DNA from: Micractinium sp. NFX-FRZ
Lineage: Eukaryota > Chlorophyta > Trebouxiophyceae > Chlorellales > Chlorellaceae
Direction: 5' to 3'
Assembly: GCA_029339195.1 (NCBI GenBank)
Contig: JAPTJF010000079.1
Location: forward strand, 1-64,000
Length of the DNA stretch: 64,000 bases
Under the pieces are notes generated by a model that saw nothing but the letters and a program-made list of their open reading frames with translations, did not search any database and was not told where the DNA came from. Below are positions 1-64,000 of this stretch, one piece after another. The position numbers and the translations under genes were made by a program. Positions within the stretch are counted from its first letter, which is position 1; each line of letters starts with the position of its first letter.

Positions 1-406
1 GGCGGTGGAACGCCCCTGCAAGGCTGGCCGATGCCGGCTTCAGCGAACAGGAGCCCGGGCGGTTGGCTGCGGGTCCTAAATAATACATTTACAGGGTAGG
101 AAGCTTTTTCTGGGAGGCGCGGGTGAATCACGCGGAAATGAGGGGGAATTCGGGTTCGTCGCGCCCAGCTGGCGGGCGGGAGCTGGGATGCGCCATCAAC
201 AGTGAGGGGATGCAGCTGGTTGAAGTGGCATGAAGCTACCGGCTGCTGCACAGAAGGACAGGCTTGCCGCGTTGGAATCCCGGCCGATACAGTTCCGCCT
301 GTTGATTAGCTCGAGCTCTGCAGCCGTGGCAAACTGCTCTGCACGCCTTGGACACTGTCGGCGTCTCGTCCTCGTTTCGGTCTGCCCGCTACCACCCCAT
401 ACGAGC
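1..406. promoter_or_regulatory. Upstream region of the DUF4242 gene
   Basis: The 406 bases before the first ATG contain an AT-richer patch near 76-92 (aaataatacatttaca) that could serve as a core promoter element. I see no upstream exon with a convincing splice junction. The label rests on position only. Confidence 0.3.
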
Positions 407-1426
407 ATGACTGCCCCAAGCGCGCCGCTGCGCCGCTTCGTGATTGTGCGAGACATGCCTGGCGTGGGCAACTCGTCTGCCGCTGAGCTGGCGGGCGCCG
501 CCAAGGTGCGGCACTGACCTCACAACAAGGGCCCTCAGGGGAGGCTCCCTGGCGTGAGGCTGCTGGACCTCAGGCTTATTGTAATCCTGGTAGCAAGCAC
601 AACGTGCCCTGGCCTGCGGACGAATTGGCACTGAAAGACGCCTCTGCCTGCAGAACTCGTGCGACGCCCTGCGCCGCGTCGGCACTGACCAAGTGCAGTG
701 GCAGTGCTCCTACCTGTCCGAAAACCGGTGAGAGTGCGCGCCTGGCCAAGCGCCAGGCACGCTTGGTGGCAAGCAGCGGGCTGGCTTCAAGGCAGTTTGC
801 TGCCTCACAGCGGCCCTGCCCACCTACGAATGCAGTCCCCGCACCCCCATCTCTTGTGCAGCGCTGGCGCAAGAATCCGCTGGTCTCCCTGGACCCTCGA
901 TTCCCACCCCCTCTCTGTCCCTTCACCTCCTCACGCAGCCCCGTACTCATCTCTCTGACTACTTGCTCACCGCAGCATACCATCAGTGATCGTCTCCACA
1001 TGTCTGCATCCCTCTCACCCCCTCCTCAAGCAGCACCTACTGCATCTACCTGGCAACATCTGAGGAGGCCATCAAGAGGCACGCAGAGGAGGCAGGCATT
1101 CCTGCCAACCAGAGTGAGTGACGAGCCCAGTGTGCCAGGAAGAGAGAGGGAATGATGAGAGGAGTTAGTAGCCAAGGAAGCTGCAGAGGTGGCTGACCAG
1201 CGAGAGTGGCTGATCAGCGAGCTGTGAGCGAGCTGCAGAGCTGCAGGCACCAGTCACTGGTGCCTGCACGGTGGCAGGGCTGCGTGCAGCCGCAGGATGA
1301 GGCCAGTAATGCCAGCTGCTGCTGCTGTCACAACAGAGCCTCCTTTTCCCCCTGTATTTCCCACATCCAGTCGAGGAAGTGAAGACAATTTTGGACCCCA
1401 CCAACGCCGGCAATGCCGCCAGCTGA
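407..1426 (+). CDS. DUF4242 (SCO4226-like) small protein, 4 exons
   Basis: Four exons (407-505, 654-727, 1034-1113, 1371-1426) join in phase to a protein of about 102 residues. The order of motifs is that of the DUF4242 family: FVIVRDMPGVG near the N-terminus, then NSCDALRRVG, a Tyr-rich strand (TYCIYLA), a helix with EEAIKRHAEEAGIPAN, and the C-terminal VEEVKTILDPT. The family is a small ferredoxin-like fold; one bacterial member (SCO4226) binds nickel, so a metal-binding role is possible but not shown here. The ATG at 407 opens the first exon and the length equals the family's usual length, so the gene looks complete. Introns are 150-310 nt with GT-AG ends. A TGTAA signal follows at 1657. 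The physiological role is unknown. Confidence 0.85.
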
Positions 1427-1656
1427 TCAGGCCCGGCAGGCATTGCCACCACGGCTCGATGCCACGCGGCACTGGGGCAGGTTTAGCAGCGGCGGCCGTT
1501 CCCGCGGCGAGTGCCTTTGCAGTGGCGCATGTTCTCACATCGGCGTAACCTTGTCGAGGGGAAGTCCTCGCCTGTTTGTTCGAGCTCGCTACCATTTCAG
1601 CAAGCCCCTCCCGCTCTGTACATGCCCACCCTGCCCCGTGAGTGCACTTCCGGCTC

Positions 1657-1661
1657 TGTAA
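1657..1661 (+). terminator. TGTAA polyadenylation signal of the DUF4242 gene
   Basis: TGTAA lies 231 bases after the stop codon at 1426. TGTAA is the usual poly(A) signal of chlorophyte algae. Confidence 0.55.
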
Positions 1662-1667
1662 CCTGGC

Positions 1668-1672
1668 TTACA
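1668..1672 (-). terminator. Possible TGTAA signal of the F-box/LRR gene on the minus strand
   Basis: TTACA on the plus strand (TGTAA on minus) lies about 510 bases beyond the stop at 2184 and only 7 bases from the plus-strand TGTAA of the convergent gene. If both are used, the two transcripts would meet or overlap here. The stretch 1427-2183 holds no other recognisable gene. Confidence 0.35.
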
Positions 1673-2183
1673 TATGCTCAGGTGTTACGTGTTGATCTTG
1701 ACAGCTGAAGCGTGCTAGCAGAATGTATCTAGCAGGCAGTCTTGGGGGGGGGTGGCCCGCGTTGACACCGGAAGCAGAAGTGGCAGACAGATACAGTGGC
1801 TGTGAGCCCGACTGGTGCTAGCATGCTTACGCCCCACCGGTGGGGTGGCAAGCCGATCAAATGCAGGTGTAGGAAGCAAGGCAAATCAATGGACAGGGTG
1901 TGCAAGGGCTGCTGCTGGCCCACGGCGAACCCCAGGTGAGGCTGCTAAGAATGCCAAGGAATGGCCATGATTCATCAATGTAACTGATTCATGCTGGCTG
2001 TTGCCCACTCCGAGTGGCCAGCTGAGCCAAGAAGTGCAGGCCAGGCACCGGCAGCAAGGGCCGGGTGCCTTGGCTGGAAAGAAATGAAGAATGAGGAGAG
2101 AAGGAGGAGAAGTGAAATGTGCAAGCGCCAGAACTGGGTGATGAGAAAAGCGCACAAAATTTAACAAGGCCCATTGCAGCACC

Positions 2184-4417
2184 TCACTCAATGTGCAGCT
2201 GTGGCGCTGCGCGCGCCAGGCAGGCCACCGCCGCTGCCGAGCTGCACGCCCCCAGCGCCAGCCGGCGCAGCATAGGCAGGCGGGCTGCCAGCGCCGCTGC
2301 CTCATCAGTGCTCAATCCCAGGCCTGGGTTGCCTGTGAGAGACAGGCTGGTAAGGGTGGTGGAGGGACCCAGCTCCGGGAGCTGGGTGAGGTGGTTGCGA
2401 TCCAAGCCCAGGTGGCACAGGCCTGCAGGCAGGCAGGCAGAGGAGGGGCAGATGGAGGGGCAGGTGGAACAATTGGGCAGGCCACACGCAGCCACCCTGT
2501 CCCGACTGCACGTGCTCCACACTGGCAAACATATGGCCTGATTGGGCAACAGAAGGCAGTTCGGTGTGGGGGCAGTACAGGGCTTCCCCCCACCTGCGCT
2601 GCACGCCAGGCGGGGCAGCCGCGCCAGCTGGCAGCTGCGCAGATCCAGCTCCCTCAGCGAGCTCAGCCAGCCCACCGATGCTGGCAGTCCGGCCGAGAGA
2701 TCGCAGGAGCTGACAGCCAGGCGGCGGAGGCTGGGCATGCCAGCCAGCCCAACAAGCGCTGCCTGCAACCCGCCGGCGCTGCCCTCTGCAGGCTGGCACT
2801 GCATGAGCGAGAGCGCTGTGACAGCTGCCAGCTGCGCTGCCTGCTGCCATGTGGCAGCTGCCAGGAAGCTGTCCGCAATGCTGACGCGCCGCACCGGGGC
2901 GCCGGCGCCCTGCAGCGCCTGCAGCACGGCTGGCACGCTGCTGTCGGCACGCTCCAAGTGCATGCCGCTGAGGCAGAGCTCGTCGCTGTGCTCCCCGCTG
3001 TCGCCAGCTGTGGCACTGATGTCAGCACTGCAGCTGTGCTGGCTGGCCCTGACTGCGCCTCCGGGAAGCTGCAAGAGGAGGAGAGAGGGCATGGGAGCGA
3101 GGTTTGTGGAGGAATGGGGGGCTGCGAACAGTGCATGCTGGCAAGGAGGCTGCAAATGGCGCATGCTGGTCCTGCCTTTATGTGTGCCTGTGCCATGCTA
3201 TGGTGATGGGCGCTGGGCAAAGCTCGTAGCAGCGGAGCGGCGGCACAAGCAGCAGCAGCGGCACAAGCAGCAGCAGAGGCAGAGGGCCTCTGCACTGAGG
3301 GCCCGCACCTCCCACACCACCAGACCCTCACCCTCCACATCTCAAGATGGCCCCCTGCCTGACCCACCTGAAGCAGAGGTGAGGCAAAGAGCGCGCGGCG
3401 GCGGAAGGGGAACCAATCCCCGGGCAGCAGGGGCAGTCCTGCTGGCGAGGCCTCCTCCTCAGAAAGCTGCAGCTCTTCTAGCTTGGAGAGGGCCACCAGG
3501 GGGGCCATGTCTGGCAGAGGGCGCTGGGAGGACAGCGCCAGTTGTGTGAGGTTGGCCAGGCTGGCGATCGCAGCGGGCATGTCGGGCGCCAGCTGGCTGG
3601 TGAGGAGGGACAGCGAGGCTAGGCCCTGCGCAAGCTGAGGCAGCACCCAGCTGGCGTTGGACGGCAGGGCGGCCCCCAGGCTGCCAAGCTGAAGGCTGGA
3701 GAGGTGCGGGAAGCGAGGCAGCGCGCGCGCCGCGGCCGCCGTCACCGCCGCGCTTCGGCTGGTGCTGTGCACGCTGCGCAGCATGCCTGCCGGGGCCAGC
3801 ATGCACAGCAGGTCTGTCAGGGCCTCCGTGCCGCCCACGCTGCACACGAGGTGCTGCACTGCTGGAGCCACGCGCTGCGCCAGCCACAGCTTGCCACCCA
3901 GCCACTGCTCACGGTGTGCCATGCTGTGCTGCGCGTGCTGTGCATCGCTGACAAAGAGCGTGCGCCACAGCCCTGCTGCCGTTGGGCTGCACACGACGCG
4001 TGCCCAGCGGGTGCAAACCCGCGCCATGGCGGGGCCGGCAGCCGAGGGCGCCGCTGGGGCTGTGAGAGCGATGATGCGACCCAAGCAGCTGTCTGGGAGA
4101 GCATGGATGTGTGTGCCGCTGACTGTGGGAGCGCTGGTGCTGCTGCTGCTAAAGATGCCGTCAGATAGGCGCGTGTTGCTCACAGTGTCTGGATCAGTGG
4201 CTGCTACGCTGAGGGCGGCGGCGGGACCGTCCGCCGGTGCGAGCGCCGGGGCGGACGGTGCTTCTGCGGCCTCCTGGCTGCTCGGAGCGCTGCCACTGTT
4301 GCTGTTGCTGTTGCCCGCGACGACTGTGCTTCTGCTGCGCTCGCTGCTGCCTCCCACGAGGGACTTGCGCGAGGAGGAGGACGCGGCGGGCGCCTCGATT
4401 ATGCGTACCCGGGGCAT
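2184..4417 (-). CDS. F-box-like leucine-rich-repeat protein
   Basis: Three exons (4417-3368, 3068-2594, 2422-2184) give about 587 residues. The first ~90 residues are Ser/Ala-rich and probably disordered. An F-box-like stretch follows (ALPDSCLGRIIAL, then ARVCTRWARVV and LWRTLFV). The rest is built of leucine-rich repeats, for example LSSLQLGSL, LTQLALSSQ, LRRLAVSSC, LRELDLRSC and LTSLSLTGN, up to the end at LHIE. F-box/LRR proteins are substrate adaptors of SCF ubiquitin ligases; the substrate cannot be inferred. The ATG at 4417 starts the long first exon. Both introns have GT-AG ends and keep phase (0 and 1). A very similar domain plan recurs at 54991-57114. Confidence 0.8.
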
Positions 4418-5083
4418 GGCCTTGAGAAGCTAAGCCCTCCAAAAGGTTCAAACAGACGCTCGAGGCTGCTGGGAAACTGGCAGCGACCTTCCAGTACGCC
4501 CAGCTGGTCTGTGCTGGGTTCGGGCAGAGGCCCCAGAAATTGCTGGCAGAGTGCTGGTGCTGCACAAGGAAAGGCGGAGGGGCGTGAGGGAGGCATTGGC
4601 ACTGCCGAGGTGCACACGCCGAGGTGCCCGGTGGCCTTCCCAACCCGCCCACCGCACCTACACCCGCCGTCCACCTTGCACATCGCATTGCAGCACCCCC
4701 ACCAGGGCCCGACCAGTGTCCCACACTGATCTTCCAATATATGCACATGTTATATTTGGCAGCCAATCAGTACTAGTGTCAGCATGCTCAGACACGCGCT
4801 GGCACACCTCCCGCAGCAGCTGCAGCCTGCCAACGAGGTTTGCATCCAGTGATGTCGCATGCTACAGTTCAAACCATAATCGAACTCGCTCAACTGCTGC
4901 TGCCAAGACTCATATCAAGTACACACAGATAAGTGCATGGAACATTGCAGAGTGGGAGGCAAGCGGGATCGCAAGTGCTCGCTCTGTGCATGTTCCTTAC
5001 ACACAACCGAGGCTTGGAGCCATGCCTACAATTGGCTGCATGGCGCCCGCTCATCTCCCTGTCTTCTCTCAGACTTTTGTCCC
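4418..5083. other. Intergenic: F-box/LRR promoter side and ABCG 3' end
   Basis: No coding exon is supported here. An AT-rich patch near 4735-4757 may be part of the promoter of the minus-strand gene that starts at 4417. The transporter's poly(A) signal lies at 4997-5001. Confidence 0.4.
4997..5001 (-). terminator. TGTAA polyadenylation signal of the ABCG transporter
   Basis: TTACA on plus (TGTAA on minus), 83 bases beyond the stop codon ending at 5084. Confidence 0.55.
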
Positions 5084-8000
5084 TCACATGCGCGCCGTCT
5101 TGCGCCGCAGCACCACATACACCGCAGCCCTGAGGGCCACCACAAAGGCGATCAGGATGAAGGCGTCGCGCAGGGCGTCGCCCTGGCTGCTGGGGTCCTG
5201 GGGCAGCGCCAGCGACCGCTGCAGGCTGCATTACCGGGGAGGGGGCGGGAGGGGGCGGGGGAGCATTCAGCCAGGCACGGTGAGGCAGCAGAAGAGTGCA
5301 GCGGGCGCTGGGTCAAGCGTAATTCATCGTCATGCCACTGCTAGCCCAACTCAACCTTCTGCTGGCATGCCCCTGCCCGACTCCAATGAACACCCCACAA
5401 CCGTCTCACTTGTCCACTGGGACGCAGTAGGGGTCGGAGTCGGGGCTGGCGGGGTTGGTCTGGGCGCACGCGTCGGCGGCGGTGGGGTTGGTGCAGCTGT
5501 AGGCGGTGCGTGCGCCTCCGTCAAACTCGATGAAGAGCAGGATTTGGAGGGCGTAAAACACGTAGCTGAGGTACTTCATCCACGCCAGCCTGGCAGGGGA
5601 GATGGGGAGACGCTCGAGGTGCGCAGTGTGGGCGGTGGCGGTGGGGCAGCAGGTGCAGCAGCCAGGTGCAGCAGCTAGGCTGGAGTTGCAGGCGCCGGGC
5701 CAGGGGGGTGGACAGACTGCAGCCAGCAGGCCGCAGAGCAGCACAGCACATCACAGCACGCCACAGCACGCGCGTCAGCTCGACCAACCCATCCACACAG
5801 CCGCCCACTCACCAGGCGGGCAGGTTCACAACAAAGAATCCGCCAGTGAGCACCATGACCTGCCGGGGAGCAGTGGGGGGTGCAGCGGATGCAGACGAGG
5901 GGAAGGCGGTGGGGGCTGGAAGGTGCAGTCGGGAGGGACAGGAGATGGGGCGCGCGTGCGGAAGAAAGGAGCTGCGGTGCGCGCACTGCCGAGTGATCCC
6001 AACACGCTCGCCGCCGCACTGCTGCGCCGCCCGGCCGAGCTGGCGGCTGAGTTGGCAAAGGGGCTCACCATCATGGTGACTGAAGCAATGGTCTGAGCGG
6101 TCTTTGGGTTCATGGTCGCCACGCCCAGCAGCAGGCCGATGGACTGCAGGGCAGCGCGGGAGGGAGGAGGGCAGACAAAAGCTGGCAGCTTGCTACATGC
6201 AGGTGCTCCCAGAGATGGCACTGCTTGCCTGCCCTGACCTCGCCACCCCGGCATGACCAGCCCCTCGGGCCCGCTCCCGGACACACGCCCAGGTCCTGCC
6301 CATGTCTGGCCAGGGCACCCGCTGTACCCGAAGCTGCCCTGCCCCTGGCCCCTGACCCGCCGTGCTCCCGCCCCACCTGAGCGACCAGAATGGACAGCAG
6401 GCAGACGCCCCAGATGCCAAAGAAGGCACCAGCGTTGTAGCGCAGGCCTGGCATGGAGCGGGGCATCACAGAGAAAACGAGGCGTGAGCCGCACGGCAGG
6501 CAGGCAGGCAGGCAGGTGAGCGGGCATACGGGCGGGGGTGGCAGGGCAGGCAGGCTGGCATGCGGGCTGCCCCGTCCTGTGACAAGGCAACACAGGCTCA
6601 TGGCCACACGTGCATTTCTCATTGAGATGCCTCCCCTTTCGCAACCATGTCTTCTCACCTGCCATGAAGTACACAATGAAGAGGAACATCTGCACGGAAG
6701 AGGGTGACAGATAGGCAGGACCTGGTAGGCAGGACCAGGTATGAGGTGCCAACCTTGCAAATCAAAGGGGCAGAGCTGCGGAGACGCGACGAGTGCAAGA
6801 ATCCGTCAGGAAGGCAGCGGCACACCCGTGGCCATTTTGGTGTCATGCCGGGAGTGTGGGCTCACCGAGGGCAGGGCGAGGCTCATGGGCAGGTCGCTGA
6901 GCGTGCGGGCCACAAAGAAAGCAGACAGCCTGCGTTGGGGTGCGCGGGGTGGGGAGCGGAGTGCGCTGAGGGCCGGCGGCGAGGATGGAGGCAAAAGGGG
7001 CACAGGGCGTGCGCACATGGGCAACACCGCACCCAGGGGGGCAGCGGATTTGCCACTGCATCCCACTCCCTGCATTGTATATTCACACTACAAACCGAAA
7101 CAAATTGTACCGAAACAAAATGCCCCATGTACGTGTGCTTGCCTGTACATGCCGGAGGCGCGCTCTTTCAGCATGTGCTTGTACTCATCCTGCAGTACAG
7201 TACAGTACAGGGGGCAGAGGGAAGTGACCGCTGGCAGAAGAAGGGTGGGCCACAGGCCGGGCCTGGTGTGGGCCACTGCCCGGCTCCAGCTCCACTCGTG
7301 GCCTGGGCAGCTGACAAGAACTGCACATCAGGCCCGGCCCGGCCGGTGCTCAACGCCCCAGTGATTCCCTGTGGCGCAGTGTGGTGCAATGTCTTGTTGT
7401 CGTAGCACACCTCACCGGGAACGTGAAGAGCGCCGAGAAGAGCGCCTTGAAGGAGGTGAAGAGGAGGACGAAGAAGAGGAAGCCCAGCACGTTGCGCGCG
7501 CTGCAAGCAGGGCACCGAGTGTAGCGGTTGGGAAGCGCTGTCCCATCATTGTATCATTGTATGATACAATCCGAGACTTCAGTTTCAGGACATCAACACA
7601 GGCAGCCCTGCACCCCACGTCCTGGCTGGAGCCGTGCTGACGCACAGACAGGTTTGCAGGGGCAGGGGGCTGCCCCCTTGCTTTTGCTTGTTGGGGTGCA
7701 CAAAATCTGGCACAGGCACCTGCCCCCCCGGCCAGCCCGCCGGCCCATCCTCAAGCCTCACGCACCCGATCAGCGAGGTGTCCTGCCCCACTTGCAGCCA
7801 GAAGAGGCCCGCCAGCACGGCGATGAGCAGGAACTGGATGATGTCCTGGGAGCTCATCGACTGCACTCGAGGAAGGGGTGGCAATGATAGGTGGGTGGCC
7901 GGGGCACAGGTAAGCGGGCAGCAAGGGCGAGACTGAACCGGGAAACCGAGGGTGGCCTCCTTGCCATGGGCAGGGGCGTGTGCGCAGGCAGCTGCAGGCT

Positions 8001-11000
8001 GGCGACTGATGCACATCCATTTGAGCCATCAGCCAGGCCCGTCCCGAGGGTAACGAGCTTGCTTGCGCAGCTGAGGCAGCCCTCCATATCTCCGCACCTC
8101 GAAGCGGCGGGTCTTCAGTGAGCGGCGGAAGAGGAGCGACACCTGCGTGCCAAACGAGGCGCCCCACCGACGCTCCGGGTGAGGCGCCCCCTCGCTGCCA
8201 TTGGACTGACCCTTGCCTCCGCGCGCATCCAGCACTGCGACACGGAAGAGGGGAAAACAGGAGGCAAATGTTAACATGGAGCGGGGACCACCTTGCCACC
8301 TGCCTGCCTGCACAGACAAGAGCAGGTGACAACGCCAATGCACCACCTCTTCCCATGCTGCACCTGCATCCCAACCAGTGGCCCCACCTGTGACGCCGTC
8401 CAGGCCCGCCCCCGCCGGGCTGTGGTGCTTGGGGCTCCCCTCCTCGCTGCCGCTGCCGCTGCCGCTGCTGCCCAGGGTGGCAGCTGAGTCAGCGACAGGT
8501 GTCAGTGCCGCTGACTTGGCGCCGAAGGGCGCGTCTTTCAGGATGCCGCCGTGGCTGGGGTCGGCTGATGGAGACGGCGGCTGCAGAAGCAGGGGAGCGA
8601 CAGGCCACGGTCATTACATGCGACGCACCACAGCGTGGGCAGCAGGCACCGCACATTACCTCAGCGTGGGCAGCAGGCACCGCACACCTCGGCGTGGCTG
8701 CACATGCAGGCACCCCTCTTCCTTTGCCCTCCTTCCTCCAGTCCTTCCCCTTCTCCCGCATGCACCACTCACCCTTCCCACCTGTCCGGGGGCAAAGCCA
8801 TCCAGCGGGCGCAGCTTCAGGAAGGCCTCCGACTGCCCCACCAGGTAAGCCCGCGTCTCCTCGCCGTCCCTGCAAGTTTCTCGGTGGAGGGGGGAAGCGC
8901 TTGCTTCTGGTGAGCGTCAATGGATAACATCTATGGGCAGGGGCTCAAGGCACGCCCCACCAAGTATGCCGCATCTCCTGCCCGTCCTGCAAACGCCATA
9001 GGGCCAAGTGCACACACGTGCAGAGGCGGCAAAACACTGGCGCTGTCAAGCACTGAATATGGGTGTCAGGCCTAGCAACATGTCCGAAGCTCGCATGCTG
9101 GCACAACAGCACTCGTCAGCCAGTGTACAAACACGCCCCGTGGATGCCAGGGACACCCGGCCTGCTGACCTGGCATCCGTGGCCACGTCACCATTGGCCA
9201 GGTCCAGCGCAAAATCGGCCAGGCTCTGGCCGTAGGGCAGCGGGTAGCCCATGCCGGCAAACCACTGGTCGGCGGCAGCTGCTTCGCCGTAGTACATGAC
9301 GTGGCCCTGCAAAGCAGGTGGGCAGAGTGACGAATGGGGGCTGAGCAAGAAAGGGCCGGCTCAGAGGAGAGAGCGGCAGACGTGAGTAGATGGGTGGGGC
9401 AGGCGAGAGGCACGCTTGCACCACCGTGTCGAGAGAGGGATGTGCAAAATACCCCCTTACATGAGAAGGAGCAGCTCGTCGAGCTGCTGGGGGGCTCTTG
9501 TACTGCCAGGTTGACCCTGGCATCACTCGCAACCAAAATGAAACCCCTACCTGGCTGGGCAGCAGCCGCAGCGTGCCAACCTGTTGATAGAGCCAAAACT
9601 GCTCCTGCCCCGCCTTGCCCACCACTTGGAAAGTAATAGACCCTTGCCCACCTGGCTGAGCAGCAGGAGCTTGTCCAGCTGCTGGTAGAGGCGAGAGGAG
9701 GGCTGGTGGATGGTGGCCACCACAGCGCGCCCGCCCCCCGCCAGGTGGCGCAGCGTGCGCAGCACGTGCATGCTGGTGCTGGCGTCCAGCCCAGAGGTGG
9801 GCTCGTCCTGGGCGCCGGGGAAGGATAAGGAATATGGAGGGATGAGGGGGGCGACGAGGGTTGGAAGGATGAAGGGGTGACGCGTGTTGAGAGAGGGTCA
9901 GGAAGGGTACGCAAAGCGTGACAACGAGGCAGGTCGGGAGCAGGCTGGGGCTCACAGAAGCAGGCGAAATGGCGCTTGCTTGGGGGAGGTGCGCTGCCAA
10001 GGTGTGCTGACAACACACGGGCGCCCTGCTTTCCTACCCCTAACACCCCTCATGCCTCCCTTTCCTCCCCCTCTCCCCATGCCGCCCCCAGGTCTCCCCC
10101 TTTGCCTCCCGCTCTCACCACCCCTCTCCTCGCCCCATGCGGCTCTCACCAGCATGAGCACTGACGGATCGATGAGCAGCTCCACGCCGATGGAGCAGCG
10201 CTTGCGCTCCCCGCCTGAGATGCCCTTGCGCATGAAGCCGCCTGCACCCAGGGAGGGGAGGGCGGGGAGGGAGGGGGGGGAGGAGCGGCAAACAGGTTGA
10301 ATCAAGGTGGCTGGATGGCGCCCAGCTACGCCCCATCCCCAGCGCTGCCACCGCTCCAGGCCGTTTGACTTCTCATTTTGGGTTGGTGCTAACTCCAACC
10401 ACCCAACTTCTACGGAAGCCGCTCACACAGCCTGCCAGGCTGGCAACGGCAGGCCAGCTGCTCCGTCATCAAGCAAGGGGCACTCACCGATGATTGTGTC
10501 CCTGCAGTGCCCCAGGCCCAGCGCCGCCACCACGGTGTCTATGCGCCCCAGCTTCTCCCCCCGGCTCATCTCGCGGGGCAGGCGCAGGAAGGCGGCGTAG
10601 TGCTGCAGGGGAGGGATGCGGGGGAAGAAGGCACAGGTCGGCGACAGGTGAAAGGGAGCAGCGATGCAGGCACCTGTTGCACGAGCGATGCCTGCAGGAA
10701 GGCAGCGTGTGGCGGCAGGTGGTCGGGTGGGTGGGTGGAGCTGAGGGAAGGGAGGGGTCAACCTGCAACAGGGCGGGCGTCAGTAGGAGAAGGAGAAGGA
10801 GGACGAAGACGACTAGGGGTGCCGTGGCCAATGGCGGGTGAAGGCAGGGGTAGCGGGGAGCGGCAGGCAAGCGGCACGGGTGTGCGAGCTGGCAGCGGTG
10901 CCGGCAGGCAGTGCAGGACAGCTGTCGCCAAGGCCATTCCCTCACCCACCCGTGTGCCCGCCCGCCCCCCAACCCCCCAACCCACCAGAGTCTCCTGAAC

Positions 11001-13175
11001 CGTCAGCTGCTCGTAGAGCAAGTCGTCCTGCGGGGTGGGGGCACCGGTACGAAGGCGTACGGATGGGTTGGCATGTGCCCAGCAGCAGAGTGCTAGCAGC
11101 AGCAGGGCACACCAGCAGCCTGCCGGTGAAGCGGCTCCACAGCGCTGCAATTGGGGTGCAACCCAGTTGGGTCCGCTCACCGTGCTGGGAGCGCTGAGCT
11201 CCAGGCCCCCTTCCCACCCACCCACATCCGGTGCCCCCCACTGTTGCACACCTCGCCAGCTTCACATTCTCTCTTCTCGGCCTGCCCATACTGCCTTGCG
11301 CCCGCCTAAGCACCCACACCCGCCAGCAAACACCCGCCCCCACAGCAGCAACTGCAATCACAGCGATGTGCCAGCACACGGCTCACCTGCAGCACGTACC
11401 CCACCCGCCGCTTGACGCGCTTGGTCAGCGGCTGGCCGTTGAAGGTGCAGCTTCCCTCCACCTTCATCGCCTTCTGCGCCCGCCCACCCATGACCGACAG
11501 CAGGCTGGTCTTGCCGCTGCCGCTGGGGCCTGCGGGGGGAGGAAGAGCAGCAGGGGAGGGAGCCCGGAAGGATGATAAGATGTCAGGGGGCGGGTGCCAC
11601 CGCAGTGCTGCCGCTGGGGTGGCACAGGCCAACTGGCTTTGCAGCAGGGACAGCACGCAAGCAGGCAGAACGGCACGTAAACACTTGGGTTGGGGAGGCA
11701 CACCCATCTGGCAAGGCTAGCGTGGTGCTGCAGCGGAGACATCATGCAGAGCCCGGGCAGCGGAGGACATGCACAGGCAGGCACCCAGCCTGGCACGTCC
11801 TAAGTGCCCATCATCTGGCAGAGGACATGTGAGATGCAGGGAGGCAGGGGCTCACCCATCAGCGCCAGCAACTCCCCCGGGCGGATGCTGCCGCTCACGT
11901 CATACAGAACCTGCGGCGGCAGTGTTGGGAGCATGGGCAGGGCAGGGGTGAGGGAGGGCGAGGGAGGGCGAAATGCATGTTTGCAGGCCAGACGGGCAGG
12001 CAGGCAGGTGGGCAGGACACAAGTTGTGCCTTGGGAAGGCACTGAGCACCCCTCGCCTGCCTGCCTGCTTGCCTGCCATCCCCACACCGCCACTCGCCCC
12101 ACCCAGCCCGGACGCCGCTCACCTGACGGTGCGTGCCGCTGTGGGTGCTGTCGCTGCTGTCGGTGCGCCGTCCCCGCACCGCGCGCTTCAGCTGGCTCAG
12201 CAGCGAGGGCTGCTGCCCGACGTGCAGCGGCACGTGGGCGCACACGCGGTTGATGTGGATGGTCACGCGCTGGTGCTCTGCAGGAGGGACGGGGCAGGCA
12301 AACCAGGAATTCGAGATGAAGGCCATGGGCGGGCAAGACAGACAGGCAGACGGATGAAGCAGGCAAGGGCGTGAGCCGGAGCCAAACCGGGACGCCGCCA
12401 GCTGCAGCGGCAGTGCGCACGCACACGTCCCCGCCCCCATGCTCTTTGTGCACCTGCTGACAACACTGCCTCCCCCCCAGCCCTCCCTTCATTAGACACT
12501 TCTTGGACCCTGACCCCCCGCTGACCTGGCAGGGGCGCAATCTTGGACAGCTCCTCCAGCCGGTGCCCGCCCGACTCCCCCACCTGCAGCCGCACCTCTG
12601 CCGGCGCCTCCCCCTCTCCCACTGCTGCCTCCACATCCGCCGGCGCTCTGCGGGGGCTGGTGGGCCTCTGTCCAGGGCTCACGGGGCTGCGCGGCTGGGG
12701 GCCTCCCTGCAGCCGCTCTGCAAGCTCCCGTTGTTCCCTCAGCTCTCGCTCCAGGGGCGTCTCCTGTGCCAGCCACTGCAGCCGCCGCAGCTGCTCCTGG
12801 TGCCCCAGCTCGTCCCCGGGCTCTGTGCTGGCCATGCGCAGCATCTGCGGCGTGGCGGGGAGGGTGACAGTGGGCAGGACGGAGGTGGGTTGCAGAGGAG
12901 GCTGGGGGCAGGCTTGCAGGGTGTCTGGCACAGTCGGCAGCTTCTGCGGATGATGTCAGCTGGCATGCCAAGGGGCAGAAGCTGGGGCAAGGCCCAAGCC
13001 GCTTGGGGAGCGGCCTGTTGGGGGCGGCATTGGCGCCAGGCGGCCCGGAAGCCCCCATCTGGTGGGAGCCTGGCCCACCCAAAAGGTTGGCAGGCACCTG
13101 GGGCAGACAGATGCCGCCGCCGGCAGCCCCCAAGGCTGCGCTGCTGCTGTCCACTGCACGCTGCTGGTCCTTCAT
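5084..13175 (-). CDS. ABCG-family (White/WBC) half-transporter, 23 exons
   Basis: The exons give about 848 residues with the reverse ABCG order, nucleotide-binding domain then membrane domain. Exons: 13175-13098 (tentative), 12844-12526, 12277-12123, 11910-11856, 11529-11387, 11027-10986, 10602-10488, 10241-10150, 9807-9652, 9306-9170, 8869-8782, 8580-8388, 8234-8098, 7860-7766, 7500-7416, 7189-7143, 6929-6866, 6689-6659, 6447-6377, 6143-6069, 5859-5813, 5589-5410, 5225-5084. Walker A is GPSGSGKTS, split by an intron after its first base; the signature is [10 protein letters not shown]; Walker B runs into DEPTSGLD across a junction; the H-loop is ATIHQPSS. The membrane half includes [13 protein letters not shown], a conserved ABCG motif, and a final helix before LRRKTARM. 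It probably exports a lipid or small hydrophobic compound. A half-transporter must dimerise. The first exon is uncertain: translation may begin at 12844. Confidence 0.88.
6495..6516. repeat. GGCA microsatellite
   Basis: About five tandem ggca units in an ABCG intron. Similar short tracts recur in introns near 12000, 12060 and 22900. Confidence 0.85.
7141..7144 (-). other. GC donor of a GC-AG intron in the ABCG gene
   Basis: The exon encoding KERASGMY ends TACAG and is followed by GCAAGC instead of GT. Joining it to the exon at 6929 restores the ABCG motif [19 protein letters not shown] in frame, so the GC donor is well supported. Everything around the GC matches the donor consensus, as is usual for GC-AG introns. 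Confidence 0.85.
8631..8686. repeat. 25-bp direct repeat in an ABCG intron
   Basis: Two identical 25-base units (8631-8655 and 8662-8686, period 31) lie in the intron between the exons at 8869 and 8580. Confidence 0.8.
8951..8993 (-). repeat. Exon echo of the ABCG exon at 8869-8782
   Basis: This intron segment is a degenerate same-strand copy of 8831-8880, the 5' part of the neighbouring exon with its acceptor. Shared blocks include gccccacca, catctcct/gtctcctc and the cctgcaa that encodes the CAG acceptor. It lies about 110 bp upstream of the real exon in transcript order. Confidence 0.65.
9464..9592 (-). repeat. Two exon echoes of the ABCG exon at 9807-9652
   Basis: Segment 9546-9592 is a degenerate copy of the exon's 3' end with its donor: it translates as [14 protein letters not shown], against [13 protein letters not shown] in the real exon, and is followed by GTAGGG. 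A weaker copy of the QQLDKLLL part lies at 9464-9500. Both are downstream of the real exon in the same intron and on the same strand. Confidence 0.7.
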
Positions 13176-13569
13176 GCCCCCAGGGGGGCTTCACGAAGCC
13201 GCAGAGACAAAGAATGAGAGCCGGAGAGACAAACCTTGGAGCGACTCTTCGCTGGCAGCGGTTTGGGGGCCTCGTGAGGAAAGGCGGGAGTCCAGGTCGG
13301 AGTCGGGAAGGGGCAGACGGAGGAGAGAAGAGGCGATTTACAAACAACTTGCACAGCCTCATTTACGTGCTCTCTCGCTAGGCCTTGTCACTGGCAGCAG
13401 CGGAGAGGCAGGCCTCGTCACCGGCGGGCGGCGGTGGTGACAAGCCGCTGACAAGGTGGGCAGGGGAGGTGTGCAAATCTGGACATGTGCTCTGCCAGTG
13501 TTTACATGTAGGCCGCCAATCAACTCAAATCAAGAGGGCAGTCAGCAAGCAAGTGGCTGACCTAGGCCA
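13176..13569. other. Intergenic between the CobW GTPase 3' end and the ABCG gene
   Basis: Tandem minus-strand genes are separated by 394 bases. The stretch holds the poly(A) signal at 13502 and presumably the ABCG promoter. An open frame on minus just upstream of 13175 has no start codon context I can defend. Confidence 0.35.
13502..13506 (-). terminator. TGTAA polyadenylation signal of the CobW GTPase gene
   Basis: TTACA on plus, 64 bases beyond the stop at 13570. Confidence 0.6.
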
Positions 13570-16500
13570 TCACCGCGCCTCGGCCACCTGGCAGGCGCGC
13601 AGGCCCGCTGCCAGCGCATCCCGCCGCAGCTTCCTGCCAATGAACACCACCTTGCTGCCACGTGGCTCATCCGATTTCCACTCCGGGCCTTCCACAATGT
13701 CGTACAGCTCATGCACGCCTTGCAGGATGTGCTTGCGGCTGCTGCCTGCCACGTGGAGCAGGCCTTTGATGCGAAAGAGGTCGGCTTTGTCTGCCGTCTC
13801 CTCCCACAACAGCGTGTCCAGCCAGTGCCGCAGGCGGGGCAGGTCCAGCGGCGCGCCCGGCAGCGCATTGGTGACCGTGCCAACTCTCGAGTCGTGCTGG
13901 CTGCTGCTGCTGCCCTGGTGGTGGTGGTGGTGGTGGTGGTGGTGGTGGTCGGCGTCGCCGCACTCTGGGTCGCTGCACTGCCCCTGCTGCCCCTCTGCGT
14001 CTGTTGCTGCCGCCGCCTGCTGCGGCTGCCCGCTGCCCGTCCCGCCGCCGCCGTCTGCCGCCGCTGTTGGCGCCGCTGCTCCCTGCCGACTGTCAGTGTC
14101 CGCGCTGCCAGCTGGCGGCTGCATGCCAGCCGAGTAGAGGCCTGTGTTGAGGATCAGGGCGAGGTTGATCTCGCAGCGCTGGCAGCGGGTGATGGCAGCC
14201 TCCGAGTTGATCCCCCGCACCTCCCCCTCTATTGCTGCCAGTTCAGCCTCGCTGGCCAGGTCAGTCTGCAAGGACCATTGGAGCGGGGAGGGGACAGCGC
14301 GAGGATGAGTGGGCGACGGTGGACTGAGGATGTGTGGAGGATGTGTGGGGCGGCGGTGCTCCGAGGCTGCCTCAGGTCTTTAGACTGCCATCTCAGCCTC
14401 ACTGGCAAGGCTCGTCTGCAGGCAGGCAGGAGTGCAGCCGTGAGGTGGGTGGCGGTAGGTTGAGTTAAGATTCAGGTTGGTAACACGGGGCGCGCCTGCC
14501 TCCATCTCTGCCAGCTCAGCCTCGCTAGGGCAGGTGCCCTGCACTTGTGAGCGCAGGCGGCCAGGTGAGAGGTGAGGTGGGGCAGATGTGGTGGAGCGAA
14601 CTGTGGTTTGGTGTGGGGTGAACTGTGCGAGGAAAGTTGAGAAGAGGGGCACGCGTGGGTCCTGTGGCAGAGCAGGCGGTGCGAGTACCGCAACGGCCAC
14701 CCGCTGCTGCGCCTTGTCACCCTCCCTGCTTGTCACCCATCCACCATCCATTGCGCACATGCACCTTGCTGAGGTGGCAAGTAACCCCCCATTACCAATT
14801 GCTTGGTGTCTGCCCCCTTCCAAACCTCAGCATTTGGCCTCTCTCTCAATTCCAACTTGCTAAACTTCTACCTCGATCTATTCCTACCTTGTTGAGAAGC
14901 ACAACGTCAGCGAACGCCACCTGCTGCTGCGCCTCATTCACGCCGCCCTCGGGGCGGTCGTCCGCCAGCTGGCGCCTGATGTGGCGGGCGTCCACCACGG
15001 TCACGATGCAGTCCAGGCACACGCTGCGGCGGACAAGCAGGTGAGACCAATCACATGCACGGAGGCCATGGAAAGACAGAGGCCACAGGCACAGTAGCAC
15101 ACCGCCACAGCGATGGTGCAGGCCAAGCTCATGCTGTGCTCATTCAGGGCGAGAAGGGCACCCACCCCGTCCCCTCCCCACCCCACCCCACCTCACCCTC
15201 CATGCACCCCTCCACCCACCTCGACTCCAGCTGCTCGTCCGTCCACAGCGCCGCGGCCACGGGCCCCGGGTTGGCCAGCCCCGTGGTCTCAATCAGGACG
15301 TAGTCGAAGCGGGAGCGCTGCTGCATCAGGCTCTCCAGCGCTTTGACCATGTCGTTCTTGGCTGCAGGGGCACACATGGCACACCGACAGAGTGTGTGTC
15401 AGTAAACCCCCCTGCGGTCTTCATTAACAATTTAGGTAATGGACGTGGGACCATTGCTGCGTCAGGCTCCCCAGCGCCTTCGCTTCTGCCGTTCTTGGCC
15501 GCTCACGACGGGTGCAGTCATGGGGCAAGGCTGCTGCTGTGGTCCCCACATGGCCAATGCGCATGCTATTGAAGCGGGAGCGCTGTGATGCATTCGGCTC
15601 CCAAGCGCCTTCACATTGTCGTTCTAAGATGGAGACAGAACGGCACTTCATTCCTGCCAGCCACAGAGCCGTGGCAGCAGCGTCCTGGCTACCACTGGCA
15701 CCCTCACACACGGCAAAGGTGCAAGTACCGGGCGCGCCACGGCTCAGCTGGCTGTGGCATGCAGGCATCTGTGGACCGCAAGCAGGTGCGCCGCTGCATG
15801 CCGTGCTGGCATCCATGCATGCAGCGCCCACCCAAGAGCGGCGGCAGCCCCACGAGTCCCACCTGAGCAGCAGATGCACCCATTCTCCAGCTCTGTCCAT
15901 TCCGCCAGCGGCGATGCTTCCCGCCCCTGCATGGGTCAACAGCAAGGGATACTTGACGAGAGGCAGGGCGGGCAGATTGGGGGGAGGGGAAGGGCAGTCA
16001 ACTCACGACAATGGAACGGCCAAGTTGATAGTAGCTGATGACGACAGAGGGAAGCAGGTGCCGGTCTCTGGGCATACAGAAAGGAGACGGTTCCAGGTTT
16101 CCACCCGCCCAGCAACCACGCATGGGCAGAGGCCAGGTCGGTGGGGACAAGGCGCATGCAGGAAGTAAAGGCAGAGCAGGAGCAGCCGGATGGCAGAGGA
16201 CAGGCAGCAGGGGCAGCGGGCAGCAGGGGGCAGGGTCTGCAACACACCTCTGGCTCCTTGACCAGCGCACGCTCAATGTCGGCTGAGTCAGCAATCTCAT
16301 TCAGCAGCACAGCACAGCGGTAGCCGTGCTTGGCAGTCAGCACCCAGTTGACCAGCGTAGTCTTGCCAGCACCCAAGTACCCGGTGATGAGGGTCACGGG
16401 CACCGGGGTGGGCGGCGGGGCAGCTGCGGCGGGTACGGCAAAGGCACCTGCGGGCGGCGCCTCCTGTGGCTGCAGGTGAGGCGGGGAGCGGGCAGCGGCC

Positions 16501-16775
16501 ATATCGAAGTGGCGGGGGTGGTGATCTGGGCGGTGACGGCAGTCCAGGCAGGTGGCACAGCAAGAACGGCAGGAGGCGGGCGAGATGCGGGGTATGCTGG
16601 AACCTGCGGGGCCGCAGTGCAGCGATCAAGTGGCGGCGGTGGCGGAGGCAGCACGCACCTGCAGTGGTGGCTCCCCCGCGGAGCCCGCTGCTTCTCCGCT
16701 GCTTGTAGCTGCCGTCAGCTCGCTTGCTGTGAGCGGAATGGCCTCCGGGGGCAGCTCGTCGTCGGAGCTCGACAT
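13570..16775 (-). CDS. ZNG1: CobW/P47K (COG0523) GTPase, ZNG1-type zinc chaperone
   Basis: Six exons (16775-16659, 16469-16248, 15926-15863, 15361-15220, 15023-14888, 14265-13570) give about 458 residues. The P-loop is GYLGAGKTT. The metal-binding CxCC motif lies in LENGCICCS. Then come ETTGLANP, VTVVDARH and the guanine-specificity motif NKTD, formed across the last splice junction. The last exon holds the CobW C-terminal domain, including DIVEGPEW and GSKVVFIGRKL. A run of ten histidines next to a Cys/Asp/Glu-rich segment sits in a disordered loop before the C-terminal domain. Eukaryotic members of this family deliver zinc to methionine aminopeptidase. The start at 16775 opens with an acidic MSSSDDELPPEAIPLT segment; the family carries a CPELVP-type motif near its N-terminus, so this acidic start is comparable but has no cysteine. 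Confidence 0.9.
13917..13949. repeat. GTG/CAC trinucleotide run encoding a His tract
   Basis: About ten tandem GTG units on plus encode ten consecutive His in the ZNG1-type protein on minus. Confidence 0.9.
14383..14545 (-). repeat. Two exon echoes of the ZNG1 exon starting at 14265
   Basis: Segment 14383-14420 translates as TSLASEAEMA after a CAG and copies the exon start TDLASEAELA. Segment 14495-14545 translates as CPSEAELAEMEA after a CAG and copies the same start again. Both lie upstream of the true acceptor, same strand. The first is stopped soon after the copied part. Confidence 0.75.
15440..15628 (-). repeat. Two exon echoes of the ZNG1 exon at 15361-15220
   Basis: Segments 15440-15500 (AKALGSLTQQWS) and 15565-15628 (contains cgctcccgcttc and a diverged KALGS) are degenerate copies of the exon start that reads KNDMVKALESLMQQRSRF. 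Together with the exon they form three tandem units of roughly 125 bp period. Confidence 0.75.
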
Positions 16776-17517
16776 GGCGGTCGGCAGCGCAAGACAAAGG
16801 TTCTGTCTGAGTGTGAGGTGTGAAATACAAGGAAAATGCATCGGTGGAGGCGGCATCAATCACTTGCCCGATGGCGCGCCACCTGCTGTGCCCGCTGCGG
16901 TGGCGGCAGTGATGCGGCAATGGCGGCTGGCAGCAGCAGCGTCAGACAGGCTACCGGCACAGAGGCCACCATATACACAGTCTTCGGCGCTTGCCATTGG
17001 TAAATCGCGGGATGAACGGAGCCTGTGGATTAGCTGTTAGGGAAAGGACGACCCAGGGCTAGCTCAGCTGAGGTCACAGCAGCTGGCCGTAAGGTGCCGA
17101 GTGCCGGCGGGCCAGATCTGCCTCAGCTTGTTGCCTGCGTACGGACGGTACGCAGCCGACGCTGAGGGCCGCTGCGGGCCCTGCAGCTTCGTGCAGTGCG
17201 AGAAGCTCCCCAGCAACTTCGCCCCAGAAGCCTTCCCATGGCCCAGCAAGGCAGAGGCGGCCCGCCAAAACACCAGGGTGCCCTCAGGGAGGCTCCTGAA
17301 CCTCAACTGGCAGGTCGGCCCAGGGCAGTGGGAGTGATGTGGAGGCGTACTTGGACCATTCCTAGGGAGGATCTGTGCCCATGTGGCACACCAAGAGACG
17401 GAGGAGCCCAGGGCCTTGGGCACACCCACAGGCGGCACGCAGTGCCGGTACGGCTGTTGCCATGGCAGCGGCCCCCACTGAGAACCGAACTCTCGGCGCG
17501 TTGTCCCCCACGCTAAA
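16776..17517. promoter_or_regulatory. Divergent intergenic region, ZNG1-type GTPase / TPR-MYND gene
   Basis: Both start codons face away from this 742-bp stretch, so it should hold both promoters. An open frame at 17101-17337 lacks recognisable motifs and I do not call it a gene. Confidence 0.45.
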
Positions 17518-19000
17518 ATGTTTCAGAGCTACAGCATCCCGCTATCAGGCGGCCAGGGGCCCTCGCTGGAGCGCGCACGGTTGCAGCTGGAGCAAGGTGA
17601 GGCGGCGCGCGCTTTCCCGCAAGGCAAGCGGCCTGAATGCGCCAGAAGAGACGGAGTGGTCCTCGCGCACGCCGCCGACACGACTAACAGCCGCATCGCT
17701 TGCTCTCCCGCCACCGTCCCGCCCCGCGCCTGCTGTCGCCGCCTCCCCACAGATGAGCGCACCTTCGGGCCAGAGCACCCTGCAACGCAGAGCTCGCGAT
17801 ACAACTATGCAGAGGCGCTGGGCGACAGCAACCCGCAGGCAGGTGGACTCTGCATTCATCCTTCAGCTGTCAAATCTGCTCCGGTGCATGCCCACAACTG
17901 CCCAGGCGCACCCAAGCCCAGATCACCCGTCAGCCTGCTGCCGCCCAGCTGTTGGCACCCAGCTGCTGCTGCCCTTCCCAAATGCCACCCCTCTTCTACC
18001 CCGATGCATCCTCTGAGCAGGAGGCTGAGCGCCTCCATCGGCAGGTGCTAGCCTTCAAGCTGCGCACGCATGGTGCCGCCAGCGTGGCCGCCGGCACTTC
18101 TTACAACAGCCTGGGCAGCCTGCTGCGCAAGCGGGGGGCGATGGCAGAGGCAGAGGAGATGCTGAGGAGGGCGCTGGGAGTGCGGGAGGCACGGCCAGCT
18201 GAGTGGTTTGATGCAGCCGTGACACGGGACGAGCTGGCATGCGTGCTGCAGGCAAGCCACCGGGGGGGCGAACGTCTCGGAGGAGGTGTGGGCGGCGGCT
18301 GGGTGGTGCCCTCAGGCTTTGAGTGCATGTGGTGCCAGGGTGCATCCTGCTTGGATGGGTGGATGAACAAGAAGTGTGTGTGTCGTCCCTTGCATGGCTG
18401 CTGCGAAGTTTGCCTGCCATGCACGCCTGCTGCAGGGTCACGCTGCCCTCTCTCTATTTCCCATGACCTGCGCCAGTTCGTAGCCTGCATCAATGCACAG
18501 GCCTGCCTGCATCATCCGTCCTTGGGCCCAGCTCATGCCCATGTCGTGACACCCACCCCACTTTCGCTCTCCTGCAGGCTACCGGGCGCACGGCCGATGC
18601 ACGAGAGATGCGGCTGGCGGGCGGCCCCCAGCGCCTCATATGCTCCCATGCCCCCTGCTCCAAGACAGCAGCCCAGGCAGGGGCTCCTCTCAAAAGCTGC
18701 TCGAGGTGGGCTGGCAGCAAGGGATTTGCGCAGCAGCATGCACCTGTGCTGTGCTGTGCTGTGCCGTGCTGTGCCCTGCTGTGCTGTGCTGCCCATGCTG
18801 TCCATGCAGCAGTTGCTCACCCAGGCATGCGTGTGGCACACGCCTCGACAGCCCTGCCCCTCACATTCGCCCGCTCACGTTGCTGCTTGCTCGCCCGACC
18901 CAGCAGGTGCAAAGCCATCTGGTATTGCTGCAAGGAGCACCAGAAAGCAGACTGGGGCAGCCACAAAGTTGTGTGCACGCTGCAGCCATCGGCGCCATAG
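17518..19000 (+). CDS. TPR-repeat protein with C-terminal MYND zinc finger
   Basis: Five exons (17518-17596, 17753-17838, 18021-18251, 18578-18705, 18907-19000) give about 205 residues. The first 140 residues form kinesin-light-chain-like TPR units: FGPEHPATQSSRYNYAEAL, QEAERLHRQVLAFKLRTHG, TSYNSLGSLLRKRGAMAEA. The C-terminus is a MYND finger, with CSHAPCSK, then SCSRCKAIWYCCKEHQ and HKVVC: the Cys/His ladder is complete across the last splice junction. MYND fingers bind proline-rich partners, and TPRs bind peptides, so it is probably a scaffold. Two of its four introns appear to begin with GC. The start ATG at 17518 is the first in frame; an upstream exon cannot be excluded because a TPR helix may be missing. 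Confidence 0.8.
17836..17841 (+). other. Probable GC donor, TPR-MYND intron 2
   Basis: The exon ends CCGCAG followed by GCAGGT. Joining here to 18021 in phase 0 gives SNPQEAERLHRQ, which fits the TPR helix. The nearby GT six bases on would leave the wrong phase for the only good acceptor. Confidence 0.55.
18249..18257 (+). other. GC donor, TPR-MYND intron 3
   Basis: CTGCAG is followed by GCAAGCC. Splicing to 18578 in phase 0 continues into the MYND finger. The next GT (near 18287) shifts the frame and destroys the finger. Confidence 0.75.
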
Positions 19001-19163
19001 ACAGCATGCCAACCTACCGGCACGATGGATGCACATTAAAGCAGCACGCATGACGCCAGATGCAGCGGCAGCCGATCCAGCTGTCTTTGCCCAACAAACT
19101 GCACAACATGCAGATGTGCACGCCCGTCTGCAAGCTCATCCAACTGCACAATCTGGCTTGCTG

Positions 19164-19298
19164 TGTAAAGCGGCGCGACGGGTGTGATGACAAAGTGATG
19201 ACTGCACACCAGCTATTTGCCGAGCCTGGCATTTTCCGCCCGGCCCCCCGATGTGAGCTTCTTCTTACACGATGAAATGTCGATCTAGGCCATTGTAA
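19164..19298 (+). terminator. Two TGTAA signals after the TPR-MYND gene
   Basis: TGTAA at 19164-19168 and again at 19294-19298, 164 and 294 bases after the stop. The rest of 19001-19783 shows no gene and should contain the MED25 promoter. Confidence 0.5.
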
Positions 19299-19783
19299 AC
19301 GGTAGGAAACTGTGTGCAGATGACTTGCATGAGAAGCCTGCCAAGCGTGCTGTGCCAGGAACTTTAAACCTCCAGCCGCCTGTCGCTTCCCGCATTCTCC
19401 CCTCCGGCTGCCCCGCTGAATCATTGCATGGTGGCAGCGCAGACAACCTTGAGTTTCATCTATCAGCACTTCACGCACATAAATGCTGGGAAATGCACCT
19501 CCTGGCGTCCACTTCCTGTGGAGGAGGCGCCACCGGTAGCGCCTCTTAGAAAGAGCTCTTGGCTGACGGATCACCCTGTGCAGGAGGGAGCAATTGGGTC
19601 CTCCATGCATTCCCGGCGCATCACGCGCACCTTTCAGAGCTTAAAACCTTATTTACAAGCCGCTACCAGTGCTCGAGAGCCTCCGCGGGCACAGGGGTTT
19701 TCATTTCCTCCACCGTCTCGCCTGCAGCCCCTTGCTGCCTGGCTGATTTAGCTTTGTATCTGGAGTCTGCCACGGGGGCTGCG

Positions 19784-22378
19784 ATGGTCCCCGCTCTGCG
19801 ACTATGCCTGGCCCTCGAGTGCACTGCCCGAGCGGCCGTCAGCTGGCGCCACACCCTGCATCTTGTTTTGGAGCCACTTTTGGGTATGCTGGAAGCGGCG
19901 CCGGACGGCGCAGAGCTCGCGCTGGTGCTGTTTGGCGCCCGCCCGCCACACAGCGCGGCGGCGGTCGAGTCGAGCCTGGCCTGGTGCTGCAGCGTAGCAG
20001 ACTTCCGCCAGCAGCTGCCCGACGTCTCAGAGTTTGTGGGCGGCGGCAACCAGCCGGTGGCGCTGGCAGAGGCGCTGCTGGAGGCGGCGGCGCTGTTTGC
20101 CACCGCTGGCGGCAACGCCGCCGGTGGCGCCTGCCAGCAGCACTGCCTGGTGTGCCTCGCCTCCGACCCAGACACTCACCCGGTGCCCTGGCCCTTTGCT
20201 GAAGACTGCAGCGTGGTGAGTCAGCTGTGTGCTCAAGGTTACTGTTGCGTGTGGCAGCAGGCCGGAGCCTGGCCAGCGCCTGCTCCGGACACCCCAGCAG
20301 CCGCCGCGCCCCCCACCACCTCCCCCTCGCCAGCACCGCTCGCCCAACATTGCTCGGCCAGCAGCAGGCTTGCCTGCCTGTGCCTGCCTCCTCTCCCTGA
20401 CGCAAACCCCTGCCCACCCACCACGCCATGTTGCCTGTGCGCAGGCCAAGCTGCCGGGCCTTGCCACGTCAGCAGAGCTGTCGTTCGCCTTCCGCCGGCG
20501 AGGCATCCTTCTGTCCCTGGCGGGCCCCAATCTGCTCAGCAGCGCGCACCAGTTCTGGCATGTGGCCAGCCTACTGTCAGACGTGCCCCTCAGGTGCGCC
20601 CCTCCGCGCTGCCGCCGCAGCAGGCGCAGTGCACCCAGCTTCGGCGGTGGAGGCGGCGTGGCTTGTGGGTGCAGGCCGGGGGGACGGGGGCGGCGGGCGA
20701 CCCGATGCATGCCTCGTGCCGCCCTCTGCCATGGACCCCTGGGCCCCTCTGCAACCTTCTGTCTGCCTGCCTCCCATGCCTCCATCTGCACCAACCTCTG
20801 CCCAGCCCTGCACTGCACTGCTTCCGTGACTGGCCTCGGACACACTACACTCGCGATTGCTGACTGGAGCCTGTTGTGCACCGCCTGCCCCGCCCCGCCC
20901 CGCCCCGCCCTGCAGCGTGTCGGACGCCCGATGGGAGCGGCTCAAGCGGCAGGGCGGCGAGGCGCTGCAGCAGCAGCTGATGCGGACGGTGGTGACGCTG
21001 CCAGGCGGCGCTGGCCAGGTGCGAACACTTGGGCAGCACGAGGCGCAGGGGCAGTGTGGGGCACAGCGGTATCGTCGGTGGCGCACGGCAGCGGAGGCTG
21101 GTGCACAGCATGCAAAGGGAGTGTGTGAAGGGGGGGGTGCGCGGGAGGCAGGGCATTGTTGGACACAGCAGCCGGATGCGGACGGCAGTCACGCTGCCCG
21201 GCGGCGCTGGCCAGGTGCACAAAACAGGGGCGGTGTGGGGCCAGGCAGGATGCAGGGGTGTTGTGCGTGACAAGGGGTGATGCTCTTGTGGGACACAGGG
21301 GCACAGCACACAGCCACGCCATGGGGCACGGCAGCTGGCACGGTCAGTGCCGATCCCGCTTGCTGTCTCACCCTTGGCGCTGGTTTCACCGCCCCGGTGT
21401 GTGCAGGTCGCGCTGCCCTGCTGGCCACAGGGTGTGGAGGCGCTGCAGCGGCAGGCGGGAGCCAAGCTGCTGGGCGCTGGCAAGAGCTCCGGTGGGTCCG
21501 GGCAGCATTCATGCATGCATTCATTCATTCATTCATTCATTTCACAGCGCTGCAGCAACACAACACTGTGCCACAGATGCGTTGTCCCAGCATTGCCGGG
21601 CAGCACTGCACGCTTGCCTGACCTCCGACCTGAACTCTTGCCTCAGGCTCTGTGCTGTAGTGCAATTTCTTACTTTTGGTTGTTTGTTGTTCGGACCTCT
21701 GGTGGGTGCCGGCAGGGCCGCTGGGTGTGCCATAGCTGGCATGCATGTGGCCGCAAACTTTGAGGGGCGTGAGGCTGAGGAGGTGAAACGTTGTTTCATG
21801 GGTATGTGCCTGGCGGGCCGCCGTGCAATGCGGCCCTGCCACTCACGCCGCACCCTCGCGCCGTGCTCTCTCTCTGCTGCAGCGCTGAACGCAGAGTCCA
21901 GCCTGGAGCCGCCTGGCAAGGACGACCCAGCTGCCAAGCGGGCCCGGCTGGAGGCACCTGCAGCCGCACCCACGGTGGCATCCGGCGCGGCCGGCGCCGG
22001 CACAGCACCAGGCGCAGCAGCAGCAGCGGGCAAGCCGGCGCCGGCGCCCCCGCCCTCCACCGCGCCCATGGCGCCGCCGGTGCTTGTGGCGCCGAGCCCA
22101 GAGGCGCCACCGGTGGTGCAGTGGACGCCGCCTACCACGGCCAACGTGTTGGGGCAGCAGGCCACACCATCCACGGTGCCTGCCCCCTCTCCCGGCAGTT
22201 TCTGGGAGGTGCTGAATGCCGAGATTCTGAGCCCCGCGGAGGAGGGCGGGGCGCTGTCCCTGATGCCGCCCCCGCCCGCAGCGCAGCCGCAGGCGCAGCA
22301 GGCGCAGCAGGGCTACCCGCGAGAGCCAGCGGTGCCGGGGCTGCCGCTGCCGCCCGTGCAGCAGCACGCGCCGGTGCT

Positions 22379-22422
<44 letters not shown>

Positions 22423-23369
22423 CAATGCACCCGCAGCAGCAGCAGCAGCAGCCGCAGATGCAGCCGCAACAGCCGCAGATGCTCCATGTGCAGCAGCAGC
22501 AGCAGGTGCACCCTCAGGCGATGCAGCAGCAGCCGCAGGCGATGCAGCCGGGGCAGCACATGGGGGTGGGCGGAGGGCCAGCGGGCATGATGGGCATGCA
22601 GCCCGGCGGTGTGGCAAGCGGCCAGGTCATGCCAGCGGGGCAGGCGGGGGCGGCGCCAGGTGGCGTGCCACCTGGCACCAGCAAGTACGCGCTCATACAC
22701 ACCGCCAGGGTGGTGGTGGACTCAAAAGTGATGCAAGGCAACCCTCTTGTGCTGGGCATGGGCCAGGTGGGCGGCCGGGTGGACGGGCGGGTGGGCTTGA
22801 CCGGCTTCGGCCTGCTTGCCTGTGCTGCCCGAAAAGTGTGCACTGGTTGTGGGCCTGCCATGCACTGGCTTGCTTGCCCGTCGCACGCCGTCCTGCTTGC
22901 CTGCCTGCCTGCCTGCCCCGCCTGTCCACCCACTGCAAGGCGCCGCCCCGCTCCCCGGCTCCCCACTGGCTCCTCTCTCTTGTCCTCTCACCTCCGCCGT
23001 CACCCCGCCTTCTGCCGCTTGCTTGCTTGCTTCTCCCGCCGCCCCCACCTGCAGGTGTATGCCGTGCAGCATGACGCGCCCGCCCTGCTGGCGCTGAGCT
23101 GGCCCTCTGAGCTGCACATCGTGAAGACTGTCCCACTGGCCACGGCCACCAAGCTCCTCCACACCAAGCCGGGATGCCGCCACGCACGCATGAAGCTGAG
23201 CTCCGCTTCCCCAGAGGCAGCGGCCTTCCCAGGGAGGCTGCTGGACAGCGGAGGGGTGGGGCTGGTCACGCTGCACAGCGCGCTGGGCATGCTGCTGCCG
23301 GTGAGGCACCAGCAGACGCAGCAGGTCATGCTGCAGTTGGTGGTGGTGCCAAACATCAAGGCCGGCTAG
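19784..23369 (+). CDS. MED25: Mediator complex subunit 25 (vWA + Gln-rich)
   Basis: Six exons (19784-20215, 20445-20593, 20916-21018, 21407-21491, 21883-22766, 23055-23369) give about 655 residues. The N-terminal ~200 residues match the MED25 von Willebrand A domain: LALECTARAAV, ELALVLFGA, then EFVGGGNQPVALAEALLEA and HCLVCLASDP, ending with FAFRRRGILLSLAGP. A nuclear-type basic patch (AAKRARLEA) and a Pro/Ala/Gln-rich region follow, with a run of 13 Gln. The conserved C-terminal part contains YALIHTARVVV, WPSELHIVKTV and MLQLVVVPNIKAG. MED25 docks on Mediator through the vWA domain and receives activators through its other regions. The start ATG precedes the first vWA strand directly. All junctions keep phase. 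Confidence 0.85.
20887..20910. repeat. CGCCC pentamer repeat
   Basis: Tandem cgccc units occupy the pyrimidine-rich stretch directly before the MED25 acceptor at 20915. Confidence 0.8.
21170..21222 (+). repeat. Exon echo of the MED25 exon at 20916-21018
   Basis: This segment repeats about 50 bases of the exon's 3' end, including ggcggcgctggccag and the following gtgc donor, with a few substitutions. It lies about 200 bp downstream in the same intron, on the same strand. Confidence 0.8.
21518..21542. repeat. ATTC microsatellite
   Basis: About six tandem attc units in a MED25 intron, just after the donor at 21492. Confidence 0.9.
22383..22421 (+). repeat. CAG run encoding polyglutamine in MED25
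   Basis: Thirteen consecutive CAG codons in the large Gln-rich exon; further Gln runs follow to about 22550. Confidence 0.9.
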
Positions 23370-24086
23370 CGGTCCACGTGTTGTGTTTGAAAACAAGGAT
23401 GGTTTCACATCGCGCAGCCTGTGGCTGGCGTGCCGCTCTCACGTGCCACTGGCGTCGCCCCGCCCCGGCCTCCTTGGTTCCGCCCAGCGACGGCACAGCC
23501 CCCGCAATTTTCTTGCCCCTGCTCAGTGCTCAGTATGCGTCCCGCCACCAGCAGCCACTGCTGCCAGCGCTGGCCGCTGTTCCGGTGCTGGGCTTGCTTG
23601 CCTTTCTGCTGCCCCCCCTGCCTACTGCTAGTTGTTGGCTGCGGCCTGGGGGGACCCAATTTTCGGTTCTTTTCCTGCCTCGGCGCACTGAAACCACTCA
23701 GCTGACTTGTTTGCATGCTCACACATGCATCCTCTGTGCTCTACTGTTGACCTGATGGAACCAAGAAGTACCAACTTGTAATCTGCAGCTGCTCCGCGCA
23801 GAGCAACGCCCTAGCAGGCCGCGTTGCGCGCCTCACGACCAGCAATGCCCGCCTGTGCGCTGCCAGCCCAGCCCACGCATGCCTGCCGCGCCGCCCCCAC
23901 ATCACCTGCGTCCCGCCACCGCCGCCCCTACTAGCTCTTGCCCCCGCTGCCGCCACCGCCATGTCACAATTTGGTGCTGTAGTTTGACAAGGAGCCAGCA
24001 GGATGCGTGGGACTGTGGCAGAACAAGTGTCACGATTTTATGGGGTAACAAGGGAGGTACAGCAGCCGCAGCTCGCAAGGCCGCGG
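23370..24086. other. Convergent intergenic region, MED25 / dihydroneopterin aldolase
   Basis: Both genes end towards this stretch. Only 3' untranslated sequence is expected. I found a plus-strand TGTAA but no clear minus-strand one. Confidence 0.4.
23777..23781 (+). terminator. TGTAA polyadenylation signal of MED25
   Basis: TGTAA about 410 bases after the MED25 stop. Confidence 0.5.
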
Positions 24087-25602
24087 CTACAGCTCTGCCT
24101 CTTGCCGCCGCCGCCGCGTGATTTCCACCCCTAGCGAGTGCAGCACGCCGCTGACCGCGACATGCGGCTTGGCCACTCCCACCGTAACAGATGCCACGCT
24201 GGGGTGTGCCCGCAGCACCTGCCCAGCAATGCGCTCTGCCACAGCCTCAATCAGCTGCGCCGGCGGCCCCTCCACTATGGCACGGATGTCTCTGCAGGGG
24301 GGAAGATGGGCGGGCACAGGAGTCAGCCGTGGCCCTGGCCGTGCCTGCCTGAGAGAGGAGAGCGACGGCAGGGCAGAGGGCCGTGGGAGAAGAGCAGTCG
24401 GCGTGGGCGTGGGGTGGGGAGGTGGGCAGCCAGGTGCGGCATTGGGCCCTCCACTGGTGTTGCAGCTGACCGGATGCCCCGAACAGCGAGGCAAAGGGTT
24501 GAGGGCAGGAGGCAGGTGGAGAGGAGCAGGCGGCGGGTGGGTGGGCAGGCAGACATGAAACTCATAGCTGTGTGGGCAGACCGCACACACATGTACATCT
24601 CAGAAAGGAGGCAGCTGGGGAGAGGGAGCCCAGGAGAGAGAGATGGAGGCGGGAGGGTGGGTGGGTGGGAGGGGCAGCAGGTGGCATGCAGGAACCATGG
24701 GGTGGCGGGTGTTGTGCCCCCGGTTGTGCTTCCGCTCTGCCCACACACTCCTACACCTGGGAGATGGGCAGTTTGTCCTCTTTGAACCCATTTTAGCAGC
24801 TCCGCCACACTCAGGTCCCCTCATTCACTCACTCATACACCTGGGCATAGTTTATTGTGTTGTGGAAGTCGTCGGTGCGCCCCGCGTGCGACAGGTCGGT
24901 CACCAGCGTGGCATCCACCACAAACTTCTGGCCCAGCTTGTTCTCCTGCCGGGGGGAGGGCAGGGGGAACCAAAAGGCAGAACACACAGATGCAAAATAT
25001 TGGGGGACAGCCTGTTGTATCGGCATGTTTTATAAAGGGAGATGGGGACCAGGTTTTGTCGCAAGCGTTGCATCCAGCACCGCAAAGGTCTGGCCCAACA
25101 CCCTTCTGCTGTGTGGGGGAGACAAGCAGCCGCGGCACGCTTGCAAGCAGAGGTAGCAGCAGTGTGGGGAGAAGCCAAGGGGCACTCATGGCAGCTTACA
25201 CCCAACTGCTTGATAGTCAACCACGCAGGCGGCTTGCTAAGTGCAGGGAGAGCACAAGGGGTGCCACAGCGCTGCTGAAGCCTTGGGGCAGGGCAGTCAA
25301 CCGGCGGCCAGGTTGGAGCGCCAGAGCCGCACCTCTGGGTAGACTCCGTGGTAGCCATGGAACACTAGCCCACGCAGCAGGATCTTATCTTGTGGCTGGC
25401 CGGACGCCAGCTCACTCAGCAGCCGACAGCCCGGCCGAGAGGCCCCCCCTGCCGCCACCGCCGCTGCCGCTGGCCAGGCCGTCTGCATGCAGGGCAGCGC
25501 ATCTGGAAGGTGTCGGCGCTGTCTTGTACGCTTTGATAATGCACTCGAAGCTACCGTGCACGCCCTCACCTGTGCAAGCGACGCGAGGCGGCCGGCAAGC
25601 AT
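24087..25602 (-). CDS. Dihydroneopterin aldolase (folate synthesis)
   Basis: Four exons (25602-25570, 25482-25333, 24945-24833, 24291-24087) give about 166 residues. The enzyme cleaves dihydroneopterin to hydroxymethyl-dihydropterin and glycolaldehyde. Family blocks are all present: DKILLRGLVFHGYHGVYPE at the start, LGQKFVVDATLVTDL, then DDFHNTINYAQVYEDIRAIV and LIEAVAERIAGQVL, and VTVGVAKPHVAVSG near the end. The catalytic Tyr and Glu of the first block (GYHGVYPE) and the Lys of VAKPH are in place. About 40 residues precede the catalytic domain; they are rich in Ala, Arg and Ser and lack acidic residues at first, so an organelle transit peptide is likely (plant folate synthesis is mitochondrial). 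The ATG at 25602 is the first in frame; the upstream frame continues only with TTG. Confidence 0.9.
24745..25110 (-). repeat. Exon echoes of the aldolase exon at 24945-24833
   Basis: Segment 25040-25110 (upstream intron) copies the exon start: ttgggccagacctttgcggt against ctgggccagaagtttgtggt, followed by gatgca/gatgcc and acgct. Segment 24745-24790 (downstream intron) copies the exon end and its donor, with cccaggtgta and gagtg preserved but a TAG within. Both are on the same strand as the exon. Confidence 0.7.
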
Positions 25603-25779
25603 GTCAGCTGCGCGGGAGTGCAGCCCAAGGGCAATCAAAGAGGCAAAATAGTGTGCAGATCACACAGTCGAGGAATGCAGCGGGCTTACTTGCAGGAAAC
25701 CGGCCCTAAGTGAGCCACCGCCAACTCAGCACAATGCCACGACAGAGCTGCAGACCCCACTAGAGCCGGGGAGCTTTGT

Positions 25780-25784
25780 TTACA
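25780..25784 (-). terminator. TGTAA polyadenylation signal of the gene at 25833-27934
   Basis: TTACA on plus, 49 bases beyond the stop at 25833. Confidence 0.55.
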
Positions 25785-25832
25785 CAGCACTGCAGCAGTA
25801 AATGCGGTCACAATCATCTCTTATGAACTGTG

Positions 25833-27934
25833 CTAGACGGACCGACTCAGCAGGCGGGTCATGCATGCGTCGGTGGCTGCGACAGCCGCCAGCGCACCCG
25901 CCTGGCGCTGCCGCACCGCCGCCGGGCCGGGCGCTGCACGGTGCCGCCGCTGCTGGCTGTCCAGCGCCAGCCTCTCCTTCAGCAGCGCCTCCACCCAGCC
26001 AATAGAAGCATCCAGCTCTTGCACCAGCGCCTCCGCCGCCGCCGTCGCCTGCTGCGCATGCTGTGCTGACAGCAAGCTGGCCTCCAGCCGCGCGCTGCCT
26101 GGCGGCACGCCCACCGCTGCTGCCGCTGCCTGCAGGCCCTCCCCCAGCTGCTGCTGCAGGATGTCCAGCAGGTGGGTGCTGCCCGCCTGCAGCTGCACCT
26201 CTGCAAAATATGCGCAGTGCTGGGTGACGCCCACCGCGGCTGCCGCCGCCGCTCCTGGCGCTGCAGCTGCCCGCTGCCCCTGCTGTGCAGCCGCGGGCCC
26301 TGGCAGCACAAACAACTGCACCGCCGCCTGCTGCCTGCCGCTGTTGGATATTTCTGGCTCTGCTGCTGCGGGGAGGCACCGCAGGCGCTGCTGTATAATG
26401 TCTCCAAGGCAGCCAAGGTCCATTTGATGCTCACAAGAGGCCACCAGCAGCCTGCTGTGCTGCCACGCTGGCCGCTCCTGCGCTGCCAGTGCTGCCGGCT
26501 GCCGGCTGTGGCTGTGCAGCCAGTCCTGCCAGCGCAGCTGCACTCTGCCCAGCAGCACAGGCGCCCTCACTGCTGGTGGCACGCCAAGTGCTGCGCCTGC
26601 TGCTGCTGCTGGCGCTGCTGCCCTGCTCTCTGCGGCCGCCCCACTGCCTGCATTCATTCCCACGCCATGGCATGCTGCTGCTGCTGCTGCCCCGCTGCCT
26701 GCTGCCGCCTGCTCTTCCAACAGAAACACGTCTGCCCACACATCCCCTGCCGGCGGCTGCACCGCGCCCTGTGCCTGCTGCCGCACATCCACAGCGGCCG
26801 TCAGCTGCACCGCAGGCACACCGCCGTCCATGCCGCTGTCTGGGCCGTCACGATAGCCGCTCTCCAGGGTCACACACTTCTGCTGCCTGCACGCCAGGCT
26901 GGCGTCTGAGCTCGCCGCCAGCAGCGCCAGCCTGCTGCCGCTGGCACTGCCACCGCGGCTAGTGCTGCGGCCCGCTGCTGGCTGCGGCAGGCTCACCGAG
27001 GCCCGTAGCCACCACTGCCCTGCGGCACACTCTGCGCTTAGGCTGTGCACCGTCACGCCGGCGTCGCCCCCACTGCTGCCGTGCCGTGCGCCGTCTCCCA
27101 CCGCCTGCTGCTGTGCCTGCTGCTGTGCCTGCTGGCCCCAGGAAGCATGGCAGTGCTGTGCCAGCACAGCCTCGCCCGCCGCCATCAGCCCCTGCTTCTG
27201 GTGCAGCAGCCGCAGCTGCGCCTCCAGCTGCAGCCGGCCGGCATCGACCCGCCGGCGCATCGACTCAGCTACCTGCACGGGGGGGCGGGGGGCGTCGTGG
27301 GAGGGCGGGCTTGGTGGGGAGGGAGGGATCCAAGGGAGGGCTTTTGGGCACAGCCGGTGGGCTTGCCGGCAGGCAGCAAGGCAAAAAGGCTGGGAGTGGG
27401 CCAGGTAGTGCTGTGACATCACAGCTTGAGCAGCAGGGTTGGTGGCGACGGCAGCCATCTGTGCAGGCACGAAGGCATGGCCCCACCCTCCATGCCCACC
27501 TTGAGCAAGCCCTGCCGCGCCTGCTCGTCGCCTGCGGGCGATGGCGGGGACAGCGGGAGAGGCTCCGCTGCAGCGGCGGCCCCAGTAGCTGCTGCATTTG
27601 CCATGTCAACATCCACGTCATCCTCATCACTGCTCTCTGGAATCACTTCCAGGTGGTCAGCTGCACCGCCGTGCGGGTGGCCCCGCTGCTGCGTCGCCCC
27701 GGCCTGCTGTTCCCTCCCGTGCCGCTGCTGCTGCCCTGCCTGGTCCACTTCTGCTGCAAACTGGTCTGCCCAGTTGCCTTGCCCTGCGGAGACGGCGCCC
27801 CCGCCATCAACTGGTTGCGCTGCCAGCTGCGTGGCCCTGCAACGGCGGACGGGCGGAAGGCGGGCAAGCGGGCACCGTGAGGTGGGCAGCGGGGGCAGCA
27901 ACTGGGCTAGTGAGCGATCGCCGGGGGCACACAT
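25833..27934 (-). CDS. Unrecognised Ala/Gln-rich protein, 624 aa
   Basis: Two exons (27934-27500 and 27272-25833) joined in phase 0 give about 624 residues. I do not recognise a family. Visible parts: a disordered N-terminus ending in an acidic patch (PESSDEDDVDVDM, possibly a SUMO-interacting or protein-binding element preceded by EVI); a coiled coil just after the junction (ESMRRRVDAGRLQLEAQLRL); a middle with several alternating hydrophobic stretches such as VLLGRVQLRWQDWL and CAYFAEVQLQAG that look like beta strands; and a second coiled coil near the end (ALVQELDASIGWVEALLKER). The layout of short coiled coils around a beta-rich core suggests a structural or complex-forming protein. No signal peptide or membrane segment. 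The start at 27934 is the most upstream ATG in this frame. Confidence 0.6.
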
Positions 27935-28256
27935 CCATGGATGATTGCCTACCTGCGCTTGCCATCCTCCAAGCTGTCTGTTCCCTGGCGCTTGAGCGCG
28001 AGTCTTCTCATCGCGCGAGGCTCATGTACAAAGGGGCGATGCCCAGACAGCGGAGATCGATTGTGTCAATAGACAGAAGGTACCAGGCAATGCCACAGAA
28101 GCTGGGGAGCTCCTTGCATGCTGTGCCAAGACGTGCACGCCAGGTGGCTGGAATAGGGGGCGAACAGACACCCGCTTGGTTAGCCGCACTCATCGCTTCC
28201 AGCTACCAGGAGTTTCATGCAGGAGCGGTAGCAGCTCACCCAGCATACGGCAAGGT
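27935..28256. promoter_or_regulatory. Divergent promoter region
   Basis: The 322 bases between two start codons that point away from each other should hold both promoters. No exon is supported inside. Confidence 0.5.
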
Positions 28257-29780
28257 ATGGCCTCCTTCACAGAGCAGGAGCTGCAGCAGGCTGTGCAGCT
28301 CTTCGTGGCTGAATTTCCAGACCTCCCTCGGTCTGTACTGGAGTTGGCCCTGCGGGAGTGCGACCTAGACTTCCCCGAAGCGCGGCGCAAGTTGCTGGAA
28401 CGGGCGGCAGCGGCGCAGCCCCGGCCGCAGGCAGGCCCCTCCTACAGCGCACCAGCGGTGAGGCGCTCCTGGGGCCACTTAGCTGCAGTAGGGGTGGGAG
28501 CCCTCGCCGACCTCAACTTGCACCGCCTTGCCGCCTGCGGGCTGCAGCACTCGCCTCACCGCGCCTCGCCTGGCTGCACCTGTCCACTGCAGGCAGCGGC
28601 AGCATCAGCAGATGGTGGAGACGGGGATGGCTCCTGGTTTGATTGGAACAAGGTGGGCCTGGCATTCCTGCCCACATGCCACCGCAGCGCTGCTCCTAAG
28701 TGCCCGGTTGGCCCACCACCTCTGCCCTCCCCACCCGTGCCACCCCGCCCTCCCCCACTGCCCACTCCCTGCTTTGATGCTCCATGACACCTCACTTAGA
28801 CAGTGCCTCTCTCACCGTTGCTCGCCACTGGCCAGATGCCATCCGGGCAGGCGTAGCCTGGCCACTCCCACCGCCACGGCACCGTGTGGCTCGCGCCAAG
28901 CGAAGCTTGTCCAGCAACTGTGCTGAGAGCATGGCTGCTGGCTTGCCCACCTCGTGCGCCTGATCGCCATGTGCAGGGCATGCGGGACCTGGGGCTGGAG
29001 CAGCTGGGGGCCCAGATCTCCCTGTTTGGGCGGCAGGTGGCCACCAGCCTGAATGCAATCCTGCCCGCAGGTGAGCGCACGCGCCTGAGGGCTGGGGGGC
29101 CTGTGGGGGGGCCTGTGGGGGGCCTGTGGGGCCTGCTTGGCGCCGGGTGAATCTGCTTGCATGCCCAGGGGGTTAGCACTGCCTGGTGCATGCACGTTTG
29201 CACCCGGTGCAGCCCATGCGCCTGTGTGCAGCTCCTGCCAAAGTTCTGGCTGCCGGCAAAGCCCTGGCGCCCCCGCTGCCGGCAGCCAGGGCACGTCGGT
29301 GGCAGTGGTACCACTCGCCCCTCCTCTTGTGTGATCATCCTCCCTCATTGCTGTTGCCTCACCCTGCAGATCTGAACCCGTTTGGGTTTGACGAGGAGGA
29401 GCTGGAGGAGGAGGAGGCCATGGCGGCAGCCAAGTGAGCCGCCACGCTGTGCTGTGCTGTGCCGCGCTGTGCCTTGTAGCCGGGCAGCGCCCGGGGGTGC
29501 TGACTGTTGGCTGCACACGGTCTGGTGTGCGGGCTTGCCGCTGACGGCGCGCCACCCAGTTTGGCATGCTGTGCGTGCCCAGCGCACCCAACTGTCCATG
29601 CCTCATTGGCACTGCAGGGCGGCGGCGGATGCCGAGCGAGAGAAGAACAGCACAGCGGTGGGCGGGGCGGCTGCGCGGCAGCTGGCAGCACGGCGCGCGG
29701 GTGGCGGCTCGGGTTTTGGATCGCGGCGCCCAACAGACGAGGAGGAAGAGGAGGAGGAAGATTATGACAAGCTCAACTGA
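28257..29780 (+). CDS. Unrecognised protein with CUE/UBA-like N-terminus and acidic tail
   Basis: Five exons (28257-28457, 28593-28652, 28977-29070, 29370-29433, 29618-29780) keep phase and give about 193 residues. Residues 4-50 (TEQELQQAVQLFVAEFPDLP and ELALRECDLDFPEARRKLLE) have the helix spacing of a CUE/UBA ubiquitin-binding fold, but this is pattern resemblance only. The middle exon encodes an amphipathic helix (LGLEQLGAQISLFGRQVATS). Two very acidic segments follow, EEELEEEEA and DEEEEEEEDYDKLN, the second at the C-terminus. The acidic, largely disordered tail suggests a nuclear or chaperone-like role; I would not go further. The ATG at 28257 is preceded in frame only by a TTG. Confidence 0.6.
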
Positions 29781-30340
29781 TTGCTGACGTGGCTGCAGTG
29801 CAGTTCATGGCGCCCCGCCACATGCCGCGCCAACTAAACAAACAGCACAGGCAGGGCAGCTCCCCTGCCATCGAGCTGGCAGCAACTGATGTGGGGTGCA
29901 GTTATGTGCCATGCAGTGCGCAGCATAGTGTGCGTCCGTCCACTGTCAATGGGTGCTGCGCTGCCGACCCGGTGAGGCCGCCACCCTCCACACAAGCACC
30001 ATGCCACCCGTGCGCCTGCCACACATGCTCGCAGCCATGCAGGCTGTTCTGAAGCACCCTGCCACCCCCATAATAGGACGTGCTGACCGTAACATCCTGG
30101 CTCTCCCCCGGCTCCCCCCGCCCCGCCCACTCTTCACCCACACATGCCCTCCCTCTCGATGCTGCCCGTCTTGCCCCCACGCCCTTTCATTCCCCTCTGC
30201 TCCAACAACGCTCGCTTCCCTGTGCCCCCGTCCCTCCTCCTGACACTCAATCCTTGGGTTGACGGCCTGGGCCTCCCCCTTGTGTACAATGTAGCATGCC
30301 TGCCCCCTTGTTGGTGGTGCCGCCGTGCCCCCCCAAAAAC

Positions 30341-30345
30341 TGTAA
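30341..30345 (+). terminator. Possible TGTAA signal of the gene at 28257-29780
   Basis: TGTAA 561 bases after the stop; far, but the first on this strand. Confidence 0.35.
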
Positions 30346-30397
30346 TGCCAGCACACCGCTCAACAGCGCACCCACCCGCCCCGCCTCGGCACCGGCA

Positions 30398-30402
30398 TTA
30401 CA
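30398..30402 (-). terminator. TGTAA polyadenylation signal of PRP6
   Basis: TTACA on plus, about 345 bases beyond the PRP6 stop. It lies only 53 bases from the plus-strand signal of the converging gene. Confidence 0.45.
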
Positions 30403-30745
30403 GGCCTGCGGGATCGCGCCGAAAAGGCATGCAGGCAAGCACTATGAGCAGGCATTGTTGGGGGGTGTTGCGGGGAGTGTCAGGGAGGGGGCAACATGTC
30501 AGGAGCACGAGAAGCACAGGGCACAAGTCAGATGGGGCAAACGCAGGCACAGGGAGCAGTCAGGTCAAGAGCAGCGCAGGAGTGAGCGGCAGAGCAGACT
30601 AGAGCAGTGAGAGGAAACAGACACGGTTGGGTGGGCCTAAGATGCAGCGCCAGCCCCCAGGATGCCGCAGGCTGGCGGCAACTCCGGTCAAACGCCGGCG
30701 ACAGCTGGGTCAACCCCCAGTCAAAGCCGTTGACCTGCCACGTCA

Positions 30746-33700
30746 TCACAGCTCCTTGTCCAGGTCAGCCACCACCCGCTTCAGCACCACCTCCTGCTTC
30801 TGGTGCGCGCTGGCCGGGTCCTTGGCCACCCGCTGCCAGTGCTCCCCGTAGCGGGGCTCCGCAGCCAGGAAGCGCTTCACCACGCCCTCCTGCTGCTCCG
30901 CCCCGCCAAACTGGCACTCAAACTTGTAGTAAGAGGCCCAGAAGTCGCCCACGTCTGGTGAGCAGAGGGTGGGGAGTGGGGGGAGGGCGGTGGAGGGGGG
31001 GGCGTTGGTGGGCGTATACATGCTTCAGCAGGGATGGCGCAGACATGGCGGCGTGCAAGAACAGTGCCGCGCATGCATTGGCTGCTGCTGGCGCTGCGCT
31101 GCCCCCCGCGGGACACCCTTGTGCCGCCTCCTTGCCCCGCTGTGGCCACACGAGCGGCGCCGGCAAACTGGGAAGGCCAAGCGGAACTGGCCAAGGAACT
31201 GGGGGAGCTGGCGCTGCACCCGATGCTGCACCTGATGCATCCCCTACCTGGGTTGAGCGTGACAGCGCGGTTGAACCAGCTGCGCGCCTTGTCCACCTTT
31301 CGGTCTGCCCAGAACAGCCCCGCCACGGCGGCCACGACGTAGGGGTCGTCGTTGCACTTTTTGAGCGCATCCACTGCAGGCGGCAAACCCGGGCTCGTGG
31401 TGAGGAACTGATGGTGTGCGCACTCCGGGCCAGGCTGGGCCAGAAGGGTCAAGCATGCGTGCCCCTGCTCAGGTGCGACGCGCCTCGCTGTGCTTGTGCT
31501 GATGAGCCCACTATGGCCCCACCTGTGCCTCGCTTGCACTTGCGGCACCTGAAATCCTGGCAAGTCCTCCCCCAGCTGCCACCGACACAGCCAGCACCGG
31601 GCACTGCCCCCCGCCACCCGGCCCACCGCACCGGATCTGCTCTTGCGCTGCGGCCGCGGCACCATGCTGATCGTCTCCGCCCACAGCACGCCGCTGTCGG
31701 GGCAATCCTGCAGGTGGAGGCGGCGGGTGAGCACCGCAGCAAAGGATGAGACGGGGCGCGGCAGACGGGGGTTGAGTGGGACGGCAGGCAGGGAGGTTGG
31801 GCGCCTGCGGACCAACGGTGCGCCGCCGAGGTGGCAGTGTGCGCCCTGCCCTGCCCTGCCCTGTGCCTCTTCTTACCTGCAGCGCCTTTGCCATGAGGGC
31901 CTCCCCTGCTTTGGTGTTCTGTGCCCGCAGCTCTGTGCGCACCGCCGCCAGCCACAGCTGCGGGTTTTTGGGGTTCTTGAGGCGCGACTGCAGGGCGGGA
32001 GAAAAGATGGGCAGAGCACACAGTTGGGGGGAAGTGGGCTGCAGGCATGCCGGACTGGATGGTTCTTGCGTGGGTTGCCGCACGCACGGCTGATTGATGG
32101 GGGTGCGGCGAGAGAAAGAGGAGCAGGCAGGGCGAACAGCGGAGGGCCAGAAAGGGCGTGAACAGCAGCCACAAGGCAGCCCAGGCAGTAGCACCTGCCA
32201 GCTCAGCCCAGCCCAGCCCACCGACACAGCCCAGGCGCCATATCATCTTTGAGCCAGCCCACCTGCTCCAACAGAGCGCGCGCCTTGGCCACGTTGCCGC
32301 CCCGCTCCTCCAGCCGCGCCGCCGCCACCCATAGGGGTATCGAATCCATGCATCGCTTGATGCCCGCTGCATATGCTAGCCGTGCTGCATCAGTGTTGCC
32401 TGCAGGGGCAGGGGGGGGGGCAGCACGTGCATGGGTGGGGGGTGCAGGATGCCTGCTGTATGCGCTGCTCTGCGTCTGTGTTGGATGCAGGGGCAGGAAG
32501 TGGATGCCGAGCAGCTCTATTAGCGGGTAGACATGTGGGTTGCAATGGTTTGAACAGGAATACACGCAGGCAGCAGACAGGTGAGCACCACGCCACTCAC
32601 ACTGCCCTGCCCTGCCCTGACTTGCCTTGCCCCCTTGCTCCTCTGCCCTGGCTCTGCTGCCCCTGATGGCCCGACCTCACCTCCCCCCGCCCCCAGGCCT
32701 ACCTAGCCGCTCCTCCAGCTGCCCCAGCATGATGTGCAGCTTCCAGAAGTATGGGAACCTGCGGATGCCCTCCTGCAGCAGGCCCCGCTCCGCCCCCACA
32801 TCCCCCGCCTCCCGCTCCACCATGGCGCTCTTCATCCACACGCGGGCGGTGCTGGCGGGCGCATGCTCCCGCGCCTTGGCAAGGATCAGCCTGCGGAGGG
32901 GGAAGACCACAGAGCAAAGAATGCAGTCGGGTAGATATGATGTAGCCACGGCGCTCGTCAGCCACGCAAACACAGTGCACACGTGGTTCTCTCAATGTCT
33001 GAGCACACTTCAATCTGGCGCGGCCAAGCAGAGCGCGCACGGAGGGCGGGAAGTACCGCCCTGCCTGCTGCTGCTTTCTCCTTGCCACCACCGTCCCACC
33101 AGAGAGCACAGCTCCACCCACCGTGCGCGGTCGAGCTCGGCGTTCTCAAACTCCACCTTGAAGGCGGCCAGCCAGATCTCCTCCGCATCGGGGTTGCGCA
33201 CAAACGCCTCCTCCAGAATGCTGCGCGCCCCCGCCACGTCGCCTGCACCCAGTGCAACGAAGTAAGTAGGTTGAAAGCAGGCAGCGTGCCCCACCCCGCT
33301 GCCGGCCCCGACCCCCACCCCACCCCCACGTCCGTAGGGAGAGTCCGCCCCACCCAGCAGCCAAGCAGCCGCCGCCCTGGCCGCCACAAGCACCTCTGCC
33401 TGCACCTAATCCTCCCGGGTGCCTGCACAGCGCCCTGCTTTCCATAGCCACAACACCACAAACACTGGCCCCAGCCACCCACCTGACAGCCACTTCTCTT
33501 TGGCCGCCATGAGCCACAGCACCTCTGCCTGCGGGCAGTACTGTACTGCCTTGCGCAGCAGCGCATCCAGGCTCTCCCTGCTGCCCGCCGCCTTCTCCAG
33601 CTGCGCCGCCCGCCGCCAGATGGACTTCTTGCCGGGGAAGACGGAGAGGGCGTGGGCAAAGATGGCGCGGGCGGTCTCAACGGAGCCGCGCCGCTGGCAC

Positions 33701-36700
33701 TCCTCTGCAGGCGCGGCGGGCGGGCGGGCAGCGTGAGTGCGCGAGGTCCAGCGCCGGAGAGTCTCGGTGGCAGCAGGCCAGGGAGGGAAGCCGTGTAGGC
33801 ACTGGCACCGACACCTGAAGGGGGATAGCTCTGATGGCGACCGCAGCCTTTCCGTTGAGCCACATCCACAGCCCGCCTACGCCTGCCTCTCAATTAACTC
33901 TTTCCCTCCTTCCCCCACCCCACCTGCATCGGCCATCCACGTGCGCTTCCTGTCCTCCTCCTCCACCCCCAGCCCCACCACCTCCTTCACTATGGCCCGG
34001 CAGGTGGCCACCATGGCAGGTTGGCTCTTCTCAGCCGCCTCAGCCTCCTGCAGGGGTGCAAGGGGACGCAGCAAATGACGCGACTTGGTTGTTGGGTTCG
34101 GGTGGAGTGACACCTGAAATGTTGGGTGGAGTGAAGCTGAAATGTTGTCCAACAGGGCCTGGCTGGTATCTAGCATGGCAGGCTTGCTTGTCTATGGTAA
34201 CCTGGCCCCACGAATGGCTGGACTTACAACACAAAAGAGTTCAAGGGCACTACTGCCTGTGGGGCGTGGGCAGGCAGGATCCCGGATGGATGGACGGCTG
34301 AGAGAGCACATTGAAGCCTGCCAATCGGGCGGCCGGGCAGCCGTGCCGCACCGCGAGTAAGCTTGCCAGCACCCTGCCTCCACACCTTCTTTACCACCCC
34401 TCCCACCCCGACCGCCCACCTTGAGCCACCAGTCGCGGTCGATGACCACCCCGTTGGTGGCCAGGCTCTTGATGCCACGTGGGATGATCTTGTCGGGCAT
34501 GGCCGCCTGTCCGTTGGCCTCCTCCAGCTTGGAGGCTGCACACAAGGAGTAGCACACAAGGAGGGAGGAAAGGAAGAAAACAGGTTGAGTGAGTGTTGAA
34601 TGCAGGTTGGAAAGGGGCCAGGCCAATTCTGACGTGCGCATGCCGCCTGCCCCCTGGCCTCCACAAAGCCTAAAGGCTGCAGGTGAGTGAGGAGTCAGGG
34701 ACAGGGGTGGGTGCTTGAGGCAGTGAAGGGAAGCAGGTACGGGGCATGAGAGTGGGGGAGAGAGAGTGCTGCCCATTGGCCTCCTCCCGCTTGGAGGCTC
34801 CACCTTTGACCTACTCAAGCAGCTTGCAAGCCCCGCCCCACTCCATCTTGTGCCTCAGCACAACACGCGACACAGAGGGAACCCAGTCACCTATTATACG
34901 TGACCTACACTGCCGCGGAAGCAGGCACCGCCTGCCGGGCACTGTTCAGCACCTCCGCAAGCACTTGCCTGCAACCACCATCCCACCACCACCAGCATCC
35001 ATTCAACGACAATAGCACCCTCTGCCCACTTCGCAGGTGGAGGCTGTGTGCCCTCACGCTGTGCCGCACTCACCCGTGATCCACACTTCCGCTGACGTGG
35101 GCACCGCCTGCCGCGCCTTGTTCAGCACCTTGCGCCCATTCTCATACGTCTCCAGGCGGGCCAGCGCCAGCCACAGCTCCACGTGCTGGGGGCAGCACTC
35201 CACGGCGCGCGACTGCAGGGCGAGGCGGGCGTGGGGGAGCGGAACGCGTGTGTGTAGGGATCTGGGCGGGCCACGCGCGGCACGTCCGCAGCTCCAAGCG
35301 CAACGTGCACCTCACTGATCTCCACCACCGCCACGTCAGCACCAACAGCGGTGCCACCTCAGCGCGGCACGGCCCGCTCCGAATGACACCTCGACAGCGA
35401 CACACACGCCGCCCTCCTCGCCTCCCTCCACCACCGCCAGGCCAGCACAGCGCAGCACAGTGCCAGCTCAGCACAGCACGGCGCTGCCAGCTCAGCACTG
35501 CCAGCTCACCAGCAGCACGCGCGCGTCGTCCTCCTCGCTGATCTCCACCACCGCCTTCCACAGGCGCACCGACTGGGGGATGCGCTCCAGAGCTCTGCGG
35601 CACAGCAGCACAGCACAGGCTTAGCATGAGCAAGGTAGCCGGCAACCATGCACCCTTCGCTGCAGCCCGGAGCCTTGCTGTAGCCGTGAGCCCTCGCCCA
35701 CCCCCTGCACATCCCCACTCTGCCCCGCCTCACCGCAGCAGCACCCGCTTCTTGGCGGCATCCGTCTGCTCCAGCCGCGCCGCCTGCATCCAAAGCTTCA
35801 CAGAGTCGGGCAGGGCGGCCACGCCGCGTGCCAGGATGGCCTTGGCGTTCTCGGGGGTCTGCAGTAGTGGGTGGGAATGGGAGGCAGCGGGGTGAGGGGC
35901 AAGGTTGCTTGGGGGCGGGGCTTCAAAGCCCGCGTGCCAATGCACCCTGAAGGGTGCAACAGCACACCTCTGTGAGGCAAAATGCACAAGCGCACACGTG
36001 ATGGAACGCCAGGCCAGGCCAGGCCAGGCAGAGTGCAGTACAAAGCAGCATGGCCTGGGCGCAGATACTAACCACACAGCTGGCGGACCTCCAGGCGCGC
36101 CGCCTGCAGCCACTCGTTCTTGTTATCGCAGAGCACCACACAGCAACACCACAAGAAGCACATATAAGCGACGCAGCGGGGGCGCACCTGCAGGCGCGCC
36201 GCCTCCAGCCACACATCCTCGTTGCTGGGGCACAGCTCGCACCCCTTCATCATCAGCTCACGCGCCTGCGGGGGGGGGTCGTAAAGACGTGTGTGTGTTG
36301 AGGCGCGCCGTGCCGCTGCAACCCCTGCCGTACAACTGTCAAGTCTGTGTGGTTCTCGCACCTCAAGGCGCGCTGCACTGTCACGCTTCCCGCACAACTG
36401 CAACTTGTGTGCGTGGCTCATTACTTGCATGTTCTTACTCGCCTGCTGCAGCCGACCCGGCTGGCTCCCCCCAAGGCGCCCCACTCCTACACACCCCGCA
36501 CACACCCTGTTCTGTTATGTGCTCGCACGTCCCGCACTTGCCTGCTGCAGCTTGCCCGCCACCTCCTCCAGGCGCGCCGCAGCAATCCAGCCGGGCGCGT
36601 GGCGCGGGTTGGTGTTGATCACCGACTTGAGCAGCAGCCGCGCCTTCTTGATGTCACTAATCTCCGCATCTGCGGTGAAGCAAGGGCAGGGTGGCAGTGA

Positions 36701-39383
36701 TGGTTCTTCAGTGCGCGCATGGACCTCAAGGCAAGCGACCGCACTTCCCTCAATCACATCATAGATCTCACGCACGCGTCTGCATCAGGGCAGTGCGTAT
36801 GTTGGTGACGTACGCCTTTAGGTCCACTGCCGCCGTCATCCCTGCAGCACCCTAGCCCTGACTGACCTCCACATACCCCACATCCGCTTACACATCCTGC
36901 AACCCTCCCCCCGGGTTCCTTGCCCAGCCTCCAACCCCTCAAAACGCCTCGCACCTGACTTGAGGGTGACCGACTTGAGGTCTGTGAGGTAGCCCTTGGG
37001 GTCCACCACCGTCTGGCCGCTCACAGAGTCGGAGATCTTGTCCAGCTTCAGCTGCAAGCACCAACCACACAGCAAAAGGAGGGGCAGGGATCTTTGTCAT
37101 TGCCAGCTGCAAGAGCCACACACAGGTGGAGAGCATGTGAATAGACTGTGGGTTGGGCACACTGGCGAGCCGGGCCCGCACAGAGAGCCGGAGCTCCTGT
37201 CCAGCTCGGCAGCTTGGAAAAGAGGGGAGGGAAAGAGCGCTGATGAGTGAATGTTCCAATTCAATGATCTAGTGAGGAGCAGTTCAAGTGCCCAGGCACA
37301 TGGAAGGGGTACCATCCCTTGCCACCTCGCCACCCAGGCACCCAGCGCTCCGCCCCACCGTCCACAACCCCGCACCTGCACCACGGTGTTGCGCCCCGCG
37401 CCCATGGCTGTCAGATCAGTGGTGGTGCCTCCCATGGGTGTGGCCAGGCCGGAGGCGTCGATGGCGGTGGCGGTGGTGTCGCGGGCAGCAGCAGAGGCGA
37501 GGAGGGAGTCGGGGACGGGAGTGAACCGGTCCAGCTGCTTCTGCTTCTTGATCGTGTAGTCGCCAATATCGGGGATGGCCTCCCACTGCAATGGGTAAGA
37601 GGCCGAAAAAGGGGACACGGAAGAGGACAAACAGGGCAGGATGTGAAGAAGAAGGGTAGAAAGAATGAACCAATGCAGCTGCGTCCGCATGTTGCCCATG
37701 TAGTTGGAAACGCCAAGGATGGCCTCCCACTGCAGGACAGGCAGGGTCCACCCTGGCAGTACACCTTGCTCCGCCGACCCACCCCACAGCAAACATTGTA
37801 TTGCCTGCCGCTAAGCCACCGACCCTCGCCATAACCACGACAGCCCCTGCCCACTTGCTCCGCTGGCAGCTCTTCTAGCTTGTGCAGGCCCGCAATCGCC
37901 AACCTGACCCGCCCTTCCAACATCCCATTGCCCACACCCTTCTGCACTGACCGCGCTTTTCGTCACTATAAGCTGTCGAATAAGCTTTGCACCCCACCTG
38001 GTCTGCCGGCACGTCGGCCAGCTTGCGCTTCAGGTCGGCAAACTGCTCCTGGATCTTGGGGTTCTCCGCCCGGAACTTCTCCAGCTCCTCCTTCAGCTTG
38101 GACTCGCGCCGCTCCTGCCCAGAATGAAGGGGGGGGCAGGCAGGAAGAGAAGAGGTGGGTGCACATGAAGGAGGGGGTTGTTCGCACAAAACATCTCCAG
38201 CTCAAATGTCCAGTTGGCTTCATGCCGCTCCCGGCACGTGGGCTAGAGGAGAAGTGGGGAGCGGGAGGCAGCTGCCCCTGCATGTAACCTGTGCCGGAAA
38301 CACTTCGCAGTTCCCGCCTCCAGCTACAGAACCTCCCCCGCTGCCTTCTTACTCCACAGCTCAGGTCAGCAGCCTGGTTCACCTGGCGCCGCTCATCCAT
38401 ACCCTGGGCGGTGCTGCTGGCCACCCTCCTCATTGTTCTGCCACACATCATCCGCCCCTCAACCCTCCTCCAGCCCCCCCCCCCCCCGCCCACACACACA
38501 CATACACTGCCGCTGCCAAGGCCCTTCCCCTCCCTGTATTACCTTGCGCCGCTCGTCCATCCGGTCCTCAATGTGCTCCCACACATCGTCCGCCTCTCGG
38601 TCCTCCTCATCATACACCCCTGTGGCACCCAGCACGCCCGCATCGTTCCCCAGAAAGGCGTCAAACTGGGTCTCATCCGCCCCCGCGTCCGGCTTCTCGC
38701 CCTGTGGAAGGAAGGGGGGAACAGGAAAAGACAAGGCAGGCAAATTGCGGGTGTGAGGGGAGGGGGTGGGCGGGCACAGTGCAGCGCAGCGGGCCGAGGC
38801 GAGTCGAGGCAGACAGCTGCAGTGGCAGCAGCGGCAGCAGCAGCAGCGGCAGCAGCAGCAGCGAGCTCACGAGCTGCTGATTGGCAGCGTCAAGTGAAGG
38901 AATCACAAGGCAGGGAAGCAGCCAACCGCGTTGGCTCTCCGTGTCGCCCCGTCTGCCCGACACGGTGCCACTGGCGCTGACGTGCGCCGCTCCGCCCCAG
39001 CGCTCCTGCACTGCTTGCACGGCAGCCAGTCTCGGCAGCTCTCCTTCCACCCCATAATCCGCGTCCTGAATCTCCCTGCCAGCTCACCTTGTCACGGGGG
39101 TCATTGGCGGCTGGCATTGAGGGACCAATATCAGAGCGGGTGGTGAAGCCCGCCGCGCCACGGCCCATGCCCGCCACATAGCCGGCGGGCGCCTTGAGCG
39201 AATTGAAGTCCACCTTGGACCCTGCAATGGCCAAGGGTGCGATCCAGCGACTGTCCAGAGCTGCCAGGGCGCGCTGAGCGCCAGGCAAAACGACACTGTG
39301 TCGGCGTCGTGCAGGCATGTGCGCGGCGGGGGACGGGCCTCACCTGGGGCCGGCGGCTGCGGCCGCGCGCCCTGGCGACTCAT
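30746..39383 (-). CDS. PRP6: Pre-mRNA-processing factor 6 (U5 snRNP, HAT/TPR repeats), 21 exons
   Basis: About 913 residues, close to the usual ~940. Exons: 39383-39344, 39221-39088, 38701-38543, 38114-37998, 37585-37376, 37051-36955, 36669-36542, 36265-36188, 35858-35734, 35594-35510, 35212-35074, 34535-34420, 34047-33924, 33704-33483, 33242-33122, 32890-32703, 32399-32263, 31987-31877, 31707-31632, 31373-31248, 30954-30746. PRP6 bridges U5 and U4/U6 in the tri-snRNP. The N-terminal PRP1 domain shows [50 protein letters not shown] and [15 protein letters not shown] repeats follow, such as [53 protein letters not shown] and [19 protein letters not shown]. The last exon ends [14 protein letters not shown]. 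One intron uses a GC donor. Many introns hold exon echoes. Confidence 0.93.
32440..32505 (-). repeat. Exon echo of the PRP6 exon at 32399
   Basis: This segment repeats the polypyrimidine tract (cctgcccctgca) and exon start, reading [12 protein letters not shown] against [12 protein letters not shown]. It sits about 60-100 bp upstream of the real acceptor in transcript order. Confidence 0.75.
34765..34970 (-). repeat. Exon echoes of PRP6 exons at 34535 and 35212-35074
   Basis: Segment 34765-34805 reads [10 protein letters not shown] against [10 protein letters not shown] of the next exon. Segment 34885-34970 reads [15 protein letters not shown] then a stop, against [16 protein letters not shown] of the preceding exon, with the donor region also copied. 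Both lie in the single intron between those two exons. Confidence 0.85.
35295..35335 (-). repeat. Exon echo of the PRP6 exon at 35594-35510
   Basis: Reads [12 protein letters not shown] against [14 protein letters not shown] of the real exon; nucleotide identity is very high over gcggtggtggagatcag. Confidence 0.8.
36065..36460 (-). repeat. Exon echoes of PRP6 exons ending at 36188 and 36542
   Basis: Segment 36065-36130 reads [12 protein letters not shown] against [14 protein letters not shown] of the exon end and donor. Segment 36345-36400 reads SAARLEVRE, another copy of the same end. Segment 36415-36460 contains gctgcagcaggcgagt, a copy of the GC-donor boundary of the other exon (there gctgcagcaggcaagt). 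Confidence 0.75.
36540..36544 (-). other. GC donor of a GC-AG intron in PRP6
   Basis: The exon ends CTGCAGCAG and is followed by GCAAGTGCG. Joining to 36265 gives [18 protein letters not shown], the expected PRP6 sequence, in phase 0. Confidence 0.85.
37085..37215 (-). repeat. Two exon echoes of the PRP6 exon at 37051-36955
   Basis: Segment 37085-37125 repeats ttgcagctg...acaaagatc. Segment 37165-37215 contains gagctggacaggagctccgg against aagctggacaagatctccga of the exon. Both precede the real acceptor. Confidence 0.7.
37690..37735 (-). repeat. Exon echo of the PRP6 exon at 37585-37376
   Basis: Starts with CAG and reads [18 protein letters not shown] against [18 protein letters not shown] of the exon, about 150 bp upstream of the real acceptor. 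Confidence 0.8.
38365..38465 (-). repeat. Exon echo of the PRP6 exon at 38701-38543
   Basis: Includes GMDERRQ against RMDERRK at the exon end and gatgatgtgtggcagaa against gacgatgtgtgggagca, with frameshifts between. It lies 80-180 bp downstream of the real donor. Confidence 0.75.
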
Positions 39384-39723
39384 CGCAGCCCAAGTCTATG
39401 CAGCAGGCAGCAGCTAGTGGCAGCGGGGTGCCCGCCTGAGGCTCAGCGGCATGTGCTATTGCTGCAACAGTGATGCAAGTGGCGATGGTGGGTTCAAAGA
39501 GTCCCCTGTTGGATCCAAAAGCTCAGCCCTGCTGGCGCCCCGCTGGCAGAGAGCTCACGGCCTGGGCCTCTAGGAGCCTCCCTGCCTATCACACCCTGCA
39601 CTCATGTGAATTTCTGCGATCAGGAGCATCCCAACACTTGAGCAGTGGGCCAACGGAACACGCTTTGAAGAGGCGCGCAGCTTGTTCTGGGAAGCAAGGG
39701 CAGCCCAGTTGTTGGGCGCACCG
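39384..39723. promoter_or_regulatory. Divergent promoter region, PRP6 / sulfotransferase
   Basis: 340 bases between two outward-facing start codons. I see no exon in it. Confidence 0.5.
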
Positions 39724-42700
39724 ATGCGGCGCCAGGCGCTGGGCCTCCTGCTGCTGCTGTGCACAGCGGCGGCGGCGGCGGCGCTGCGGGCCACGCCCAC
39801 CTCTGGCAGCGGCGAGTGCCCGCTGCGCAACGCCGCGCACGTGCCCGCTTCGCCTGAAGACCGGCGGCGCCGGCACTCCAAGGAATGCCCCGCCCTGGTG
39901 CACCGCTACATGGAGCAGCACACTGCCGACCTGGAACAGGAGCAGGACATCAGCAAGCTGCTCTTCTTCTTGCACGTCCCGCGCACCGGTGAGGGAGCTC
40001 GTAGTGGGGTCGTGGGTGCTTGCTGGCCACTGTGGCTGCGGCGGCGCAGATGCCTGGTGCCTTCCCGTGTACCTGCAATGGTGGAAGCATCATCCTGCAG
40101 CACCTATCTCGCTTTAGTTCTCTCTCCCTGCCCATGTAGGTGCTCAGCCGCCCCCCGCAGTGCCCCTGTTGCCTGCAAACCCACGCCTGCTTTTCCTGCG
40201 GACCCACCACTTAACGCCACATACCCACCTGCCCCATGCCTCACCCACTCCCTCACCTGCCACCTCCTCTCCCCCGCCCCCACACGCTGCTCACAGCCTG
40301 CACGCCGGCACGATCTGTGCTCACTGCTTTCTGCGCACCACCCTGCTCCACTGCATGCGCCGCTGACCCCTCACTCCCTTCCCACCTTGCTTCTCTGATC
40401 CTGCGCTGTGCCTTCCTGCGCCCTGCTCAGTGAACCGCTGCTGACCCCTCACTCCCTTCCCACCTCCCTCCTCTGCTCCTGCGCTTTGCCCCTGCAGCCG
40501 GCAAGACGTACGCCAACTGCTTCCTCCGCACCGCCCTGCCCCCCTCCAAGCGCTGCGCCAAGAGCTACGACGTGCTCCGCCTCAACGTCTCTCTCCCAGG
40601 ATGCATCGCCCTGACCTCTCACGACGACTTCTCCATCTCTCAATTCTTCCCGCCTGCCGCTGCCACCATCACCCAGCTGCGCAAGTGCGTGCTGTGCATG
40701 CTGTGCTGTGCATGGAAGCGGAGTGCTGAATGGATTCCGCCGTGTCCTGTGAATGCTGTGCTGTGATGTGTGCGGTGCTGGTTGGGTGGGTTGTGATGCC
40801 ACAGGCCGCTGGGTGTGAGTTTGCAGAAGCATGAACTGCCTGCCTGCCTGCCTCCCTTCCTTGGTTTGCTCCACCTGACATCAACTGTCCCAGCCGCCTG
40901 CCTGCCCCCCACTACTGCAGGCCCGTGGACCGCCTGATTAGCGCTTATGAGTTTGCTGTGGATGTGGCCGCCAAGGGGGTGCAGAGCACGGTGGACCGCC
41001 CACGCAAGAGCAAGCGGCGGCGCAGCGACTTTGTGGGCACCCTGGAGGTCTGGCCCTGGAGCTACCTCATCCCATGGTTCAAGCAGGACATGCGGCAGCG
41101 GGTGAGGAGGGGGCGGTGGGAGGGAGGGAGGGTAAAGCAGGGGTGGGGCCAGCGGCTTTGGGGGCACTTTCAGCCGCCCAGGAGCCCGCTTCAACCCCAT
41201 GGGGTAGCGAGAGAGGGAGAGGTGGGAGGGAGGGGGCAGGGCGGGGGCAGGCCGCCTGCGTGCAGTGCACCATGCAGGCAGACAAGGCTGGCCGGGCAGG
41301 CGGGAGGCCCCCGCCTTTCTGCCTCCCTGCCGCCCCTTGCGGCACCCCTCACTGCACACAAGCCCGCTCACCCATCTCCTCACGCCGCTGCCCCTGCTGG
41401 TTTCCCTGCCTGCCCTGCGGATGGAGCGGCTGAGGGAGGCGGCTGCGGATGCCCTCACCGCCTTGCGCACCTACCGGGCAACTGTTCCTCTGTTTTTGAT
41501 GGCGTGTGTGGTTTCCTTGATTGCCCACGTGTCCACAGATGGAACGGCTGCGGGAGCAGGCTGAGGACGACCCCACCGCTTGGCGGGACTACACGTCGCC
41601 CGACAACCGCACCTACTGGTGGAATGAGGCCAAGAACCAGTCGGGTGGGTGCGGCGGGTGGTGAGGGTGGGACTCAGAGCCCTGGGATGGCCAGGGTGGA
41701 GCCTGCGTTTCCCTCACCGCCCGCCCAACTCCCGTTTTCTCCGCGCCACACACACCTCTGCATCAAAACCTTGCCACACTGCTTGCAGGGTGGGCGCTCC
41801 CAAAGCTGAGCCCCCGCTTGGCCCCCAATGGCTCCTCCCGTCAGCATGGCTGCTCTCTACTCCAAACCCCTGCCCCGTGCAGTGTGGACGTTGCCGGAGG
41901 CTGAGGCCACGCTGGACCCGTTCAACAACTCCCTGGTCATGCCCCTGCACGAGTGGATTGAGCACCCAATAGCGGAGGAGCTGCTGCACAACGGGGCCAC
42001 CCTGCAGGTGCGGGACTGGGGGTATTGTCCTGTCTTTCGTATGCCAACTCGATTTTTGTGTCAGTGGCCTGCCTGGGAGCGCGTGTCTTCTCATCGTGGG
42101 GCTCAGAAATGCATCTGATTCAAGTGCCATGGCAGGCACGAACCAGAGGTTCTCTCAAGTTGTATGCTGAATGGGAGGCAAACCCTCTGTCCCCTGCAGG
42201 TGCTGGGCCTCACAAATTACTCGTACTGGCAGCAGGTGGGTGAGCTTGGGTTGGGCTGCGCTGTGCTGTGCTGTGTCACAGCATGCTGCACGTCGCACGT
42301 GCTGGCGCCCGCGCCTCCGCTCCTCCCGGGACATGTGCTGTTGCCGCTGGCCATTCTCACTCAATTCTGCCCTCCATCCATCCTCACAGGACGCCCCCGA
42401 CCTGCGCCACTGCCTGCGCTCCAGCTGGGTGGCGCGCGAGATGCTGCTGGCGCTGGCCACCAAGCGGCTGCGGCGCATGAGCCACGTGGGGCTCACGGAG
42501 CGGCTGGACGAGTCGGTGCTGTCCATGGCAGCGGACCTAGGTGGGTGGGGCCTGAGGCCTTACAAGACATTTTTCAGGGGATGTTGGCAGTGTGAGGCTA
42601 CGAGGGTGGGGCCTTAGGCTGACTCAGGGCATGTTGAGCGTTTGAGGCTACAAGGGTGGGGCCTTACTTAGGGTGACCGCTTCTGTATCAGGGGTGTGTA

Positions 42701-45700
42701 GGCGTGTGAGACAAATGGGGCCGACGGAGCAACGTGGCGGATGAGTCAGTTGACCCCTAAGGGGTGTCCTTGGTTGCCAGATGGGGTGCCTGTAATGTCC
42801 ATAGGGGTATGACAGGTTGGTCAGCACCCGCCTGCAGCACGCCCACACGGCTATGGCCCTCTCTGCTCCATGCCGCCCGCTCTGCCGCACCGGCACCTGT
42901 GTGCCCTGCAGGCCTGAACTTCAGCGGCCCAGCGTACAAGTACACCAGCGCAGCAGCCTTTTCTTACGATGGCGGCTATGTCGATGAGACGGGTGCGTGG
43001 TCAGTGCTGCCTGGTGGCAAGGGGCTACCAGCTCTGCGCTTGGGCCTCTCATCTGCTGCCTCTGCCCCCCGCCTCCCTCTGCCTTGCACCCTCGCCCCAC
43101 CACCCTCCTTCCCACGCCGCCGCTCCCACCCTCGTCCTGCCCTCCTGCGTGCCTCTGCACCCCCTGCAGATCCGGTCACCTTCAACGCCACCACGCAGGG
43201 CGGAGTGAAGGTCACGATGGGTCGTGTGGAGGCCTCGCAGCGCATGCTGGAGATTCTTGCTGAGGAAAAGGTGCTGAAGGAGGAGATCGACGTGAGTGCG
43301 GCCCTGCTTGCTGCTGTTCTCTGCTGGTCCCCGCGGCTTGGATGGGTGCAAGCGGCAGGCGCAGCCTGTGCAGAGGAGGGTGGCGGAGCGGGGCAAACGG
43401 CCTGGGAGGCAGGAGCCTGGGGTGCGCTTGTGGTCTTGACCCACCTGCTTTGCGGCCAGCTAAGCCCTGCCTGCTTTGCGAGAGTGCTGCCAGGGGTTAG
43501 CAAGCGTTACAGGAAGGCGCCATCTCACTGACCTGCGCCCCGCTGGTCCCTGCGCCTCCGCGCCTCCCGTGTCTGGCGGTATGTGCAGCTGATGCTGCCC
43601 CGCCTGACCCAACTTGTGGAGAAGGAGGAGGCTTGGCTGGATGAGCAGGACGCGTTGAGGGCAGCTGACGAGGAGGGGGAGCAGCAGGAGGAGCAGCAGG
43701 AGGGCACGGACGAAACGGAGGGGCAGCAGGAGGAGCAGGGCGCTGATGGCGCACCAGAGCAGCCGGGGGACGAGGGAGATGAGGAGGCAGGGGGCGGCGA
43801 GCCAGGCGGCTTGGCAATTGCGGGCGGCGGGGAGGGTGCGGTTGAGGGTGTGGGAGAGGCGGCAGGCAGCGAGGATGTGCCGCCAGGAGGGGTCAGCGAC
43901 GGGGCCCCCGCTGAGGCTGATGTGGCAGCAGGGAGCCGCACAGCTGAGGCAGACGTGGGCAGTGCTGCGGCGGCCGCTGAGGGCAGCCAGGACGGGCAGG
44001 TGGTCGGCGGTGGCGGCAGCAATGCCTCCGGGGCCGTGGCGCCCAAGGAGGAGTGGGAGCTGGGGGAGGCCCGCCAGCAGCAGCAGCTGGAGGTGGAGGA
44101 GGAGGTGGAAGAAGTGGAGCACATTGACAGCCCCTGGGCCAAGGTATGGCAGCAACACATGCTGGTGGCACATGGGGCGCATTCCTGACCTTGCAGTTGC
44201 GGTCGCGCGAGAGGTTGCACGCATGCATAAAACAAATCCCAGGTTCCACAGCTGCTCGCCTCCCCGCTTTGCAGGACAGGAGCGCAGCAGCTGGGCGAGG
44301 CTGTGGCCGCCACACGAATGCCTCATGTGTGAATCCTGGTTGTGTGTGCCTTGCGCCTGCAGGGCATCCAGCAGCTGGAGTAGGTGTGTCGTGCCAAGCA
44401 GGAACAATTCATACTGCGCAAATTGACCCTCGTGACGAATGAGTCAGCCCTTGCCCCTGCAGGACATTGAGCAGCTGGACGGGGTGGTGGCCGCCAAGCA
44501 GGAACACCTGCGCCAGCTGGAGGCTGAGCTGGCGTCGCTGCAGCGCTCAGACCTGGTGGTCCCCGCAGGTGAGCGCCTGCTGCGCTGCTTGGTGGATGCT
44601 TTGAATACTTGTCGTGTTGACATGGATGCTTTGGATACTTGGCAGTTGAGCTCTGGCGTCGCCGCGTGATCCATTGAGTGGGTACTCCGCCCCGCCGTGA
44701 GGGCAATGGGCACAGGCATGGAGCCCTGGGGCATTATGGGGCCAGGCGACTGTCCGTGGCGTGGCTGCACGGCATCCCCATCCCGTGTGCACAATTGCCT
44801 GCAGACACGGCCACGGGTCACGCGCGCCAGCTCATCCCGGACGAGCACTACCAGCTGCAGGACACGCTAGGGGAGGCGTACCGGCGTTGCGCAGACGTGA
44901 GTGTGTAGTTGGTAGTGTGTACGAGCTTAGCTGGTTTGAATAATGGTCAGCCGCATTGGAACTGAGACACGGCCCAGACGCATTTGAGCGGCAGCAGCGA
45001 GGGCCTTCTGCATGGTACAGCATGGTGCTGCACATGGGCAAGCGAGTGGCTCGTCTGCAGCCCTGCCACAGCATCTTGCCCCCAGGCCCCAGCCCCGCCC
45101 CAGGGCACCCACAGCCCTCTGCCCGCTGTCTGTGGTCATTCAAACCTTCTAGAAATGACGATGAAATCGTGCACATCTACTGTCTGTGTCTGTCGCCTCG
45201 CAGGCGGGCAAGGGGCGCAACGAGAAGCGCAAGCCGTACCGCCACCTGCGCACCCCCTGGGGGCAGACGTTTGCCTTCACGCCGGACTCCCGCTCCCGCG
45301 TACACCCCGACACACTGGCCCGCATGCATGCCCTCAACTCGCTGGACGAGGAACTGTGGAAGGCGGGGCACGAGATTTTGGAGGTGGGTGGCAGAGGAGG
45401 GGCTGGGTGGGGGCGTGGAAGTGTGCTGGGCACACACCGTGGGCGGCGGGGAAGCAAGTGGGCCGGCCCACAGGCCCTGGCCCGCACTCACGCGTCGAGC
45501 TTGCTGGAATGAGGTTTACAAGGTGCTGGAGGTGCATTAGAGAGGCGGGCGGCGGGAGAGGAAGGACAAGGGGTGGGAAGCCAGGACCTCCCCTGCATGT
45601 TGCAACTGACTGGGTTGTCACCATGCTGGCGTGGCCTGCCGCCGCCCACTACCCTTCCCCAGGCCCGTTCCTTGCTTACCTATCCTATTCGTTTGCTGGG

Positions 45701-46570
45701 CACGCAGAGGAGCAGCTTGCTGCCCCGCACAGCCTGCCCCTGCCCCCACCTCCCCACCCATCCTTGCCCCTCCCCACACCACCCCTATCCAAATCGTTTG
45801 CTGGGCACGCAGAGGAGCAGCTTGCTGCCCCGCACAGCCTGCCCCTGCCCCCACCTCCCCACCCATCCTTGCCCCTCCCCACGCCACCCTGTTCAACCCC
45901 GTCCCCCCTGCAGCGCAAGCTAGAGGAGCAGCGGGCGGCGGGTCAGCTGCAGGACTTCCCGCCCAAGCGCCCCCGGGCGGCCGCCCCCACCGGCCCCTCC
46001 TCGCGCCGCCGCCTGCACAGCTCTCACGAGTATCACAACACGAGGGACCACAGCTGGCAGAAAAGCAGCTTCAAGCTGGGGGACAAGCCACACGAGCAGC
46101 TGTACCAGCACCAGCAGCCCGCACCCCCGGAGGCCGCTGGCAGCCAGCCCGCAGCTAGCCCGGATGAGCTGGCGCAGCAGCAGCAGCAGGAGGCGACCAC
46201 AGCAGGCTCAGCAGGTGAGGTGCATTCGAGCGCATATGACCTGGCAGCGGCGGCCCAGCAGGAGCAGGAGGACGCTGCTGCTTCCGAAAGCAGTGGCGGC
46301 AAGCAGCCCATGCTGGCGGCTGGGGACAGCGGCGGAGAGCAGGACAGCGGCGGGGAGTCGCACGCGGCGGTCGCGGTGGAGGAGGAGGCCGGTGGCGAGC
46401 AGCTTGTGGCAGGGGCAGCAGCCGAGGCCAGCGCTGACGAGCAGGAAGCTGCACAGACAGAGTCGGAGGCAGCAGCTGCCGGCAGCACCGAGGAGGAGCC
46501 GCCTGCAGCCTATGAGCACGGGGGTGCCCTTCATGATTCCACCCCAGAGCCGACACGTGAAGAGCTTTGA
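39724..46570 (+). CDS. Sulfotransferase (HS6ST/plant-TPST-like) with WW domain, 14 exons
   Basis: About 947 residues from 39724-39988, 40498-40684, 40921-41101, 41539-41644, 41883-42007, 42200-42235, 42390-42540, 42912-42992, 43170-43291, 43589-44143, 44463-44568, 44805-44896, 45204-45383, 45914-46570. A signal peptide or signal anchor opens the protein (MRRQALGLLLLLCTAAAAAA). The PAPS 5'-phosphosulfate loop is FFLHVPRTAGKTYANCFLR, formed across intron 1; the 3'-phosphate motif is LRKPVDRLISAYEF. A WW-type segment follows (WRDYTSPDNRTYWWNEAK then VWTLPE). HCLRSSWVAREMLLALATKR and MLEILAEEKVLKEEI belong to the catalytic C-terminal part. The tail of some 450 residues is acidic and low in complexity. 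The domain is of the Sulfotransfer_2 type used by heparan-6-O-sulfotransferases and by plant tyrosylprotein sulfotransferase, so the product should act in the Golgi. The acceptor is unknown. Confidence 0.85.
41412..41490 (+). repeat. Exon echo of the sulfotransferase exon at 41539-41644
   Basis: Reads MERLREAAADALTALRTY against MERLREQAEDDPTAWRDY. It follows ctgcgg instead of cacag, about 120 bp upstream of the true acceptor. Confidence 0.85.
44270..44440 (+). repeat. Two exon echoes of the sulfotransferase exon at 44463-44568
   Basis: Segment 44352-44440 repeats ctgcagg and reads GIQQLE, stop, then AKQEQF and LRKL, against DIEQLDGVVAAKQEHLRQLE. Segment 44270-44330 is a more diverged copy (gcagcagctgggcgaggctg). 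With the exon they form three units with a period of about 90-110 bp. Confidence 0.85.
45689..45890 (+). repeat. 105-bp tandem duplication in a sulfotransferase intron
   Basis: Two units of about 97 bases (starting 45689 and 45794, period 105) differ at about one position. Each unit contains cacgcagaggagcagcttgc, itself a degenerate copy of the next exon's start (cagcgcaagctagaggagca). It is the youngest duplication in the window. Confidence 0.9.
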
Positions 46571-47401
46571 GCTGGAGAAGAGCTCTTCTTGGTAACCTTA
46601 TTGCGGTCTTTGATACAGCTCAATACCCTGCCGGCAGACGCAGCAGCAGCAGCAGCAAAGAACTGCCCCTCACTTGACCAACCTAGCATTGTGCTGGCAG
46701 CACTGCTTCATGTTATCACTCCCTTGGGTCGCCTGCTGCGCATTCCCCAGCACTGATGTTTCTATTTTTGGCCCCATTGAGTGTGTGACATATGTCTTCT
46801 TGCAAGTTGCAATGTTTCAACTGCCTCAAAGTGGGGTGAAGTGGTGGGGATGGCACGGATCCGACGGTGTTCATTCCTGGGCAGGTGCAGTGCTGTGGGA
46901 AATGGTGTGCAGGCTGGGGGCAACGAGCAAGCTGTGCAGGCTGAGCCAAACGAGTGAGCGGCGGCAGGGTGCAATGAAGGGCGGTCAGGAGGGTGCACAA
47001 CATCAGAATAAAGGAGGGAGGCTTGTCCTGGTGCCCACGATTGGGTGGCGGCATCATACAAATGGGTGCTGGGTGCAGCAGGGGTGGGACACAACATACA
47101 CATAGGGGGAGGGAGGCCTGGGGTTGGGGAGGGCGGCAGGCACCCATGGCGGGCAGGTGTGTTACAACCAGGTGATGTACAGGCAAGCAACGGTAAACAG
47201 GGGCCAGGCAGCCGCGGCAGGCCGAGGCTGGCTGCTGGGCGTAGACCACTCCAGGTCCAGTCAGGAGCGGTGCGGGAACGTCCCATGCCACGCCCGGTGC
47301 ACAATGGGGCAGCCGCAGCACTCTCCGGCCGCCGGTGATGCTCACCACTCAGCAGCACTGCAGCTGGCTAAGCCTAACTGACCACCCCCGAGGACGTACA
47401 G
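46571..47401. other. Convergent intergenic region
   Basis: No gene is supported. It holds the minus-strand signal at 47162; no TGTAA was found for the sulfotransferase. Confidence 0.4.
47162..47166 (-). terminator. TGTAA polyadenylation signal of the F-box/coiled-coil gene
   Basis: TTACA on plus, about 236 bases beyond the stop at 47402. Confidence 0.5.
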
Positions 47402-49916
47402 CTAGGTGCGGCGCACGTTTGGGCGGTACCGCGTCGCCTGCTCCAGCAACGCCCTGCGCTGCTGCAGCGCGGCAATGTCCTCTTTCGCCTTCTTCACGCA
47501 CGTGTTGAGGTAGGCGAGGCTGCAGGGTGGGCAGCCAGACGGGCAGGCATGTGCGGTGAGCAGGGTGGGCGGGTCAACGGTCGAGCGGGTAGGCGGGTGC
47601 AGACGCACTTGCCAGCGGTGAGTTCAGGGTCTCGGTGTTTAAGGGTTGTTGTACAATGCAAGGACAGGGCACCCGGCAAACCCCAACCAAGCCTTCTCAT
47701 GCCACCCATTCCCTGTCCCACAGGCGGTGCAGCAGGAGCCTCTCCTCACCCACAGCTGGACTGCTGGCACCAGAACTGCCTACTCTGCTGCCATCAGCCC
47801 ATCTTGCGACATCACCTTGTTCAATCTACCCCCCTTCTGTCCGCCTGCCCCTCTCTCAATGCCCCCCACCTGTCCCACAGGCGGTGCAGCGAGTCGCGTT
47901 CGTCGGCGATGCTGGAGCGCCAGAACTCCACGTCCCGCTCCATCTCCACCATGGCGGAGCAGATGTCGGGGGTGAGGCGCGGGAAGCGGTGCAGGTCGCC
48001 TCCCTCCCTGGCCACCTCCAGCAACTCCTGAAGTGGGAGGGCACAGGTTCATGAGGTGCTGGTTAGGAAGGCATCAGATAGTAGCTTGCCAGGCTGGCAA
48101 TGGCCAAGCTCTGGCCGACCTCGGCGGGCTCCTGTGAGGCGCAGGCACGTAGGCATTGTCAACAGCACTGTCCACAACCTCGTACACCACGTGTTCAGAA
48201 CTACAACAATCCATTTGGATTGGCAGTACAGTAGCGGAGAGGGATGCCATGGTGACTTGCTGGCTGTGCGCTCAGCCAGCTGTGGCCAGCTGCCGCAGCT
48301 GAGGTGGCCATGGGCGATAACAACACACTCAGGCAGCAGCGTGCAGCCAGGCTGGCACCACCAGCTCCCATCGGCCCGGCTCTCTCTCCTTGCCCACCCC
48401 ACTGCCCAAGGTGGTGCGCCCGTTGGCGATCACCGCTGCCAGCAAGGCACGCGGGTGGCGCACAGAAAGCAGCGGAACGGCACCAATTTTCTGTCTTCTC
48501 GTCCTCCCTACCCACCCTTACCTTGCCCGCCCGGCTGTCCGCGGTGGTGCTGCCCTTGCCGCTGACCGCCGCCAGCTGGGCGTTGAGGTCGTGCCGGCGG
48601 TGGCTCAGCGTGCGGTCCATCTGGTTCAGCCCCGACAGAAGCGTCTGGGCATTCTTCTCCAGCAGGCCTGTGGGTGCGGGGGAGGGAGACGTGCGAGGCA
48701 GCATAGGGCGTGCTGTTCATGAGACAGTGAGGAGGCCAGAGGGATGACAACTGTCCCTCTGCATGCCTTGTGCCGTACGTGCTCACCGCCCAGGCGCACA
48801 CCTTCCAGCCAGCCTCGCATCACGCATCCGCCCCCGCACCCTTGTGCCCCAACTCCTACCTGCGCTGTCCCCGCTCATCCAAGCACCCAGTGACGCAATG
48901 CCCAGCCCCCCCAGCGCACCCACCCGAGGCACTCTGCGCTGTGCTTCCAGAGACAAGTTACAGCGGCAGAAGTGGGTGAAGCCTGTATGCCTACCTCCAG
49001 GCCTCCAGGGGCCTGCCTCCCTCCCAGCACACCATGCCAAAACCCCATGTCAAGCATATGGAACTCAGCCAGCCATGGTGAAGGAAAAGTGAAGACCAGG
49101 AGCCCGCCCACCTGCGCTGTCCTCCAACTCATCCAGGTACCGTGCCTTGCTGCGCAGCTTGTGGCAGGTGGTGTGCAGCAGGCAGGCGCTGCAGGCAAGC
49201 AGGGGGTGTGGCGGGGGCACAACAACGTCAAGGGGGAACAGCGAGACGGCTGAATGGGCGCGGAGGGCGGGGGCGGGTGAACGAAGCCAAGTTGGGCCAG
49301 CAGGCCAAAACGTTGCTTCCTGCGCCAAGTTTTACAGCCCCCAACTGTGTAATGGGCTGGCCCCCTCACATGTACTTGTCCCGCCATGTGCGCAGGTGCG
49401 TAAAGTCCGCTGCCTTGGGCTCCCCTGCGGTCGGCGCGTGGCGGCGAGGGCGGGTGGACACGGGGTAAGGTAGGGAACACACGGCATGCCCAGCTGACCT
49501 ACGTGCAGTCATGGAGTCCTCTTGTGCACTGGAAGAAGGCAGGCAGCCGGACCAGCTCCCCACCCACCGAACTCCTCCACGAAGACGGCCCTCCACGCTC
49601 GGTCGGCGGCACCCGCCGCTGCTCGCCACTCTCTGCTGGTCTGCGAGGCGCGGCAGAGATCCGCCACGTCCTGCGAGGATTGGGTGCCGCACAACGGGTG
49701 AGCGGGGCGCGAGGGCGCGACATGGCGCACCCACCTCATAGCAGAACTGACCAGCTTGTCGAGCACCAGCTCCAACACGTCCAAGTGAAAGAACACTGCC
49801 TCGACGCCTGCAGGCTCCGGAGCTTCCGCCTCTGCTGCTGGCTCCGACCGCGCGCCAAGTCCTGACTTGGTGCTCAACCGCGGGACAAGACCCGCCAGAA
49901 CAATCTTGCCCGACAT
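47402..49916 (-). CDS. F-box protein with coiled-coil C-terminus
   Basis: Seven exons (49916-49752, 49670-49568, 49424-49370, 49188-49112, 48667-48522, 48027-47870, 47519-47402) keep phase and give about 273 residues. The F-box is formed across the first junction: LDVLELVLDKLDVADLCRAS then REWRAAAG and AWRAVFVEEFG, followed by LRTWRDKY, a common F-box-adjacent motif. The rest is helical and probably coiled coil: LLEKNAQTLLSGLNQMDRTL, MVEMERDVEFWRSSIADERD, and KKAKEDIAALQQRRALLEQA. It should join an SCF complex and use the coiled coil for substrate or dimer contacts. The first donor is GTCAGT; an alternative GTGGGT 12 bases on gives the wrong phase. The lower-frame read-through would add 22 residues of arginine/proline-rich sequence and split the F-box. 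Confidence 0.75.
47715..48450 (-). repeat. Exon echoes in the F-box/coiled-coil gene
   Basis: Segment 47715-47750 copies the end of the exon 48027-47870 and its donor (ctgtcccacaggcggtgcag is shared). Segment 48385-48450 copies the end of the exon 48667-48522 with its donor (gcggtgatcgcc, ggcgcaccacc, gggcaagg). Both are in the intron following the copied exon. Confidence 0.75.
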
Positions 49917-50294
49917 GACAAGCTTGTATTACGCAAGCTGCGGGTGTCGGGCGCCGTGAATGCCGAGGAATGGCTCCTGCCGCAGCGGCAGCGGCAGCAT
50001 AGCACTGGCCACGCCCAGCGCAAGAAGCGTGCGAACGTCAAGGTCTGGCCCAAAAGAATTAAACGTGGGTATGCTTTCATGGATGATGGGGCTGAAAGGT
50101 ATTCACTCTGTTGCTGCCATGTTCAGAGGTGATGCAACGAAGTGTGCAATGGATGAAGCGGGGGGCCGGGCCTCTCAGCTGGAAGCAGTGCTGGTGGCAC
50201 ACAGACTACAAGCTGGACCGGCGCAGCTGCCAGCGATGCACATCAGGCACCACAGATCACCGCAGCGCAGCCTGCCACAACAGCAAACTATACA
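49917..50294. other. Intergenic between phosphatase 3' end and F-box gene promoter
   Basis: Tandem minus-strand genes; no exon supported in the 378 bases. Confidence 0.35.
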
Positions 50295-52553
50295 TCACGC
50301 TGCCTGTCCATAGGCCACAATCCACTGCTTGAGCGCCGCCTTCTGCCGCGTGTTGAGCCGCACCCGCGGGCGCTCCGCTTTCATGAGTGCCTCCGCCTCA
50401 CCCGCTCCGTTGGCCAGCCCCTCGGCTGCAGCACAGGGAGGGAAAACAAGGGAGAGGGAGCGGTGGTGGGTGCCACGTTGGATGCACCCCAGGGCAGGGC
50501 AGAGCGACATGTGTGTGTGGGACAGGCAGGAGCCAGCAGCAGCAGGGCAGATGGGCAGGGAGCACGTCTCAGTTAGCAGAAAGAGTTGACCTCATGGGGT
50601 AGGTTTATATCAGTAGAATTCACCAATGTTGTAAGCATCCTTGACGTCGCTTGTGGAGGCGGGTGCAGCCTCGGGTGCAGCAGCAGCAGCAGCTTGCAGG
50701 CAGACGTGCAGGCGCGCAGGGCAAGGGTGCAGAGGTGTGAATGCAGGATGCACATGCATGTATGCACATGCCTGGGGTCTCAGCAACAGAGTTGTTGACA
50801 GCAGGGTGTGATTTATTTTGCTCAGACAGAATTCACCAATTGTTGACAGCATCAGTGATCCCAGGGGCACATGGAGCAGACTCTTGGCAGTGCTCAGAAG
50901 CGACACTCAGATGCTGGAATGGCCAAACTCACTCCTGCCCTTCCTCCCCCCCTCTTCGCAACTCATCAACCTCTGCCCACAGCCCGCTCACTCACCAATC
51001 AGAATGGCCCCCAACACGGTGGCGCTCCGCCCGTGGCCGTGCGCGCAGTGCACGAGCACCGGCCGCCCCGCTGCGCGCTGCGCCAGCGCCCACCGCACCC
51101 CCGCCTCGATTTGGGTCGGCGTGGGTGCGTGGGTGTCCCACACCAGCAGGTTGAGGTAGGCGGGCGGCTTGACTTGCAGCGGGAGCTCACAAGTGACGTC
51201 CAGCACAGCGGGGTGCACCTGCGGCCAGGGGTCGGGGGCCGGGTGAGGGGCACACGCAAGGGAGGCAGGAGGAGGGCGCAGCGAGGGGCATAGATTGGTG
51301 ATGTGAGGGAGGGATGCCGCTGGATCAGCTGGGTGCAGAGTGCAAGGGGGTAAGGGACCGGGCTGTGTAGGCTCGTGGGCGGTCCTGCTGGGCATGCCGC
51401 CGTGTGAGCAGGCGGGGGCGGGGCAGGGCAGGGCGGGACCCAGGGATCTAGTTGATTGCCAGGCAGGCCAGACCTGGGGCTGCTGACTCCTATCCCTCCC
51501 TGTCCCTCCACCTGTCAATCCCTCCCCTGTTGATCCGTCAGTGAACCCACCGTGGGCACCAGCGCCTGCTCGCTGGGCCAGGCCCCGATGTAGTAGTGGG
51601 GCGTGATCTGGCTGAAGGAGGGCTCCGAGCTCAGCTGCCGCTGCAGTGCCAGCTTGGCACGCAGCCCCACGTGGTAGGGCCAGAGCAGCGTGAAGCGCGT
51701 AGGGCTAATGATGCCGTCGGCACGCTGCAGTCAGGGCCAGGGGTGGGCGGGGGGAGGGGCGGCAGGGTAGGTTGAGAGCGGAACAGGGGGAGGGAGCAGA
51801 GTGCCGCACCGCCTGCCGGGCAGCATCACGCGGTGTGGAACTCGGAGGTGGCACATGGCAGTGCCACGCCATGCATAGGAGCAGCAGAGCATGCAGAGAA
51901 CTAGCATCACACGTGCAGCGCTCGGCAGTGCATGCGAGCCCAAAGCCATGCCGTCACCGCCCATCACACACATGGGTGCAGCCCCTCAGGCATCTTGTCT
52001 CACCTTGCCCAGCAGCCCTACGGTGTGCCCTGCCAGCGCTTCTGTGGCAGCCGCCGCCACGATCATGCCTGAGCCCGCCACATGCCACAGCACCAGTGAG
52101 ACCGGCAGCGGCAGGCTGCTCCGCAGCACCCAGGCCGCCACGCCCGGCACGGCGGCAATGGCCGCCACCACTCCAGAGATGTGCACTGCAGAGGGCCGAG
52201 GGGACCAGGCGGGCGCATGGGTAAAGCATGGGGAAGGGAAGCAGGGCAACAAAGCCTTGCGCAAGCGGGATGCGGCGGCGGCGGCGGCAGCGGCAGCGGC
52301 GGCAACAAAGGCGCTGCCCCAGGGCTTCAGCAGGACCCCGCTGCCCACGTCCCCTACCTCCCATCAGGGGCTCCAGCAGCTTCTCCCAGGCGTTGAGCTC
52401 GTTGTCCTTGGGCCCTTTGGGGACGCTGCGCTGCCTCGAGGTCGCCCTCGAAGTCTTCGCAGAGGTGATGGAGGCTAGTGGCCTGCCAACTCTGCCAGCA
52501 GGGGATCGGCGCTGTGCAATTGCCGCAAACAGGTTCATAGGAGAGCGGAACAT
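50295..52553 (-). CDS. Membrane-anchored dual-specificity protein phosphatase
   Basis: Five exons (52553-52358, 52185-52004, 51724-51551, 51218-50996, 50425-50295) give about 301 residues. The N-terminal ~45 residues are rich in Arg, Ser and Ala with no acidic residue (MFRSPMNLFAAIAQRRSPAG...), like an organelle transit peptide. Exon 2 encodes one or two hydrophobic helices (VVAAIAAVPGVAAWVL and LPVSLVLWHVAGSGMIVAAA). The catalytic domain follows: ITPHYYIGAWPS, VLDVTCELPL, YLNLLVWDTHAPT and the Cys loop VHCAHGHGRSATV (HCxxGxxRS, complete). The end, AEALMKAERPRVRLNTRQKA, matches the usual last helix of this phosphatase group. It removes phosphate from protein or possibly lipid substrates at a membrane. 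In-frame ATGs at 52577 and 52655 would lengthen the leader. Confidence 0.82.
50616..50865 (-). repeat. Repeated fragments resembling the phosphatase exon-4 donor
   Basis: Two similar segments at 50616-50645 and 50827-50860 share agaattcaccaat and a following tgt(a/g)...agcatc. They resemble the exon end and donor at 50989-51010 (ctcaccaatcagaat). The copies match one another better than they match the exon. Confidence 0.5.
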
Positions 52554-52747
52554 GGTGCCACCGTGGGTTGCCAGCATGGGGAGCGCAGCACTCGAGACAG
52601 AGGGATGCTCTGTTTGTCGCTCCCTCACAACTCCTGGGCACTGGTGTAACCGCATTGCTGTCCGATACCGCAGCTACAGTGGAGCTTCTCGCTTGCTCGA
52701 TCGCCGTGCAGCTTCCTTCCAAGGCCTCCCCCCGGTCGCTGGACACA
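52554..52747. promoter_or_regulatory. 194-bp bidirectional promoter, phosphatase / MAT1
   Basis: The two start codons (52553 minus, 52748 plus) face away from this short interval, so both promoters must share it unless longer leaders are used. Confidence 0.6.
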
Positions 52748-54042
52748 ATGGACGCCGCCATACGAAAAGAAATACAGATCAGAACACGCGTCGAGTCCAT
52801 GTGCGCTCCCCAGGCACTACTCCCGCCTCTTGCCGCCGCTCCGCCGCTACCTGCCGCTGGCCTGCACGATGCCACTCAGCGCCTCACACCCTGCCCCCAT
52901 CCGGCCTGCAGCTTCAACAAGCGTGAGCAGGACTTCCCCAGCAAGCTCGAGTTTGACGACTACTTGGAGGAGCGGGAGGACATCAGTGAGTGGGCAGGTG
53001 CAGGGCAAGGGCGGGCCGGAGGTCTGGGACGGGTGGGGCGGGGGGACAGCGGTGGTGGGGAGTGTGCAGGTGCTCACCTTGCTCAGCAGGCCTGCTTGCC
53101 ATGCACTCGTGCTGCTCGGTGTTCCTCCATTGGTCCATCCAATTTCCATGTGCCTGAGCCGCCTGCCTTTGCCCCGGTCCCTCTACTCCCTACCCGTGCA
53201 ACCCAATGGCCATGGCCTCTCCCCAACCCAACAAAAGGCCCCAATGTCAACCTTCCTGTCCCCCCTCACACCAAATTCAAAACCCTGGGTGCAGTTTTCA
53301 ACCTGGTGGAGGGCAGCGAAGCCGAGAAGAAGGCAGCGGAGGACAGGGTGGCAGAGTACCGGCGGCAGAACGCCGACAACATCATCCAAAACGAGGCTCT
53401 GCGGGCAGAGGAGCTGCGGCGGCGCGTGGCGGCAGCGGAGGAGGGCGCCGGGCAGGCAGGCACAAGCGGCACGGCGGCGGCGTTCCACGAGGGGCGGGAT
53501 GCAGAGCCTCACCAAGGGATGGAGTACACAGCGGCGCTGCCAGAGGCGGCAGCCGCAGCGCTGGGCACGTGCGTGGGCGGGGTGGGGCTGCTGCGTGGCT
53601 TGCTGAGCGGGGCAAAGCTGCATGCGTGTTTGGGGGAGTTGAGTTGAGGGTGCTACGGCTGCAGGGCATGCAGCAGCTGGCTGGTGGTTGCCTGATGGTG
53701 CCACAGCTGCTGCCCCTCCTACTGCCAGGCGTAGCCAGCCGCCCCCAGGCCCCCGCTGCGTGGTCCAATGCAGAGCGACCCACGAGCCGGCATACCAGCC
53801 CCACGTGCATGCCGCGTCACTCACTGCTCGCTCCCGCCTCCCCCATCTGAACATGCTGCAGGGCCCCGGCACCCATGCCAATGGGTGCGGCAGGCGCCGA
53901 CGGCAACCTGGCCACGGCGGCAGCTGGGCAACAGCTGTCGAGCGATGCGTGGCTGGCCATGGCGCTCGCCAGTGGCTGGCAGCAGTCCATGCCCAAACGC
54001 AAGGCGCTGGAGCAGGCGTTTGGCTCCGTCGTCGTCTTCTAA
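52748..54042 (+). CDS. MAT1: CDK-activating kinase assembly factor MAT1 (TFIIH)
   Basis: Four exons (52748-52800, 52912-52985, 53295-53568, 53862-54042) give about 193 residues. The MAT1 core reads RKEIQIRTRV, IFNKREQDFPSKLEFDDYLE, EREDIIFNLVEG, VAEYRRQNADNIIQNEALRA. It ends with SGWQQSMPKRKALEQAFGSV, the conserved C-terminal tail. MAT1 links CDK7 and cyclin H and anchors them to TFIIH. The animal and yeast proteins carry an N-terminal RING finger of about 60 residues; it is absent here, and no Cys-rich exon fits in the 194 bases upstream. From memory, land-plant MAT1 also starts just before this block, so this looks like the green-lineage form and not a truncation. The middle (residues ~95-130) is variable. 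Intron 1 donor GTGCGC is the best phase-consistent choice; reading through it would add a Pro/Ala-rich insert. Confidence 0.85.
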
Positions 54043-54990
54043 TGCCCCCTCCTTCCCGCTTCCTCTCCTCCTTTCCTCTCACCACTCCCCTCTCGCTACT
54101 TGCCCCACTGGTGGCTGCCTTGCCATCTGATGGGATACTCCAACCGCCACTTCCAACTCATACCTGTCTTACCTCACACCTGCCAAACTCCTGACTGCCA
54201 ATTTTCCTGGGCACAACCCCTGTTGCCGCCATTGTACCCCCAATCTGACCTAGTACTTCCCTCTGCACTGCTCAGCTCTGCTCCCTGTCTTTCAAAAAAC
54301 CCCTGTGCTTCCCCATGCATCACTGCCCATACGCTCTCCAGTTTGTAAGTCCGAGCCGCATCTTGCAGCGGCTGTGCCTGCGGAGGAGGAGCCAGCACAG
54401 GCAGGTGTGTCGAGCAATGGGGAGCAGCCTGGTGCCCCAGCGCTAGGCCGGAGCTCCCGCTGCTTGCCTGCCTGCCGCTGCCTGCCCGGCTGCCGTAAAT
54501 GCCGCTGCTGCGCTGCGCAAGCCGGCACTGACTCAGCGCAGCAGGAGCAGAACATGGGCAAGGTGCAGTGTGCATGGGGCCGTGGGAAAAGAGAGGCCAG
54601 GGCGAGATGGGGAGCATCAGCAGGTTGCTACAAGTGCAATTGAAATAAAGCAACAGCAGCGTCAAAGGTTCTAGACCCACCTGGAGGTGTGGAAGAGGAG
54701 GAGGCACTAATTTCCTTCCGACATTGCCAGGCGCCCCTTGCTATGGATGCCATGGTCATGACGTTGTGTTGGGTGCTTTGGCAGATGCTGCCATTAAACA
54801 ACATTTCGGTGGTTGCTGTGTCAATGTGCCGCCTGTGGTCAAACAGAGGCGGCCACAGCGGCTGCGGCTCGGTGCCGGGCGATGGCTGGCAGGCATACTG
54901 AGGGCGTGCAGTGACCAGACCTTTCGTGCCCTCCCTAAGACATCCTCGAAGCTTCATGTAAGTTTCACCTGAACTCTCGGATGTCGTTAA
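54043..54990. other. Intergenic after MAT1
   Basis: 948 bases without a supported exon. A TGTAA at 54344 probably ends MAT1 transcripts; the rest should hold the promoter of the next gene. A plus-strand frame around 54305-54643 is Cys/Ala-rich and unrecognisable. Confidence 0.35.
54344..54348 (+). terminator. TGTAA polyadenylation signal of MAT1
   Basis: TGTAA 302 bases after the MAT1 stop. Confidence 0.5.
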
Positions 54991-57114
54991 ATGTGGCGCC
55001 GCATGAGCAGCAGAAGGCGAGTGCTTTCCTCCTCGGTCTGCTCAGCCGCTCCATTGCGCCCCTCAGGCCCCTTGCTGTTGCTCAACCAGACGTCCGTCAT
55101 GAGCCGGCGGCAACACAAGCAGCCCCTCCCGGGCGCTGTGTGGGCCTCTCTCCCCCTCGACCTGGCGGCCCTGCTGCTCTCGCACCTGCGGCCGGCTGAC
55201 AAGCGGGCCCTGGCCCTGAGCTGCAGCTTTGCTCATGCGTGGGTGGCATCGCAGCGGCGATCCTTTCGAGTGCTTTTGACCGCCCAGTCAGACAGCCTGC
55301 AGCCAGTTCGGCAGCTCTCCAAGGCTCCTGCGATCCGCTCACTGCACCTGGTGCACGGAATCCAGGACGTGCATGAGGAGCCGCGGCTGCTCACCATCTG
55401 CGCCCGGCGCTTCACGCTGCCGCAGGTCGGGCACGCCGCCTGCCCACCCGCCGCCCGCCGAAGCTGCTGATTGCTCAACCCTCAACCCCACTGCGCTGAC
55501 CCTCTCATCCCTCTCCTGCAGCTGGAGAGCCTGTCGCTGGATGATGTTGCAATCACCAGCCGCATGCTCTCCTGCCTGGCGCGGCAGCTGCCCCGCCTCT
55601 CCACCCTCTCCCTGGCCACCTCCTCCGCCTGCCGCACCCACCGCATAAACGCGGATGGCTGCCTGGCAGAACTGCGCTCATGCGCCGCCCTGCGCTGCCT
55701 GTCAGTAGGTGGGTGCTGGGAATCGCGAGGCGACGAAGCGGGTGCTGCTTGTGAGGGCAGGGCAGGTACTGCCCCCATCCCCGGCCAAATGTGGCTTGCA
55801 CCCGCCTTTCTGCCCACTCTGCCTGTGCCCCACCGCTGTGCCCCACCTCCCCACCAACCCCTGTCCTGTTGCCTTGCGCACCTCCCACCCCACCCAGAGC
55901 CTGCCCTCTGCCGCTCACCTCGCCACCCACCCGCCAACACCCCCTGTGCAGTGAACATCCAGAGCGACCTCGGGCTGGATCAGCTGACACAACTGACCCA
56001 GCTGCGCCTCACGCTGCCAGACCACACACCGGACGTGAACGACCTGCCGCCGGGCGCCTTTGCAGAGTTTGTGTGAGTGCTTTTGCTCTGCTTGCATGGC
56101 GGGTGCTGGAGAATGAGGCTGCATGTGGGTGCTAGGGATAGCGGCTGTCAGCAAATGCGCCTTGCTCCCCTGGCGACAGGTTTTAGTGCACAGCTCCGCT
56201 CCTTTGAACTCTGTTGTTGCCCACCCACCCTGCTACTCTGTACACGCTCCCTGCACTGCGCCCACAATTCGTCTCCCCACCCCTCCTGTCTCCCCCCCGC
56301 AGCTGCGAGAACTGCGGCGACGTGCACGAGGAGGATTGGGGCGCCATGCTGCGGGCCCACACCGACTTTGCAGACCGCTGCACCGTGGGCCCCGCGCTGC
56401 GCGCGCTGGGCGGGCTGCAGAGGCTGGAGGTCAACTTCCAGGGGGAGTGCGAGCGGGTGAGCGGGTGCTGCTGGTTGTGAGTCGGGGTGGGGGTTAGGTG
56501 GGCAGGGGCCTGAGCAGTGCGTGCTTGCCTGGGTGGTCTTAACTGCGCTGCGCAGTTGGCGGAAGGGTTTGCCCTTGCCCCTTCCACTTCACTTCGTGCT
56601 GAACATTTTGGCGCCGACTGCGCCGTGGCCTCCCTGTGCATGCCCGCCCAGCCGCAGCGGCCCCCCGACCCCTCTCCTCTGTTCCTGCCCAGCCCGCTGC
56701 TCCGTGCACACATTTATGCAGTGCTCAAGATTGCGGGGTGGACGGTCCATGAATTCCCCAACACCCCTCCTCATCCCTAGCCCTATGCTCCTGGCCCCAC
56801 CCCTTGGTGCCCTGCAGATCAATGCCGTGCTCAACGTGCTGGACCTGGCCGGCCCCGGAGCGGCGCTGCCGGGCCTCACACACCTGCTGCTGCTCAACGC
56901 CAGCCGGCTGGACTACAATGCCACACTGCTGGCTGCGTTCAACTTGCTGCCTGGCTTGGGACAGCTGGAAATAGAGTTTGAGGGAGGGCACTCGCTGTAC
57001 ATGCACTGGCCCGGGTGGGGCGCCAAGGATGCGGCGGGGCGGGCGGTGGAGCTGCGTATGCGCAGCGGGCGGCGGTGGGTGCTCGAGCGCACGCTGCCCG
57101 CGGCAGAGGAGTAG
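54991..57114 (+). CDS. F-box/leucine-rich-repeat protein
   Basis: Five exons (54991-55425, 55522-55708, 55952-56072, 56303-56456, 56818-57114) keep phase. From 54991 the product has 397 residues; from the internal ATG at 55099 it has 361. The F-box is VWASLPLDLAALLLSHL then LALSCSFAHAWVASQRRSFR. LRR-like strands follow: IRSLHLVHG, LESLSLDDV, LSTLSLATS, LTQLRLTLPD, LQRLEVNFQG, LTHLLLLNAS and LGQLEIEFEG. A small Cys-containing insert (CENCGDVHEED) opens exon 4. It is probably a substrate adaptor of an SCF ubiquitin ligase. The Arg/Ser-rich leader from 54991 (MWRRMSSRRRVLSSS) is not needed for the F-box, so the start at 55099 is also reasonable. Confidence 0.78.
56710..56745 (+). repeat. Possible exon echo of the F-box/LRR exon at 56818
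   Basis: The segment tttatgcagtgctcaagat resembles the exon start atcaatgccgtgctcaacgt. Short and weak. Confidence 0.4.
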
Positions 57115-58273
57115 GCAGAGCAGGCAGGCATGACGCCAGCGTGCAACACAGTCTCTTATCCCCCCCATGCATGCTGCATTCGGTCTCCCCCCGCTTCCAA
57201 CTGCTGTGGTGAGCACCCACCCTCGTGTTCAGGGCATGTGTGCCTTCCAGTGATCGGTGATTATTTGTGAACATGAGTCAGCCTCACAAGATGCTTGCAG
57301 AGTGACAACATACTGTATGTGTGTAAGATAAATGTGTAGTACAAGCGTGCGCAAAGCACATGGCCAGTGGTTGTGGAGTGGGCCGCACTTGCCCTCAGAG
57401 CTAGCAAGGTCAGCATGACGGCTACACAGGCACATGGCCGCTGCCGCCGCCTGGCGCCCCTTGCCGCCAGCGGTTCTTCCCGGCCGAGAGAGGCTTCTTC
57501 TCGTCGCCCGCCGGCCTGAGCTTGCCACCCTCCTGCTACGTTTGGCAGTAGCGTCCCGCCCAAGCAGCCCCATCGCACGAGTACGGCCAGCGCACCTGGC
57601 AGGTGGTGACCGGTGGTGCGCCCAGCATGCCTGCACCGTGCACTGTGCACAACACTTTTGAGTGGTTCTCACCATACATGCCTTGTTTGTAAGGTGCCAA
57701 GTCCCTGTGTGTCGAAGGCTCAGATTACAGGCAGCAGCGCAGCGGGCGACTGGGGGGGTCGGGTTTTCTGGGCTACTATTGAGCGCTGCCTGCTTGCTTG
57801 TTGGTGCAAGAATCGTTTGAGAGGACATGTGCATGTGCCCACAGTTTTATAACAGAGTACCCATCAGGGGTAGAGGCTCACAAGTGAGGGGGAGATGGGA
57901 AACCCGTTTGGGCGCTCCTTTGTAGCCGTGCGCCTCCGTCGCTGCCGCTGACGAGGCGGGCTCCCTTTGTTCCGCAGGAGATGTCATGTGTGCACTGAGA
58001 ATACCTGGAAAACGAGGAGCAAGCTCTTGAAAGAGTTGGACAGGGCAGACCCCGGCTAACAGGCCCCTCCAAGGGGGTGGGTCGGCAGTCTGGCAGCGGC
58101 GGCATTAGCCGCCGCCAGCCTGGCTGTCGCGTATCACCCCCCAGTCACCCACGCGTGTCAACTTCTTCTTTTTCTTCTTCGCGGAGGCTGTTCCCCGTGT
58201 TGCTGCATATCACTGCTATAGTTGTGCCGCAACCACAGCTCTGCACGACTCGCCGCTGCACGACCACAGCGCA
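57115..58273. other. Intergenic, no gene recognised
   Basis: A TGTAA at 57322-57326 probably ends the F-box/LRR transcript. Open frames on both strands between 57260 and 57850 have no motifs or splice-consistent structure. A pyrimidine tract lies at 58160-58182, before the next gene. Confidence 0.35.
57322..57326 (+). terminator. TGTAA polyadenylation signal of the F-box/LRR gene
   Basis: TGTAA 208 bases after the stop at 57114. Confidence 0.5.
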
Positions 58274-59503
58274 ATGGCGGGCTCCCCGACCTGGGTTGGC
58301 TGGCTGTCTGGGTTGCTCTCAAGCATGTTGCCATTTCCCCTTGCACCCAGCACGCACGACGCTATCCTGGAGGAAAAGCGCGCTACCGCTGTGCTCATCA
58401 AAGAGCTGCGCAAGCCGCCGGGCCAGAGAAATGAGGAGCTGGTGCACGTGCTGCGTGTCGACAGCCGCAGGCGCCAGCTGATGAACCTACAGGTGGGGCT
58501 CTGTAGTTGTGGCGGCGACGGCCCGGCAGTCGCGCCGCACAGTAAAAAAGTGTGCACGTTGAGAGGTTGCCCCCGCCACCCAAAGGTCAACAGGGTTTGC
58601 GATCATGGGTGACTTGCATTGACCTGCGTGCAAAGCTCTAGTTTCTAAAGGCAGCATTCTCTCGCTCGCCGTTGACCTGCTTGCACCAGGATGTAGCTTA
58701 ATGCACCGGACGCTTTCCTGCCTTGCAGGCCAGGGCGCGCACGGTGGCCCACAACGCCGCCATCTTTGAGCAGCCCTGTGACCGAGAGTGCTGCGCAGCT
58801 GCTGGTTGGGTGCAGCGGCGTGTGGCTGCGTCGTACCGAGCTGTGGCACACTACTATCGCCAGTGTATCCAGCAGGTGGGGCTTGGGATGTGGGGAAGCG
58901 CCGGCAAAGGTCGCCTGCCTGCCTGCCTGCTCCTGCCCCCCAGCTCGGCGACCTGCACATGATCGCTGCCCAATCACCAGTCCGTCCTTCATTCCCAGGG
59001 ATTGCCTCATCAGCAGGACCATTCCTTGACCTGCCCCGCCGCAGGCAATAGAGGAGCTGGCCGCAGCAGAGGCGCGGCGCATGCCTGCCATTGCATCTCG
59101 GCCCGCCTTGCGCCTCGACCTGCCCGAGGCGCTGCAGCAGCAGCCACCGCGCCTGGACATGTGCAGCGTGTGTGCAGGGCGATTTGAGCAGGTGGGCTGA
59201 TAAGAGGCGTGGGGTGTTGGAGGTGGCGAGCTGGGCTGTGTGATGTGGGTTTGCTGTCAAGACCAAGCAAATCGGGTTGCGGCCTGGTGAGCATGTGCTG
59301 TCAACCTTCTCAGAGCCTCTTGCCCTTTCCTCTTGCAGGCAGAGGTGAGGGAGATTGGCTGCAGGGAGCATGAAAGGTCCAGCAGGAGCAGTACCGGACG
59401 AGGGGCATGGAGGCTGCGCCTGGTGCCAGCGCTGCCAGCCGGGGGGCGGCAGGGGCAGCAGTGGCAGCAGCAGAGCTGCCTGTGGCGGAGGCCCAGCAGC
59501 AGA

Positions 59504-59536
<33 letters not shown>

Positions 59537-59775
59537 AGGGCCAGCAGCAGCACCAGCAGCAGGGCCAGCAGCAGCGCCAGCAGCAGGGCCAGCAGCAATG
59601 CGGTGGCGCCAACATCAATGTCGGCGATGCAGAGGGCGCACCGGCCACTCCCAAGCAGCCGCCACTGCCACTGCAGCAGCAGCAGCACACCTCTTCAGAC
59701 CAGGAGCAGGAGCAGCAGCAGGAGTGGGATGCAGCGGACGAGCGGCGGCTGCCGCTGCCAGAGGCGCAGCGGTAG
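58274..59775 (+). CDS. Unrecognised protein with Gln-rich C-terminus
   Basis: Three exons are well formed (58274-58492, 58729-58875, 59045-59191; all phase 0) and encode helical, charged sequence: HDAILEEKRATAVLIKELRK, ARARTVAHNAAIFEQPCDRE, YRAVAHYYRQCIQQ, AIEELAAAEARRMPA, and a CxxC pair in LDMCSVCAGRFEQ. I do not recognise a family. The last exon is ambiguous. A weak acceptor before 59377 gives VQQEQYRTRGMEAAP and a Gln-rich tail that ends at 59775 with AADERRLPLPEAQR. The better-looking acceptor before 59339 gives a Ser/Arg frame that runs to 59824. The Gln frame looks more protein-like. The coordinates use it. The start ATG is the first in frame, but an upstream exon is possible. Confidence 0.5.
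59493..59600 (+). repeat. 15-bp-period CAG/GGC repeat
   Basis: Tandem units of the type cagcagggccagcag, seven or so, with single-base variants. One frame encodes QQQGQ repeats, another SSRAS repeats. Confidence 0.85.
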
Positions 59776-59889
59776 CAGCAGCAGGCGCTGCCTTTACACT
59801 GCTTTCTTGTCTTATTTGTTTTGATTTTCTTCAGCCTGTATTGTTCATTCACCGGCCACCCTTGACCCTGGGCCCTGCTTGGGTGCCCC

Positions 59890-60105
59890 CTCCCCCGCTC
59901 CAGGCTCTCTATCCTCTCCGCCCTGCACCCCGCACACAACGCTCTCTTATCCTCACCACCCCTCCCATCACGCTCTCGTGGTGAGGATAGGACAGCGCCC
60001 TCCCCACATCACGCTCTCCTATCCTCACCGCCCCGCACCCAATGCTCGCATTACCTCACCTCACCTCTCATCACGCTTCCGCGAACCTGCACACAACGCT
60101 CGCCA
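59890..60105. repeat. Degenerate tandem repeat with one inverted unit
   Basis: Units of the type cacgctctcctatcctcacc recur at about 59905, 59940, 60008 and, weaker, 60035 and 60070. A reverse-complement piece (gtggtgaggatagga) lies near 59980, so one arm can pair with its neighbour to form a hairpin. Confidence 0.7.
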
Positions 60106-60330
60106 CCGCTTTCCATCCGCTCCTGCGCTTGCACCTCCTTACTGCGGTCGTCTGAACCGTTATCATCAATCCGTCCTCCTCTTTGGTGAAGTGCACCGCT
60201 GCTCCCATGCCAAACCTGCACCTGCCCCCCGTGTGCCTGAGCAGCAACGCCACTGCGCTTCCCGGCGCCAGCGCTCGGCTGCATGTTTGGAGCGGATGTC
60301 ACTCGTGTGCAGTGGCCCTGCTTAGGCACC

Positions 60331-60335
60331 TGTAA
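60331..60335 (+). terminator. Possible TGTAA signal
   Basis: First plus-strand TGTAA after the gene at 58274-59775; 556 bases from its proposed stop. Confidence 0.3.
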
Positions 60336-60644
60336 AGCTCCATGCACATGCGCTGAGATGGCCTCTTGGGAACGCATGAAGCAGCGGCGGTTTGCGCATG
60401 TGGCGCGCCTGTTCCTCTGTTGGTGCCTGTTCGTCTCCGTGCAGCGAGAGAAGCCTGCGCCTTGCCCCATGCCCTGCCTCCGTGTCGTTAACGCCTCCCA
60501 GCCATAAGCATCAGAGCCTGCCAGGCCACTGACGCGTCCCTGCCCTATGAACGCCTCTGAGCATGCAATCGAACGCCAACCAGTTGTTGGCAGTCGCCGC
60601 TGCCCAGCACCGGCACCCGCCGTCGAAGCACAGCAGTCAGGAGC

Positions 60645-61496
60645 GTGTGCCTGTGCGTCCCTTCCTCTCCTCCGTGCTGGCATCTGCCTGCGGCCTCCGA
60701 GACAAGCTGTGCTGTGCGGGTCGGAGCGCGCAACAAGGCCAGAATCAAGTCATCACATGATGGCATATCATGGCTCAGTGCCAGTAGTGTACTTGTTGAC
60801 ACATTTTCTGGATGCTCGTGCGGAGACATTGAAGCAGATGACAAACAATGGGAGCGGGCCCGAGGAGGCAGAAAGCATGCCAAGGTGGCCTGCCACACAG
60901 CAGCAGCAGGAGCAGCAGCAGCAGAGGGGGACGTGAACAGAGCAGGCTGCGAGCAGTGGCCGCCCCCCAGAACCCTTGCAGCTGGGCAGCCCCCAGCGCG
61001 GCCAGGCACCTGCCGGCAAGGGGTGCGATGCCAGCCCTCCTCAGAGCCCAGCTGCAAGTGCGCTGCGATTTTGCCGACCTGCAGCAGCAAGGGGAGCAGC
61101 AGCCGGGGGCAGTGTGTGAGCAGGAGAGCCCCGCTGGCAGCGCAGTCGGTGAAGCCCCAGCAGCCTGTGGAGCGGCAAGCAGATGGCGCATGCGAGCTGC
61201 AGGCAGCGGAGCAGGGCACCCAGACTGCGGCACTGCAGCTGCAAGCAGGTCAGCAGCAAGAGCAGCAGCTTCCACTGGCAGAGGGCAGCCGGGAGGCTGC
61301 CCTGGAGGCCACCTCCCAACATGTGGGAGGTGGGGCTGGCACAGTCACAGCATGATGATGCTGCATGCGCTCCACCAGGGGCAGCAGGTGGCCAGGCTCA
61401 GGGCGCACCTGCAGGAGGCGCGAACATCGTGCCGAGAGGCGCATGCACAGCTGGAAGCTCTGCGGCAGCGGGCGGAGGGCGCATGGCTTGGTAGGA
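60645..61496 (+). CDS. Partial coiled-coil coding region
   Basis: A frame without an ATG runs to about 61330 and ends in helical, Gln-rich sequence (ELQAAEQGTQTAALQLQAGQ). A short intron (donor GTGGGG near 61332, acceptor CACCAG near 61378) joins it in phase to GQQVARLRAHLQEARTSCRE and HAQLEALRQRAEGAW, a clear coiled coil, which stops at a GTAGGA donor near 61495. The beginning and the end are missing. It may be a fragment of an unrecognised gene or a pseudogene. Confidence 0.3.
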
Positions 61497-61819
61497 TTAG
61501 AAGAACGCCTGGCAGTAGGGGGAGAGGCACTGGCAGAGCCAATTTGCTGCATGCTTGGCCATCTCAGCGTTGAGATTATCCTTATGGCGCGGGACCGGGC
61601 GGGGGCAGGCACAGGGTGGGGTCAACAGGTGTTGTGCAGAACGCGAGGTCGGGAGGGGAGGCGCAGCCTGAGCCCAGGAAAGCAGCACACGCAGGGCCCC
61701 CTGACCGCTCCCAAGTCCCACCTCCCCCTGCTTGTTCTTCGGCTCACCTCCACCATATGGCCAGGGCCCCAGGCACCTGCCCCGTTGGCTTCCCAGACTC
61801 CCAGCCCGCCCCCCTCTCA

Positions 61820-62342
61820 CCTGCGCCAGCAGCACGCGCAGCCGGTTCTAGAAGATCTGCTTGCGCGCCTTGGCCTCCACCACCTTTTTCATGGGGTGTG
61901 ACGTCGATGGAGCGCAGCTCCTCGCGCGCCGCAGCATACTCCTCAGAAGTGTACTGTTGTTCAAGGAAGGGGTGGGGTGGGGTGGGTGGGGGAACAAGGG
62001 GTGAGCAGCAGCAGCAACAGCAGGTGGGCAAGAGGGGGCAGGAGGCCGGCAGAATGCTCCTCAGCCGTGCGCTGCAAACGGAGGGAACATCGGGCGGCAT
62101 AGCGCCTTAGGCAGGGGGTGAAAGGATGCAACACCAAACTGGGGGCCGGCCAAAGAATGAGGGCGCAGAAGCTGGCACTGTCGGGGCGCAACGGGCTGGG
62201 CAGCGCAAGGCACAGATGCCGGCAGCAGCAACACAGGGCTGGCCGAGGGCACCCCCAGAACCCCTGCCACCCCACCTGCTGCTGCGGCCGCATGAACCAC
62301 GGCTCACCCTCCACAAACCACTTGAGCAGGCGAGTGTCATGG
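61820..62342 (-). pseudogene. SPB1: SPB1-like rRNA methyltransferase C-terminal fragment, broken
   Basis: Two exon-like blocks (62342-62276 and 61953-61820) match the linker near the C-terminus of SPB1, the nucleolar FtsJ-type methyltransferase: LLKWFVEGEPWFMRPQQQ, then YTSEEYAAAREELRSIDVTP, then KKVVEAKARKQ. The last two pieces are in different frames: one extra base lies at the C run before ATGAAAAAGG. A TAG follows the KQIF, four codons after the KARK motif. Neither the methyltransferase domain nor the rest of the C-terminal domain is nearby. This is a decayed fragment unless the breaks are assembly errors. Confidence 0.65.
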
Positions 62343-62488
62343 CTGCGGGCAGCACGGGGGGCATGAGTGCACGATAGTTGCATACGAGAAGTGGTGTGGT
62401 GCGAAGGGTGGGTCGTGCGCGGGGTGCGACGGCGCGCCCGAGGAGGCGAATGCTTGCCGAGCTGGCCTGTCGCACAGCAGCACGAGCG

Positions 62489-63850
62489 TCATGGCAGTGC
62501 AGCCCTGCTCCCTCGGTCACACAGCTTCCGCAGGGCTGCCAGGCTGGCTGCCAGGCTGCACAGCGGCTGTTTGGTGAGTGGGGACCAGGGCGCCAGGCCT
62601 CGGGACTGCTGCCTTGCCAGCCTGGCCGCAGGGGTTGGGAAGGTGAGTGGGGCAAGGGTCGGCCGGAGCTAGCCATCAGCATTGTTCCGCAGCATAGCAA
62701 GCCCCAAGCAAGGGCAGCGTTGTACCGCCAAGTGCCGCCAATCCACGCGGGCCCTCTCAACCAGAAGGGAAGCCTGTGCCGCGCAGCATCCGCTTACCCT
62801 GGATGGCGGCCCGCTCGTGCATGAGCACCTGGCTGATGGGGCAGGACAGCAGCTCCACCAAAGCGCCCAGGCAGCCAGGGGCTGCTGTGCTGCTGCTGCG
62901 TGAGGCTTCACCACGGGAATCTGGGGAGCAATCTACAGCCTCTCTGCGCTGATGCGGCAGGATGCCGTGGCGGCGGCCAGCTGTTGGCGGCCGCGCTGCT
63001 GGATGGGCTGCCAGGGGGTGGCTGAGCATCAGCAGCTAGGGAGCCTGCCGCACCTGAAACCAGGGGGCACCTCCTCAGCTGAGCTGTCCACCCCAAGCTG
63101 CTGCAACCAGCTGTACCAGCTAGCGTGCGCGGCATGCGCGGCACCCTGCACAGCAACGCCACCTCCCGCTACTGCCCACCTGCGCACAGGTAGACTGAGG
63201 TGTCCGCAGGAGCGAGGGCGCTGTGTGGCCCGGTGCAGCATCAAACAGCAGCCGCTTCATGCAACCTGCCCCTTCTGCAAGCTTCAGGCACAAGGGATGT
63301 GAGGTACAGAAGGTGCGGGTGGGCAGGGGCAGGGCGGAGGCGCCTCACGGTCACTGGGGGCAGGCGCATGCGTGTGCACACTCGCCAAGCAGAGCCCACG
63401 GAGGCTGGCACAAGCAGCTGCGCTCCCCGTGGCCCATGCCCTGCGGCAGAACCCCTGATCCGCCTCCGCCCACCTGCACCGGCATTGGCGGGGGCGGCCA
63501 CGCCAGCCACCAGGCAGTGGTCTGCGGGCACGAGGTGCACAAGCTGCAGAGGGCGGGGAAGGTACGTGTGATGATTGGGCGGAGGGCAAGCACTGCTGCA
63601 GCCTGGCGGGAGGCACCGTCGCCGTCACGGCAGCAGGCAGGAGGAGGGGTACACTAGAGCTCAGCGCGCACTCTGCCATGCTCCGCCCCGCTTGCTGCCC
63701 CGCAGATGCCTGCTCTTTGACCTGCCTCCTGCCAGCCCCGTGCACCTGGAGCAACGCATCACAGCGGGTGGCGGTTTGCCGCCGTTCCCATGGACTCTCA
63801 AGGGCATCGGCCAGCTCTGCTGCTGCAGGTTGCAGCTGGCAATTCATCAT
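62489..63850 (-). CDS. Small armadillo-like protein (tentative), 6 exons
   Basis: Six exons (63850-63746, 63543-63474, 63274-63180, 63145-63054, 63021-62798, 62547-62489) keep phase through every junction and give about 214 residues. Pieces look like real protein: LADALESPWERRQTATRCDA, LVHLVPADHCLVAGVAAPAN, GCMKRLLFDAAPGHTAPSLL, ASWYSWLQQLGVDSSAEEVP. The fifth exon ends with an armadillo/HEAT-like unit (PGCLGALVELLSCPISQVLM then HERAAIQ), and the short last exon adds SLAALRKLCDRGS before a TGA. I do not recognise the family. The start (ATG ATG at 63850) may be internal, since the window ends 150 bases upstream. The last exon is the least certain. Confidence 0.45.
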
Positions 63851-64000
63851 GTTGCGCCAGCATCGCGGCGCGCCTGCAGGGCATTGTGAGCAACACTTGC
63901 CGGCCTCATTTGCGGCGCCAGGTGGGAGGCCTGCGCCCGCCCGACCGCCACCGCTGCCGCACCAAAGTTCCTTTGAACTCCCACGCTCTCCCCTGCCGGT

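What the first reader, a model, noticed from the sequence alone, without database searches (positions are those of the whole stretch)
8948..56745. Intron 'exon echoes': degenerate copies of exon edges inside the neighbouring introns, across nine genes
Seen directly: more than twenty intron segments, 35-90 bases long, on the same strand, repeat the start or end of the adjacent exon together with its splice site. They occur in the ABCG, ZNG1-type, MED25, aldolase, PRP6, sulfotransferase and F-box/coiled-coil genes, and more weakly in the phosphatase and second F-box/LRR genes. They range from near-identical to barely recognisable, and some have stops. This graded decay suggests introns are lengthened again and again by local tandem duplication across exon-intron boundaries, followed by loss of the surplus exon piece. 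It would also provide a steady source of candidate alternative exons. I know of no named description of such a genome-wide pattern in green algae.
Basis: partly seen in the sequence, partly recalled or inferred. Interest (0 to 1): 0.9.

Follow-up and report, generated by a model that had tools for sequence, protein, structure and literature searches.

The report
Exon-edge duplications lengthening algal introns
In this green alga, short stretches of DNA of about 100 bases that straddle the start or end of an exon appear to have been copied in tandem again and again, leaving fading copies of exon edges inside a quarter of the introns tested and showing one way in which introns can grow.

Summary
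Exon edges (50 nt exon + 15 nt intron) were aligned to their own intron. In 314 kb of this Chlorellaceae-like genome, 90 of 630 edges match better than introns of other genes allow (3 expected; 5 on the opposite strand), in 79 of 315 introns; in the window, 28 of 146 edges. A 50-kb hold-out repeats it. Local repeats are direct, not inverted, and nearly absent beyond 600 bp. Copies form arrays: where an edge has two copies, 13 of 18 lag pairs are near 1:2. Unit length peaks at 95-115 bp, resembling plant tandem duplications ascribed to repair of adjacent nicks. Echoes show no sign of function: none of 74 measured copies a whole exon, splice dinucleotides are kept no more than their neighbours, most indels shift the frame. 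Best reading: neutral tandem duplications across splice junctions, visible for long because the exon copy stays constrained. Against: no orthologous DNA or RNA was available, and one paralogous segment pair shows no tandem insertion in non-coding DNA. A new variant of a known process.

The parts
8947..8992 (-). ABCG: echo of acceptor edge 8869 (template 8822-8875), lag 119
   Evidence: identity 0.89
9546..9598 (-). ABCG: echo of donor edge 9652 (template 9647-9696), lag 98
   Evidence: identity 0.78
14491..14543 (-). ZNG1-type: far echo of acceptor edge 14265 (template 14216-14270), lag 273
14385..14420 (-). ZNG1-type: near echo of acceptor edge 14265, lag 150
14687..14714 (-). ZNG1-type: echo of the donor side of exon 14888-15023 (template 14909-14934, 21 nt inside the exon), lag 220
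15448..15502 (-). ZNG1-type: near echo of acceptor edge 15361 (template 15312-15365), lag 136
15586..15634 (-). ZNG1-type: far echo of acceptor edge 15361, lag 267 (about twice 136)
21175..21218 (+). MED25: echo of exon tail and donor (template 20979-21022; donor at 21020/21021 inferred from the orthologues), lag 196, identity 0.91; the gene finder called it an exon, three orthologues lack it
25058..25121 (-). FolB gene: echo of acceptor edge 24945 (template 24899-24958), lag 162
32444..32497 (-). PRP6: echo of acceptor edge 32399, lag 85
33347..33403 (-). PRP6: echo of donor edge 33483, lag 121
34769..34803 (-). PRP6: echo of acceptor edge 34535, lag 262 (second echo at lag 140)
34882..34947 (-). 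PRP6: echo of donor edge 35074, lag 176
35272..35332 (-). PRP6: echo of donor edge 35510, lag 223 (second echo at lag 116)
35441..35504 (-). PRP6: echo of acceptor edge 35212, lag 276 in a 297-nt intron
36077..36144 (-). PRP6: echo of donor edge 36188, lag 99
37169..37219 (-). PRP6: echo of acceptor edge 37051, lag 159
37680..37734 (-). PRP6: echo of acceptor edge 37585, lag 144
37850..37897 (-). PRP6: echo of donor edge 37998, lag 143
38181..38235 (-). PRP6: echo of acceptor edge 38114, lag 116
38373..38454 (-). PRP6: echo of donor edge 38543, lag 158
40297..40354 (+). sulfotransferase-like gene model: echo of acceptor edge 40498, lag 193
41405..41467 (+). same gene model: echo of acceptor edge 41539, lag 118
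41769..41835 (+). same gene model: echo of acceptor edge 41883, lag 95
44349..44406 (+). same gene model: near echo of acceptor edge 44463, lag 100
44286..44312 (+). same gene model: far echo of acceptor edge 44463, lag 184-186
45679..45888 (+). two 105-bp tandem intron copies, 97% alike; at the same spacing the similarity runs on into the real acceptor at 45914 (25 exon nt at 80%). The edge test by itself does not reach significance there (p = 0.075), so the third copy is likely, not proven
47696..47760 (-). F-box gene: echo of donor edge 47870, lag 157
48380..48438 (-). F-box gene: echo of donor edge 48522, lag 133
49702..49749 (-). F-box gene: weak echo of acceptor edge 49670, lag 67, in an 81-nt intron; doubtful
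   Evidence: score 73
53032..53070 (+). MAT1 gene: echo of donor edge 52997, lag 66

Best explanation
The genome suffers frequent local tandem duplications, most often of about 85-200 bp with a peak near 100. When the duplicated unit straddles a splice junction, the gene keeps its message if the outer splice site goes on being used, so the surplus copy of exon edge + splice site + intron becomes intron, lengthens it by one unit, and drifts. The same edge can be hit again and arrays build up. The exon half of the echo stays recognisable longest because its template is held by purifying selection, while intron-intron copies decay on both sides. Shown: direct orientation, local range, arrays with even spacing, copies of graded identity, lack of coding or splice-site constraint. 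Inferred: that the outer site is the one spliced; that the duplications come from repair of staggered breaks or adjacent nicks, as proposed for rice.
For: Edge echoes 90 of 630 vs 3.15 expected and 5 antisense; hold-out 16 of 52. Direct local repeats with ungapped score >=20 at lags 25-100/101-200/201-300/301-400/401-600/601-1000: 40.8/49/15/8/2/0 per 100 lags, inverted 0 at each of these distances. Edge cases in which the similarity spans at least one lag and includes the real exon edge: C79 45679, 88950, 149484, 160778; C10 6364; C200 19648. Second echoes at 18 of 90 edges (0.9 expected); 13 of the 18 lag pairs have a ratio of 1.8-2.1 against 18% of random lag pairs, p = 8e-7. That range was set after seeing the ratios; without a range, the median distance from 1:2 is smaller than in every one of 20000 random draws. 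The share of 50-nt windows with an own-intron copy falls from 14% (donor) and 12% (acceptor) at the edge to 2-3% at 40-60 nt into the exon, about 1% nominal. Unit mode 95-115 bp in edge and unassigned DNA and, more weakly, within introns. Near copies are slightly more alike to the exon than far ones (0.828 vs 0.802, p = 0.052). Introns with echoes are 108 nt longer in the median. MED25 of two Micractinium and of Chlorella vulgaris lacks the echo peptide. Rice: tandem duplications are the commonest insertions and enriched at 50-200 bp, their share falling beyond 125 bp (PMC7971508: abstract passage; section 7).
Against: No RNA and no orthologous DNA were available, so splicing of the outer site and the echo-less ancestral state are not shown. 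The one paralogous comparison at hand does not show the process: two segments about 9 kb apart (58181-60605 and C79:67052-69467, 84% identical) differ by five internal indels of 15 bp or more, and only one, 60 bp in a coding minisatellite, is a tandem copy; 19, 25, 33 and 190 bp ones are not (polarity unknown). Many echoes are too decayed to show that copies abut: median span/lag 0.32 for edge copies, and extension beyond the seed is modest (median 52 vs 43 nt in chimeric controls). The rate is uneven: 5 of 112 edges on C10 against 17 of 54 on C30; gene heterogeneity chi2 119 on 71 d.f.. Exon-part identity (0.82) exceeds intron-part identity (0.80) only slightly, a comparison biased because local alignment stops where identity falls. 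The array at 45679 is not significant in the edge test (p = 0.075).
Confidence: 0.85

Rival explanations
1. The echoes are duplicated exons kept as alternative or mutually exclusive exons.
For: They carry exon sequence and often the splice dinucleotide (donor 30 of 42, acceptor 23 of 35 kept); one looked coding enough for the gene finder to accept it (MED25).
Against: 0 of 74 measured copies hold a whole exon (at most 200 nt of exon were looked at, and 82 of 90 exons are no longer than that); splice dinucleotides are kept about as often as other exon dinucleotides (0.71 vs 0.64; 0.66 vs 0.62); mismatches over codon positions 215/267/280 are nearly flat; 157 of 169 gaps in the exon part are not multiples of three (permissive gap costs; 16 of 18 with strict ones); lags modulo 3 = 0/1/2 are 17/21/11 of 49; MED25 orthologues lack it.
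Confidence: 0.04
2. Same tandem duplications, but made by replication slippage or unequal exchange and not by repair of nicks or breaks.
For: A short-lag class (15-70 bp) exists inside introns and in unassigned DNA; arrays can grow by unequal exchange.
Against: Edge copies peak near 100 bp and hardly occur below 70 bp (0 of 49 against 10 of 17 within introns, Fisher 9e-8; hold-out 0 of 14 against 3 of 9), unlike what slippage would favour; the size range agrees with rice events judged not to be slippage. Junction microhomology was not tested.
Confidence: 0.3
3. Duplications are aimed at exon edges by something tied to transcription or splicing, not spread at random.
For: Edge copies outnumber intron-intron copies (49 vs 17) although intron DNA exceeds exon DNA (104671 vs 73675 bases); at lags of 80-125 the intron share of the unit is under 45 nt in 6 of 42 cases where 21.5 are expected under uniform breakpoints.
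Against: The same unit length occurs in unassigned DNA and, more weakly, within introns; intron-intron copies lose recognisability on both sides, which by itself gives an excess of edge copies; selection on splicing can give the 45-nt floor.
Confidence: 0.1
4. Chance similarity or shared base composition and simple repeats.
For: The genome is about 65% G+C and rich in simple repeats.
Against: Introns of other genes and the opposite strand of the same intron give only chance numbers, and other introns of the same gene score about as low as those of other genes; repeats with score >=20 are absent at lags of 601-1000 bp.
Confidence: 0.005

Closest known systems
Tandem duplications of 50-200 bp in rice, ascribed to patch repair of adjacent nicks (PMC7971508: passages and section 7 read; Vaughn and Bennetzen 2014 and Schiml et al. 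2016 seen only as citations)
   Same: Direct, local, size range 50-200 bp with a falling share beyond 125 bp, commonest kind of insertion there
   Different: Found there as insertions between varieties; here as a decayed record in introns, around splice junctions, in a green alga
[quoted passage not shown] potato RdRp, PMC4974935, abstract and introduction read; review PMC3443670, passages read)
   Same: Tandem duplication inside a gene, in potato also across an intron-exon boundary, with splice signals inherited
   Different: There a new intron arises; here an existing intron is lengthened and the copy lies inside it
Tandem exon duplication and internal gene duplication (Gao and Lynch 2009: citation only, text not held; PMC9013439 and PMC9741552: search listing only)
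   Same: Copies of exon sequence in the neighbouring intron (recalled for the family)
   Different: Those are whole exons, often spliced as alternatives; here mostly 20-65 nt of the exon edge is copied and decays
Small tandem duplications by CST/Pol alpha-primase fill-in at breaks (PMC8355091, passages read)
   Same: A worked-out molecular route to short tandem duplications from staggered breaks
   Different: Shown in mouse and human cells; untested in algae

Membership tests
Plant-type short tandem duplication (nick/patch repair) | Copies direct and local | tested here: met
   Direct; 0 inverted up to 1000 bp; none at lags 601-1000, 1.6 per 100 lags at 1001-1500 (score >=20)
Plant-type short tandem duplication (nick/patch repair) | Size 50-200 bp | tested here: met
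   Mode 95-115; 71 of 90 significant edges have lags of 50-200 (counted from the lists)
Plant-type short tandem duplication (nick/patch repair) | Copies abut; similarity spans one unit | tested here: inconclusive
   Met in six edge cases (C79 45679, 88950, 149484, 160778; C10 6364; C200 19648); median span/lag of the 49 edge cases is 0.32
Plant-type short tandem duplication (nick/patch repair) | Absent from the ancestral state; made by break repair | not testable with these tools
   No orthologous DNA held; the single paralogous pair showed one tandem insertion of five indels, in coding DNA
Tandem (alternative) exon duplication | Whole exon with both splice sites copied | tested here: not met
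   0 of 74 measured
Tandem (alternative) exon duplication | Copy keeps frame and splice sites under selection | tested here: not met
   157 of 169 gaps frame-shifting, splice dinucleotides kept about as often as neighbours
Intron gain by tandem duplication (AGGT model) | Unit equals the new intron | tested here: not met
   Lag within 25 nt of the intron length in 5 of 90 edges; those five could be exceptions
Introner elements | Related sequence dispersed in introns of many genes | tested here: not met
   Within 314 kb only 2 of 79 echo-bearing introns (15 of 315 in all) have any similar sequence more than 3 kb away (blastn E <= 1e-5); a whole-genome search with one ZNG1 stretch found only itself

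The most novel reading that the evidence does not exclude
Edge-straddling tandem duplication is a main engine of intron growth in this lineage and is shaped by a rule: the unit must carry at least about 45 nt of intron (exceptions 6 of 42) and seldom more than about 65 nt of exon (10 of the 79 listed exceed 66). Units below about 70 bp are nearly missing at edges though common inside introns. The rule would be the imprint either of selection to keep the old splice site the winner over its fresh twin, or of breaks placed by chromatin or splicing at exon edges. Introns would then act as conveyor belts, newest copy next to the exon.
Probability: 0.35. Interest if true: 0.78.

Novelty: new variant of a known kind. 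Interest (0 to 1): 0.62.

Why it matters
How introns grow is poorly known (my judgement). Here one intron in four of those tested carries a direct trace of its own lengthening, with the template still in place beside it. That makes rate, unit size and splicing cost of intron growth measurable from sequence, and gives natural pairs of old and new splice sites, tens to a few hundred bases apart, to study splice-site choice.

Tried and rejected
Chance, composition and simple repeats: rejected with other-gene, same-gene, antisense and distance controls. Alternative exons: rejected on frame, splice-site and whole-exon tests. Introners: rejected within 314 kb. AGGT intron gain: lag near the intron length in only 5 of 90 edges. 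A first gapped extension with permissive scores gave inflated spans and was replaced by stricter scores with chimeric controls. A paralogous segment pair found late was aligned as a test of tandem insertion and gave no support in non-coding DNA. Cross-species DNA: a PRP6 search of prokaryote genome contigs gave one irrelevant locus, of viral contigs nothing. Literature: searches listed no account, as far as titles and abstract starts show, of partial exon-edge copies as a genome-wide pattern in green algae or of intron lengthening by this route; the library lacks most subscription journals. Junction microhomology was considered but not tested, for too few young complete copies. Rows dropped: 590 predicted introns in 264 kb became 288 after dropping weak or short exons (some introns merged) and lengths outside 80-1200 nt; second echoes were not counted in the edge totals; only 74 and 80 of 90 edges could be measured for exon and intron share.
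Full report
What was tested. The window is the first 64 kb of contig C79 of a 66-Mb, 838-contig genome. The first 390 residues of MED25 are 57% identical to Micractinium tetrahymenae, 51% to another Micractinium and 45% to Chlorella vulgaris, so this is probably a member or close relative of the Chlorellaceae. I fetched 250 kb more, together about 0.5% of the genome, and wrote a gene finder trained on the sequence itself. Its models in the window carry fitting Pfam domains: ABC_tran, cobW with CobW_C, PRP1_N with HAT/TPR repeats, F-box, dual-specificity phosphatase, MAT1, FolB.

The observation. Each exon edge (50 nt of exon, 15 nt of intron) was aligned to its own intron, and to stretches of equal length from introns of other genes. 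In 264 kb, 77 of 576 edges reach p <= 0.01 (5.8 expected; 6 on the opposite strand); 46 score 120 or more against 0.6 in the control and 0 antisense. Pooled over 314 kb, 90 of 630 edges reach p <= 0.005 (3.15 expected, antisense 5), in 79 of 315 introns and 36 of 72 gene models. The 50-kb hold-out, with the gene model frozen, gives 16 of 52 edges in 15 of 27 introns. A stricter test gives 33 of 570 edges at p < 0.001, none antisense. In the window 28 of 146 edges are significant; PRP6 alone has 12 of 34; the phosphatase and the gene at 55-57 kb have none.

Tandem structure. Independently of gene models, local repeats with ungapped score 20 or more are direct: 40.8 per 100 lags at 25-100 bp, 49 at 101-200, 15 at 201-300, 8 at 301-400, 2 at 401-600 and none at 601-1000; inverted repeats at the same distances are absent. 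A few (1.6 per 100 lags) recur at 1001-1500 bp and were not followed up. Of 115 duplications (seed score 18 or more, lag 25-700) 49 pair exon edge with intron, 17 intron with intron, 17 lie in unassigned DNA, 25 inside exons, 7 other. In six edge cases the similarity runs for a full unit or more and includes the real exon edge; over all 49 the median span is only 0.32 of the lag. In the window, 45679-45888 holds two 105-bp copies 97% alike, and at the same spacing the similarity runs on into the real intron end and 25 nt of the exon at 45914 (80%), which suggests an old edge duplication that was duplicated again recently; the edge test at 45914 by itself gives p = 0.075. At 18 of 90 edges there is a second echo (0.9 expected), and 13 of the 18 lag pairs have a ratio of 1.8-2.1 (18% expected, p = 8e-7, range chosen after the fact; a range-free test was not reached by any of 20000 random draws); the nearer copy tends to be the better preserved (p = 0.052).

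Size and position. Lags of non-exonic duplications have a short class (15-70 bp) and a mode at 95-115 bp, clear in edge copies and unassigned DNA and weaker within introns. Edge duplications lack the short class: 0 of 49 below 70 bp against 10 of 17 within introns and 4 of 17 in unassigned DNA (edge against intron Fisher 9e-8; cut-offs of 60 and 80 agree). The hold-out repeats it, 0 of 14 against 3 of 9 and 3 of 13. In the larger, looser set the edge class has 1 of 70 below 75 bp, and the edge test itself lists five lags at 34-69 nt among 90. The exon share of the unit has a median of 43-44 nt, 90th percentile 61-64. The intron share is under 45 nt in 6 of 42 cases at lags of 80-125 where 21.5 are expected under uniform breakpoints; an exon share above 66 nt at lags of 125-210 is seen in 5 of 24 where 11.2 are expected. 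I did not expect this floor, and it has two readings: selection on splice-site choice, or placement of breaks.

No sign of function. Splice dinucleotides in echoes are kept in 30 of 42 donors and 23 of 35 acceptors (0.71, 0.66) against 0.64 and 0.62 for other exon dinucleotides; mismatches fall 215/267/280 over codon positions; 157 of 169 gaps in the exon part are not multiples of three (permissive gap costs; 16 of 18 with strict costs); 9 of 1115 echo codons are stops. No echo of 74 measured holds a whole exon. In MED25 the echo at 21175-21218 looks coding enough to fool the gene finder, but three orthologues have no such peptide.

A direct check that failed to support. Two paralogous segments on C79 (58181-60605 in the window and 67052-69467) are 84% identical. 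They differ by five internal indels of 15 bp or more; one of 60 bp in a coding minisatellite is tandem, those of 19, 25, 33 and 190 bp are not. Which copy changed is unknown and the segment has no significant echo of its own (0 of 4 edges at 57-60 kb), so this is weak evidence, but it is the only comparison of two related copies that I had.

Mechanism. The simplest account is recurrent tandem duplication of about 100 bp that is harmless when it straddles a junction, because the outer splice site still gives the old message. It lengthens the intron by a unit; introns with echoes are 108 nt longer in the median (372 vs 264.5), though longer introns also offer more room. Echoes are conspicuous at exon edges partly because the exon template is conserved; the raw duplication rate need not be higher there. 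In rice, tandem duplications are the commonest insertions, enriched at 50-200 bp and attributed to repair of adjacent nicks, not slippage (PMC7971508); in mouse and human cells such duplications arise by fill-in at staggered breaks (PMC8355091, passages). The match in size and orientation makes the same origin likely here, but it is an inference.

Standing. Tandem duplication across an intron-exon boundary is known as a route to new introns (PMC4974935; review PMC3443670). As a pervasive, serial lengthening of existing introns with decayed edge copies I found no description in nine literature searches (listed under Tried and rejected) of an incomplete library. I rate it a new variant of a known kind.

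Noticed in passing
57256-60605 and C79:66663-69948 (L002): A duplicated segment about 9 kb away, 84% identical over 2.5 kb, with one 310-bp piece (57256-57561) moved to the other end of the copy (69636-69948).
   Followed up: partly
13916-13949: Eleven TGG units, read on the minus strand as a run of about ten histidines in the ZNG1-type (cobW) protein, as would fit a zinc-handling GTPase (recalled).
   Followed up: no
22379-22505: Long CAG-type repeat coding for glutamine runs in the MED25 gene.
   Followed up: no
59489-59597: Nine copies of a 12-bp unit at the end of a predicted gene, coding for a glutamine/glycine repeat; the paralogous copy is 60 bp shorter there.
   Followed up: partly
window and L002-L026 (C79, C10, C200, C30): Echo density differs between contigs: 58 of 364 edges on C79, 5 of 112 on C10, 10 of 100 on C200, 17 of 54 on C30; cause unknown.
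   Followed up: partly
L016, about C10:48700-49900: A long stretch of diverged repeats inside a predicted exon (lags near 120 and 33 bp), unlike the intron echoes.
   Followed up: no
L004, L010, L011: C79 at 88950, 149484 and 160778: Clear multi-copy edge arrays (lags 93, 112, 99) lie outside the window on the same contig.
   Followed up: partly
L027, 7798-8013: A contig filed under Prochlorococcus AG-409-J16 encodes a 72-residue match (36%) to PRP6; a TPR protein or a eukaryotic contaminant.
   Followed up: no
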